From: Cenococcum geophilum 1.58
Lineage: Eukaryota; Ascomycota; Dothideomycetes; Gloniales; Gloniaceae
Reading direction: 5' to 3'
Length of the DNA stretch: 64,000 bases
Assembly (NCBI GenBank): GCA_001692895.1
Contig: KV748180.1
Location: 1,048,195-1,112,194 of the forward strand
The position numbers and the translations under genes were made by a program. A model generated the notes under the pieces. The model was not told the origin of the DNA and did no database searches. It saw nothing but the letters and a program-made list of their open reading frames with translations. Shown here piece by piece: positions 1-64,000 of this stretch. The first letter of the stretch is position 1, and each line of letters opens with the position of its first letter.

Positions 1-3000
1 CTTTATATAATTTTAAAAGGTCCTAGTCTAACATAGTCTAACTTCTTACTTAGTTATTAACTTTTAAATTTTTTGTATAGTAGCTATACTTTATCTCCCT
101 CCTTAAGATCTGGTCCCTTAGATCTCTTAGCGTTATAGTATTTTTTTTATTCTTTACTATACTACCTTAGCTATATCCGTAAGGTGTATATAAAGATTTA
201 TTAATATCTCTATTCTTTACTTAGCTGTGCTACTCGTTTTTTTTACTTAACGTAGTAATAATAATGTTCTTAGCTTGTATCTATAATTCGCCTTAAATAG
301 TAATATACCTATTCCTTCTTAAGGTGTTGTATTATATATAAACTATATAACTAGTAATAACAATACCTAATTATTCTGTGTATAATTAATATAATACCTT
401 AGGTACTGTTTTAGCGTCTAGTTTAATCTTTCTATTTATCCGTCTATCTGTGGATAATACGCTATTAATATTACTACGCGAACCCCTTATTTAGCTAAAA
501 ATACCTCCTAAAATACTACTATAAATCTTAGGTCTCTATCTAATATAATCTTTATTAGTGCTCTATATCTTATAAACACTTCTTTAATATAGATTCTAGT
601 AATATCTTCCACTAAGATTTCTTCTATGCATGCTATAAAGTAGCCCTATTTAGTTAACTTATCCACTATTACTAAGATTGCGTTATAATCTTATCCAGTA
701 ATAGGATCTCTTAACTTTAGTAACTTTATAATAAAGTCCTATAATATAACCTCCTATAGTCTCTCTGGTGTTTTAATAGGTTGTAGCCCTCTATATAGCT
801 TATACCTTATTAATTTATTTCTCTAATAATCTAAACATTTTTTTATAACTTATCTTACTAGTCCCCAGATTCCTTAAATAATATACTCTTTTTAAAGTCT
901 TAATACTAAGCCTATAGCTCCATTATGCCCTTATATTATTCCCTTATAGAATTCTTTAACAAATTCTTCTGTAATAGACCTTAAAACATAAGTTACTTCT
1001 CTATTCTCGTACTAGTCTATATTTGGATCCTTACTCTATACCTCTTAGATCTTCTATATCTAATCACTCTTTAGTAATTTGTAGATCTGGCTAATTTCTC
1101 TTATTACTACTATTTTAGGATAATTGTATCTAATTAATCCGTCTTTATCCTTTCGTAATATTGCTCCTAATAATTTCTTGTTATTTTATAGTTTAGCTTT
1201 TCTACTAAGCGTGTCTGCTCTTACATTATCTGTACCCTTAGTATACTAAATCTTAAAATAGTATTCTGCAAGCATCTCTGCCCATCTAACTTGTCTTTAG
1301 TTAAGTTCTTTTATTATTAAGAACCCCGTTAGGTTCTTATAATCTATCTTAACTATAAATAGTTTCTCTATTTCTTATAAGAATGCTCTCTATTCCTTAA
1401 GTGCTGCAACTATACCTAATAACTCTTTATTATAAATGTTATAGTTTAGTTTTAATAGTGTTATCTTTTAACTATAGTATGCTACTAAATGCTATACGTC
1501 CTGGTGCTTCTATAGCAAATATACTCCTAGTATAAAGTCTAATGCGTTTATTTCCACAACTGTATCTAACCCTAATTAGTAGATTTTAAGAATTAGTTCT
1601 TAGGTAAATAGCTCCTTAAGTTTTTGGAATAGCTTCTTTTACTTACTTCCCCATACCTATAGTTCCTCCTTCTTTGTAAGCCTAGTGAAGGGTTTAATAT
1701 TCTTTAACCACTACGCTATAAACCTTCTATAGTAGTTGCAAAACCCTAAAAACGATCTTAACTACGTAACGTTCTCTAGTTCTTACCAACTAACTATAAC
1801 TTCTATCTTCTTTAGGTCTATACTAATATGACCTAGTTTAATAATAAATTCTATAAAATCGGTCTTCCTGGTAAAGAACTTGCATTTCTTAATTATTACT
1901 AGCATCTATTCTTCCTATAGTCTCTTTAAGACCTATTTAACGTGTTCTCTATATTCTTCCTTACTTATTAAGTATATAATAATATTATTAAGGTATACTA
2001 TAACGAACTCATTAAGGTGTTCTTTTAATATACTATTAATCCGCTTCTAGAATGTCGCTAGTACGTTTATAAGCCCGAATTGCATAACTAATGGCTTATA
2101 TAGTCCTTCCTTTAACCTAAAGGCTGCTTTCTATTCGTCGCCTTCCTTAATCCTAATCTAATAGTACGCCCACCTTAGATCTATCTTTATAAAGATTTGC
2201 GTATTACCTATTCTATCTTAGATCTTACTAATTAAGGGTAAAGGATACCTATCCTTTCTAGTAATGCTGTTTAACTATCTATAGTTAATGCATAGTCTTA
2301 GTTTTCTATTCTTCTTTAGTACGAATAGTACTGGATATCCTACTAATAATTACGATGGTCGGATATATCCCTTTCGTAGATTTTCCTAGATAAACTCTTT
2401 TAAGGCTCTTAACTCCTCTTCAGTTAGCTTATAGATTAAAAAGAATTTTAGACTTGTTCCTAGTTCCAACTCTATTTTATAATCCTATACTATATACTCT
2501 AACAGCTTCTTACTTTCTAGTGACTATAACTTTTTACCATACTTATGGTATCTCTTTAGTATATAACTTAATCCTTAATTAGTCTCTTTATAAGTTACTC
2601 TAACTTAGCACCATACTATCTTAGTCTGTTATTATATCTTGCAATATTAAGTATCTTTAATATTAACCTGTCCTGTAACCCAATTAATTCTTAGATTATA
2701 TTTCTGTAACTAAGGTATACCTAATACTACCTTATCCCTTCCCAATGGTAGGATATTAAAAGACATCTTAATTCGTCTTCCTTTAATAGTTAATTAAATA
2801 GGTTCTGTTTTAAGATTAATAATACCTCCTCTATAGGTTATTAGATCTCCTAAAATCGTAACTAATAGATAAGGGTGCTCTTTCTGTCTATGCGGTAGCC
2901 CTATCCTTTTAACTACTACTAGTAAGATATAGTTCCTTATTGCTCTACTATCTATTAGTGCTTTAAACTATTAATCTTACCATTTAACTCGTAAATTTAG

Positions 3001-5476
3001 GTATCGTCCTTAAATTCCTTTAAGGGTTTAAGGCTCTACCACTAGCTCCCTCTAGTCCCGTAGGCCTCTACTTTTCCTAACTATTAGCTACTAGATCCTA
3101 TTGCGCTTAGCTTACTCTTTAGCCAATGCCTAGTTCGCTTTTTATCCTCTATATACTATAGACACGTATTCTCTAGGCATTCCTACTACTGTTATCCCTC
3201 TAGGCATTCTTCCGTAAGAAATCTTCCTAGTTAAAGTACTAACGTTCCTTCTTTTTAACCTTTAATTAGATGCCATCTATATATGTACTTAGCATTCCTA
3301 AATCGCTTTTCGTCTGTTACCTAATATATTCTTATTAAATATTTCCGATTCTTTTCTTTCGGATTCTTACATATGTTATATATATTATTTACGTATGCAA
3401 TCTATACCATTATATAGTGCGCTAGGTGCTTTAGGTTAACTCTTAGTTTATTTTCTTCCTTAAGTTTAAACTTAACCTATAGTAATCTAAACGTTGCAAA
3501 CTCTTTTGCTAAAACTTAGATACGCTATATCTCTCTCTAGTTCTCTAATCGTTCTTCTAGATCCCGTAATGTTATAATTAGTGCTCCTCTAATATAACTT
3601 ATATCTTTTTTAGTAATAGCCTTATCCGTAATAACTCTTTCGTCTAGCTACTTATAGAAGTTTTCCTATTTATTATTACGTCGCTACCTATACTACTTTT
3701 GGTACAGCTCCGTAAGTATATATAACTTATATATAAGGAAGTACCTCTTTATTACTGCATCGTTACAACCTTTAGTATATCGTTCTGCAAACCTAGTTAG
3801 AATCCCTAGATCCTCTTTTTATTCCAGTTCGTCTAACCATTTTACTCTTAGTGTGCCTACTCTTAGCCTATTAGTGATTTTCCGTACAAGTTCTCTGTCT
3901 CTTATACGTTCTAGTATACTAGATCTCTGGTTTAACTTGTGCTCTTACTATATAATAATTCTTGCTCTAAACTTATCCGTAGTTTCTTAGTATCTACGTC
4001 TTATAGCTAGATCCTTAAAGTCTTCTTACTTCTTAATTATAGTATTATTATTTTTAACTTTAAACACTTTGTTTATTTGGTAAGTCTTCTAAATCTATAT
4101 ATCTATCTCCTAGTCTAACTGCTATTTATATTACAGATTCTCTAATCCGTATAAAAGTCTCTTACTTCTTACTTATAGGTGTCCTTATTCGTTCTTTAAA
4201 ATCTTAGTGCCCTAGGAATCTTTATCCCGTGCTTATTCGTTTATTTCTAAACTAAGCTGCTGCCCTTTCCCATTAGTTGTCGTCCATTATAGGTTCTTGG
4301 GTGTGCCTTATCTCATCTTAAGAATCTTAGTCATCTCTTATCTTATCCTAAGAATCTTAAGCCTGTGGCCTTTTGCCTTTATTAAGTGGTAAGCTAGCAC
4401 TAGCTTCTGTCTTAAGCTTGCTTAATCTTATATAGATACTACTCCTGCCGTCTTATAAAGCGATAGACATCATATCTAACGGAGTCTCGATCCCCGCTAC
4501 TGTCTTAGCTTCTATAGCTAATTTAATCTCTACTTCTGGTGTAATTTCTCTAAGGTCTATATACTCCTAGTAAGCTACCCTTATTACCTTATTATTAGTA
4601 AACGCTTCACCTATGTTAAATTTATTATCCTTAATGTCCGATCTACGTATTAGTTCGTTAGTTTCTTTAAGTCCTCTTAACTCTAGCTCTTATGGCCAAT
4701 AGCTTGCGCCATACTTAACTTCCTTATAAATTAGGTATACGTTATTATAACAAAACGTAAAACTTCTAATTAAATATTCTTTTGTTCCTTATAGTACACT
4801 ATCGTCCCTCTATACGTATGTGTCTTTTACTAGCCTAGTTCCCTTTACCGCATAATATCTCTAACTATCTTTGTAGTTTTTAGCAAAATAACCCTATTTT
4901 CCGCAATTTATGTAAGCTCTATTTTTAAACCATTTGTTCTGCTATAGAGTCCGCTTAAACATCTTCTTTTACTAAGATCCTTAGTTTAGCCTCTGCTCCG
5001 TAGTCCTATAATTACTTAATCCTTAACCTCTAGGTTTCCATAGTTGTTTCCATCTTTTAGATTCTTTAGTACCGCTTAGGTCCATTAGCTCTAGTCTGCC
5101 ATTCTATAGTTTTTAACTCTATATCGGTCGTTGCGTGCTCTATACCTTATATAACTATAGGACTCTATCTTGCCCTTTTTTAGCTAGCTCCCTTTAGTAG
5201 ATCCTATTGTCGATCTTTATCGCTTAATCTATTAATTCCTATAAGGTGTCCGCATCTTCCATTAGGATAATCGCGTCCTATACTTTTACCTTAAGCCCTT
5301 ACTTATACTGTGCTATAAGCGCCTTATTATTCCATTTAACTTATATAGTAAATGTTTAAAACTATGTCGTGTACTCGATTACTAAAGTCCTTTATAGTAA
5401 GTTCTGTAACTTTCTTTCTGCTATAGTTGTTGCTTCTAAATCTCTAAACATTTATATTAGTTGCTCCGCGAATCCT

Positions 5477-5730
5477 GTAAGGGTTATTTTGGCCCTTACT
5501 CGGCTGCATCGCCTAGGGGCTCTAAGGGGTAGCCAAGGCCTAGCCGAAGGCTAGGCTTGGCACCTCCTTATAAGCACCTCGGGCTTGCAGCCCTTCCCTC
5601 CTCATCGGTTCGTCTCAGTACGAGGCTATTGCCTACCCTCATTACCATATCGTCCTCTTCCATCGACTCCCTATGTGACTCATGCTCGGCTTGCCTACTC
5701 CCTACCATATACCCTAGTAATACTGCCTTA
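5477..5730. mobile_element. hAT-like MITE inserted in Gyp-A copy 1
   Basis: A 254-bp block of normal base composition interrupts the RIP-mutated Gyp-A sequence. Copy 3 (around 46,790-46,820) lacks it and gives the empty site. It is flanked by CGAATCCT (5469-5476) and CAAATCCT (5731-5738), an 8-bp duplication with one RIP-type mismatch. Its ends are GTAAGG and CCTTA(C), short inverted repeats. An 8-bp TSD with short TIRs is characteristic of hAT elements. It encodes no transposase, and internal inverted repeats are visible around 5,510-5,570. Small ORFs across it are not credible genes. The family assignment rests on TSD length only. Confidence 0.7.
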
Positions 5731-6220
5731 CAAATCCTCCCTAACTAGAGAATATAAATCACACTTCCTAATTAGTGGTGGCTATGCCGTTGGCCTATAC
5801 CTCGGTAAGGTAAGGTTTAAACCACTTAAGTGCTTATCCCGTTAGGAATAGTCCTATGTACGCTACTTAATCCATAAATATTAGTAGCTTTGCTACTTCT
5901 TATATAACCTTAAAATGTATCTATATTAGAAATCCCTTAAGCTTTAACTTCTTACCTACAAATCTCTTAATTAATAGTAACTTAATCTTTGCTGCTTTAA
6001 CCGCATTAAGTCTTTCTTTAAGTCTTTTGTTATTATCGTTTAATTAATTAACTATTTCCTATAACTATCCAACCGTAACTAGTTGCGAATTAGTGTCTTG
6101 CATACTTATATCGCCACTCGTTCTTAAGGTAGTTACTACTATTAACGGCGTTGTAACTGGTGCTTTCGGTAGCATATTGTTTAACTCTTTTTTATTAATA
6201 CCGTAATTAGGTAGTAAATA

Positions 6221-6622
6221 TGTAATAAAGCCTTATAGTAGGTACTACGGTAAACTTGTTAATGGGCTAGGTATATAGGTAAGAATAATAGTTAATAACG
6301 TAAATATAACTAGTGGAGTGGTTACCTAACAGATTAACTCCAATTATATTCTAAGATTTACTATAAAGAAAGGAACTATCTAGGTAGGGACTAAGGTCCT
6401 TTAAATACACAAACTACGCCTAAGAAAGTCCTTACTCTATTTACTCTATCTATTCTATCTACTCCGCTATAGATTATATAGATTATATTATGTGACCTTA
6501 GTTACTATTCCTCGTTATATAGTTCTACTAGTTCTATCCTAGACCGTGCCTGTATTAACTAACTAGCTTCTTCTAACTCTTCTCCAAGTAGTCGTAATAT
6601 TGTACTTAAAGCGTCCGTAATA
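6221..6622 (-). repeat. 5' LTR of Gyp-A copy 1
   Basis: This 402-bp LTR reads TGTAATAAAG at its left edge and CCGTAATA at its right edge, so in element sense it runs TATTACGGACGC to CTTTATTACA. It matches the LTRs at 7062-7467, 16557-16937, 39770-40194 and 47297-47720 in the opposite or same orientation. Confidence 0.85.
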
Positions 6623-6808
6623 AAAAACCCTTCCTTACCTTATATATAGACTCCTCCTTTCCTATAAGGATTTGTCTATATATATAATATACCCTATTAT
6701 TCTATTAATTAGACTTCCTATCTATATCTTTACCTTATATTTAAATCCTTATTAATTCCCTTAGAAGGATAGCCGGTTTAATTTTTCTATAATACCTCTT
6801 AAAAACCC
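6623..6808. other. RIP-mutated spacer between Gyp-A pieces
   Basis: This is a 186-bp AT-rich stretch between the LTR of copy 1 and the next Gyp-A LTR fragment. I recognise no element in it. The octamer AAAAACCC occurs at each end (6623-6630 and 6801-6808), which may be chance. Confidence 0.4.
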
Positions 6809-6955
6809 TATAATAAAGCATTATAGGAAATACTACGGTGAACTTATTAATAGGTTAGGTATATAGGTAAACAAATAATTAATATAAGGTATAGATTAAG
6901 TACCTAATAGATTAATTCTAATTGTATTTTATAATTTACTATAAAAAGAGAACTA
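6809..6955 (-). repeat. Gyp-A LTR fragment
   Basis: The sequence starts TATAATAAAGC and parallels the left part of the LTR at 6221-6622 for about 145 bp. It then passes directly into Gyp-A internal sequence (6956-7061), so this is a rearranged relic rather than an intact solo LTR. Boundaries are approximate on the right. Confidence 0.7.
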
Positions 6956-7061
6956 GCTCCCTTTAGTTCTATAGGCCTCTCCTTTTCCTAACTATTAGCT
7001 TAATTCTAACTATACTTAATCCGCTTTCTGCTAATACTTTATTTATTTCTTTTTCTCTATA
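6956..7061 (-). mobile_element. Gyp-A internal fragment, left part (host of copy 2)
   Basis: This stretch parallels 3,050-3,160 of Gyp-A copy 1 (the gag/protease side, minus strand) and ends at CTATA, the TSD of copy 2. The same fragment resumes at 16938. Copy 2 therefore inserted into an older, inverted Gyp-A relic. Confidence 0.75.
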
Positions 7062-7467
7062 TATTACGGACCTTATATCGGCAGTAGTAGCACTACTAAG
7101 GAGAGATATAAACGGACTAGTGGTAGAAGTACAGGAGGTGCTGAAACCAGTTAAACTATGGGATAAGAGGTAACTAAGTTATATAGTTAGTTACGTTATA
7201 AGTTTAAAACATAGGAACGTAATATACCGACGTATTTAACGTACTAACGTATTTAGTATATTTCTTAGGCATAGTATTATATATTTAAAGGACTACAGTC
7301 CCTACTTAGATAGTTCTCTTCTTTATAGTAAATCTTAGAATATAAGTAGAGTTAATCTATTAGGCAACTACTCCACTAGTTATTATTACGTTATTAACTT
7401 CTTATTTACCTATATACCCAGCCCATTAATAAGTCTACCGTAGTTCTTACTATAAGGCTTTGTTATA
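7062..7467 (+). repeat. 5' LTR of Gyp-A copy 2
   Basis: This 406-bp LTR has the edges TATTACGGACC and GCTTTGTTATA. It pairs with 16557-16937, sharing for example the stretch ending at TATAAGGCTT. Confidence 0.88.
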
Positions 7468-10385
7468 TATTTACTACTAAGGTTACAGTATTAACAAAGT
7501 TAAATAATATACCACTAAAAGCACTAGCCACGACGCCGTTAACGGCAGTAACTACTTTAAGATTAGGTAATAACACTAGTATAGTAGATACTAACTTATA
7601 ACTAGTTATAGTTAGATAGTTATAGGAAATAGTTAATTAATTAATAGACAATAATAAGATACTTAAAGAAAGAATTAATAGAATCGGAGCAGCTAAGGTT
7701 AAGCTACTATTAATTAAGCGATTCTTAGGGGAGAAGTTAAAACTTAATGGATTTCTTACGTAAATATACTTTAAGGTTATATAGGAGGGAATAAAGCTAG
7801 CAATATCTATAGACTAAGTAGCCTATGCAGGATTGTTCCTAATAGGGAGGGTACTTAAGTAATTTAAACCCTATCTTATAGAGGCATAAGAATATAGTAT
7901 AGCAACTTCTAATTAAAAAGTATAATATATATTTGCTAGCTAAAATAGGTTTGCGGAATAATTAACGCAGATATTTAGAGACCTAAAAGTAACTACTATA
8001 GTAAAATAAAAGCTTTAAAACCTAGTATAACAAACCTTAGCAATTAAGTATATAACGCAGTTTTAAATATTAGCTATATAGGTTAAATAGAATAATAAGG
8101 CGCTTATAGTATAGTATAAATAAGGACTTAAAGCAAAAGTCTAGAACGTAATTATCCTAATAGAAGATATAGAAACCCTATAAGATCTAATTAATTAAGT
8201 AATTAAAATTAATAATAGAATCTACTAGAGGGAATAGACTAAGAAAGGTTAGAATAGAGTTCTATAGTTATATAAGGCGTAAAGTACGCAATAATAAAGT
8301 TAAAGTTAAAAACTATAGTATAGTGTAGAACTAATAGACCTAAGTAGTATTAAAGAATCTAGAAGATAGAATAAGAAACTATAAAAACCTAGAAGTTAAG
8401 GATTAAGTAATTATAAGACTGGGGGGTAGAGGCTAAACTAGGGATCTTAGTAGCAGAAAATATTTAGGCGGACTCTATAGCAAGAAAAATAGTTTAAAGA
8501 AGGAGCTTATATAAATTATAGAAAATAAGGTTATTTTTATTAAAGACTATAAAAGTAGTTAAAGTTACTATATAGTAAAAGAAATAAAACTAGTAGATAA
8601 TATATACGTATAGAGGGATAATAATATGCTATAAGGAATAAAGGAATGTTCGATTAAAAGTTTTACGTTTTATTATAATAACGCATACCAAATTTATAAG
8701 GACGCTAAGTATAGCGTAAGCTATTAGCTATAGGAGCTAAAATTATTAAAGTTTAAAGGAATCAATAAACTATCTCATAGATTAGATATTAAGGACGATA
8801 AATTTAATATAGGCGAAATATTTAGCACTAATAAGGCAATAAAGGCAGCTTACTAGGAGTATATAAACTTTAGAGAAGTTGTAATAAAAGTAGAGACTAA
8901 GACTACTATAAAATGGGGGTTGGTAATAGAAATTATAATACTATGAAATATAGCATCCATCGCTTTATAAGAAGGAAGGAGAAACATTTAAGAAAAAGGA
9001 TTAAGTAAGTAGATAACTGCTAGTGCTAGCTTACTACATAATAAAGGCAAAAGGCCACAGGCTTAAGATTCTTAAGAAGAGATAAGATATGCTTAAGGAC
9101 CTATAATAGACGACAACCGATAGAGCAGAGTAACGGCTTAGTTTAGTAATATATAAATAAGCTTAAGACGAAGTTTCCTAAAGGCATAAGATTCTTAAAA
9201 CGAGATAAGTAAGATTTAAAATTCTTAAGATAAGATAAGAATACTATAGAAGCCTAGTTAGACTAAGGCTAGAGCTAGGCTTAAAAAAAGCAAGCTTAGG
9301 ATTAAGAGTTCTATAGGACTAAGATTTTAATATATAAATAAGGACTATTAAGAAAATTAACACTAAGATTAAGAAGTAGGAAAATTTTAAGGATCTACTT
9401 ATAAGGCAAAAAACAAAAGAAACTATAGAGGAATTTAGATAAAGAATCCTTATATAGTAAGAATAGAAACTAAACTAGAGATCTAGTATACTAGGTCGTA
9501 CTAGGGATAGAGTACCTATATAAAGAATAACTAATAGGCCTAAGATAGGCACGCTAAGAGCAAAATAGCTTACTAAACTAAAATAAGAAGAGGATCTAAA
9601 AATCCCTACTAAATTTAAAGAATAATATATAAAGGGCTATTATAATATAGTAATAAGAAGATACTTCCTTATAGATAAGCCGTATATACTCTAATAGCTA
9701 TACTAAAAGTAGTATAGGCAGCAATATAATAATAAGTGGGAAGATTTTTATATATAGTTAGATAAGCGAGTTATCTAGGACCACCCTATTATAGAAAAAG
9801 CTATAAGTTATATTAAGGGAGCCTTAATTATAACGTTAAAGGATCTAGAGGAATAATTAGAGGACTAAAAAAGCAAAAGGCATATCTTAGTACCCGCGAA
9901 TAAAGTTATAATATTTAGATTAATATAATAGAGGTTTAAACTTAAGGATAAAGACGAGTTAAGAATTAACCTAAAGCACCTAGTATATTATACGCTATTA
10001 TAGATTATATACGTAGATAATATATACAATATATATAAAAATAAAAAATAAAAAAATTAGAAGTACCCTACATCGGGAAAATATGGTACCCTTTCAATGG
10101 CCTTAATAGCTGGTGGTTGACGCAATTGGCGCGCAGTTAAGGTCATTTGGCAACTTAACCGACTAGCCTATATCGTGTTTTTTTGACACGCAGCCTGCGC
10201 GCAGCCTACGTATAACCTACGCGTAACCTACCAGCAATCTACGCATTTGGTAACTATAATTATATTTACCTCTTTTATACTAATAGCATATTTTAAATAA
10301 ATAAAAGCTANTTTAAAGCTATTTATAAGGCTAGCAAAATAAATATTATTATTTTAGATAATTTAATATAATATAGCGATGGTTC

Positions 10386-10650
10386 TCTTCTACCTATCTA
10401 CCTATTAACTTACTTACCTACCTATATTGCCTACCTATCTACATTGCCTACCTATCTGCATCGCCTACCTATTTATATCTACTTGCCTGTCTATATCTAC
10501 TTACCTATCTATATCTACTTACCTGTCTATATCTACCTACCTATCTATATCTGCTTGCCTGTCTACATTTACTTATCTATCTATATCTGCCTACCTATCT
10601 ATATCTACCTACCCGTTAGTATCTCCCTATTTATGCCTACCTATCTATGC
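10386..10650. repeat. 18-bp tandem array (CTATCTATATCTACTTAC type)
   Basis: Imperfect 18-bp units such as CTATCTATATCTACTTAC and CTGTCTATATCTACCTAC run head to tail through about 10,470-10,620, with shorter CTACCTAT units on either side. The open frames here are a by-product of the repeat. Confidence 0.85.
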
Positions 10651-10686
10651 TACCTTAATTTAATTAATCGATTGAATCGTTTATAG

Positions 10687-11170
10687 TGTTCGCTGGCTAG
10701 TCGTTGTTGTCTGGCTCTGGTAATAGTCGTCTGGTTCTAGCGATAGTCGTCTAACTTTGGAGACGGTCGTCTGGTTTTAGCGACGGTCGTCTAGTTCTAG
10801 CGACGGTCGTCTGGCTCTGGCGACAGTCGTCTGGTTTTGGCGACAGTCGTCTAACTCTAGAGACGGTCGTCTGGTTTTGGCGACGGTCGTCTGGTTCTGG
10901 TAACGGTCGTCTAGTTCTAGTAACGGTCGTCTGGTTCTGGCGACGGTCGTCTAGTTCTAGCGACAGTTGTCTGGCTCTGGCGATAGTCGTCTGGCTCTAA
11001 CGACGGTCGTCTGGTTCTGGCGACGGTCGTCTGGCTCTGGCGACGATCGTCTGGTTCTGGTAACCGGTCGTCTGGTTCTGGGTAACGGTCGTCTGGTTCT
11101 GGTAACGGTCGTCTAGTTCTGGCGACGGTCGTCTAGTTCTAGCGATAGTTATCTAGTTCTAGCAACGGTC
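10687..11170. repeat. 20-bp tandem array (GTCGTCTGGTTCTGGCGACG type)
   Basis: About 24 units of 20 bp, three per 60 bases, vary at a few sites (GGCGACGG, AGCGATAG, GGTAACGG). The same unit appears as a four-copy array at 31,545-31,625 in member 2. Confidence 0.9.
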
Positions 11171-11295
11171 CTCTGCTGGCTGCCGTTCTAGTGCCTCCTA
11201 GGTAGGGAGGATGTAAGGAAGGAAGGGAAGGGTAAAAATAAGGCGCTATATAGGCAGAGACACGTGTAGACGCTATCGGGAATATAAGCGGGGAC

Positions 11296-11805
11296 CCGAT
11301 GCAGAGCTTCGTGTAGAGCTCCGTACGCAGAGCTTTACGTAGAGCTTCGCGCAGAGCCTTGTGCAGAGCCTCTGTACGTAGAGCTTCGTATAGAGCTTCG
11401 TGTAGAGCTTCGTGTAGAGCCTCCGTATGCAGAGCTTCGCGCAGAGCCTCGGTGCAGAGCTTCGTGTAGAGCCTCCGTACGCAGAGCTTCGCGCAGAGCC
11501 TCGTGCAGAGCTTCGTGCAGAGCTTCGTGCAGAGCCTCCGTACGCAGAGCCTCGCGCAGAGCCTCGTGCAGAGCCTCTGTACGTAGAGCTTCGTGCAGAG
11601 CTTCGTGCAGAGCTTCGTGCAGAGCTTCGTGCAGAGCTTCGTGCAGAGCTTCGTGCAGAGCTTCGTGCAGAGCTTCGTGCAGAGCTTCGTGCAGAGCTTC
11701 ATGCAGAGCCTCTATGCGCAGAGCTTCGTGCAGAGCCTCTGTACGCAGAGCTTCGTGTAGAGCTTCGTGTAGAGCCTCATGCAGAGCCTCGTGCAGAGCC
11801 TCTAA
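11296..11805. repeat. 12-bp tandem array (AGAGCTTCGTGC type)
   Basis: About 40 units of 12 bp, with interspersed 14-15 bp variants (AGAGCCTCCGTACGC), are nearly identical between 11,585 and 11,705. Because 12 is divisible by 3, both strands remain open here (repeat peptides of the AELR and KLCT type). They are not credible genes. Confidence 0.92.
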
Positions 11806-11929
11806 GTAATAAGACTATATAAGATTGTATAAGATTATATTAGATAGTATATAATAGTTAAATATATAGCATATAACTTTACCTTAATTGCATATTAAGA
11901 AATATACAGTTACCTTTTAAAGTTGCTAA

Positions 11930-12165
11930 GTAGGTTAACTGCGTATTATTTAACTTTTAAATATATTAAGTTAGTTAATTGCGTGTTAATTACGTATTAA
12001 GTTAGTTAAATTGCGTGTTAAGTTAGTTAATTGCGTATTAAGTTGGTTAAATTACGTATTAAGTTAGTTAATTGCGTGTTAAGTTGGTTAAATTGCGTAT
12101 TAAGTTAGTTAAATGCGTGTTAAGTTAGTTAATTGCGTGTCAAGTTAGTTAAATTGCATGTCAAT
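11930..12165. repeat. 20-bp AT-rich tandem array (TTAAGTTAGTTAATTGCGTG type)
   Basis: About eleven units of 19-21 bp alternate GCGTGTTAAG and GCGTATTAAG endings. The array lies just inside the right terminal repeat of member 1. Confidence 0.85.
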
Positions 12166-15100
12166 TACGCGAAACGCAAAAATTAAAGTCTACTTAAATC
12201 TTATCCTGCGAATATTTTCCCGATGAATAAGGATATATTAGGCGCTAGAAGAGCGGTAGTATAGGAATGCTAAGTATATATATAGATAGCATCTAATAGA
12301 AGTTTAGGAGTTAGGAGACTTAATACTTTAACTAAAAAAATTCCTTATAGAAAAATACTTAGATGGATAATAGTAGTAGAAATGTCTAGAGAATATATAT
12401 CTATAGTATATAGAGAATAAAAAGTAAACTAGGTATTAGCTAAAGAATAAGCTAAGTATAATAGGATTAAGTAGCTAATAGTTAGGAAAAGTAGAGGCCT
12501 ATAAAACTAAAGGAAACTAGTAGTAGAGCCTTAAACCCCTAAAGGAATTTAAGAATAATACCTAAATTTATAAATTAATTGGTAAAATTAACAGTTTAAA
12601 GCGCTAATAAATAGTGGAGTAATAAAAAACTATATTTTACTAGTAGCAGTTAAGAGAATAGGATTGCCTTATAGATAGAAGGAGTAATTTTACCTATTAG
12701 TTATAGTTTTAGGAGATCTAATAACCTATAGAGGAGGGATTATTAATCTTAAAATAAGACCTATTTAAATAACTATTAAAGGAAAATAAATTAAGATATC
12801 TTTTAATATCCTACTATTAGGACGGGGTAAGGTAGTATTAGATATACCTTAGTTATAGGAGTATAATCTAAAGATTAATTAGGTTACAGGTTAAGTTAAT
12901 ATTAAAGATACTTAACGCTATAAAATATAATAATAAACTAAAATAGTATAATACTAAGTTAGAGTAATATATAAAGAAACTAAGTAAGGCTTAAGTTATA
13001 TACTAAAAAGATACTATAAGTATAGTAAGAAACTATTAAGTCTAGAAAAAAAAAAGCTAGTAGATTATATAGTATAGGACTATAAAATAGAGTTAGAACT
13101 AGAAATAAGTTTAAGGTTTTTTCTAACCTATAAGCTTACTTAAGAAGAATTAAAAGCACTTAAAGAGTTCGTCTAAGAGAACTTATAAAAGGGATATATT
13201 AGACTATTATAATTATTAGTAGAATATCCAGTACTATTCGTACTAAAGAAAAATAGAAAACTTAGGCTATATATTAACTATAGATAGTTAAATAGTATTA
13301 CTTAGAAGGATAGGTATCCTTTACCCTTAATTAGCAAAATCTAAGATAGGATAGGTAATGCGTAAATCTTTATAAAGATAGATCTAAGATAGGTATACCA
13401 TTAGATTAGAATTAAGGAAGGACTATATAAACTATTAGTTATATAATTTAGGTTAATAAATATACTAGCGATATTTTAAAAGAGAATTAATAGTATATTA
13501 GGAAAATACCTTAATAAGTTTATTATGGCATACCTTAATAATATTATTATCTACTTAATAACTAAGAAAGAGTATAGGGAATACATTAAATAGGTCTTAA
13601 GGAGACTATAAAAAGAACAGATACTAGTAGTAATTAAAAAAATATAAGTTTTTTACTAAGACCGATTTCGTTAGATTTATTATTAAACTAGGTTATATTA
13701 GTATGGACCTAAAGAAGATTAAAGCTATAGTAAGTTAGTAAGAACTAGAAAACGTAACGCAGTTAAGGTTATTTTTAGGGTTTTGCAACTACTATAAAAG
13801 GTTTATAGCATAATAGTTAAAGAATATTAAACTATTTACTAGGCTAATAAAGAAAGAAGAACTATAAACATAGGGAAATAAGTAGAAGAAGCTATTTAAG
13901 GAACTTAAGAAGTTATTTACCTAAAAGCTAGTCCTTAAGATCTATTAACTAGGACTAGATACGGTTATAAAAACAGACTTATTAGACTTTATACTAGGAG
14001 TATATTTACTATAAAAGTATAAGAATATATAGTACCTAGTAGCGTACTATAGTTAGAAGATAATACTACTAGAACTAAACTATAACATCTATAATAAGGA
14101 GTTATTAGGTATAGTTATAGTATTTAAGGAATAAAGAGCATTCTTATAAGGCGTAGAAAAACTATTTATAGTTAAAATAGATTATAAAAACCTAATGGGG
14201 TTCCTAATAATAAAAGAACTTAACTAAAGATAAGTTAGATAGGTAGAGATGCTTAAAAAATACTATTTTAAGATTTAGTATACTAAAGGAACTAAGAATA
14301 TAAAAATTAACGTACTTAGTAGAAAAGCCAAATTATAAAATAATGAAAAACTATTAGGAGTAATACTACGTAAAGATAAGGATAGATTAATTAGATATAA
14401 TTACCCTAAGCTAGTAGCAACTTAAGAGAATAATAAATTAAGAAGAGTCTATAAGATACCGGAAAGCTTTTAGGTATAAAGAATTCTAGAAATATAGCTA
14501 GAAAATCTATAGATGGATATATATAAAAACTAAGAAGCAAAGTATATTCTAAGAAGTATTATAAAGTATTTTATAGAAGATTTCTATAGGGGAATAACTT
14601 AAGGATATAACGGGGTAATAGGCTTAGTGTTAAGACTTTAGAAAGAGTATATTATTAATAGAATATAGGGCATCGCTAAAAAGGTAATAAAAGAGTATCT
14701 AAATTGTTAGAGGAATAAACTAATAAGGTATAAGCTATATAGAGGGCTATAACCTATTAAAATACTAAAGAGACTATGGGAAGTTATATTATGGGACTTT
14801 ATTATTAAGTTATTAAGGTTAAGATACCCTATTACTAAATAGGAGTACGACGTAATCCTTATAATAGTAGATAAGTTAACTAAATAGGGCTACTTTATAG
14901 CATATATAGAAGAAATCTTAGTAGAAGACGTCGCTAAAATCTATATTAAGGAAGTATTTATAAAATACAAAGCACTAAGTAAAATTATATCGGATAAAGA
15001 TCTAAGATTTATAATAGTATTCTAGGAGGTATTTTTAGCGGAATAAGGGGTTTACGCAGTAATATTAATAGCATATTACCTACAGATAGATAGTTTAAAT

Positions 15101-16556
15101 AGAAAGATTAAATTAGATGCTTGAATAGTATCTAAGATATTATATTAATTACGCATAAAATAATTAGGTATTATTATTACTAGTTATATAGTTTATATAT
15201 AATACAATACCGCAGGAAAAAATAGGTATATTACTATTTAAGGTAAATTACGGATATAAGCTAAGAATATTATTATTACTATAATAAGTAAAGAAAATAA
15301 GTAGTATAGCTAAGGAAAGGATAAAGATATTAATAAATCTTTATATAGACCTTATGGAATTAGTAAAGACAGTATAAAAAAAAAAGTACTATAACGCTAA
15401 GAGATCTAAGGGACTAGATTTTAAGAAGGGGGATAAAGTATAGCTACTATACAAAAATTTCAAGAGTCGACAACTAAGTAAGAAGTTGGACTATATTAGG
15501 CTAGGACCTTTTAAAATTATATAGAGGATTTTACCGGTTATATTTAAGTTAAACCTACTAGCTAAAATAAAAATCTACCCTATATAGTATATTATAATAC
15601 TAGAACTAGTATATAGGAATATTAAGCTATTAATCTATAAAGCAGATACGTAGGGAGGGTAAAAAAAAGATAAATAGTAAGTTTTATAGATTATTAGTTA
15701 TAAGGACGTTAATAATAAAATATAGTATAAGGTTAAGTGGATAGGCTTTAATAAGACTACCTAGAAGCTACTATAGAACTTAAGAAATGCTATAGAAAAG
15801 ATACGGGAATATTAGAAGAAAAAGGGTTAGGTAATATTAAGAAGGAGCTAAAAATAAAGAAATTAGTTAAAGGTAATAGACAAGCTACATTATCTAAGGG
15901 ATCCACTACTAGCATATTTTATTTCCACCTTATCTTAATTAGAATCCTTTTTAGCCTCCTTAGCCTTAAGCTTAAAAAGACCTTATTTAATAAGACGTAA
16001 CTTTTTTAAGCGTACCTTTTTATAAACCTTTACTAAATGGCTTAGATAAGTATAAGTATTTAGTTAAGCTTTTAGAGCCTAAGACGCCTTATTAAAACAA
16101 TTTTAAACTTTAGTAAGGGCCTTAGCTAGTTTACTCTTTAGTCTTTTGGCTGCTACTAATATATAAAACCCTAAGATAAATTAAATAAGGAACTAGACGG
16201 TTATAAAGATTAATAAAATACATATATTTAGCGTTAGAGGCGGATTAAATATTATAGGATAATTATATATTCGCTTATGTATACTTAGTATATAAAGAAG
16301 GTTAGCAACTAGACGGAGCTATAATTATAATATATACTAACTTCTTCTTCGTATAATAAGAATAGGACGGTATAACTTTACTAAAAGAAATAATAAACGT
16401 TACTAGCTAATTATAATAATTAGATATAGAGGATCTAATAGAAAGTATTAGAAATAATAAAGGTTATTAAATTAAAGACGGGAATACTATACCTTTAATA
16501 AATAACTTAGAGATAGGAGATATCTTTAAAGATAAAGATAAAGAGGAGGGGGATGG

Positions 16557-16937
16557 TGTTATGGACCTTATATTAGTAGTAGTAGCACTATTAATGAGAG
16601 ATATAAATGGACTAGTAGTAGAAGTATAGGAGGTATTAGAACTAGTTATATTATAAGTTTAGAATATAGGAACGTAGGAATATAGGAATACAGCGTACCA
16701 ACGTACTAATATACTAACGTACTTAGTACATTTCTTAGGCGTAGTATTATATATTTAAAGGACTACAGTCCCTACCTAAATAGTTCTCTTTTTTATAGTA
16801 AATCTTAGAATATAATTAGAGTTAATCTGTTAGGCAACTACTCCACCAGTTATTATTACGTTATTAACTTCTTATTTACCTATATACCCAGTCCATTAAT
16901 AAGTTTACTATAGTTCTTTCTATAAGGCTTCGTTACA
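16557..16937 (+). repeat. 3' LTR of Gyp-A copy 2
   Basis: This 381-bp LTR has edges TGTTATGGACC and GCTTCGTTACA and is preceded by a purine-rich tract. It is followed by the TSD CTATA. Confidence 0.88.
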
Positions 16938-17040
16938 CTATATACTATAAATATATATTTTTTAGGCATTTCTACTACTATTATCTGTTTAGGTATTTTT
17001 CTATAAGGAATCTTTTTAGTTAAAGTATTAAGTTATTTAA
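16938..17040 (-). mobile_element. Gyp-A internal fragment, right part (host of copy 2)
   Basis: This stretch continues the relic of 6956-7061 after the copy 2 insertion. It parallels about 3,150-3,240 of copy 1, then loses similarity at about 17,030-17,045. Confidence 0.7.
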
Positions 17041-17480
17041 CTCCTAGAGCCCGCGAAGCCCTACTATACGCGCCTACGTTACTGTAGGTGGAAAGATTAT
17101 CTAAAATCCGTTCCTCTTAATGGCTAAGTATAAAGGCAATAGTAGAGAGCCATTGTAGTGCGTACAGCGCTATTATAGTAACTCTATAATATTAAGCCTA
17201 TAACGCGTATAAGTATCGCCCTTAATAATACCAGGAGTCCTACTACCCCTACTTAAGGCTCCTATTATACCATTTAGGGGGGTTATTAAGGGAAACTAGA
17301 TATAAAAACTACCTATTATATAACTACCTAGCTTATAGCTAGGCCTAAAACTAGCCTTATTTAGCTAGTTAATATAGATACGCCCTAGGCATACAATAGA
17401 ACACCCTTAGGCTTATACTAGCTCTAAGACTATAGGAATAAAGTAAGGGTATAGGGAACCTCCTTTTATAAGAACTTTTT
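17041..17480. other. Unclassified RIP-mutated stretch
   Basis: About 440 bp lie between the Gyp-A relic and the first clear Gyp-B RNase H sequence. It is somewhat less AT-rich at its left edge (CGCGAAGCCC). I could not match it to another copy in the window. It may be upstream Gyp-B pol, or a separate short insertion. Confidence 0.4.
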
Positions 17481-18226
17481 AGGGTTAATATATTACAGAT
17501 TTATACGAAACTTATTAAAGCCCTAAGACCCCTATAACATCTATAATAAAGAAATGCTAGATATTATCTTTAGCTTTTAGCATTAGCGTATATAGCTAAA
17601 AGGGACCCCTAAGCCTATTTAGGTAGTTTTAGATTATAAGGCCCTAGAATACTTTATAATAATTAAGGCCCTTATAGCGCGGTAAGTGTACTAGGTAGAT
17701 ACCCTATCCTAGTTCCACTTCCTAATTATATATAGGCTAGGTGCTACTAACTATATAGATGCTCTTATAACGCGTAAACAAGACCTAAATAATTAAATGG
17801 CCGTAAAGATCTTATTATAGACCTAGACATTACTATAACTAAAGTATCTTAACCCTTAAATATAGGAAGAACTAAGTACTAAACCTTTAAGCGCTAAGAT
17901 ATATCCTATTAACCCTATAGAATTTAACCTTATTAATAAACTACTATAAGTGAACTATACGAGCCCTTCTCTATAGGAGTACTGTAAAAAGGTAAAGAAT
18001 ATTACTAGCCTATAGTCTCTTAGAAATGGACTACTTAAGCACTAGAAATAGCTAGTAGTAGTAAAGAAATAGAACTTATAAACCTAGCTTATTGCTAAAG
18101 TACCTAAATCTCTACGGCCTACCCTAGAAAAAATAAAACCTATAAGATTATTAGTAACCATTACTACTAGCCCAGAATAGTTATAGATATTAACCGTTAT
18201 ATACAGAACTACAATAACTACTATAG
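17481..18226 (+). mobile_element. Gyp-B remnant, part 1: RNase H and integrase start
   Basis: Plus-strand Ty3/gypsy sequence carries a recognisable RNase H domain (about 17,500-17,800) followed by the integrase N-terminal region up to 18,226. The part ends with TATAG, the TSD of the TRIM multimer, and continues at 20,221 and again at 54,610. The 5' half of the element (5' LTR, gag, most of RT) is not seen upstream. Degenerate, many breaks. Confidence 0.75.
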
Positions 18227-18370
18227 TGTTATAACTTTGCGCTACTATATAATAGATATAGGCTAGAGAGCTTATAAGGTATTCTAACTAGCAGCATATT
18301 TAGTTATAAAACACTACTACTACCTTTTTAGAGGTTTATATAGCTAAGTGGATTAGGCTTAGGTATAATA
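18227..18370 (+). repeat. TRIM LTR 1
   Basis: This 144-bp copy begins TGTTATAACTTTGCG and ends TTAGGTATAATA. It is directly preceded by the TSD TATAG. Confidence 0.78.
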
Positions 18371-18607
18371 ATATATCTTATAACTACCTAAAGGTTAGTA
18401 TTTAATCTAGTATAGGGTTAAGCATTTATAAGTATAAAATAGCCTAAGTAACTATACTCTTTATAGTTAGTACGGAGTATTATATATACTTACTAGAGGT
18501 TACTTTATAAAAAGCTTAATATACTAGCTAGGGTGCTAGCGGACGCCTCGCGATTAGCAGCTAGGGTACTATAAGTAGCTAAAGTGCTATATAGCTAAGA
18601 TCACTTA

Positions 18608-19557
18608 GAGGCCGTTCGGTTGCAAATCAGCTCTATATCATATTTGTTCAATCCGTGCGCCTTTTAGTGTCGTCCGTTTTGTAATTAGTGGCGGCTACTA
18701 CCGCGGCCCATTTGAATATGTAATTGAGTCGATCGTTCGGTAGCCTCCATATGAGGCTCCAGATTTGGCTTCGCATAATCCGTGATTGACGTCGGTGAGC
18801 GATTCGAGTGAGCCCCTCTCTGCCACCAGGCCTCTATCGCGACTCCCTACTTTGGTGTAGTAATGGAGCCTCCTCCTCGACCAACGCCCCCTCTGCGATT
18901 AACACTTGCTACACCTTCGCTTACCTCCCGTAGGAGCCGTAGCAGAGCTATAGCAACGCCCGCATCGCCCGCGACGCCCGCGACGCCCGTAGGGCACAGG
19001 AACGCGCGTATAAGATGGACAGGTGAGATGGAGGAGGCGATGTTAGAAGGCCTCGTTGAGGCCGTTAAGAAAGGATTTCGCGTAGATAGCTCTTATAAAT
19101 CTGACGGCTGGAGGATTGCTCTTAATCGTACGCTTGCTGTTGCCTAGCAGCCTGTTACTCTTAAGCAAATCAAGAGCAAGCACGATAACCAGATTATGAA
19201 GGTCAAGATAATAACATCAGATAAGGCTTGCAAATGCGATAGTAGTATCGCGGTTGGGGTGTGTGGAGTCGCCATATCACAAGAAGTTGTTACTTTGGCG
19301 CGTATATGAGAGCTCAAATTAATATGGAATATGGAACGGAGGCTCAAGGGCAGCATATTGAAACGGTGCCAAGAACCTCATTTTAACTACCGTATATAGT
19401 ATAGCTTGCAAATTTGACGCGCTTACCGATATGGAGGAGCTCCATATTCAAAAGTCGTCAGATTTACCGAACGACAGCCTCATATTCAGATTTGAGATCC
19501 ATATCGGTTAAATATGGAGCCTCCATATTGAATATGAAGTTGTAACCGAACGGCCTC
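18608..19557 (+). mobile_element. PIF/Harbinger-like element with Myb/SANT-like ORF only, TSD TTA
   Basis: A 950-bp element of normal base composition has terminal inverted repeats: GAGGCCGTTCGGTTGCAA at the left, and GAGGCCGTTCGGTTACAA from the reversed right end. It is flanked by TTA (18605-18607 and 19558-19560), the 3-bp duplication typical of PIF/Harbinger. Sub-terminal copies of ATATGGAG and its complement cluster at about 18,745-18,765 and 19,430-19,535. The only sizeable ORF (18863-19147) encodes a Myb/SANT-like DNA-binding domain. No DDE transposase is present, so it is non-autonomous. It sits in the first internal segment of the TRIM multimer. Confidence 0.85.
18863..19147 (+). CDS. 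Myb/SANT-like domain protein of the Harbinger-like element, shortened by a stop
   Basis: The 94-codon ORF starts at a good ATG with a proline/serine/threonine-rich N-terminus (residues 1-48). From residue 51 (RWTGEMEEAMLEGLV) it shows the tryptophan and acidic pattern of the Myb/SANT-like (Myb_DNA-bind_3 type) domain, with a second tryptophan in SDGWRIAL. The frame closes at a TAG directly followed by CAG, where a C-to-T change in CpA context (RIP-like) could have made the stop. The same frame continues with QPVTLKQIKSKHDN, which fits the rest of the domain, to about 19,309. PIF/Harbinger elements often encode such a Myb-like partner that helps the transposase bind the ends. Function here is inferred from fold and context. 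Confidence 0.7.
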   Translation: MEPPPRPTPPLRLTLATPSLTSRRSRSRAIATPASPATPATPVGHRNARIRWTGEMEEAMLEGLVEAVKKGFRVDSSYKSDGWRIALNRTLAVA

Positions 19558-19626
19558 TTAGCAAAAGGCTAGCTATAAGTCGCGATTTAGGCGCCTAAGG
19601 ATATACGCCCTAAGAGGGGGTATAGT

Positions 19627-19771
19627 TATTACGACTTTGCACTACTTATATAGGATATATAGGCTAAAGAGCTTATAAGGCATTTTACCTAGCAGCCTAT
19701 CTAGTTACAAGACACTATTACTACCTTTTTAGTAGTTTATATAGTTAAGTAGGTTGGGCTTAGGTATAATA
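19627..19771 (+). repeat. TRIM LTR 2
   Basis: This 145-bp copy (TATTACGACTTTGCAC to TTAGGTATAATA) follows a polypurine-like tract at about 19,610-19,621. Confidence 0.75.
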
Positions 19772-20070
19772 ATATATCTTATAACTACTTAGAGGTTAGT
19801 GTTTAATTTAGTATAGGGTTAAGTATTTATAAGTATTAGACAGCCTAAGTAACTATACTCTCTATAATTAGTATAGGGTATTATATATACTTACTAAAGG
19901 TTACCTTATAGAGTTTAATACGCTAGTTAAGGTACTAGTGGACGCCTTATATATAGCTAAGAGTGCTATAGGTAGCTAGAGTACTGCGTAGTTAAGACTA
20001 CCTAGCAAGAGGCTAGCTATAAGTTGTAATTTAAGCGCCTAAGGATATACGCCCTAAAAGGGGGTGTAGT

Positions 20071-20215
20071 TGTTATAATATTGCGCTACCTATATAACAG
20101 ATATAGGCTAGAGAGCTTATAAGGTATTCCAACCAGCAGCCTATCTAGTCGCGAGATACTACTACTGCCTTTTTAGTGGTTTATATAGTTAAGTGGATTA
20201 GGCTTAGGCATAATA
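20071..20215 (+). repeat. TRIM LTR 3
   Basis: This 145-bp copy (TGTTATAATATTGCGC to GGCATAATA) is followed by the TSD TATAG at 20216-20220. It is the least RIP-altered of the three by eye. Confidence 0.78.
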
Positions 20216-20220
20216 TATAG

Positions 20221-20734
20221 GTCTATAATTCTACGAGATAAAACCCTAGGACTATTAAAGCTACTTTTAATACTAGAGCGCCCCTAGTAATATATCTCTA
20301 TAGACTTTTATAAACTACTAGTAAACCGTAACGGGTATAATATAGTTATAATCCTAGTTAACTGCTTTAGTAAACGCCCTTTTTTAATTTCCTATTATAA
20401 GAATATTAATGCTAAAGAGGCGGCCTAACTATATATTTACTATATCCACTAAATTTATAGACTACTAAATACTATTATATTGGACTATAGGCTAGAAGGA
20501 CCATAGACTATATATAAAAAACTATCTTATAAGGAAGCCTAGTAGTACGCTAAGCGCTTAAAGGAAGCCTAGATAGTAGCCTATATAAATTAAAAAAAGG
20601 TTTAGAAATTAATAGAATAGTAAGTAAATAAGTATAGGCGAGAGCCTAACTTTACCGTAAGTAATATGGTATAGGTTATAATAAAGAACTAAAGGATAGA
20701 ACGGCCTAGCCATAAGCTAGACTATTAAATAGCA
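20221..20734 (+). mobile_element. Gyp-B remnant, part 2: integrase core
   Basis: The integrase core of Gyp-B continues from 18,226, with the SIDF and VIILVNCFSKRP-like stretch at about 20,295-20,380. It runs to the integrase C-terminal region at 20,640-20,730. That last part parallels the reverse strand of about 37,500-37,620 in the short Gyp-B derivative. It ends at TAGCA (20730-20734), where Gyp-C inserted; the element resumes at 54,610. Confidence 0.85.
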
Positions 20735-20927
20735 TGTCACGGAACCCTACCGCAGGGGCCTCCATAGGAGAGCCCCGTGCCCTCGCGTATACCTCGCGTA
20801 CAGCTTATATTAGCTACGCATAGGTATATTACCTCCTTACGCCCTCGACCCTTATAATCGATTGCGCAACGTCTTATAGACTCCTTAAATATATACGTTC
20901 TATAGCTGCTGCCTCTAACCTATAACA
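20735..20927 (+). repeat. 5' LTR of Gyp-C
   Basis: This 193-bp LTR begins TGTCACGGAACC and ends ACCTATAACA. It pairs with 54412-54604 at the same length. It keeps more C and G than its partner, and most differences are C-to-T or G-to-A in the partner. Confidence 0.92.
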
Positions 20928-22181
20928 TTACGTTACGCCTTTTTATTACCGACGCTTAGCCTATAACTAATTCTACGTCTCTATAATACTATAGGCGCTG
21001 CTAAAAGCAGCGTATCTATAAGTTACCCTACTTTATACTTTTAAGGAACCCATAATAGTAAAACAATATCCTTTATTAGCCACTATATTAAACCTAAAGA
21101 ACAATTTAATACCTATATTTAACCTATAACGCCAATTAATCCTAGGAGAATTTAATTTATTAGCCCTAGCCTTAACCCCTAAGGGGAAGCCTAGTGGCTT
21201 AAAAGATTACAACGACCTTAATAAGGTGGACACTAATAATGTCTTATCTTTTATTAACTATATAACTACGGATAAGTAAGCGGAAGGGCTACTACCTATT
21301 AAAATTAAAATATAAAACGCCGAGATATTTGTAAAAATGGTAGCATAAGAACCTAATTAATACTACCGCCTTCTATAGAACTACTACCTAAAGCTTATAT
21401 AAGCTAAGATGCGTACTACCTAAGATCGCGATATTATCTAAGACCTATAAGCTTATAAGGCGCTCGCTAATAATACCCGCTAAAAAACTAAAGATAACCT
21501 TTATATATCTAAATGCGACATCTAACGGTTAAAGAAGGCTAAGATTATACCTATTACTACGGTTACTAAAAGAGAAGGCATAATTAAATACCTATAATCT
21601 TAGCTTAATAAGCACATTTATAATAACGCTAGACACCTCTTTACTATATATAACGCCACCTAAGTCTCTATACCCCCAGTAACCTTACCTACTTAATACT
21701 TAATAGAGGGTTAGCGCTAAGCAGCTTTACCTAATAGGAACCCCTACTAGAGCAATAATAATAAAATCTATAATAATTAAACCTAAGCTGCTATTGTAGG
21801 GTCTAATATACGTTACCCTAATCCCCTAGTCTTTTAGGAAGACTGCAAGGAATATAGCTATTAAAAGATGCAAATCTATAAGAAACTAACTTTGAGCGCC
21901 TACCTTTTTCCTACGGAAGATACTAAAATTAGCTATATTATTGGATAAATAAAGGGTATACTATTTAATAGACTCTTCGCCTAATGGGGGACTAGTAGCC
22001 CCTAAAAGTAATAGTCTTACTAAAAAGTTCTTAATAATTTTAACTTAATATACCGCGACCACGACCTAGTGGCTACTAGATAAGCTAAACTATATACCTT
22101 AAAGATAAGCCCTACTAAATTATTTAACGAGTTCTATATTAAATTTTAAGAATATATAGGAGCCCTCGCCTAAGACGATAC
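20928..22181 (+). mobile_element. Gyp-C piece: leader and gag, first part
   Basis: Internal sequence follows the 5' LTR and runs to the GATAC site of the solo LTR. It is gag-like by position (zinc-knuckle part is at 28,850-28,890) and has no intact frame. The piece is continued by 22354-22465, then 28646. Confidence 0.65.
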
Positions 22182-22348
22182 TGTTAGTAGGGGGGGGTAC
22201 TTAGGCAGTCTCTTTGAGCTCAGCGACGTGTCACGTGATAGCGCGCGGGCCATCGTGTAGATATCTTCTCGGGGTCTTCGAGCCCCTGAGATTCTTCCTC
22301 ATAGAGCATCATATGTATCATTCCATTAACTTGCTCAGTGCCCTGACA
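22182..22348. repeat. Solo LTR with TSD GATAC, almost free of RIP
   Basis: A 167-bp block begins TGTTAGTAGGGGG and ends GTGCCCTGACA, flanked by GATAC at 22177-22181 and 22349-22353. It retains many CpA, TpG and CpG (for example GATAGCGCGCGGGCC) within RIP-mutated gag sequence. Size, TG...CA ends and 5-bp TSD fit a solo LTR formed by recombination between the LTRs of an element now absent. The parent family is not seen elsewhere in the window. Confidence 0.72.
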
Positions 22349-22465
22349 GATACTAAAGACTAAAAAGATCTTCTTAAAAAAGTTACTTATTGCCTTAGTT
22401 ATACAGCCGCTAGCTATAACTATAATAACGTTTATAATATAGTAGCAGCCCTACGGAAGATTAAA

Positions 22466-22636
22466 TGTCGGTATAACTCTCTTTATTAACGTGCACGAAT
22501 ATCACTTGTAGTGGTACGTATGCGGTGTTAAAGTTTATAGTTGATTGTTGTCTAGAAGAAAGGGGTTGCTCTAAGGTTAGACAGTTAGTCTTGCTTTATA
22601 GTCCCGTGACTATATTATATAATTAATGTTCCGACA
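22466..22636 (-). repeat. Left (3') LTR of the copia element
   Basis: This 171-bp LTR (TGTCGGTATA to ATGTTCCGACA) matches 28470-28640 at the same length, with mostly transition differences. Confidence 0.9.
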
Positions 22637-22721
22637 CTAGAGTAACTCTAAAAAGAAGGCTAATCTATACTCTAAAGTTAAGTTTTCTAGACTACTCGTA
22701 ATGTATACGCAATAGCGACTT

Positions 22722-22852
22722 TCTGCCAAATTCTGCCATATTACCAAATTCTGCTAAATTCTGCCATGTTACCGAATTCTGCCAAATTCTGCCATAATAC
22801 TAAATTCTGCTAAATTCTGCTATATTACCGAATTCTGCTAAATTCTACCGAA
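22722..22852. repeat. 28-bp tandem repeat in the copia 3' region
   Basis: Four to five imperfect 28-bp units are built from ATTCTGCCAAATTCTGCCAT and a TTACC spacer. They lie just inside the left LTR. The core TTCTGCCAA is also found in the Gyp-B LTR at 36,996-37,013. Confidence 0.8.
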
Positions 22853-25800
22853 CCTAACTTCTGCTAACTAATTAGGATTTTCCATCCCCGGGATAGAAAA
22901 TCGCTATTGGCTTGCTTAGTACTAGCGCTAATACTAAACTAAAGTCGAATCCGTTCGCTTAACCTACCCTACAGCCCGTAATTCAACTTAATTCGTATTA
23001 ATAAGCTGTAATAGTGCCGTATAGGGCTTACCCTTTATTATAGCGTCCGCAGGGTTAGTATCTCTATTAATTTACTTAACTTTAGTAATCTGTTTTTGTT
23101 TATAAGCTTAGCGAAAGCATATTATATTAATTATTAAGCGTTTCTCTTACGTAGTTCCTAGTTAGATAAGATAGTTATATAAAGACTTTAAATTAGTATA
23201 AAGAATAAATAGTAAGTTAACCTATAAGACCTTGTCTAGCGTAGATTTAATTATAGCGCCTATATTAAAACTATGCGCTATGCCATACAACTCTAAGGCT
23301 AATACACTCCTAGTGACTCTTTTGCACTTAATTAAGGACTAATAGACAATATTTGCCTTATTTAAGGCGTCTGCTAGTATAAATACGTAGCCAATTTATA
23401 AAGATAAGTCCTTATTGTTGGCGAAGGAAGCGTCTGTAAATACTAGGAGTTATAAGGTATTAACGTCTAGCTTAACGAACTTTAGGCCTCTATTTATATT
23501 CTTAATCTACCAGCTTAATCGCTTATTAAGACTCTTTATATTATCTTTAATTAGGTTAATTACCTAGGTAGTAAAGGATAGGTTAAATAAGGCCTCTAGC
23601 TAATAGATTAAGGCGATATAGGCTCCTTTAGCGCGTTAAGCGATATATTGGTCCTTTAGCGTAAGTAGGCCACGCGTAACTCCTCTAGAGCTAGTGCTGT
23701 TTATTAGCGTAGTATTAACCACACTAAGGTTTTTATACTAGCGCTTTTGCGTTAGCGTAATACTCCTATCTTATATTAATTAAATAAGTCCTCCGTTAAA
23801 CTTAATTGGTATATTAGCGGTTAATTACTCTTACTTCTTAGCTATAAATTTAGCCTTATATAGTTCGCTTTGTTTAGCTTTTATAAAGGTATTATCTATA
23901 AGAAACAGTATATTGTTAGTCTATAGGCCGATAATTCTAAAAGGCTTATTGCTGTAGAGTAAGTAAGGGTTATACGTGGACTGGTCTATTTGCAGCTAAT
24001 TAACGTAGTATAAATAGTAGGTCTTAAACTAGTAGTTTTTAGCTTTAGGTACTTCGTAAAGTGGCTTTATAACCTTTAGAACGGAGTCTATATTAATTCC
24101 TAATTATTTATTTAGCTTATATAGTGGTCGTATATAGAACTTGCGGTTTAGGTTTATAGTAGACTAGATATAGGCTTATAAGATGTCTTAGAGGTAGAGT
24201 TATATTTATGGTAGCATAGCAGCGATATAGAGAATTAGCCGCTAGCTAACCCGTTAAATTATTGGTGACTAAGTAAGGACTAGCTCTTTCTCTAAATTAT
24301 TATAGGCCTATATAATAAGTTGTAATTTCTTAAAGGCTCTATTGGTTCCCTTATTCTTAATCTTGTTAATAAACCATAAGTTAAAGAGTCTGACCCCCTT
24401 TAGTATATTGTGTAGCTTAATGATCTTAAAGACACCTTTCTTAAGTAGGCCTATAACCTCCTTTTATTGTAAAGCGCTGAATTAGGTATTATTATCGTTC
24501 TATAAGTAGATAGCGATATTAGCGATATCTATAATATTACCTATAAAAGCACCTATATCTATTATAGCGTCTATAGTAGCTGTGTCTGCAACGGCTGTAA
24601 GTAATAGGTATTTACGGAGGCGACCTCTGCCTCGCTTTGGCGGTAGCTGTAGTTTAGCTTTAGGTAATGATTGAGGTTTAGCTAGTAAAGGTACTAGTTT
24701 AGCTGATTTAATAGGCTCTTGTGGTTTAACTAGGTCTTATAGGTCTAGTAGGTAAGGTTTTATAACTGTAGAGCGGAAGGTTGTAGGCCTATTTGGTAGC
24801 TTTACGGTATAAGTCTTACTGTTAACGGTAAGTAGTGTATATGGCCTATCCTAATAACTACTCTAGCCAGTATTGCCTTCTCTCTAGACTAAGACAGGCG
24901 AACTAGGTAGGAGGCCGTAAATAGCATTAGTTTGTGGTCCGTTTTGTATATTAAGAGCGTTAGCAATTTATCGTTCAGCTTATAGCTTCTAAATTTCTAC
25001 TATTGCTTTCTTAATAGCCGCAGCTTGCTATGTAACTAAAGGTAATAGCGTATCCGATTTAACCATTTGGGGGTAGGCTTTGAAGACTAGGAGTATAGGG
25101 ACTAAGCCTTCTAGGCCAGCTGTGTTATTAATAGCTTTAAAGGCCATTTATAGGGCCATCTCCTTGCTAATTTTAGGGATTTTAGTTGTAATAATTTGGT
25201 AGGCTTGTTATAGCGGATTATAGTAGCGCTCTACTATTCTAATAGAATTGTGTAATTTAACTAGAACTAACTTTATGGTTACTCCTATAGTAGTAGCATA
25301 GTGCTTAAACTCCTTATTAATAAAGTTCTTTTTAGCGTCTGTGGTAATTAGGTTTAATAGTCCTAAGTAGCTATTAATCTAGCACATCTATAGAATGTCC
25401 TAAGTGTGCTTAGCGCTAATATCTCGTAGCTATCTACTAGCTTAAAATTAAGTTGCTTTGTCAACTACGTGTAGTAGGGGGGAGCTGCTAATATATATAA
25501 TATCAACGATAATATTATAATTGAAATTAACGTTGTCTTATAGGGTGAAGTGAAATCTACCTAGAGATCTGCTATACTTCTAGCAATAGTAGTAAAGTCT
25601 AGTTAGCTCTTTAATAGCGGATCTATTAGTATTATAGCCATAGCTAGCCTTATTAAAAAGCTTTTGTAGTCTATTAACTAATGGGTAACTAAATTAACGG
25701 TATAAACGTCGTAGTTCTATATTAGTTAAGTAGTAAGGGTTTATATTAAAAGACTTAACTAAATAGAACTATAAGGAGAAGCTCTATAAGAGAAATGGGT

Positions 25801-27439
25801 GGCTAAATTATCTAACTACTAGTACCCTTTTAGTGCGAGTGATAATAACGTCCTTTAGGTTATTGTATTTAATATAAAGTCTATCTATATCTGCTAAGTA
25901 AAGTAGAAAAGGGGTATTTGCTTTAACGATATAGAATTATACCTTGCCTATAGGGCTGTTAATGTCTATAGTTCTAATAGACGTAGATGCTCTAATTCCG
26001 AATTAGATAGTTACTTAACCCTTAGTTAACATGTTAAGACTTACGGACTTATCTACAGCCTATAGAGCTTAGAATTGGCCGTAGCTAGCTATAGACTTAC
26101 GCGAAGCACCTATATTAATCATGATTCCTATAAAGACCGTTAAGGTATATTATAACGCTGTGGTTATAGCCGTACTATAGGCAAATAGGTCGGTCTCCGT
26201 GTAAGGTTTTGTAGTAGACTCTATAATAAGTTCTAAAGCCGTAAGTAAGTATATACAAGCCTTATTGGCTAGCTCTACGCTTATAGAGGTTGCTTCCTCC
26301 GTAGTAAGTATTCTAAAGGTGGTAATATAGGCAGAACTATCATTAGGTTCTCCGGTATCGTTCCTAGAGTTATTAGCGTCTTTAGCGTCTTATATATAGG
26401 CTTTAAAGTCTAAATTATTATTTTTATCTTTTTCGCAAGCAGCGACGTATTACTTAAAGTGGTTATTAAAGTTACCCTTATTACGGCCCTTAATATTAGT
26501 AAAGCGTCTCTTATAATTATCTCTGGACCGATTACGCTCCTCCTCTATGTATTTCTATAAATGGCAGTCCTCCTTCTTATAGACGTAGCACTTGGCCTTT
26601 AGTCTGCCGTTAGTTTTATAGGGGCGATTGCTACTATAGCGGTTAGTGTTTTGGTCTCGATTCTGGTTATTTTAGTAGTAGTATTAATCCGTAAAAAAAG
26701 CTTAGTGAGACGATCTTATTAAGGCCTATAGGGGGTATTCTTTTTCCTACGTAATAATAGAGGATTATAGTTTACTAATTAACTAAGAGAGGTTTTTTAA
26801 AGGGTTGGAGATAGTAATATAGCATACTGGTACTCCCTAGTAAGTAGTAACTAGCTTATTTATAAGAATACAGTTTATATACAAGTCTAGGTATAGTCTA
26901 TAATGTTATTTTAGTAGCTTATCTATAAGCAGTTAGAAGTTCTAATAGATTAACTTATTAGGGTTCTCGTCTATAACTCCTTAGAGGGTTATACTGTTCC
27001 ACTCTATAAGGTTCTTGCGGTAGTATTCTAGCCCTTTAAAGAACTATTATATATGGTTATAGGCTTCTATAAAAGGTCTTAACTTAAGGTTACTATTATA
27101 GTAGTGGTCCTAAGCAAGCCCTTTTAGTATGCTAGGGAATGCTACTATATAGCCTTCTGGTAGCAAGCTAGATCTCTTATAGATATTATAGAAGATGGTT
27201 AACTTAAAGTTAAAGCTGTCACTAACTCTATTGTACTTTTGGTCGTCTATATAGATCTTTGTAATTATAGCCACCTCTTTGCTATATCTAGGCCCTTGCC
27301 TAGGTCCTTACTCCACACTAGGCATAACTAGTTTAGGTAGTATATATATAGGTAGCTGTTACGGCTGCTGTAGTTGCTGCGACTATAGCAATTGGTTAAT
27401 AAGAGTGTGGATTTAGTTATAATTGGAGGATTAAGGACC

Positions 27440-27545
27440 GGGAGGGGTAGCAGGGGTAGTAGGGGTAGTAATTGGAGTAGCTGGTGGTATAGCAATTGGA
27501 GTAGCTGGTGGTATAGTAATTGGAGTAGTTGGCGGTATAGCAGTT
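27440..27545 (-). repeat. 30-bp coding-type repeat in copia gag
   Basis: Three near-identical 30-bp units (ATTGGAGTAGCTGGTGGTAT) follow GGGGTAGTA units. The period is a multiple of 3, as in low-complexity gag segments. Confidence 0.65.
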
Positions 27546-28469
27546 AGAATAGCTGGTAGAAGAGCTAGTAATGCTTATATAGCTGGTAAGGGACTATAGA
27601 AAGGTATTAACGCCGGTAGAGCTATAGTAAGCTTATTTAAGGTTGAATTAAGTTAGTCTTATAAAGCTATAGTAATTATTAGCTTAATATTATTAAGGGC
27701 TAGACCAATCTCTTCGTCTGTCCATTCGTGAAATTCTTCTTTTTAAAGGAGGTTGAATAGTGCTTCTAAGATTAAATATCTATTATTATGCTTTCCGACA
27801 TATACTTCTCTCTTAAGTAGATGGATGCGTAACTTTACTCTTATATTAGTTCGCATACGTTTAAAATCCTTAGTAGTAAAGCCTTTAAATTCCTCCTTAA
27901 ATACTGTCTATAGTATATAGTCTGTGAAGTTCTCCTATATATGTACGTAGACCTTTATTACTACGTAGTTTCCTAGCTTATCTTTAGAAGCTATAGCAGC
28001 AGTAATTCTATTACTATGCTTCGATATCTTTTTTTACCACTCTATTATAGTGTAAAGTAGTATGCGTTTAGGTGGAGGTTGTAAAGGTTTAAGGTTTTAA
28101 GGTTTAAGGTTAAGGTTAAGGTTAAGGTTGAGGTTAAGGGTAGTATATACGTTCTCTATAGCCGTTGGGCCTATAAAGTGTTCTTAGTAAGATTACTATT
28201 CTCTTAGCAATCTGTTATATTAGCTGTAAAGCTAGTATAAATTCTCTTAAGCTTAAGGGAGGTTGTAATCTTCTCTAAGTAAAGATATAATTCTCTAGGC
28301 AATCTAACGCGTTAGTAGTTAAGTTAATATGTGGTCTTAAGCTTTAAGGGTAATATAGCTTTTTCCTTTAATAAAATAGATAAGAACTAGGCGATCGTAA
28401 AATATTTCTAGTACTACTTCTTAAGCGCTAGCTATTGCGTATTTCCTAATCTATACGTCTACTAATTAG

Positions 28470-28640
28470 TGTTAGTATAACTCTCTTTATCAACGTGCAT
28501 AAATATTACTTATAGTAGTACGTATGCGGTGTTAAAGTTTGTAGTTAATTGTTATCTAGAAGAAAGGGGTTGCTCCAAGGTCAGACAGTTAGTCTCGCTT
28601 CGTAGTCCCGTGACTACGTCACGTGATTAATGTTCCGACA
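28470..28640 (-). repeat. Right (5') LTR of the copia element
   Basis: This 171-bp LTR begins TGTTAGTATAAC and ends GTTCCGACA, followed by the TSD TTAAA. Confidence 0.9.
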
Positions 28641-28645
28641 TTAAA

Positions 28646-29535
28646 CAATAACTAAATTAGATTACTACTGTTAACTTTTACCTAAAGACCTCCCTATAGA
28701 AGCCCCCTAGGCCTACTAAACCTATATATACTAAGCTACTAACGCCTATTACCTTAAATACCACTAGAGCTAATATCGACCTTTTTATTCCAACCTTTCC
28801 GTAAAAACTCTTAGATAGAAAGCGCGAGCTACTTTAGAAACTAGGACGCTGCTATAAATGCCGTTAAGAAGGCTATTATTATAATAACCTAAACTACCTA
28901 ATAGCTAGGTTTAGTAACCGCTGCCTAATACCTAACCTAATACCCTAAATACTAAATATATCGCTACGTGTTATTACTATATAAGACGAAGACGTAGTAA
29001 TAATAGTAGAATTGGATATAGAAGTGGAAAACGCTAAGTCCTAGCCCTAAGTTGTGGGTTAGGACGCCCTAATAATAGAGGGATCTATATATTAGCCTAC
29101 TTAATAGATAACTTAGTAAAAATAAACGGACGGAAATAGATAGTTTTACCTATAATAGAAACTACTGCTAAAAAATAATATAAAAGCCGTTTTATAATTA
29201 ACTGCAAAGCTATTAATAAATTTATAGATACCTAATTTGTACGTATTTATAACCTACCTACCTTACCCCTTACTAAAGCCCGCGCCCTATAACTCGCTAA
29301 CGGTAGTTATACTATATAGAAGATTACCTATATAGTATAACTCTACTTAGATATAAACGGGCACTAGGAAGGGCTCTAGCCCTATATTATACCACTTACT
29401 AACTACCCTATTATTCTTAGAATAAGCTAGCTTAAATAATATAACCCCACTATTAACTAGGAAAAAAAAAGCAACCTTTAACTCTAAATACTGTAGAGAG
29501 ACTTACCTAGAACATAGCCTAGCCGCCTCTATTTA
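28646..29535 (+). mobile_element. Gyp-C piece: gag end and protease region
   Basis: Gyp-C resumes after the copia insertion. A zinc-knuckle region is recognisable at about 28,848-28,892, followed by an acidic stretch and a protease-like region (about 29,130-29,420). The piece ends with the 14-bp TSD of the LINE derivative. Confidence 0.75.
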
Positions 29536-30794
29536 TTTATTTATTTTTATATCCGTTGTATTATACTACGTACAATACTACGTATGCAGCCTTAGGCTAT
29601 AGCGCTATAGTTCTATATACATGAATCCTTTCTAAGCATCTTAATATATACTCCTAGTAGTTTATAAACCTCTAAACTAGAAGTTTATAGTTCCTTAGTA
29701 AACTAAGTTACTGCAACTACTAGGGAATGAGAAAACGGTAGGAAAAACTATAAGAAATCCTAACACCTGTCCCTATCCTTTTGCAATTTATTTCTGTCCT
29801 TTTGCTCTCTATAGTCCTTTTAAGAGCCTAGTAGGAGTTGCCTCCTTCTAGAGTCCTATTTGTTTTATTTTTCTATAGAACCTTCTACGCTAATACTACG
29901 TACTATGTACTAGTTTCGCTGCTTGAAGAGTCTCGCAGTCTTTACTATTAGCAAAGCGGTTTTCCTTACAATTAATGCAAAAAGGGGTAGTATGCTTGCA
30001 AGGCCTGCCTGATATTAAACAGGTAGGACAGCAGTAGTCTTTAGATAAATATACAGCCGCACAGAATCTACAGGCTCTAGTAGAGCATCTATCTCCTATA
30101 TGGCCAAATTTTTGGCAGCTAGTGCACTGCGTAGTAGAAGAGACTTCGAGGTATTTTACTACCTTAGTAGCTGTACCTGCAATTAATATCTCTTTTTGCT
30201 TAAGGATTTCTTGTCTTTTTTCCTTGTTCTCTATAGTAAAAACTATAAAGCCAAATCTGGTTTATGGATCGTGTCTTTTTACGCTAGATAAAATCCATCT
30301 AGGTAGTCCTTGTATCCGTATAGGATTAAAGGTCTCAATTTCTTCTTTTAGAAGCTTAGAGCCTCCCTCTCCTAGAAAAGGTAGGGTAGGAACTCTATGG
30401 GCTATAATTTAAACCCAGGGTTCTAGTTTTTATTCTCTTTAAAAAGTAAAGCAGTTATGCCAGATATCCTTATATTTAATTAGGAAATCTGCATTATACT
30501 CTTCTGTAGTTATAAGGAAAATATTTTGTTTTCCTTTAGTTCTAGCTATAGACGCTAGTACTGGCTTTTCTACTTACAGTTTTAATGCAAATAGTTAATT
30601 AACTTTGTTCCGTATAGAGAAGGTATTTAAAGATTGGTTTTTTTCGTCTGCGTCAGGAAAACGGGAGGGTGGTAGGGGCTAGCCAGGGGCTAGCCCGGGG
30701 CTGGCCCGGGGTCATTTTAGCTGGATCCGCTAATCTGCTTATATATACTTATTTATAATAGCCCGGGGCTAGCCCGGGGCCATATTAGCAACAT

Positions 30795-30868
30795 TAACAC
30801 ATTTTATACGTTTTATACGTTTTATACATTTTATACGTTTTATACATTTTATACGTTTTATACATTTT
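30795..30868. repeat. 10-bp array (TTTTATACGT)
   Basis: About seven units of TTTTATACGT or TTTTATACAT run head to tail. A short AAAATTC array follows at 30,908-30,945. Confidence 0.85.
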
Positions 30869-31053
30869 ATATAATATTTCCTATAGCTGCAATATGTATA
30901 ATTATAATAAAATTCAAAATTCAAAATTCAAAATTCAAAAATTTAAAATTAATAGTAGCTATAAGGGATATCTCTCGCAGAGTCTCCAAATCGTCAATTG
31001 GCGGCGTTCCCGATGATCCGCTGGCCATGTACTGATTTCCTAACTAGGCCTAG

Positions 31054-31203
31054 TGCCTGTCCTGCCTGTCCTGCCTGTCCTACCTGTCCTACCTGTCCTA
31101 CCTGTTCCTACCTGTCCTACCTGTCCTACCTGTCCTACCTGTCCTACCTGTCCTACCTGTCCTACCTGTCCTACCTGTCCTACCTGTCCTACCTGTCCTA
31201 ACC
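31054..31203. repeat. 9-bp array (TGTCCTACC)
   Basis: About 16 units of 9 bp, nearly perfect from 31,090 to 31,200, produce long artefactual frames (repeats of PVL or CPT). Confidence 0.92.
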
Positions 31204-31544
31204 GTCTGACCGTCCTACTTGTTCGTGCCTACCTGTCTGTGCCTGCCGGTCGTGCCTACTTGTCTATGCTACCTGTCTGTATCTGTAATTCGGGGGAGAG
31301 GTCGGCCCGATCGAAGGCTCTGCTTGATTTGATTTGCGATTGGATTATATTGATTCGAATCGTTCTCCTCTGGGCGTTCGCTGGCTGTACGTTTGAACAG
31401 TGGGGTCGTCTGGGGTGCCCTCCCTAAGAGGCCTTGATTCGATTTGATTTGGTAATAGGATGATATCGAGGCTCTAGTTCGATTCGATCGATCGATTGAA
31501 TTGATCGTGGTGTTTGCTGGCTGGTCGTTTAAACGATTATCGTC

Positions 31545-31625
31545 TGGCTCTGGCGACGGTCGTCTTGGTTCTGGCGACGGTCGTCTGGTTCTGGCGACGG
31601 TCGTCTGGTTCTGGTCACAGTCCTC
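31545..31625. repeat. 20-bp array shared with member 1
   Basis: About four units of GGCGACGGTCGTCTGGTTCT match the 24-unit array at 10,687-11,170. Confidence 0.88.
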
Positions 31626-31933
31626 TGGCTACCGTTCTGGTGCCTCCCTAAGTAGGGAGGATGTAAGGAGGAAGGGTAAAGGTGGCATTTAGGTGTACAA
31701 GGGGTATGCAAAGGCACGTGTAGAGGCTGTCGGGAATATAGCGGGGACCCGATGGTACTTCGGACGATTTAGATGATAAGGAAATCAAAGTCCTGCTAGG
31801 AGCCTACTAGGAAGCCTGCTAGGAGCCTGCCCGGAGGCCTTTAGGATTTTAATACCCTAATAGCAATAAATATAATAATAGTAATAATATTTATTTTATA
31901 GCTATAAGCTAGCATAGTGCTAGCGTATAGCTC

Positions 31934-32144
31934 TAGGGCTTAGCTAATATGGCTAAAAGCTAGCCCTAGGCTAGGGGGGGTTAGCTAATATAGCTAAAAG
32001 CTAGCCCTAGGCTAGGGGGGGTTAGCTAATATAGCTAAAAGCTAGCCCTAGGCTAGGGGGGGTCAGCTAATATGGCTAAAAGCTGGCCCCGGGCCAGGGG
32101 GGGTTAGCTAATATGGCGGAAAGCTAGCCCCGGGCCCTAAAAAC
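31934..32144. repeat. 41-bp array (TTAGCTAATATAGCTAAAAG...)
   Basis: Five units of 41 bp each contain the palindrome-rich AGCTAGCCCTAGGCTAGGGG. Related GGGGCTAGCCCGGGGC blocks stand near the other end at 30,675-30,780, so the two sub-terminal regions resemble each other. Confidence 0.88.
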
Positions 32145-33373
32145 ACTTTTAGCGAAACCAAATTTCCTACGCCACTTCCCGTTTTCCTGATGTGTAATTA
32201 GGACTAGCTTCCTTTCTTATAGCTGCTTTTTCTTACTTCTAGTAGAAGTAGAACTCCTACTAGAAGGAGAAGGGGTAGAAGATGGTGGTGGTGATAGTAA
32301 AAAGGGTAGGGAGGACGAAGAAGGGAGGCCCTTCTTTAGCCTCTCTGCGTAAGTTTTCTTAGTAGGAGCTACCTCCTTACGGAGAGCCCTTACTTCTTCT
32401 ACTAGTCCTTTTAGGACATTGTTTGCCTTTTCTTTTCCTTATATAAAGGGATTTTCTCCTACTAGAATACTCCGTATATAGTCCTTTAGCTGTTTAACTT
32501 GTTCTTTTTTTTCTTTTTCTTCTTCTCTTAGCCCTTTATAAGCCTGAGTTAGGCTTTCTAAAGCTTTTTATAGGTGTTGATTTAGAGAGAGAGAAGAGGG
32601 GAGTATACTAGCCGTAATAGGCCTGAAATCTATCCCCTCTCTTATTTAGCATTGGTTTTGGTATTAATTTTTTCCTTCTTTCTTTTCTTTTTCTTTTTTG
32701 GAAAGTGATTAAGAGTAGCTTCTTTTTTTTCCTATATAGATTAGAGGGTTAAATAGGCAAGGGGAAGATTGAAGAGAGGAGGTAGAGGTAGAGGTAGATA
32801 ATATATTATTAATTATCTCTATAGTTTTGCTTTTGAATGGCTTTTTTTTTTAAACTTATAAGTCTTTACCATTTTAAAGCTTATAGAAGCTTATAGGGGG
32901 GTTTCCTAGTTTTTATAGTAGATAATAACCTTCTTAGGTCTCTTATCTCCTAGTCCTAGAGGTAAAAAACTAGGCAAAAAGCCTTGCTAGTTTTTACTAT
33001 CCTTTTACGCCCTTTCTCCTTACTAATCCTACTAGAAGATTTCTAGGGAGACTAGGCTTAAAGGTAGTAGAAAAACTAGCTAAAAAAAGACTAGTATCGT
33101 TTTGGTATTGGTAGTAGTGGTAGTAGTAGTTTTGGTGTTCCTATCCATGCCTCGCTTACAAGCTAGGACCACCCCTAAGAAGAATTTTCTGTTGGGGGAA
33201 AGGGGGTAAAACGACAAATAAATCCACCTCTAGCTCGCTAGGCAGGAGGAATTGGGTCTTGAAAGTCGGAAAATCGATTGTTTTTGATGGTAAGATAGGT
33301 ATGCGTAAGTTTTGAAGTGTGGCGCTACCTTTTAGTAAGGTTGCATGTGTGGTGAATCTGCCGCCTCTATTTA

Positions 33374-36300
33374 CTTACTAGGATATTAACCTAAGAAATC
33401 CCTTATTATCCCACCTATAACTAACTACCACTATATAAGTACCGCGGCCTTTTACTATATAGTACGTAGGAAAGGCTAGATCGTTGCTATAGCTTCCTAA
33501 TTATAACTATATAAGCTTAATAAAAATAGAATTATATCCTCTATAGTAATAGGATAGATATAGTTAACCTTTTAGAAGACGACGCCCCTATAGAACTCTA
33601 CGGACTTTTACCTTTAGACTTTAAGAAGTTTATAAAGCTTAAAAAAGGACTTACTAATAAGGAACTTCGTAAGCTTCTCCCTAAAAGGTACTACAACCTT
33701 ATTAATATATGCTTATAAAATGGCGTAGATATACTCCCCCTACATTAACCTAATAACTATGCCATTAATATTAAATAAGGAAAAATGCTATTTTATAAGA
33801 AACCCTACCTAATATTAAAAAATAAACTTTTAGTTATAAAAAAGTATATTAACGAGCACCTTAATAAAGGNTTTATNTNTNCTNGNATATTACTAATAAC
33901 NNCCCCTATNNTTCTNNCTAANAAGCTANNAGGAGNNATNTAATTCTATATTAACTATAAAGGACTTAACGCTATTATAATTAAAAACTAATACCTAGTA
34001 CCGCTTATACGGGAGACCCTTAAGCGGCTTAGCTAAGCTAAAATCTATACTAAGCTTAATATTATTGCCGCCTTTAACTATCTTTGAATATAGAAAGGTA
34101 ATAAATAGAAAACCGTATTTGTATCGCGCTTTAGCTAATTTAAATATACTATTATGCCCTTTAGCGTATATAACGGCCTAGGCGCCTTCTAAAGCTATAT
34201 TAATAACGCCTTACGGGACTACCTTAATAACTTCTACTCTGCGTACCTAGACAATATACTTATTTATAGTAATAACCCCTTTAAGTATACCGAGTATATT
34301 TAAAAGGTTATATAGCGCCTTAAGGACGTAGGACTTTATATTAATTTAAAGAAGTGTAAATTCTTAATTATAGAAGTAAAATACCTTAAACTAATTGTTA
34401 TTATTAAGGGTATCCGTATAGACCTTAAAAAGGTACGTATAATTGCTAAATAGTAAGCCCTTAACTGCATTGAGAATATATAAGCCTTTCTTAGTTTTAC
34501 TAACTTCTATTAGAAATTTATATATAACTTCTTAGGCGTAGTAGCACTATTTATAGCAATAATATAAATAAAGGGCCTTTTTACGAAAGGAAGAAAAATG
34601 TATTTACGCTTTATCTAAACGCCTAAATATAAGAAGGCGTTCTAAGACCTTAAAAATGCTTTAACTAAAGTATCTATTCTAGCTTACTTTATACTAGGAT
34701 AATAACTCTACCTTAAAACTAACTCCTTAGACTATATTAATATAGGCGTCCTTTTCTAGATAGGTAACAACGGTCTCCTTTACCTAGTCGCGTTCTACTT
34801 ATTTAAGCTTATACTATAAGAGTGTAACTATAAGATCTATAATAAGGAACTTCTCGCAATTATATAAGCGTTTAAGGAACTTTAACTAGAACTCTTCTTA
34901 GTAGAACCTAATTAGCCAACTAAAGTCCTTACGGATTATTATAACCTTAAGTACTTTATAACTATAAAGCAGCTAAACTAATGCTAAGTATACTAGAACG
35001 AGTTCCTCTCTAGTTTTAACTTTAAAATTATATATAGACTAGGAGTATAAGGTACTAAGCTTAATAGCCTAGTACACCGCTCGCAAGACCTCCCTTAGTT
35101 AAAAAAAGACCCTTAAAATTAGTTCCAATAATAAACAATCCTAAAAGCACGGAATTTAGCCTTAGGTATACTACCTATAATAAAGTTAACAGTACCTGAG
35201 CTTTATACTATAGAACTAGAGTTACCTCCTAAAATTAATAAACTTATTACTACGGTATATAACACCTCTATTAACCTATTACTATATTAACTTATTACCG
35301 TAAAGACTGCTAGCGCCTATATGCTACCTACTAACCTCTAAAGCCTAGGCTAGATTAATATAGCAGCCTTAGAAGTAAAAGAGAATAGACTCTATTATAG
35401 AGGCCGCCTATTTATCCCTAACTTAGAAAACCTATAACGGCAACTAATTTAAATAGCCTATAACCTCCGGTTAAGCGGCTACCTAGGTAAAAAAGGAACC
35501 TATAAGCTCCTTAGCCAATACTACTTCTAGCCTAAGATAATAGACTTAGTTAAACGCTTTATAGGTGCCTACTACGGTTATAAGCGCGCTAAAGCCTTTA
35601 ATATAAAGTACTAAGGACTATTATATCCTCTACTAGTACCTATACGACAATAGGCAGACATTATTATAGATTTTATTGTTAACCTACCACCCTATAAATA
35701 ACACGGCCGTACCTATAAGAATATTCTTATAATAATATACCAACTTATAAAAGAGCGCTACTACGTCCTAATAGAAGGCGTAGCCGTTAGTAATATTACT
35801 AACGCCTTTTTCTGCAAAGTTTACCAATTATATAGGTTACCTAACTTAATTATATCCGACTAAGGTATATAGTTTAACTCCGATATATAGAGACAAATTT
35901 GCTAATACTTTAGCATCTCCGTTAAAATATCTATATCCTTTTACTATAAAACTGCTGGGTAACCGAAAAACGCGAATGCTAGTATAAAAGCGTACCTATA
36001 ATAGGTAGTCGTCTATAGTTAAGATAACTAGGTAGATTACCTTCTACTAGGTAAATTCGCAGTAAATAACTACGTCTTAACCACTATAGGACTTACCCCG
36101 TTCTTCGCGAATAAGGGCTATTACCCCTAATCTAGTATAGAGCCACTAGAACCTATTAATAAGAAACTGCTATATAGAAAACGCCTTAAGATGCTACTTG
36201 CCGACTAGTATGCAGACTGTATAAAAAATCTACTTAACTACTATAAGGGAGAAATGGCCTAGGCTTAAGTAAAGTAGGTTTACTTTACTAACTGCTATAG

Positions 36301-36823
36301 AACGCCACTACTGGAGATACGTGTTAATAATTGGGTATAGCTAGATATACGCAATATCTCCATATAAAGGCCTATAAAGTTACTTAATTATAAGAACCTT
36401 AGCCCCTATTAAATTAAATAAGTTATTAATAGAGGAGCCGTATATAAGCTAGAGCTCCTATCTACCTTAGCTACCCGTAGGATATAGCCTATATTTTACC
36501 TATAGCTACTATACCTTTACTAGCCTAACCCCTTACCGGGATAGATATAGCCTAAACCCCTATTAGTACTAATCTGAGATAAGAACGAATATAAGAACCA
36601 TAAGGAGTAGACCATTAAACAAATTATTAACTCTAAATACTTTGGTAAAGGTAGAGGACGGCGGCTCTACTATAGAGTTATCTATATAGGATTTAATATA
36701 GACTAGCCAGAATAGTAACTATAGGAAGACTTTAAAAACACAAAGGATTTAATTAGCGATTTTTACTATACGAACCCATAGAAACTAGGCCTAAGTAGAG
36801 ATTTTGTACCTAATCCTCTATAG
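33374..36823 (+). mobile_element. Gyp-C piece: RT, RNase H, integrase, chromodomain
   Basis: This is the main pol part of Gyp-C. The RT box is near 34,225-34,260, the RNase H region about 34.6-35.2 kb, the integrase about 35.4-36.4 kb (DFIVNLPP-type core motif near 35,665), and the chromodomain about 36,610-36,715. Runs of N at 33,871-33,940 obscure part of RT. It ends at TATAG, the TSD of the short Gyp-B derivative. Many breaks. Confidence 0.88.
33871..33940. other. Cluster of ambiguous bases
   Basis: About twenty N are scattered singly and in pairs through 70 bases, rather than as one block. That pattern suggests base-level disagreement, such as reads from several repeat copies, rather than a scaffold gap. 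Single N also occur at 10311 and 43362. Confidence 0.9.
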
Positions 36824-37025
36824 TGTTAGCGACTTAGTTAATTAAGGCACGAGCACGGTATAAGGGACGCGCAAGCCTCTACGATTGGATTGTCTATAAA
36901 CGAGAATCTAAAGCTAGAGAAAGGAAAGGAGAAGAAGAGCAGCGCCGATCGAAGTAGGGTTCTTTTATGCGGTCCTCTAGTCACGTGACCGCGAAGTTCT
37001 GCCAAGTTCTGCCAGTGCCGTAACA
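36824..37025 (-). repeat. Left (3') LTR of the short Gyp-B derivative
   Basis: This 202-bp LTR keeps CACGTGACC and other CpA/TpG sites. In element sense it contains ATAAAAGAA, a TATA-like promoter element. Confidence 0.9.
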
Positions 37026-39382
37026 TTCCCCTCCCTCCGTAAAAGCCTGCCCTTAGGCTTTATATATCCGTATTATGCCTATAGGGCGTTCTTATCTTTA
37101 TGTTCTTCCGGTAGCTTATTGTCTTTACTATACTAGTACTCTATCTACTCGTTTAGGTACTTTAAGGGTCCTAGTTTATTAGGGTAACGGCTATAGAATT
37201 CTTAAAGCTTATAGGAACTGCTAATAAAGTTCCATATAGGGTACTAGATAGGGTTTAGATTATAGCCTTTCTAACTAACGTGGTACTTTAGCGTTTTCCT
37301 TACTAGTTTATAGGCTAGTACTTCTTTAATTTCCTATTTATCGTCGCTATTAACTTAAATTAGTAGGGGAGGTTCGTTCTTTTATTTAGGCAATAGGTTG
37401 TTTATAGCTTTTTATAGCTTATCTAGTAAGAAAATAGGGTAAACCTTAATTAAATCCAGGAGCTTTATTTTATATAAGTTACCTATCTTTTTAAAACCCT
37501 TATATGGTCCCGCTATTTAATAGTCTAGCTTATAGCTAGGCCGTTCTATCTTCTAGTTCTTTGTTATAACCTAGACTATATCGCCTATAGTAAAGTTAGG
37601 TTCGCGCCTATACTTATTTACCTGCTATTCTATTAATTTTTAGGCCTTTTCTAGATTAAGCTATAAGCCTAAATAGCCTAGTTATTTTCTCTTTAAGATT
37701 ATATTATAGCTTCCTAGGTCCGTAATAAGGAAGGGGATATTATACTACCTTTATCTATTAATATAAAGGTAAATCCGTAATATAGTTATAATAGGTAGCC
37801 TTATCCGTCCGTTATACCCGCGAATAAAAATTAGTTTAGGCAGTTCTTTAAAGGGTATATTTAAAAAGTTAGCTAGCTTTATAGCGTATTAGGTATCTAT
37901 TAAGGTAAAGGTATTTACTTTAGAGTTAGCTAAAGTAGAGGTTAAAACTTAATATCTATTACGGAATAAAGTATAAGGGATAGTGAAGCTTTTTTTACTA
38001 ACTAGCTAACCTAGATTAATATATAATATATTAATCCCTTTTAACCCTAAAGAGGAGTCTTTTTTTAGGGTTCCTCTTTTTCTAACTCCGTACTATCCTT
38101 CTAGATTAATAAAACTTTATCCCTTTTTATGTTTATTAGGTAGTCTTTTATAATATAGCCCTTTTAGCCACAAGAGAAGTAGGCGCCTTAATTGCTAAGG
38201 GCCTATATATAGGGGCTGCTATATATAGGCCGAGTATTTACTGGACCTATAGTAGGACTAGCTATATAGCCAGCTGCTATATTGGCGGTAGGCTATATAG
38301 CTAGTGCTGTGGGAGTTATTAATTATACTAGGGCACTACGGGCCGTTCTTACGTTACTTATAATCTAATTTAGAGGGTTTTTAGCTTTATACCGTTTAGC
38401 GCGTGCCTTAATTTAATAAAGGCCTTAGTTAATAGCTAAGTACTAATCTATAAGTTCCTTTAGCGTCTATACAGTAGTAAAAACTAGTAGTACGGCCCGC
38501 TATAGGTCTAGGGTAAGCTTATTAAATAGGTCTAGTATTAAATCTTTCTAGGGAATTTAGGCTTAGCTAGCTAGGTATAAAAAGCGAGTCAAAAAGGTTA
38601 AAAAGGTCTCTATTGTTTTTATATTTAGGCCTTTATAATTAAGGTGGGCGTTTTATACCTTAAAGGGGTCCTTATAGATAGAAAATAAGTAGTTAATTAT
38701 TTCTTCTTTAGAGGTAAAAGGGTTTATTAAGTCCTTGGTATATTACGGGCGTAGGTACATTTAGGTGTCCCTATTAGTACGGCTAAAGATATAGGCTATT
38801 TAGGCCTAAGGGGTAGGAAAGTAGTTAGTATTAACTTTAAGCTTATCCTATAATTAGAGCTTCCAGTTATTAAATATAGGGTTTGTTCCATCTATAAGCA
38901 ATAGGGGATCCGCGACCTTTATAGACCGCGATAGTACTATATAGGGCTTAGTGGGTCCGCTAAGGCGCTAGGATACGGCCTTAAGGACCATAGCAAGTCT
39001 CTAGGTATTTAATAATTTATTACTAAATATAGAAGTAGGGGTATCTCTAGCTTTAAGCAGCTCTTACAGTTATTTAATCTTAGTATTAGCTACTACTAGC
39101 TCTGCCTAGGGGTTTAAGATATTAACTATTTTATTATCTAAGGTATTTAAAGGTCCTGCAGCTGCTTTACTAGCTGCTGTATTTCTTAGCATAGTAATAG
39201 GAGTGTTAGATAATTTTAGGTAAATTCCTTAGGGTTCTGGTCTATGCTTGTCCTATTCTTAGGGTTTGTGTTTTTTTTATATTCTTTAGTTCTAGTTCTT
39301 ATTTTAGTCTTTATTCTTATTTTAGTCTTTAAATATATTTAAGTTCCTTCTTAGGAAGAAAGGGTAGATAAGCTTTAGATAA

Positions 39383-39584
39383 TATTAGCGACTTAGTTAA
39401 TTAAGGCACGAGTACAATATAAGGGACGCGTAAGCCTATACAATTGGATTGTCTATAAACAAGAATCTAAAGCTAGAGAAAGGAAAGGAGAAGAAGAGCA
39501 GCGCCGGTTAAAGTAGGGTTCTTTTATGCGGTCCTTTAGTTACGTAACCACGAAGTTCTACTAAGTTCTACCAGTGCCGTAATA
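39383..39584 (-). repeat. Right (5') LTR of the short Gyp-B derivative
   Basis: This is the same 202-bp length as the left LTR, but with many more C-to-T and G-to-A changes (for example TACGTAACC for CACGTGACC). Confidence 0.9.
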
Positions 39585-39589
39585 TATAG

Positions 39590-39769
39590 GAGTCCTTAGA
39601 GAGTTAAACCGTTATATATTGCTACGTAAGGGTAAATTGCCGTTAAATTACCGTTAGATTGCCGTAGATTGCCGTTACATAATAGTAAAGTGCAATTATA
39701 TAACTGGAAATTATTAAAATGTCTAGAAACTTTAACCAGCGGTTAAAGTTATCTAATTAGTTAGATTCT
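39590..39769 (+). mobile_element. Gyp-C piece: 3' untranslated region
   Basis: This 180-bp stretch lies between the short Gyp-B derivative and Gyp-A copy 3. Repeated ATTGCCGTTA-like decamers occur at 39,646-39,685. It belongs to Gyp-C by position and ends with ATTCT, the TSD of copy 3. Confidence 0.65.
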
Positions 39770-40194
39770 TATAACGGAACCTTGTAGCAAGAACTACAAT
39801 AGGCTCGTTAATGGGCTAGGTGTATAGGAAATGCAAGTATAAAAGTCAATAACGTAATAACAACTGGTGGAGTAGTTGCCTAATAGATTAACTCCAATTA
39901 TATTCTAAGAATTACTACAAAGAAGGAACTATCTAGGTAGGAACTAAGGGTCCTTAAATACACAACCGTACTCTTATAAAATCCTTCTTATACGTAATAT
40001 ACGTCTTATATATAAGGTACATAAGTTCCTCTCATTCCTCTTATTTAATACGTAGCATATTATATAACCTCAGTTACTATTTCTCATCATATAGTTCTAT
40101 TGGCTCTATTCCAAACCGTGCCTAGATTAACTAACTAGCTTCTTCCGTCTCTTCTTTAAGTAGTTATAATATCGTACTTAAAGCGTCTATAACA
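39770..40194 (-). repeat. Left (3') LTR of Gyp-A copy 3
   Basis: This 425-bp LTR begins TATAACGGAACC and ends GCGTCTATAACA. Confidence 0.9.
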
Positions 40195-43100
40195 CCATCT
40201 CCCTCCTCTTTATCTTTATCCTTAAAGATTCAAAACATCTCTAAGTCGTTTACTAGAGGTGTAATATCTATTTAATTAATTTGGTTAATATCATTGCTTA
40301 TTATACCTAAAGTAATTTCTTCTTTACACGCCCAATGTCGTGCTCGCATTATTACTATAATATTATCTCTTAGTGAAATTATGCCGTCTCTGTATTCTCG
40401 TTATTCGAAAAAGGGGTTAGTTTATATTACGTTAGTAAACCCATCTTCGTAATAACCGTCCTCTTATTTAGAGTGTACTAAAGCGAATATTTATTTATCC
40501 TATAACGTTCGCTCTACTTCTAATACTAAATATACGCGACCTATTACTCTTAATAGTCGTCTAGTTCCCTAATTAATTTGTCTTAGGGTTTTATATTTAA
40601 TCTACTACTACGCGGCTAGATAGTAAACTATTATAAGCCCTTACTAAGTTAGAACATTCTTATAATACGGAACAGAAGGCCCTAAATACTCAAATCACGG
40701 CATCTACTCATCTACTTTGTCTTAAGAAGGTTCATAAGAAGGTTTATTTTAAGAAGTGGAAACTTATAAAATAAGGCTTATAGGAACTAGGTAATAAAAG
40801 AACGGATTCTCCTCTAATAGAGAAGGAAACAGATCTAAGTAGTTCAGCAACTACTCTTCTTAGGTCCCCCTTAGGTGACTTATTCTTTAGCGATCCTTCT
40901 TTATTAATGCTGCCTAACCTAATTTCTTCTAATACTCCTATACCTTTCCTATAGCGTTCTTTAAATTCTCTAGTAGCTCCTAGATAGTCTTAGTATAGCC
41001 TATTTACTTAACCTCGTACTATATTTCGTTATTAATGTCCTTATAATTAATAATCTTTAAAACTTACTATTCATCTTCATCTTATCCTTTATACGTGTCT
41101 ACTTTATAAACCGATAGCTTAACATTCCTATATACTGGCTCTAGCATTACAATATACTATATAGGGTAGATCTTTATTTTAGCTAGTAGGTTTAACTTAA
41201 ATATAACTAGTGAAATTCTCTATATAATTTTAAAAGGTCCTAGTCTAACATAGTCTAATTTCTTACTTAGTCGTTAACTCTTGAAATTTTTATATAGTAG
41301 CTACACTTTATCTCCCTCCTTAAGATCTAGTCCCTTAGATCTTTTAGCATTATAGTACCTTTTTATTCTCTTTTATACTTTCTTTACTAATTCCATAAGG
41401 TCTATATAAAGATTTATCAATATCTTTATTCTCTCTTTAGCTATACTACTCGTTTTCTTTACTTACCATAGTAATAACGATATTCTCGGCTCGTACCCAT
41501 AATTTGCCTTAAATAGTAATATGCCTATTCCTTCTTAAGGTGTTGCATTATATGCAAACTATATAATTAGTAATAGCGATACCTAATTATTCTGTATATA
41601 ATTAATATAATACCTTAGGTACTACTCTAGTGTCTAATTTAACCTTTCCGTTTAACCGTCTGTCTGCGGATAATATACGGTAAAAGTTGCTGCTTAAACT
41701 CCTTACTCCGCTAAGAATACTTTCTAAAATACTGCTACAAATCTTAGATCTCTATCCAATATAATCTTACTTAGTATTCTATATCTTACAAACACTTCTT
41801 TAATATAAATTCTAGTAATATCTTCCACTAAGATTTCTTCTATATATGCTATAAAGTATCCCCACTTTATAAGCTTATCTACTATTACTAAGATCACGTT
41901 ATAATCCTATCCAGTAATAGGATCTTTTAATTTTAGCAACTTAATAATAAAGTCCTATAATATAACCTCCCATAATCTCTCTGGTATTTTAATAGGTTAT
42001 AGCCCTTTATATAGCTTATGCCTCATTAGTTTATTCCTTTAGTAATCTAGATATTCCTTTATAACCTTTCTAGCTATCTTCTAAATTCTATTAATAATAT
42101 ACTTCTCCTAGAGTCTCAACACTAAGCCCATAGCTCTATTATGTCCTTAGGTTAGTCCCTTATAAAAGTCTTCTATAAACTACTCTACTATGCTTCTTAG
42201 GATATACTTTACTTCTTAATTTTCGTATATATCCGTCTATAAATCTTTTAGCTATACTTCTAGAATTCTTTATACCTAAAAGCTTTCTAGTGTCTTATAG
42301 ACTTTTTTTAGTTTATTATCTTCTTAAGTTGCTATAATTTTTAGATAATTATACCTAATTAATCCGTCTATATCTTTCCGTAATAAAGCCCCTAATAGCT
42401 TTCCCTTATTTTATAGTTTAGTTTTATAGCTTAGGGTATTTGCCCGCATATTGTCTATACCTTTAGTATACTAAATCTTGAAATAGTATTCCGCAAGCAT
42501 CTCTGCCTATCTAACCTATCTTTAGTTAAGTTCCTTTATCGTTAGGAATCCTATTAGGTTCTTATAATCCATTTTAACTATAAATGGTTTTTCTATACCT
42601 TATAAGAATGCTCTCTATTTCTTTAATGCTGTAACTATACCTAACAACTCCTTATTGTAGATATTATAGTTTAACTCTAGTAGTGTTATCTTTCGACTAT
42701 AGTATGCTACTAGATGCCATCTATCTTAATGCCTTTATATAAAGTATACCCCTAGTATATAGTCTAATGCATCTATTTCTACAACCGTCTCTAGTTCTAG
42801 TTGGTAGATCTTAAGAACTGGCTCCTAGGTGAACAACTCTTTAACTTTCTTAAAGAGTTCTCTTTACTCCTTTCTCTATACCTATAGTTCTTCTTTCTTT
42901 ATTAACCGCGTAAATGGCTTAATATCTTTTAACTACTACGCTATAAACCTTTTATAGTAATTGCAAAACCTTAAAAACAATCTTAACTGTATAATATTCT
43001 CTAATTTCTACTAATTCACTATAGCCTTAATCTTTTTTAGATCTATACTAAGTTGGCTTAATTTAATAATAAATCTAACAAAATCGGTTTTCCTAGTAAA

Positions 43101-46100
43101 GAATTTGCATTTCTTAATTGCTACTAGCATCTATTCTTCTTATAGTCTCTTTAAAACCTATTTAACGTATTCCCCGTATTCTTTCTTAGTTATTAAGTAG
43201 ATAATAATATCGTTAAAATATGCTATAATAAATTTATCTAAGTGTTCTCCTAATATATTATTAATACGCTTCTAGAACGTTGCTAGTACATTTATAAGCC
43301 CAAATTATATAACTAATAGTTTGTATAGTCCTTCCTTTAACCTAAAGGCTGCCTTTTATTNATCACCTTCCTTAATCCTAATTTAATAGTACGCCTATCT
43401 TAGATCTATCTTCATGAAGATTTACGCATTACCTATCCTATCTTAGATTTCGCTAATTAAGGGTAAAGGATACCTATCCTTCCTGGTAATGCTATTTAAC
43501 TATCTATAGTTAATACATAGCCTTAGTTTACTATTCTTCTTTAGTATAAATAGTACTGGATAACCCGCTGATAACTACAATAGTCTAATATATCCCTTTT
43601 ATAGATTTTCCTAGATAAACTCTTTTAACGCTCTACCTTCTTCTTTAGTAAGCTTATAGATTAAAAAGAACCTTAGACTTATTCCTAGCTCTAATTCTAT
43701 CTTATAGTCCTATACTATATATTCTAACAGCTTTTTACTTTCTAGTGACTATAGTTTCTTACCATACTTATAGTATCTCTTTAGTATATAACTTAGTCCT
43801 TTTTCTATTTCTTCGTAGGTTGCTCCTACTTAGTACTATACTAACTTAGCTTATTGTTATATCTTACGGCGTTAAGTATTTCTAATATTGACCTAACCTA
43901 TAATCTAATTAATCCTTAGATTGTATTTCTATAACTAAGGTATACCTAATACTACCTTATCCCGTCCTAATAGTAGGATATTAAAAGATATCTTAATTTA
44001 TCTTCCTTTAATAGTTATCTAAATAGGTCCTATTTTAAGATTAATAATTCCTCCTCTATAGGTTATTAGATCTCCTAAAATCGTAATTAATAGGTAAGGT
44101 TACTCCTTTTATCTATAAGGTAGTCCCATTCTCTTAACTACTACTAGTAAGATATAGTTTTATATTACTCTACTATCTATTAGCGCTTTAAACTGCTAAT
44201 CTTACTAATTAACTTATAAATTTAGGTATTGTCCTTAAATTCCTTTAAGGGTCTAAGGCTCTACTACTAGCTCCCTCTAGTTCTATAGGCCTCTACTTTT
44301 CCTAACTATTAGCTACTTAATCCTAGTATACTTAGCTTACTCTTTAGCCAATACTTTATTTGCTTTTTATCTTTAATATACTATAGATACATATTCTTTA
44401 GGTATTCCCACTACTATTATCCGTCTAAGTATTCTTCCGTAAGGAATTTTCCTGGTTAAAGTACTAAACTTCCTTTCTCTTAGATCTCTATTAGATGCCA
44501 TCTATATATATATTTGGCATTTCTATACTATTACTTATCCGTTATCTAGTATATCCTTATAAGGTATTTCCAATTCTTTTTTTTTAAATTCTTATATATT
44601 TCGTATATATCGTCTACGCATATAATCCATGATATTATGTAATATACTAGGTGCTTTAGGTTAACTCTTAGCTCGTCTTTATCCCTAAGTTTAAACCTTT
44701 ATTATGCTGATCTAAACGTTATAACTTTATTCGCAGGTATTAAGATACGCCTCTTACTTCTCTAGTCCTCTAAATATTCCTCTAGATCCTTTGACGTTAT
44801 AATTAAGGCTCCTTTAATATACGTTATAGCCTTCTCTATAATTAGGTGGTTTTAGATAACTTTTTTATCTAACTATATATAGAAATCTTCCTACTTATTA
44901 TTGTGCCTTTACCTATACCACTTTTGGTATAGCTGCTAAAGTATATATAGTCTGTCCGTAAGGAAATATCTTCTTATTACTATATTGTAATAGCCCTTTA
45001 TATATCGTTCCTTAAACCTAGTTAGAATTCCTAAATCCTCTTTTTATTCCAGTTTAGTAAGCCACTTAGCTCTTAGTATACCTACTCTTAGCCTATTAGT
45101 AATTTTTTATACTAGTACTCTATCCTTTATACGTCCTAATATACTAGATCTCTTATCTAGTTTCTATTCTTGCTATACGATGATTTTTTGCCTAAACTCT
45201 TTTATAGTTTCTTTTGGTTTGCGCCTTACGCTCTAATCCTTAAAGTCGTCTTACTTCTTAATTTTAGTATTAACTTTTTAATCTTTAGGCTAAATACTAT
45301 ACTCTTTTAGTAAGTCTTCTAGGTTTATATATCTGTCTCCTAGTCTAATTGCTATTTGTACTACAGATTCTCTAATTTATAAAGAAGCTCCTTGCCTCTT
45401 ATTTATAGGTGTCCTAATTTATACTTTAAATTCTTAACCCCTTAGATTCTTTAATCCTAAACTTACTTCTAACTTAAGCTTAGCTCCTGCCTTAGTCTAA
45501 CTAGGCTTAGCTAGTGTCCTCGTCTTATCTTAAGAGTTCTAGATCTCACTTATCTCGTCTTAAAAATCTTATACTATTAGGAATTCTTATCCTAAGCTTA
45601 TTTATATATCTTTAAACTAAGCTACTACTCTGCTCTATTAGTTTCTATCCATTATAGGTCCTTAAGCTTACCTTATCTTATCTTAAGAATCTTAGTTATC
45701 TCTTATCTTATCTTAAGAATCTTAAGCCTTTAGCCTTTTGCCTTTATTAAGTGCCAAAGTAGTTTACTATCTTACTTCTCTTATATCTTGCAAAGCGATA
45801 GACATTATATCTAGTGGGGTTTTAATCCCTACTAATATTCCCTATTCTATAGTGGAATTATCCTTTACCTTTAGTATAACATCTCCGAGGTCTACTCGCT
45901 CCTAGTAAGCGGCCCTTATTACCTTATTATTACAAAATATTTCGCCTATATTAAATTTATCGTCCTTAATATCCGATCTGTAAACTAGTTTATTAATTCC
46001 TCTATATCCTATAGGTGCTAGCTCCTATAGCTAATAGCTTACGCTATACTTAGCATTCTTATAAATTTGGTATATATTATTATAATAAAACGCAAAACTT

Positions 46101-47296
46101 CTAATTAAATATTCTTTTGTTCCTCGTAGTATATTATCATCCCTTTATATATATATATTGTCTACTAGTCTTATACCCTTTACTATATAGTGACTCTATT
46201 TATTTTTATAGTCTCTAATATAATAACCCTATTTTCCATAATTTATATAAGCTCCTTTTTTAAACTATTTTTCTTACTATAGAGTCCGCCTAAATATCTT
46301 CTGCTATTAAAATCCCTAATTCGGCCTCTACTTTTTAGACCTTTAATTACTTAATCCTTATCCTCTAGGTTTCTATAGTTTGCTCCATCTCTTATAGGCT
46401 TCTTTAGTACTACTTAGGTCTATTAGCTCTACGCTATACCATAGTTTCTAACTTAGCTTTTATTATTACGTACTCTACGCCTTATATAATTATAGAACTC
46501 TATCTTAGCCTTTCTTAGCCTATTCCCTTTAGTAAATCTAATTATTAATCTTAATCGCCTAATCTATTAGTTCTCTTAGAGTTTCCGTATCTTCCATTAG
46601 AATAATTACATTCTAGACTTTAGCCTTAAGTCCCTATTTATACTATGCTATAAGCGCCCTATTATTCTACTCTACTTATATTACTAGTGTTTAGAACTAT
46701 ATTATATACTTAATTGCTAAAGTTTATTATATAAGGTTCTGGAGTTTTTTTTCTACTATAGTTATCCCTTCTGGGTCTCTAAATATCTGTATAAGTTATT
46801 CTACAAATCCTTCCTAACTTAAGAACATAAATCGCACGTCTTAGTTAGTAGTCATTATTCCATTTACCTATATCTCCATAAGGTAAGATTTAAACTACTT
46901 AAGTGCTTTTCCTAATAAGAATAGTCCCACATAGGCTATCCGATCCACGGGTATAGGTAACTTTACTTCCTCCTATAAGACCTTAAAGTACATCTATATA
47001 AGGAATCCTTTAAGCTTTAACCTCTCTCCTATAAATCTCTTAATTAATAATAGCTTAATCTTTGCTGCTCCTATCCTATTAAGTCTTTCTTCCAACACTA
47101 TATTATTAGCTATTAGCTAGTTAACTACCTCCTATAGCTGTCTAACCGTCACAGGTTGCTATAAGTTAGTATCTACTATACTAGTATTACCTCCTGTCCT
47201 TAAAGTAGTTGCTGCCATTAATGGCGTCATAGTGGCTGCTTTTAGTAGCATATTATTTAACTTCTTATATTAATACTATAACTGGGTAGTAATTAT

Positions 47297-47720
47297 ATAA
47301 CGGAACCTTATAGCAAGAACTATAATAGGCTCGTTAATAGGCTAGGTGTATAGGAAATGTAAGTATAAAAGTTAATAACGTAATAATAACTGGTGGAGTG
47401 GTTGCCTAATAGATTAACTCTAATTATATTCTAAAAATCACTATAAGGAAGGAACTATCTAGGTAGGGACTAAGGGTCCTTAAATACACAACTATACTCC
47501 TATAAAATCCTTCTTATACGTAATATACGTCTTATACATAAGGTACGTAAGTTCCTCTTATTCCTCTCGTTTAATACGTAGCACATCATATAACCTTAGT
47601 TACCATTCCTCGTCACATAGTTCTATCGGCTCTATTCTAGACCGTGCCTAGATTAACCAACTAGCTTCTTCCATCTCTTCTCCAAGTAGTCGTAACATCG
47701 TACTTAAAGCATCCGTAACA
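47297..47720 (-). repeat. Right (5') LTR of Gyp-A copy 3
   Basis: This 424-bp LTR begins TATAACGGAACC and ends GCATCCGTAACA, followed by the TSD ATTCT. Confidence 0.9.
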
Positions 47721-48432
47721 ATTCTTAGGTACTAAGCCTTATTATATAACGTTATTGCAAATACTAAAACCTTTACCGCACATATAACCTTACTAAAAGG
47801 TAGCGCCGCACTTTTAAACTCACCTATACCCATCTTCCTATTAAAAACAATCGATTTTCCAACTTTTAAGGCCTAATTCCTACTGCCTAGCAAGCTAGAG
47901 GTGGATTTATTCCCCTTTTACCCCCTTTTACCTAAGAGAAAATTCTCTTAAGAGGTGACCCTAGCTTATAAGTAAGGTAGGGGTAGAAACACTAAAATAC
48001 TAAAATATAGACTTTTTATAGGTTTTTCTTCTATAGAAAGTAAAAGCCTAATAAAATAGGGGGTGTAGGTATTTTTCTATATCTCCTTTAGTCAGATTTT
48101 CCTTAGTAAGAGAAGGATTGCCTTTTTGGGCTTTTCTGCTAGTAAAAGCCTAACAAGTCCTTTTTTCTAGTAGTTTTTTCTACTTCTAACAGAGAAGAAA
48201 ATAACTATTATAGTCTTTTTACCTGGTTTTTCTACTACTTTTTAGTCTAATTTCCCCAGAAGCTCTCTAGTAGGGTTAGTAAGGAAAAAGGATATAGAAG
48301 GATAGTCAAAATTAGAAAGGCTTTTTACCTAGTTTTTTACCTCTATGCTAGGAGATAAGAGACCTAAGGAGGTTATTATCTACTAAAAAAACTAGGAACC
48401 CCCCCTATAAGCTATAAGCTATAAGATATAAA

Positions 48433-49920
48433 ATGCTAAAGGTAAAGGCTACTAAGCCTAAAATAAAGCCCCCTATAGAGATAAGCGATAACGAATTCTT
48501 ATCTACCTCTTCTACTTATTCTTCTCTATCTTCTCTATGTCTATTTAGAAAAGATAAAGATATAAAAGAAGTAGATAAGCCGTCTCTAGCTTATACAAAA
48601 AACTAAAGAAAAAAAAACTGCCCCTTATTGTCTTTTAAAAAAGATAGCTAAAACCTAAAAAGAAACCTAGTAAAAATGAGGTCCTCTATAGCTAGTTTAT
48701 ACTTCCCCCCTCCTTCTTTAAAACAATTCCTATAAAAGGCCCTAGAAAGCCTAACCCAGGCTTATTTAAGGCTAGAAGGAGAAAGTAAGGAGCAAGTTAA
48801 ATATATTAGGGACGACGTATAAAGAATTATAGTAGGAGAAAATCCTTCTATAAAGGAAACAGAAAAGGAAAAATAGGAGACAGATATCCTTAAAGGACTA
48901 GTAGAAGAAGTAAGAGCCCTTTGTAAGGAGGTAGCCCCCAAAACCTATACAGAAAAGTTAAAGAAGGGCCTCTCTTCTTCCACTTACTCTTCTTCGTCGT
49001 CGTCTTCTCTTTCTTCTACCATCTCTTCTTCTTCTTTACCCCCTACCTCCTCCTTAATTCCCTCTACTAGTAAGGCAGCTAGTAGTACTACCAGTTCTAC
49101 AAGCCCTACCTCTACTAGAGGGAAAAAGAAGCATCTATAAGAAAGAGGACTAGTCTTAGTTACAGACCAAAAGGACCAGCCTCTAGATATCTTCTCTATA
49201 CAAAATATAATTAATTAACGATTTATGTCTAAATTATAAATAGAGAAGCTAGTTATAGCTTCTATAGCTAGAACTAAAGAAAAGCAGAATATTCTCCTTA
49301 TAATAACGGAGGAATATAATGCAGATTTTCTAGTTAAATATAAAGAAGTCTGGTCTAGCTGCTTCTCTTTTAAAAGAGAACAAAAACTAGAGCCCTAGGC
49401 TTAAATAGTAGCTTATAGCGTCCCTATTCCCCCTTTTCTAGGAGAAGGAGGCTCTAAACTTCTAAAAGAAGAAATAGAGACCTTTAACCCTATTAGGATA
49501 TAGGGACTACCTAAATAGATCTCTTTTAGGGCAAAGAGATATAATCCACAGACTAGGTTCGGCTCTATAGTATTTGCTACAGAAAATAAGGAGAAAAGAT
49601 AGGAAATCCTTAAGTAGAAGGAAATCCTAATTGCAGGGGTAGCTACTAAGGGAGTTAAATACCTAGAAGTCTCTCCTATTATATAGTGTATAAGCTGCCA
49701 AAAATTTGGCCATATAGGAGATAGATGCTCTACTAGGGGCTGTCGGTTTTGTGTAGCAGTATATATATCTAAAGACCACTTCTGCTCGAGTTATAATACG
49801 ATAGGTAAGCCTTGCGAGCATACTACCCCTCTTTGCATTAATTGTAAAGAAAAACACTTTGCTACTAGTAAAGACTGCCAGTCTTTTAAAGCAGCTAAGT
49901 TAATATACCAATAAGTATAC
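48433..49920 (+). pseudogene. LINE ORF1 (gag-like, CCHC zinc knuckles), decayed
   Basis: The first ATG after the leader opens MLKVKATKPKIK, and a serine-rich stretch follows (about 48,960-49,130). Near the end (49,687-49,880) are cysteine/histidine motifs CISCQKFGHIGDRC, CRFC and CINCKEKHFATSKDC. These are CCHC-type knuckles as in LINE ORF1 RNA-binding proteins. Several in-frame TAG/TAA codons are consistent with CAG/CAA-to-stop RIP. The corresponding ORF1 in 29536-33359 runs on the opposite strand. In an active element the protein would coat the element RNA. Confidence 0.82.
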
Positions 49921-49929
49921 ACTTAGAAG

Positions 49930-52900
49930 GTTCTATATAGGAAGAAGAAGAAATCTCCCTAGCTTCTAAAGCTAGAGGGGAAATCTCCTTTATACAATAT
50001 AATGTAGGGAAAAGATAAAAAGTATAGCAAACCCTACTAGAAATAGGATTTAGGAGAAAAATAGATATTATTCTAGTACAGGAACCTAGTACCTGGAAAG
50101 ATAGGCAAAAAGGATCCTATTTCTCTATTCTATATCCTGCATTTAATCTTATTCTTCCTAGTAATCTAGCTATTCGTCCTAGAGTAGCTATCTATATAAG
50201 GAAAACTAGTTCTAGTGTTCTATAATATAGAAATAGGGAGGATATCTGTAAAGATATAGATACTATAGCACTAGAAATCTATGGCCAATTTAAAAGATTC
50301 TTACTACTTAATATCTATAACGAGAGACAACTAGACGAGAACTCTAGAACCCAAAGAAATAGTATAAGTACTATCTCCAGAACCATTCTAGAACTAGAAA
50401 TAGACCTCCCTTTTATACTAATAGGAGACTATAACCTACACCACACACGGTGAAATATGCTAGCGAGGAATCTAACTAGAGAGGCTAAAGAACTAGTAGA
50501 CTGGCTAGATAAATATAACTACTAACTACTAAATTTAGGCGAATAGGAAGGGACCTTTTATAGATCTAATATAAGGGAAAAGTCTATTATAGACCTAGCC
50601 TTCTATTTAGGAAACTTTCAAGAAAACACCTGGGATAATTGGACTATAATAAAAGATACAGGATCTAATTATAAGACTATAGTATTCTCTCTATTTACTA
50701 GAGAGACGTAAAGATACCTAAACCCTCTTTAAGAAACTCCTTTCTCTATAAAAAAGGCAAACTAGGAGATTTTCTCTACTTCTTTAAAAGAGAAAGTTCT
50801 AGAGCTAGAACTAGAAGTAAAACTTTTAGTACTAGAGGAACTAGTAGGAGAAAACCCCTATATAGAGATAGGAGAAAAAGGTCCCCTAGCCTCTCTAGAA
50901 GATTCTTATAGACCTAGGGATAGAAGCTTAAGTACACTAGTAGACAATCTAGTAATAGATCTTACTAGCTGTATAAAGCTAATAGTAGAGAAAGCTATCC
51001 CTAGATCTAAAACCTGTAAATTCTCTAAACTATGGTGGAATAAGGAGCTTCTAAAAAAAAGACAAAAAATGGCAAAACTAGGAAGACTTTAAGAGGAATA
51101 ACCTACTAGAAGTTCTAGACTAGAAGCCTATAAAGAAGCTAAAAATTAATACTTCTACGCAATAAGAGAAGCTAAGACTAGCTACTAGAATAGCTTCCTA
51201 AAAAAAGTATAAGGAAAGGAGGTCTTTACTACCCTAAAATATATAAAGGAGAGAAAATTAAGAATAATCCCTAGTCTATAGTATAGTAAGGATGGGACTA
51301 CTAGACTAGTAGAAAGCTTCGAGGACTAGTATAAAGCTTTTATAACTACTCTATTCCTAAAACCCCCCCCCCCTTCTACTAGCCCTATAGAGTGGAAGGA
51401 CTACATAATAGACAATAAATGGGAATGGCTAGAACTAGAGAAAATAGAAGTTAAACAAGCAATTTTCTCTAGCTTTAATAAAAAGGCTCTAGGACCAGGT
51501 GAGATATCTTTTATAATTCTATAAAAGGCCTACCCTATTATAGAAGATCTTCTATATAGAATCTATAGGATTTTATTTATCCTAGGCTATTAGCTAAAGG
51601 TCTAGAGAGAAGCTTAAGGAGTTATTCTCCCTAAAGTAAATAAGGAGGACTATTCTTTACTAAAGGCCTATAGACCTATCTCCTTACTAAACTGCCTAGG
51701 AAAGACTCTAGAAAAGATCTTTACTACTAGATTAGGATATCTAGCTAGTACTACTAGCTTACTTTAAGACTTTTAATTAGGAGGAAGAAGACAGCGGTCC
51801 GTAATAGACGCAGTCTTACTATTTCTAAATAATATCCAACCTAAAAATAGTAGGAAAAAAGCTAGATAAAGGATAGCTACTACGTTATTCCTAAACGTAA
51901 AAGGGGCTTTTAACTATGTCTCTAAAAACCAGCTTTTATCTATCTATAAGGAACTAGGACTACCTATAGCGTTTACACAATAGGTAGCCACTTTCCTTAG
52001 CAATAGAAAGCTACAGCTTTCCTTTAATGGGTAAATATAAGAAAAAGTAAAACTAGAAATAGGGATACTATAGGGATCGCCTATATCCCCCATTTTATTT
52101 ATACTATATATACGTAATATCTGCAGCATATAGACAGAAGGAGCCTATTCTCTTAGCTATATAGACAATTTTGCAATTACAGTTACTTTAAATTCTGCTA
52201 AATCTAATTGTAAAAAGCTAGAGAGAATAGCGCTAGAGCTAATATCTAAAGCTAAAGAAGATGCTATTAGTTTTAACGTTAGCAAAATAGAGCTTATATA
52301 CTTCTACAATAAACGTATTACTATAGAAGAAGGGTTAAAGCTAGGAGACGTAGAAATATCCCCTAAACCCCTAGTTAGGTGGTTAGGGGTATTCCTAGAC
52401 TCTAAGCTTACTTTTAAATAATATATAGAAATACAAATCTCTAAAGCAAAGGCAGCTTTCTATTTAATTAGAAGGCTAGGTAATATATAAAGAGGTTTAT
52501 CTCTATAAGCCCTACGACAGCTCTATATAGCTTGCGTTACTACTATAGTAGATTATGGAGTATAATGCTGGTGGAAAAGCAAATCTAGAGACTACCTACT
52601 AGATAGGTACCAATCTCTATAAAATAAGGCCCTAAGACTAGTTCTAGGAGCTTTTAGAGGATTTCCTAGCTAAGCTATAGAGATTGAAGCCTCTATTCCT
52701 CCTCCTAGAATTAGATTTAAAAAGCTTTGTAATAACTACGCATTAAGAATCCTAAAATTTAAGGAAAAACACGTAATTAAGAAGGTCTATATAGAAGAGA
52801 TTAACAAAGATAGGGACGAATTAGCAGCTAGTTCTAGCTCTAATTCTAGCCCTAGAAACTCTACTATAAAGTATCTCTTACAGCTAAAGACACAGCTACT

Positions 52901-53960
52901 ATCTCTAGCCTCTAGAGTTTAGCAGCTAATTCAAAATTAGAAAATAGAGAGAATCTCTTTAGAATGGTAAAAACCGTAGTCTCCTTCTATTTATGCATCC
53001 TTTTCTATCTCGAAAGGTAGTAAGGAAGAAGCTGTATAAAAACATCTAAGACTAGTAAAAAATCTATAAGAATCCCTAGAGTGGGACCTAGTAGATATAT
53101 ACTATACAGATAGCTCTAAAGACAATAAATTAAATGCAGCTGCCGTATATAAAATAGGGGAGAGAAATAGGATTAAATATATAACAAACTGGAATCTAAA
53201 ACCCTATATAGAAATTATAAACGCAGAGATCTATGCAGTCTATAGGGCCCTAAAACACCTAAAACAATAAAGACTAGAAGAGAAATAAGTCTATATCTTT
53301 ATAGATAGCCAAGCGGCTATTAAGAGATTATAGCTTAATTCTTTTATAGGGGGGTAAGAACTAGTCTTTAAAATTATGTAAAGCTGTTCCTATCTAGCTA
53401 GTAAGGGGATCTCTATTAACTTCTACTAGATTTCTAGCTATTTAGGAATCTATAGGAACGAAATAGCAGATAAGCTAGCTAAAAAGGGCCTTTTTAGAAG
53501 AAAACTATAATCTTCTTATACCTCCCTAGCCTATATAGGGAGAGCAGTAAGAGAAAAGATACTAAAATAGTGGAAAAATAACTGGCAACAGAATAAGAAT
53601 AAAGGAAAACACTATACTAAGATCTGTAAAGGAAGTCATTCCTTTTCTCTTAAAGCCCCTAAGGATAAATATCCTAAAAGGCTATTTTAAATCCTTCTCT
53701 AAAGTAATAGGGGGGGAGGACGAAGATAGTAGATGCTTTAGGGAATGTAGAGCACTACAAACCCCTAGGCACCTACTACTAGACTACAACCTATATAGAG
53801 AAGAAAGAAGAGAAATGTAAAAGAAACTAGGCTCTTCTCTCTCTCTAAAAAAGCTATTTTGTATATAAAAAGGAAGAGAGGCGCTTTTTCTATTCCTAAG
53901 TAGGACAGGGATAGCCACTAGAAAGTGGCTAATAACAGCAGGATCTATAGAAGGAGATAA
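49930..53960 (+). pseudogene. LINE ORF2 (endonuclease, reverse transcriptase, RNase H), decayed
   Basis: Domains in order are an apurinic-type endonuclease (LVQEPSTW near 50,075; GDYNLHHTRW near 50,430), then RT with GGRRQRSVIDAVLL near 51,785, GSPISPILFILYI near 52,075 and SYIDNFAITV near 52,160, where the second Asp of the YxDD box reads Asn. RNase H follows (YYTDSSKD near 53,100; FIDSQAAIKRL near 53,300; NEIADKLAKKG near 53,460). A C-terminal Cys/His motif (CRALQTPRHLLLDY) lies near 53,750. Boundaries are approximate because numerous RIP-type stops occur. Active proteins of this kind nick the target and prime reverse transcription from it. Confidence 0.85.
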
Positions 53961-54302
53961 CTCCTACTAGGCTCTTAGTAAAGAGATATTAGTAAGTAAA
54001 AGGACAGAAATAAATTACAAAAGGACAGGGGTAGGCGTTAGGACTTCTTATTTCTTATAGTTTTCTATCGCTTTCTTATTCCCTAGTAGTTGCTTATAAC
54101 TTAGTATTTTACTAAGGAATTATAAACTCCTAGTTTAGGGGCTTATAAACTACTAGGACATAGTTACTAGTACATGTTAAGCTGCCCTAAGGGATTTATA
54201 TATATAGGACTATAGCGTCATAGCCTAGAGGCTGCATGCGCAGTATTGTACGTAGTATAATACAACGGATATAAAAAAATATAAAAAAAAACGTTATTGC
54301 AA

Positions 54303-54411
54303 GCCCTTAGTAATATTCCCTTTTTTTTTCTTTATACCTTAAGTATCCTTTTTATATATATATAGTAACCATAGCGTCGCTAGAGCTCCGCCTTTATAGG
54401 AGGGGGGATAA
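54303..54411 (+). mobile_element. Gyp-C piece: 3' end with polypurine tract
   Basis: This is the last internal stretch of Gyp-C after the LINE insertion. It ends in GGAGGGGGGATAA directly before the 3' LTR, the expected site for plus-strand priming. Confidence 0.8.
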
Positions 54412-54604
54412 TATTATAGAACCCTACCGTAGGGGCCTCTATAGGAGAGTCCCGTGCCCTTATATACACCTCGCGTATAGCTTATATTAGCTACGCGTAG
54501 GTATATTACCTCCTTACGCCCTTAACCCTTATAATTAATCGCGTAATGTCTTATAGACTCCTTAAATATATACATTCTATAGCCACTACTTCTAACCTAT
54601 AATA
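54412..54604 (+). repeat. 3' LTR of Gyp-C
   Basis: This 193-bp LTR begins TATTATAGAACC and ends ACCTATAATA, followed by the TSD TAGCA (54605-54609). It is more RIP-altered than its 5' partner. Confidence 0.92.
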
Positions 54605-54609
54605 TAGCA

Positions 54610-55307
54610 GGACTATATAGGGTTCTTAAAAAAATAGGTAACTTATATAAAGTAAAGCTCCCAGATTTAATTAAGGTTTACCCTTTTTTTGCTAGATAAG
54701 CTATAGAAAGCTATAAATAACCTATTACCTAGATAAAAAACGAACCTCTCCTACCAATTTAAGTTAATAGCGACGATAAATAGGAAATTAAAGAAATACT
54801 AGTCTGTAAACTAGTAAGAAAAACGCTAAAATACTATATTAGTTGGAAAGGCTATAACCCAAATTCTACCTAATACCCTATATAAAACTTTATTAGTAGT
54901 CCCTATAAGCTTTAAAAACTCTATAGCTATTACCCTAATAAACTAGAACCCCTAAAGTACCTAAATAAGTAGATAAAGTGCTAGTATAGCGAAGACAGAA
55001 GAATATAAGGATAATAACGCCCTATAGGTGTAATATAAATATATAAAGTCTAAGGGCAGGCTTTACTAAAGGGGGGGTAATATTATGGCACTAGCAGAAA
55101 ACGGTCAAACTTAGGTAGCAGAACTTAGTAAAACTTTATGGTTATATAACCTAAGGGACCGTATAAAAGAATCCTACTTTAACTCGCGCTGCTTTTTTTC
55201 TCCTTTCCTCTCTCTAGCTTTAGATCCTTGTTTATAGACAATCTAATTATATGGGCTTGCGCGTTCCTCTTACCGTACTTATACCTCGATTAACTAAGTC
55301 GCTAATA
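54610..55307 (+). mobile_element. Gyp-B remnant, part 3: integrase tail, chromodomain and 3' LTR
   Basis: Gyp-B continues directly from 20,734 once Gyp-C and one TSD copy are set aside. The sequence across the junction parallels the reverse strand of 37,100-37,520. A chromodomain is readable at about 54,815-54,880 (YYISWKGYNPNST). A polypurine tract (AAAGGGGGGGTAA) precedes the LTR at 55081-55307 (227 bp), which matches the LTRs of 36824-39584. Degenerate. Confidence 0.87.
55081..55307 (+). repeat. 3' LTR of the Gyp-B remnant
   Basis: It begins TATTATGGCACTAGCAG and ends TAAGTCGCTAATA. It matches the reverse complement of 36824-37025, slightly longer, and includes a TATA-like ATAAAAGAA. Confidence 0.87.
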
Positions 55308-56276
55308 GAACTATACCTTTTTATAACCCTTTATAAGACGGTTTAGCCAAGTATAAGTAGTTAGTTGCGCTTATAGGGCTTAAGACGCCTTATTAGAGCG
55401 ACGCTAAACCTTAGTAAGAGCTAGGGATAGTTTACTCTTTAGTTTTTTAGCTGCTATTAATATATAAGACCCTAAGATAAATTAAATAAGGTACTAAATA
55501 ATTATAAAGAATAGTAAGACGTATATACTTAGCCTTAAAAATGGATTAAATATTATAGGACGATTGTATATTTACTCGCGTATACTTAGTATATAAAAAA
55601 GGTTAGTAACTAAATAGAGCTATAATTATAATATATACTAGCTTTTTTTTATATAATAAGAATAGGATGGTATAACTTTACTAAATAAAAAAATAATAGT
55701 TACTAGCTAGTTATAATAGTTAAATATAAAGGATTTAATGAAAGGTATTAGGAATAATAAAGGTTATTAAATTAAAGATACGAATACTATACCTCTAATA
55801 GATAACTTAAAAATAGGAAATATCTTTAAGGATAAAGATAGAAAGGAGGGGGATAGTATTATAGACCTTATATTAGTAGTAGTACAACTACTAAGAAGAG
55901 ATATAAATAGGTTAGTTAAGATAGTATAGGAGGCGCTAAAACTAATTAAGCTATAGAATAAGGAGTAGCTAAGTTATATAGCTAGTTACGTTATAGGGTT
56001 AGAATATAAAAATATAGGAATATAGAAATGTAACGTGCCGATATACTAATATACTAACATACTTAGTATATTTCTTAGGCATAGTATTAAATACTTAAAG
56101 GACTATAATCCCTACCTTAGATAGTCCTCTTCTTTATAGTAAATCTTAGAATATAATTAAAGTTAATCTATTAGGTAACCTACTCTACTAGTTATATTTA
56201 CGTTATTAACTATTTTATATTTATATACCTAGCCTATTAATAAGTCCACCGTGGTATTTCCTATAAGGCTTTATTA
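55308..56276 (+). mobile_element. Gyp-A fragment: 3' tail and 3' LTR
   Basis: Plus-strand sequence parallels 16,010-16,937 of Gyp-A copy 2. It comprises the tail with GGAGGGGGATAG, then the LTR from 55857 to its end at about 56276, where a MITE has inserted. The rest of the element is not next to it. Gyp-B appears to have joined or inserted into its 3' tail. Degenerate. Confidence 0.82.
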
Positions 56277-56567
56277 TCCCTTAACTCGCCAAAATTCGTC
56301 CACACGTTATCGATAAGAATTTACCAATCAAATCAATGCATTAAAATCGCTGTGCTCAGGAATATACAGCTGATGTGGAGAGTTTCGAAATCGGGAGAGG
56401 CCTTTTTTAAAGCATAATTTAATTAAACATTATATTGAGTCGGCTGAACAAGGCCTATGTCATTGGAAGTACGATTAGAAGGCATAGTTGATGGTTTATA
56501 TTGATTAAATCTATTAAGCCTGTTCCGCACGGACTACTTACTTTGTGGACGTTGGCGGGTTAAGGGA
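56277..56567. mobile_element. Tc1/mariner-like MITE, TSD TA
   Basis: A 291-bp element has strong terminal inverted repeats: TCCCTTAACTCGCCAA at the left, and TCCCTTAACCCGCCAA from the reversed right end, with CGTCCAC further in. TA flanks it at 56275-56276 and 56568-56569. It has no coding capacity and a normal composition inside RIP-mutated DNA. The TA duplication points to the Tc1/mariner superfamily. Confidence 0.85.
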
Positions 56568-56569
56568 TA

Positions 56570-56810
56570 CCTAGAATAGAAAATTGCTATTAGTCCAATT
56601 AAGGCGGTAAGCGGAACTAATATCTTTGTGGTAAAAGTGGGTAAACGCGTATAGGGTATTACGGGGTAGTTTTATAATAAGGTAGGAGAATAAGTTAAAG
56701 GTAGAGAAGAATTAAATTAAGGTAAGATAAGATTAAAACCTAAGCTCCTTTTATAAGATATATAATCTTAAGTCCTTTATATATAATAAGAAAGCGAACT
56801 AATATAATTA
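56570..56810. other. Unclassified AT-rich stretch
   Basis: About 240 bp of RIP-affected sequence, starting CCTAGAATAGAAAATTGC, lies between the MITE and an LTR relic. I see no match to other elements here. Confidence 0.4.
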
Positions 56811-57055
56811 AGGTATTACGGACCCCTTAATAAAAATAGTATAACGACTAATAATGTGGATAGAGAACGCTATTAAGTTAGTTACGGTACGGGCTATAAT
56901 AGACCTAGTAGAACTATATAATAAGAGATAGTAAGCGAGTTATATAGTATATATATAAGGAGGGTTTATAAAAGTATTAAAAATATTTAAAGACCTATAA
57001 TCTCTATCTAGATAGTTCTCTTTCTTATAGTAAATCTATTATAGACTTATTACTA
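56811..57055 (+). repeat. Diverged Gyp-A-like LTR relic
   Basis: It begins TATTACGGACCCC, as the Gyp-A LTRs do, and includes TCTAGATAGTTCTCTTTCTTATAGTAAATC, matched at about 7,310-7,330 and 16,780-16,805. Intermediate sequence is shorter and diverged, and the LTR end is missing. Confidence 0.6.
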
Positions 57056-57738
57056 CTTATTCCTATAAAAGGGGTTTTAAGCTTATTAGGCCTTAGAATT
57101 TCATATCCTATAAGGGATTTTTCTAGTTTTTATAGTAGATAATAATCTCCTTAGGTCTTTTATCTCCTAGTTTTTAAAGTAAAAACTAGGCAAAAGGTCT
57201 TACTAGTTTTCACTATCCTTTTATGCTCTTTTTCCTTATTAATCTTACTAGAAGATTTCTATAGAGATTAGTCTAAGAGGTAGTAGAAAAACTAGCTGAA
57301 AAAAGACTAGTATAGTTCTTTTCTTTTCTTATTAGAAGTAGAAAAAACTATAAAAAAAAATTATTTATTAGCAGAAAAGCTCTAAGGGTAATCCTCTTCT
57401 TACTAAGGAAAATCTAACTAAAGGAGATGTAGAAAAGTACCTATACCCCCTATTTTATTACGCTTTTACTTTCTATAGAAGAAAAACCTATGAAAAGTCT
57501 ATATTTTATAGTTTTGGTATTCTACCCCTGCCTTACTTATAAGCTAGGACCCCTTTTGCCAAGGCTTCTGCCGTAGAATAAAGGGGGTAACAAGGAGAAT
57601 GAATCTACCTCTAGCTTGCTGAGTAGGCGGAATTAGGTCTTGGGAGTTGGAAAAACGGTAGTTCTTGATATAAAGTTGAGTTTGCGTAAGTTTTAAGTTG
57701 CGGCGCCACCTTTTGGTAAGGTTGCATGTGCGGTGAAA
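57056..57738 (-). mobile_element. LINE fragment: 5' leader and start of ORF1 only
   Basis: Minus-strand sequence parallels the leader of the LINE at 47,761-48,430 and of 29536-33359. The common 5' end is at about 57,735 (CACATGCAACCTTACCAAAAGG, reversed). Only the first 650-680 bp of the element are present. The part at 57,545-57,738 has normal base composition, while 57,056-57,540 is strongly RIP-mutated. LINE copies are usually truncated at the 5' end, so a 5'-only piece implies later loss of the rest. Confidence 0.78.
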
Positions 57739-59284
57739 AGTACCCGTCGCAATATTTGGCTGGGACAGATGCATAGAAACATGAGAACTGCCTGGCCGGA
57801 ATTGCGATTGTATGACGCATGTACCATGCAGGCTTCCGGCCATGCACATTGCTTTCAGCTAGATACTTCTGAAGGCAGCCGTCCAGACCCCCCCCCCCCC
57901 CGCTTGCCAGGTTACATTCCCGGGGTAAGCGGATTTGCGCGGCTCTAAAACAAGATTACCGCTGTTTAAGGCGGGTGCCTGCGTGTGGAAGCCTTCATAG
58001 CTGATTAACTTTGCCTGACAAGCTCCATCCAAACTAATTAGAGATGCCTCAGTAGAGTAAGGTAGTTGCTACTTACAACTATAGGCGGTACAAAATTCTG
58101 CGGAGGTAGCACTAATGTAAGGTTATAGAGGTTACCACTGATAATACTGGATGACGCAAAGGTAGAACGATGAGGGGTTAGAGTCTTAGCAGAGGTAGCA
58201 CTGTTGCAAGGCTGCAAGAGTGGTGATGTCGACCGAGTGGCAATATTGACCGAGTGGCGATTGTTAGTCGTCGTCGTCAGCGTCGTCATCACCTTTTCGC
58301 TACCTCATATATATATATAAGGGCTCCTAGAGCCACCTTAAATAGGCAGACTTCTCATTCTTGATCCTCCGATCGATAGGTGACGCCGGAGAGCAGACAT
58401 GGAATGCTGAACCTAGGATTTCAACAGAGGTGGTACTGCTAAAAACCTATAGCGGTTGATACTAGATGATGCAGAGATAGCAAGCCTAGAGCATTCGAGG
58501 CTGCAGTTTTAATAGAAGTGACGACGATGCTGATTGATGTAAAGGCGATAATGCTAAGAAGTTGTAGAAGTGTAAGCACAAGCGCTTAGAGATTCCAATA
58601 GAGGTGAGGGGTTTGAGGTTGTAGAAATGAAGACGTTTGGAGATCCCAGAGCTGGGAGGCGTGGCCTGAGTAAAGGGGAGGTTATAAAAGTAAAGAAGCT
58701 TAGAGAGCACATGACCATGGTAGCAAAGCATTGGGCCTTGATCATGGCAAAAACTTTGAGAGAATAACAGACAAAACCTCAGCAGGTGTAGAGACGGTAA
58801 GATCGAGTATTTTCAAATTTGTATTCACGTAGAGCTTTGCAGAGTTTTAAAGAAACCACATTTAATCTCCGCAGAATCTTCCCAACTCTGTACGTCTCCC
58901 CTGGAAACTCTACTGCAGGTTCTATTGAGAAGGCTCTCCATTAGGTCTCTGCAAAATGCTCTGCACGAAGCCCTCTACAACGCTACGCCACGTCTTGTCA
59001 ACTGTTACAGCTCGTAGAACTTGATGATAAGGCGTTGGCTAATAGTAAATGACCAATTAGGGCTTGGTGGTAAAGTATTGTAAGTACTAGGTTATTTCGT
59101 ATTTGCTCAAGTAGCTGTAGGGTTTTAGGAAACGTACAGCAAGAAGGTTTGGCGAGAAGTTCTGTATAGACGATGATGAAATAAGATGATGGCCGTACGT
59201 GCCATTTTTATAAGTGAACGGTGTTCACTAATCTGTTACGCCAATATCAATGATCGATCATGTCTTCCTTGCGCCTGATTCATC
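57739..59284. other. Intergenic DNA of normal composition
   Basis: No credible gene is seen in about 1.5 kb. It contains a run of 14 C (57,888-57,901), a TA run at 58,307-58,319, and loosely repeated blocks on both sides of 58,330 with CAGAGGTAGCACTG and CAGAGGTGGTACTG (about 58,190 and 58,425). There is also a doubled GAGGTTGTAGAA/GAGATTCC segment (58,560-58,650). Short ORFs across it are low-complexity shadows. It probably includes the 3' flank of the kinase-like gene. Confidence 0.55.
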
Positions 59285-61063
59285 TCATCCTTGCAATAAA
59301 GACGCCTCTGCTTTCCCTATAAGCTCCGAAACCTCTACTAGACCTGGGCGTTGCCTTGCTAAGAGAAGGACGTCGGCTCCAATCGCATCATCCTGTATCC
59401 CACTTTCTTTACTCCGTACCCTACTCTCCAGGAATTTCTTTGCACTGCCGACCTCTTCCCGCCACCATCTCCTCGCTGCCTCCTTTGTTTCTGCCGCACT
59501 TCCTTCTGGAAACTCTTTGCCTAGTCTTTCAACAGAGAATAGTTTAGTGCCAGACCTCATTATATTTCGATGCTTACCCTTCCACTCCGGTGCTCCAGCT
59601 GTACAGGATCTGATACATTCCCTCAATTCCATAGGTGTTGATCGAAACTCCGGAAATCGATGGTCCCAATCCAGCTCCCGGAAAATCTCAATACCAATCC
59701 CACAATTAATCGAACCCATTGACTCAAAGATACACCAGAGCAACTTTCCTAGCATGAAGACCTGCGCCGCCTCCATCTCGGCCTGTGTGAGGGAAAGCCA
59801 GGCTGAGCTGAAGCCCCGTTCTGAGTTGCAGTATTTGTCGGTTTGTGTCAGAGGCTTCCAATCAGGTATGAGAGAACGCAGCAGTGCGGTGCACTTTGCC
59901 TTGACTGGTTTGCATTCGACGCGCGTCGCAATGTACTCTTCGTATTCGATGTAGGCGACTTCGGGAGGAGACCAAGAGAACCAACCGCCGCGCTGCTCAA
60001 GGTCGATTAGCGTTGCGTGGCGAATACCGTCATGGGTACTCAGGAGGACGTTGTCGGGTTTGAGGTCAGGGTAAAACCCGGGAGTTGAATTGTTGATGTG
60101 TATCAAGGCATGGGTAACTTGACGAGCCCAGCGAAACTGGTCCCGCAGAGAAATAGAGGGTAGGATACCGCATCGAGAGTGAGAGAGCGTGTCGCGAAGC
60201 GTGCCTAGGGGGTAGTACGGAAGGATGAACCCGCACACGCCTTCTTTGCCGCCAAAGCGACAGCGCTTCGTTACGATATATAGCGGTCGCGAGATGATGT
60301 TTGGGTGGGGCTCCATGGACAGAAGCATCTTAAGTTCGTGATATAGATACTTCACATCTCTCACTAGAGATTTGAAGACGAAATTCTTTGAAGGATGCCG
60401 AGTCGGTATTCGAACCAGAGTGATAGCTTCGTGGAGTTGGAACTGCATCTGCAAATCCGTGAGGTCGACAACCTCGGGCCAGTTTTCAGGGGGGATGTTC
60501 CAGATTCCTCGCAACGTCTTTACCGAATACCATTGTTGTTCTACCTCGTATGTTGGGTAAAAATGGATATCCATTTGTCGGACATCACCGCGGACTGCGT
60601 TGATGTCTATACGACAGCCAAACGGCATGTTGTTGTACTCCGATTGGAAGCTGGGGAACTGTCCAGACCAGAATTCTAACGCTCGCAGCACATGTTGGGA
60701 AATGCCAACCCGCGTGGCTTGTTCACTCCTCAGCAGCATTGTTGAACCCGACTGCAACAATTGGCGAAGTTGAAATGAATACTCATCTTGACCGGGAATG
60801 CACACATCAATCCGTAGCGGTGGGTGTCCAAGTGCAAAAGTAGGTACAGCAAAGAACCGAGTCCCGTCGACGTCAACCCCGTCAAGACGCCATTTTGGAT
60901 GTTTTTGAGGACTAAGGCTTTCTATGCGGTTCTTAGGATTCAGGCAGGAACTCTCCCAGCTCGATGGAGCTACGGGGAGATCCTCATCCCATCTCAAAAG
61001 AGAAGAACTGTACGCAGCTGTGGGGTTCAGCACTGCGTCGAACATGGCTGTTGAAGGCTCCAT
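59285..61063 (-). CDS. Protein-kinase-like protein (fungal, single exon)
   Basis: This uninterrupted 592-codon gene is in normal codon use. I chose the ATG at 61,063 (context ATCATGG) because the longer frame to 61,120 opens only with TTG. Residues 1 to about 220 match no domain I know. The kinase-like part follows: VFK with the candidate ATP-anchoring Lys231, a C-helix-like YHELKMLL with Glu243, the catalytic loop YPDLKPDN (Asp333, Lys335, Asn338), then IDLE with Asp354 where most kinases have DFG, and SPPEV as an activation-segment end. AQVFMLGKLLWCIFE (about 433-447) resembles helix F. Key acidic and lysine residues are kept, but HRD reads YPD and DFG reads DLE, so activity could be reduced or altered. 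Substrate unknown. Confidence 0.85.
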   Translation of the reverse strand: MEPSTAMFDAVLNPTAAYSSSLLRWDEDLPVAPSSWESSCLNPKNRIESLSPQKHPKWRLDGVDVDGTRFFAVPTFALGHPPLRIDVCIPGQDEYSFQLRQLLQSGSTMLLRSEQATRVGISQHVLRALEFWSGQFPSFQSEYNNMPFGCRIDINAVRGDVRQMDIHFYPTYEVEQQWYSVKTLRGIWNIPPENWPEVVDLTDLQMQFQLHEAITLVRIPTRHPSKNFVFKSLVRDVKYLYHELKMLLSMEPHPNIISRPLYIVTKRCRFGGKEGVCGFILPYYPLGTLRDTLSHSRCGILPSISLRDQFRWARQVTHALIHINNSTPGFYPDLKPDNVLLSTHDGIRHATLIDLEQRGGWFSWSPPEVAYIEYEEYIATRVECKPVKAKCTALLRSLIPDWKPLTQTDKYCNSERGFSSAWLSLTQAEMEAAQVFMLGKLLWCIFESMGSINCGIGIEIFRELDWDHRFPEFRSTPMELRECIRSCTAGAPEWKGKHRNIMRSGTKLFSVERLGKEFPEGSAAETKEAARRWWREEVGSAKKFLESRVRSKESGIQDDAIGADVLLLARQRPGLVEVSELIGKAEASLLQG

Positions 61064-61967
61064 GATGACTGAAATCGCCCAGAAATGAATTAACAATCCG
61101 CCCGATTGAGCTAAAAGCAATACAAGCAGTCAATGATCCAAAACCAATATCGCTTTCGCGTCTGAAGAAAGGGGGATTCTACCCAGAGACCGCCACGGTC
61201 TGCGCGTAAGAGCCACCAGTCACGCAGAGTTGCAGGATGATTATTCCTGGCACGGCCTCGTGGACCTCCAAACCGGTGAAGCACTGAAAAAAGAGCCGCA
61301 ACGTTTAGGATGCCGTCCGTCATATGATCATCCATCGGTGTAAAACACGAAGAGAGCCGGAGCGGTTTATTGACGAGTCACACAGGTAAGACGTTAACCA
61401 ATAATCATATGATTTACTTTTATAAACTGACTAGACCAGTGATCGGTGAAGCCGGAATACGACTATGAGTGTTACAATGCAAGTTGCCTTCTTCTAGTCC
61501 ACGTTGCCTTCCCAGAGTCGAGACTGAACCGTCAGTGCTGATTCGCATATCGGAATAACGAGCCCATCCCCCGCATATTGCCTCTGCCGAGCCGTGCGAG
61601 TCACCCTTGGTCATTGTGGTGATCGCCTGCAGATTATCCAAAAGCTATGATGAAGGCGTCGCCCTTTCGATGCATCCAGGTGAAGGCAACGTAATGGTTA
61701 CACTGCTTCGGACACGTCCATGTGCCCATGTCCTTTCTACACAGCCCGAGCATCTTCCGAAATTGGAACGCAAAAGCCTGGCACGAGTGACGTTGTTTGA
61801 AACAAGAGCTCAACCCTCGAAAAAGGGTGCTGTTATGAAAGAAGTTAGGAATAGTAGAACAAGAGTCAACAAGCTGAGATGTAAAAAGAAGCGTGCATTG
61901 TTAAGCATGTTATCAATTTAATAAGTAGGCCGTAAGATTTGATCGTGTATATAAAGAACAGAAAATT
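61064..61967. other. Intergenic region upstream of the kinase-like gene
   Basis: About 0.9 kb of normal-composition DNA lies between the kinase-like gene and the end of the dioxygenase gene. Two ORFs of 73 and 104 codons (61,420-61,641 minus, 61,607-61,921 plus) overlap in opposite directions and show no recognisable domain. It should hold the promoter of the kinase-like gene and the terminator of the dioxygenase gene, but I identify neither precisely. Confidence 0.5.
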
Positions 61968-63339
61968 TCAAGAGCACAACCTCTCGCTGAGCTTAAAACG
62001 CAGTTTTGGTAGTGCAACAACATTCCACTTTTCCTCCAATTCATTACTCTCATAAATCCGTTGATTCCCCATCTGGAGTTGATAAGGCAACTTCCATGCC
62101 AATTCCTCGTTCTTCAACCACATGCGGACAAGATAACGAGTAGCTCTAGGGTCGTCTTCGAAAGCCTCTCTTGAGTGTAACAAAGCGTGATTGTTAATGA
62201 ACGTCAGGTCGCCGGGTTGTATGTCCAGAATCAACTGGCTTTCGCGTGCAAGAGATTCAATCAGGTCGAGTGCTTCGCGTTGTTCTCCGGAAAGCACCGG
62301 GAAGCCCTCTGTTCTTTTGACATTATTAAGACCTATGAGAGGCTCCCGAGCAAAATTTAAAATGATGCGTCCACCATGATAGAACAGTAGCGGCCGTGTA
62401 TTGCAATCAAACAATCTGCCGCGACTATTGTGCGTTTTAGGTTAGATAGCCAATTTAGAACCAACTCGCGTATGCCAGAAAACTAACCTATCGAACGGCC
62501 AGTTGGGACGGGCCAAGACCTCCAGCAGATCTGGTCTTGTAGCTGCTATCTTGTTGTAAATTGTCCATGAAGCTGCAATGATGTGATTACCTCCTTTTGC
62601 GGCGCAATTTCTTGTTTGAAGAGCAAGTATGTCGCAGAATGCGTCTGTGTGGAATGTCTTTGATCTAGATTAGTTTTTGAAGAAGAGTTAAGAGGGGGGT
62701 AGCGATACTGAAGCTCGGGTCGAAAACCTTGTGGGCCGATTTTGTTGCGATTCGCGGGAATTTTTTGCGTCGGATATATGCACTTCAAAATGTCATGAAT
62801 AGGGGGAAGTAAACTAGAAAGATTAAAGACATACTAAGCATGCTTCCGTCATCATCTTGCTTTGCCCTCTTTTCCCCAATGTAGCTTGAAATCCCCAAGA
62901 ATAATAGGATGTTGTCCTCCGATGAATAATGGTTGGGATCCAGCCCTCGAATATTCACAAATCCTTTGCCATGGTGTAGATCTTCTGCGTAGTGAAGGAG
63001 CATTTTACCTAGTGTTGGTAGCGGAAAGTTATGGCGGTTGACTTCATTCCCATCCCGACCAAGACCTGACTCTTCTTAGAAACGGAAACCAAAATTCATC
63101 TAAGAATACGATAGCTCACTCTTGAAATATGCCAAAGCAGTGCGAATTTCAAATTTGTGCTGTGCAGTTAACTCGTGCGTATAGTCTACGTGCGTGTGAA
63201 AGCTAGACGCATCCCAAGTCAGGTCACCCGTTAAGACCGACGGCCAGTATTGTACTTGTTCTGAGATATTCGACAGGCTCGATCTGCAGGGACTACAGGG
63301 AGCTAAGCCTAGGGCCTCGGCCAATGTTCCTGGTGCCAT
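61968..63339 (-). CDS. TauD/TfdA-type Fe(II)/2-oxoglutarate dioxygenase, five exons
   Basis: My model joins exons 63339-63120, 63065-62835, 62782-62709, 62657-62488 and 62415-61968. The four GT-AG introns are 54, 52, 51 and 72 nt, and the product is 380 residues with phase kept at every junction. The protein starts MAPGTLAEALGLAP. Conserved parts are GKGFVNIRGLDP, SSYIGEKR, the iron-binding pair FHTD (His178, Asp180), GGRIILNFAREPL, and GDLTFINNHALLHSREAF with the probable third ligand His312. A likely 2-oxoglutarate-binding Arg follows (Arg325 or Arg329), before YLVRMWLKN. Such fungal enzymes oxidise small molecules with O2 and 2-oxoglutarate in the cytosol; some release sulfite from taurine, but the substrate here is unknown. 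No break is seen. It is not clearly in an operon-like or cluster context. Confidence 0.88.
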
Positions 63340-64000
63340 TGCAAGAGAGAAAGCAGTGGAATTCGACCGTGATGTGGTTGCAAGACGACTTGGATATGCC
63401 TAGGTGAGAGCGGCCTGTGGTAATATTTGATGGGAATGGCTGAAAGGCTTTGGATGTTATAGTGGATCTACCGCGGCTCTATCCAGTATGTAGCATTAGG
63501 CTCAAAAAGGATGCTTCTGATAATGGTTGCCCGAAGACTGAAAGATCATTGCTCACTCGAAGCGGAGCCCTAACGACGAAACAACTTTCCTGCTAGCAAG
63601 CAGCTGTGGATAGCCACACTACTCTCTTAGGAGTTCGACTGCTCAACCCCAGTCGAATCAGCCAGCAATGCTTCAAGCAGCATTTTGAGCTATGTAGAAC
63701 AAACGCTCTAACCAAATGCGGTGGTCGGAGGCGAATCACCAAGACATGAGAGGCGTCCGCCCGCAACGACACCAGTAGCATCCTCAATTTACCTGATGCA
63801 CAGACAGAATGAGATCTGTCACCTGGCCGCAGATAAGTATATAGGAGACAATTGGTCCTTGATAATTAACTATGATAGTCATCACATGCTCGGTGGCAAG
63901 AGCACAGAGGGCGCCATGGGCGGATTCCAAGTTCCTGGATAAAAAGATCTAGCGCTTACAGTGCGGTCGAGTTCCTCGGTCGTTGGAAACACATGATCCC
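63340..64000. other. Upstream region of the dioxygenase gene
   Basis: About 660 bp of normal-composition DNA to the window edge. The promoter of the minus-strand dioxygenase gene should lie here. A CAGATAAG at 63,830-63,837 fits the HGATAR consensus of fungal GATA factors, but a single site is weak evidence. Short ORFs on both strands have no recognisable domain. Confidence 0.45.

Follow-up and report, generated by a model that had tools for sequence, protein, structure and literature searches.

Several groups of described transposons bear comparison with the two elements considered here. Plavaka elements are reported from Agaricomycotina in the available excerpt of a December 2025 study (PMC12730594), which gives termini of 5'-CATCA..TGATG-3' and target duplications (TSDs) of 2-3 bp for PlavakaB, termini of TGT..ACA for PlavakaA, and mostly 5'-CA..TG-3' termini with TSDs of 2-5 bp for the CMCT clade, in which the Plavaka lineage is placed. 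The same excerpt gives CAC..GTG as the CACTA/EnSpm terminus and TSDs of 7 bp (Kyakuja) and 8 bp (Zisupton) for KDZ elements. The TSD of CACTA/EnSpm elements is 3 bp in the available parts of published descriptions, and those of Chenopodium have TIRs, subterminal direct and inverted repeats and, in some copies, a 3'-proximal tandem satellite array (PMC8978399, as excerpted). Porphyromonas gingivalis has a miniature TIR element (MITE) that contains a minisatellite, according to the excerpt of PMC4596501. For Mycosphaerella graminicola, the available portion of PMC4522978 describes MITE groups that share TIR and TSD and not internal sequence, with 2-bp TSDs in 9 of 13 families and TA as the duplication in eight of those nine.

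In the 64-kb window (the whole stretch of DNA analysed), two elements interrupt retroelement copies. Element e1 (10071..12225, 2155 bp; features are on the forward strand unless stated) is an insert in a RIP-mutated Gypsy-like copy and is missing from its two sister copies (44.5 kb and 3.3 kb), and e2 (30651..32192, 1542 bp) is an insert in a LINE-associated repeat copy and is missing from the sister copy near 49.1 kb. These empty sites set both boundaries of each element to within the duplication, and they agree with an earlier note on this DNA, which had placed elements of 2,155 and 1,542 bp within 10071-32192 and had claimed empty sites for both in sister Gyp-A and LINE copies. The 2-bp duplication proposed for both sites was found in perfect form at e2, where comparison of the flanks with the sister copy gave TG at 30649..30650 and TG at 32193..32194. 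At e1 the duplication is likewise 2 bp but carries one mismatch, with TA at 10069..10070 and AA at 12226..12227 by comparison with the sister copies; read by eye, the dinucleotide at this site is TA in the 44.5 kb sister and AA in the 3.3 kb sister.

The left TIR of e1, CATCGGGAAAATAT (10071..10084), is complementary at 14/14 positions to the right TIR (12212..12225, reverse strand). The left TIR of e2, CGTCAGGAAAACGGGA (30651..30666), matches its right TIR, CATCAGGAAAACGGGA (32177..32192, reverse strand), at 15/16 bp, the two reading C[G/A]TCAGGAAAACGGGA. The ends C[A/G]TC[A/G]GGAAAA that had been claimed as shared are indeed present at all four termini, the TIRs themselves being longer than these 11 bp. 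CRTCRGGAAAA has four matches in the window against 0.06 expected, all of them the element ends, and none of 100 shuffles reached four. When two mismatches were allowed, the TIR core had 10 matches in the window against 8.42 expected, which is chance level, and internal TIR-like words alone are therefore not evidence. Since e1 and e2 have TIRs that are slightly unlike and the best match of each end is its own partner, the two elements probably represent two subfamilies.

The earlier note recognised no described superfamily from the ends; this is not supported, given the PlavakaB termini in the excerpt of PMC12730594: the 3' end of e2 is exactly TGATG, and the other three ends, CGTCA at the 5' end of e2 and CATCG at both ends of e1, are each one base from CATCA. 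By our own arithmetic about 1.6% of random 5-mers are within one base of CATCA or better, and with three of the four ends one base off we regard the match as suggestive only. The duplications at e2 and, with its mismatch, at e1 fall within the 2 or 3 bp of PlavakaB. The elements differ from Plavaka in being without a transposase and rich in arrays, and the RIP pattern suggests an ascomycete, whereas the excerpt of PMC12730594 has Plavaka from Agaricomycotina. PlavakaA was rejected, as all four ends read CRTC inward, and so were KDZ elements, whose duplications of 7-8 bp contrast with the 2 bp found here. CACTA/EnSpm TSDs span 2-3 bp, a range that includes the duplication observed; however, the termini are CAT or CGT and not CAC..GTG, and subterminal repeats at both ends are shown in e2 and not in e1. 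Tc1/mariner elements target TA, and the e2 duplication is TG; hAT and Mutator TSDs are 5-11 bp, not 2 bp; Helitrons have TC..CTRR ends with no TIR and no TSD, whereas e1 and e2 have TIRs and a duplication. The Chenopodium CACTA/EnSpm elements, as far as the excerpt of PMC8978399 describes them, resemble ours in having TIRs, subterminal repeats (e2 only) and tandem arrays, but e1 and e2 are without the CAC terminus and each carries several arrays, minisatellites with units of 9-41 bp. The P. gingivalis MITE also has a minisatellite within a TIR element, but is bacterial, and the likeness is one of description. The M. graminicola MITEs of the PMC4522978 excerpt are likewise non-autonomous fungal elements with mostly 2-bp TSDs, but e1 and e2 share an internal module while their TIRs differ slightly.

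This module comprises more than was first stated, namely an initial array whose units are probably related, then a spacer, a 20-bp array and a core, in the same order in both elements, consistent with the conserved module order and the shared core and CGGGGACCCGATG motif reported earlier. The first array is an 18-bp array of CCTACCTRTC type in e1 (10411..10613) and the 9/14-bp CCTACCTGTC arrays in e2 (31056..31280), both located by TRF and alignment. Their alignment scored 44, and the best of 500 randomised pairs reached 40, a modest margin given that the randomised pairs preserve dinucleotide make-up and not tandem structure; the same pair gave 64% over 156 columns (E 0.001) and a 22-bp edge match of 91% (E 0.003). 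These arrays, which had been taken as different, are thus probably related at the sequence level, and the spacer is also common to both (10667..10705 in e1, 31491..31529 in e2; score 43, null maximum 27), with a partial second copy inside e2 found by sequence comparison (31373..31398). The 20-bp array, GTCGTCTGGTTCTGGCGACG in e1, has 22.4 copies there (10726..11175, TRF) and 3.7 copies in e2 (31540..31630, as a 20-bp row at 31540-31614 and a 41-bp row to 31630). A tRNA-Asn call at 10976-11076 falls entirely within this e1 array and is spurious. The core (11176..11301 in e1, 31631..31754 in e2; motif scan and alignment) terminates in both at CGGGGACCCGATG (11289-11301 and 31742-31754), whose two exact matches both lie within homologous sequence of e1 and e2; at three mismatches it has three matches in the window against 1.73 expected, which is not evidence alone. 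The homology stops at CCCGATG, the 7 bp with which the right TIR of e1 itself ends. Folding of the e1 and e2 cores is weak (z -1.16 and -1.78). Alignment against randomised pairs revealed no convincing similarity between the outer flanks, and a similarity between the right parts (score 34, attained by 1 of 500 randomised pairs) was discounted as an AT-rich stretch.

By TRF, e1 has two arrays specific to it, a 12-bp array of about 40 copies (11300..11799) and a 20/41-bp array near its right end (11985..12157), and e2 has left subterminal GGGGCTAGCC repeats with the GCCATATTAGC motif (30674..30789, also identified by the inverted-match test), an e2-specific 9-bp TTTTATACG array (30802..30871) and a 41-bp array (31936..32135; TRF 31936-32130, 4.8 copies) that matches those left subterminal repeats in inverted orientation. 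Arrays are more numerous than the 18-, 12- and 20-bp units listed earlier for one element and the 9-, 10- and 41-bp units for the other, and the TRF unit at 30674-30711 is 11 bp, not 10. The accompanying claim that unit sequence is not conserved holds for the outer arrays and fails for the middle ones. Eight arrays together account for 62% of the length of e1 and 34% of that of e2. In e2 the outermost repeats are an inverted subterminal pair, which none of 300 shuffles equalled at any of the three lengths tried; the same test was negative in e1, where 33, 194 and 63 of 300 shuffles did as well. The description of the minisatellites as cargo is doubtful, because the middle arrays are part of one shared module and the outermost repeats of e2 are such a pair, which looks like transposon anatomy and not like passengers.

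The 12 frames of e1 and e2 gave no Pfam match above cut-off, in keeping with the claimed lack of a transposase, and no transposase domain was found in the other translated regions of the window, the coverage as a whole being position 10071 to 29.9 kb, 30.65-32.2, 33.1-39.75 and 47.76-57.7 kb, together with eight ORFs. Weak matches in the element frames (e.g., Collagen, RelB-like, DUF445) were below cut-offs and came from repetitive translations. Rfam gave no matches at gathering scores. A pattern scan placed an 18-base core word nowhere in a viral contig collection, a 20-base core word had no match in a genome contig collection, and the e2 core had none in plasmid or phage collections; these hold viral, bacterial and archaeal sequence, and absence there says little about fungi. 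Four places in the viral contigs matching a 16-base motif were attributed to chance, the loci being 60-69% GC and the 120 bases around each unlike the core by eye. A literature search with the end sequence words returned no transposon paper, by title, among the matches listed.

We lean toward reading e1 and e2 as cut-and-paste DNA transposons that are non-autonomous, are moved in trans and have ends like those of PlavakaB (CACTA/CMCT-type). We infer their family membership and transposase from the empty sites, the TIRs unique to the four ends, the published PlavakaB termini and TSD, the lack of a recognisable coding domain, the shared module, the e2 subterminal inverted repeats, and the substrate indices and array transitions given below. 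Against this reading stand the three ends that are one base off, the TA/AA at e1 and its negative subterminal test, the lack of any transposase or other copy seen, the Agaricomycotina reports, and the RIP-like bias of the inserts. The imperfect ends, the difference between the e1 and e2 TIRs and the lack of a transposase in the regions translated would also suit non-autonomous members of another TIR superfamily that makes 2-bp duplications and may be undescribed, the PlavakaB likeness being coincidence or convergence; we give this perhaps half as much credence, as the exact TGATG of e2 speaks against it and CA..TG ends with 2-bp TSDs are within the CMCT range in the excerpt of PMC12730594.

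A composite origin, in which an older element with the 3' end CGGGGACCCGATG was embedded with repeats between the outer TIRs of two families by Pack-type capture, is less probable again, and is partly compatible with the PlavakaB-like reading, so that their likelihoods are not exclusive. The end of homology at CCCGATG and the outer flanks without convincing similarity fit such a capture, but TIR-like words are expected by chance at two mismatches, a 5' partner for the inner end was not found, and homology would also be hidden if the outer arrays change fast. Short tandem arrays are known in Helentrons, and with the hairpin-like sequence of the core they might recall a Helitron-type or other replicative element without a true TSD, which we consider very improbable given the TIRs at both ends, the 2-bp duplication at e2, ends that are GATG and not CTRR, and the weak folding of the core. 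Expansion of minisatellites in place, without transposition, could account for the large share of arrays, but the sharp empty sites effectively refute it, and the agreement of the TIRs and the recurrence of one module at two sites that are unrelated also contradict it. An unlikely further reading is that a conserved, non-coding minisatellite module (array, spacer, 20-bp array and core ending in the TIR-like CCCGATG) is a working part which two TIR subfamilies, different in their ends, have each acquired, and that its repeats are platforms for protein binding through which gene-less elements recruit a transposase; DNA transposons would then have an array-based cis module that can be swapped between them.

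Under the favored PlavakaB-like reading, a transposase made elsewhere in the genome would bind to the TIRs and also, in e2 at least, to the repeated subterminal motifs, then cut the element out and insert it at a new site, where 2 bp of target are duplicated; slippage, or gap repair in the course of transposition, may lengthen the arrays, which would afterwards decay through RIP-like transitions. On this best reading the mechanism is ordinary and the array load unusual. With confirmation genome-wide, a RIP-active fungus would probably join the hosts of Plavaka-like transposons, and it would be seen how gene-less elements carry and spread minisatellite arrays; the apparent record of array decay could help to order insertions in a region of heavily mutated retroelements; apart from these points, e1 and e2 are ordinary non-autonomous transposons.

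The RIP substrate index, (CpA+TpG)/(ApC+GpT), was 0.69 in e1 and 0.90 in e2; four 2-kb flanks gave 0.16-0.47, and the gene block 1.21. The product index, TA/AT, was 1.71 and 1.39 in the e1 and e2 inserts versus 0.80 in the gene block, and as the inserts lack the low value seen there, they are not free of RIP-like bias. The host retroelement copies are far more RIP-mutated than the inserts, from which we infer that e1 and e2 inserted after most of the RIP decay of their hosts. Within the eight arrays, 144 of the 154 mismatches to the unit are transitions (124/128 in e1, 20/26 in e2), and the repeats of both elements seem to record RIP-like decay.

The two elements, e1 (10071-12225, 2155 bp) and e2 (30651-32192, 1542 bp), are clean insertions relative to sister copies of the repeats that host them, bearing out the claim of an earlier note that empty sites for both are to be seen in such copies. 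In a self-comparison of the window, the e1 host has copies at roughly 1-5.5, 8-17 and 40-47 kb, and the e2 host at around 30-33 and 48-50 kb. The e2 empty site in the sister is GTCTGTAAC and the filled site GTCTG-[e2]-TGTAATT; the corresponding e1 sites are ACCTTATAAGG (44.5-kb sister) and ACCCTA-[e1]-AATAAGG. The 2-bp target-site duplication proposed for both sites is thus perfect for e2 (TG/TG), whereas e1 shows the gain of two bases but with a mismatch (TA vs. AA); the 3.3-kb sister, read by eye, carries AA at the target dinucleotide. The e1-carrying copy contains RNase H-type reverse transcriptase domains above the Pfam cut-off (5e-14 and 2e-13) and a reverse transcriptase match slightly under it (26.5 bits vs. 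29.6), so "Gypsy" is a fair label for this host. The Pfam search found no domain in the e2-carrying copy itself, and its "LINE" label derives from the sister at 48.2-49.9 kb, which directly precedes endonuclease and reverse transcriptase domains of LINE type (~50.0-52.4 kb). At 33950-35570 is a second retroelement of LTR type, likewise decayed, in which reverse transcriptase and RNase H domains are accompanied by an integrase zinc-binding match below threshold.

The terminal inverted repeats (TIRs) pair over 14 of 14 bp in e1 and 15 of 16 bp in e2. The sequence CRTCRGGAAAA has four matches in the window, confined to the ends of these elements, a number reached in none of 100 shuffles. A further TTCCCGATG word occurs inside e2 (31005-31015), its count being at chance level. 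Internally, the order of the shared modules is identical in both elements: a CCTACCTRTC-type array, then a spacer, a GTCGTCTGGTTCTGGCGACG array and a core of ~125 bp that stops at CGGGGACCCGATG, and their longest common stretch has 171 identities in 219 (E 4e-41). Relative to the maxima in 500 pairs randomised by a first-order Markov model, the core scored 136 (maximum 26), the spacer 43 (27) and the first array 44 (40). For the first array the small margin carries little weight alone, as tandem structure is lacking from the randomised pairs; its homology is, however, backed by a match of 22 bp at the array edge (91%, E 0.003) and another of 156 columns (64%, E 0.001). The spacer also scored 26 in inverted orientation (control maximum 22), presumably because it is partly palindromic, and e2 holds a 26-bp partial second copy of it. 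The left flanks of e1 and e2 have no significant similarity (48 of 500 randomised pairs as good), and that of their right parts (1 of 500) was discounted as arising from an AT-rich stretch. As the middle modules are common to both, the view that the elements carry different cargo holds for their outer parts only. The homology ends at CCCGATG, the same heptamer with which the right TIR of e1 itself terminates, and this stop may represent a fossil inner end or a retained binding site. A tRNA-Asn called by ARAGORN at 10976-11076 falls entirely within the e1 20-bp array and was rejected as spurious.

Subterminal repeats of CACTA elements bind transposition proteins, and those described here might do likewise. 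The GGGGCTAGCC/GCCATATTAGC repeats at the left of e2 match, in inverted orientation, the 41-bp array at its right end, and at none of the three lengths compared did any of 300 dinucleotide-preserving shuffles do as well; GGGCTAGCCC is palindromic, and direct-orientation scores were 24 to 25 vs. 35. The same test was negative for e1, for which 33, 194 and 63 of 300 shuffles were as good at the three lengths. For CACTA elements, PMC8978399 describes subterminal repeats, both direct and inverted, that lie close together, with satellite arrays in some copies. Translation of all twelve frames of e1 and e2, with stops as X, gave no Pfam match above cut-off, in agreement with the earlier statement that neither has a transposase. 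Nor was a DNA-transposase domain detected by Pfam in six frames each of 12.2-16.9, 17.0-29.9, 33.1-39.75 and 47.76-57.7 kb. Near 19 kb there is a Myb/SANT-like match below threshold, and local duplications ~0.4 and 1.4 kb apart occur at 18222-20219.

The window is AT-rich (34.5% GC). Of the 58 one-kb bins up to ~58 kb, 49 have a substrate index for repeat-induced point mutation (RIP), (CpA+TpG)/(ApC+GpT), of 0.2-0.6, a RIP dinucleotide signature over most of that stretch that suggests a filamentous ascomycete. The six bins at 58-64 kb have values of 1.07-1.37. The edge of the RIP-mutated compartment falls in the interval 57700-64000, and past this edge is a gene block that includes a TauD-like dioxygenase fragment (6e-14) and, below threshold, a kinase match; within the mutated region is an imperfect TTAAGG hexamer array (28084-28139). 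The inserts retain more RIP substrate than their hosts (e1 0.69 vs. 0.30 and 0.16 in its 2-kb flanks; e2 0.90 vs. 0.47 and 0.44), so both were probably inserted once most of the decay of their hosts had taken place, with the caveat that array composition shapes this index. The product index (TA/AT) is not low in the inserts (1.71 and 1.39 vs. 0.80 in the gene block). Among mismatches to the unit in eight arrays, 144 of 154 are transitions (e1 124/128, e2 20/26). In the four e1 arrays, C-to-T and G-to-A changes affect 30 of 127 CpA/TpG sites, 28 of 218 CpG and 11 of 301 other C or G (Fisher p 2e-9 and 1e-4), and in e2 2 of 33, 5 of 40 and 2 of 187 (p 0.11 and 0.002), p-values that are indicative, as the consensus is treated as ancestral and units are non-independent. 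In the 18-bp and the right-hand array of e1, most changes run the opposite way (A>G and T>C), and 21 T>C were counted in the 12-bp array; this could be explained if the consensus were itself the mutated state. Mismatches per array base are more frequent in e1 (~10%, 128 in 1326) than in e2 (5%, 26 in 523), and e1 is therefore probably the older.

The closest match found was PlavakaB, of the Plavaka lineage in the CMCT clade, the likeness being one of ends and duplication rather than membership. In the portion of PMC12730594 (December 2025) consulted, PlavakaB families have 2 or 3 bp duplications and 5'-CATCA..TGATG-3' termini, CMCT lineages mostly 5'-CA..TG-3' termini with 2-5 bp duplications, and Plavaka is reported from Agaricomycotina. 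The e2 3' end is exactly TGATG, but its 5' end is CGTCA, and the e1 ends are CATCG..CGATG. Among the matches listed, no title in the Plavaka literature indicated such minisatellite-bearing elements, and no title or abstract opening on minisatellite-bearing TIR elements in fungi indicated a matching fungal family; those listed comprise a bacterial precedent and transposon papers of a general kind. A third insert, GC-rich (5476-5732, 257 bp, 54% GC), lies in a copy of the e1 host and is absent from two sisters. Its ends are TGTAAGG..CCTTACA, AATCC flanks it on either side as a 5-bp duplication, and it is of a different, MITE-like family.
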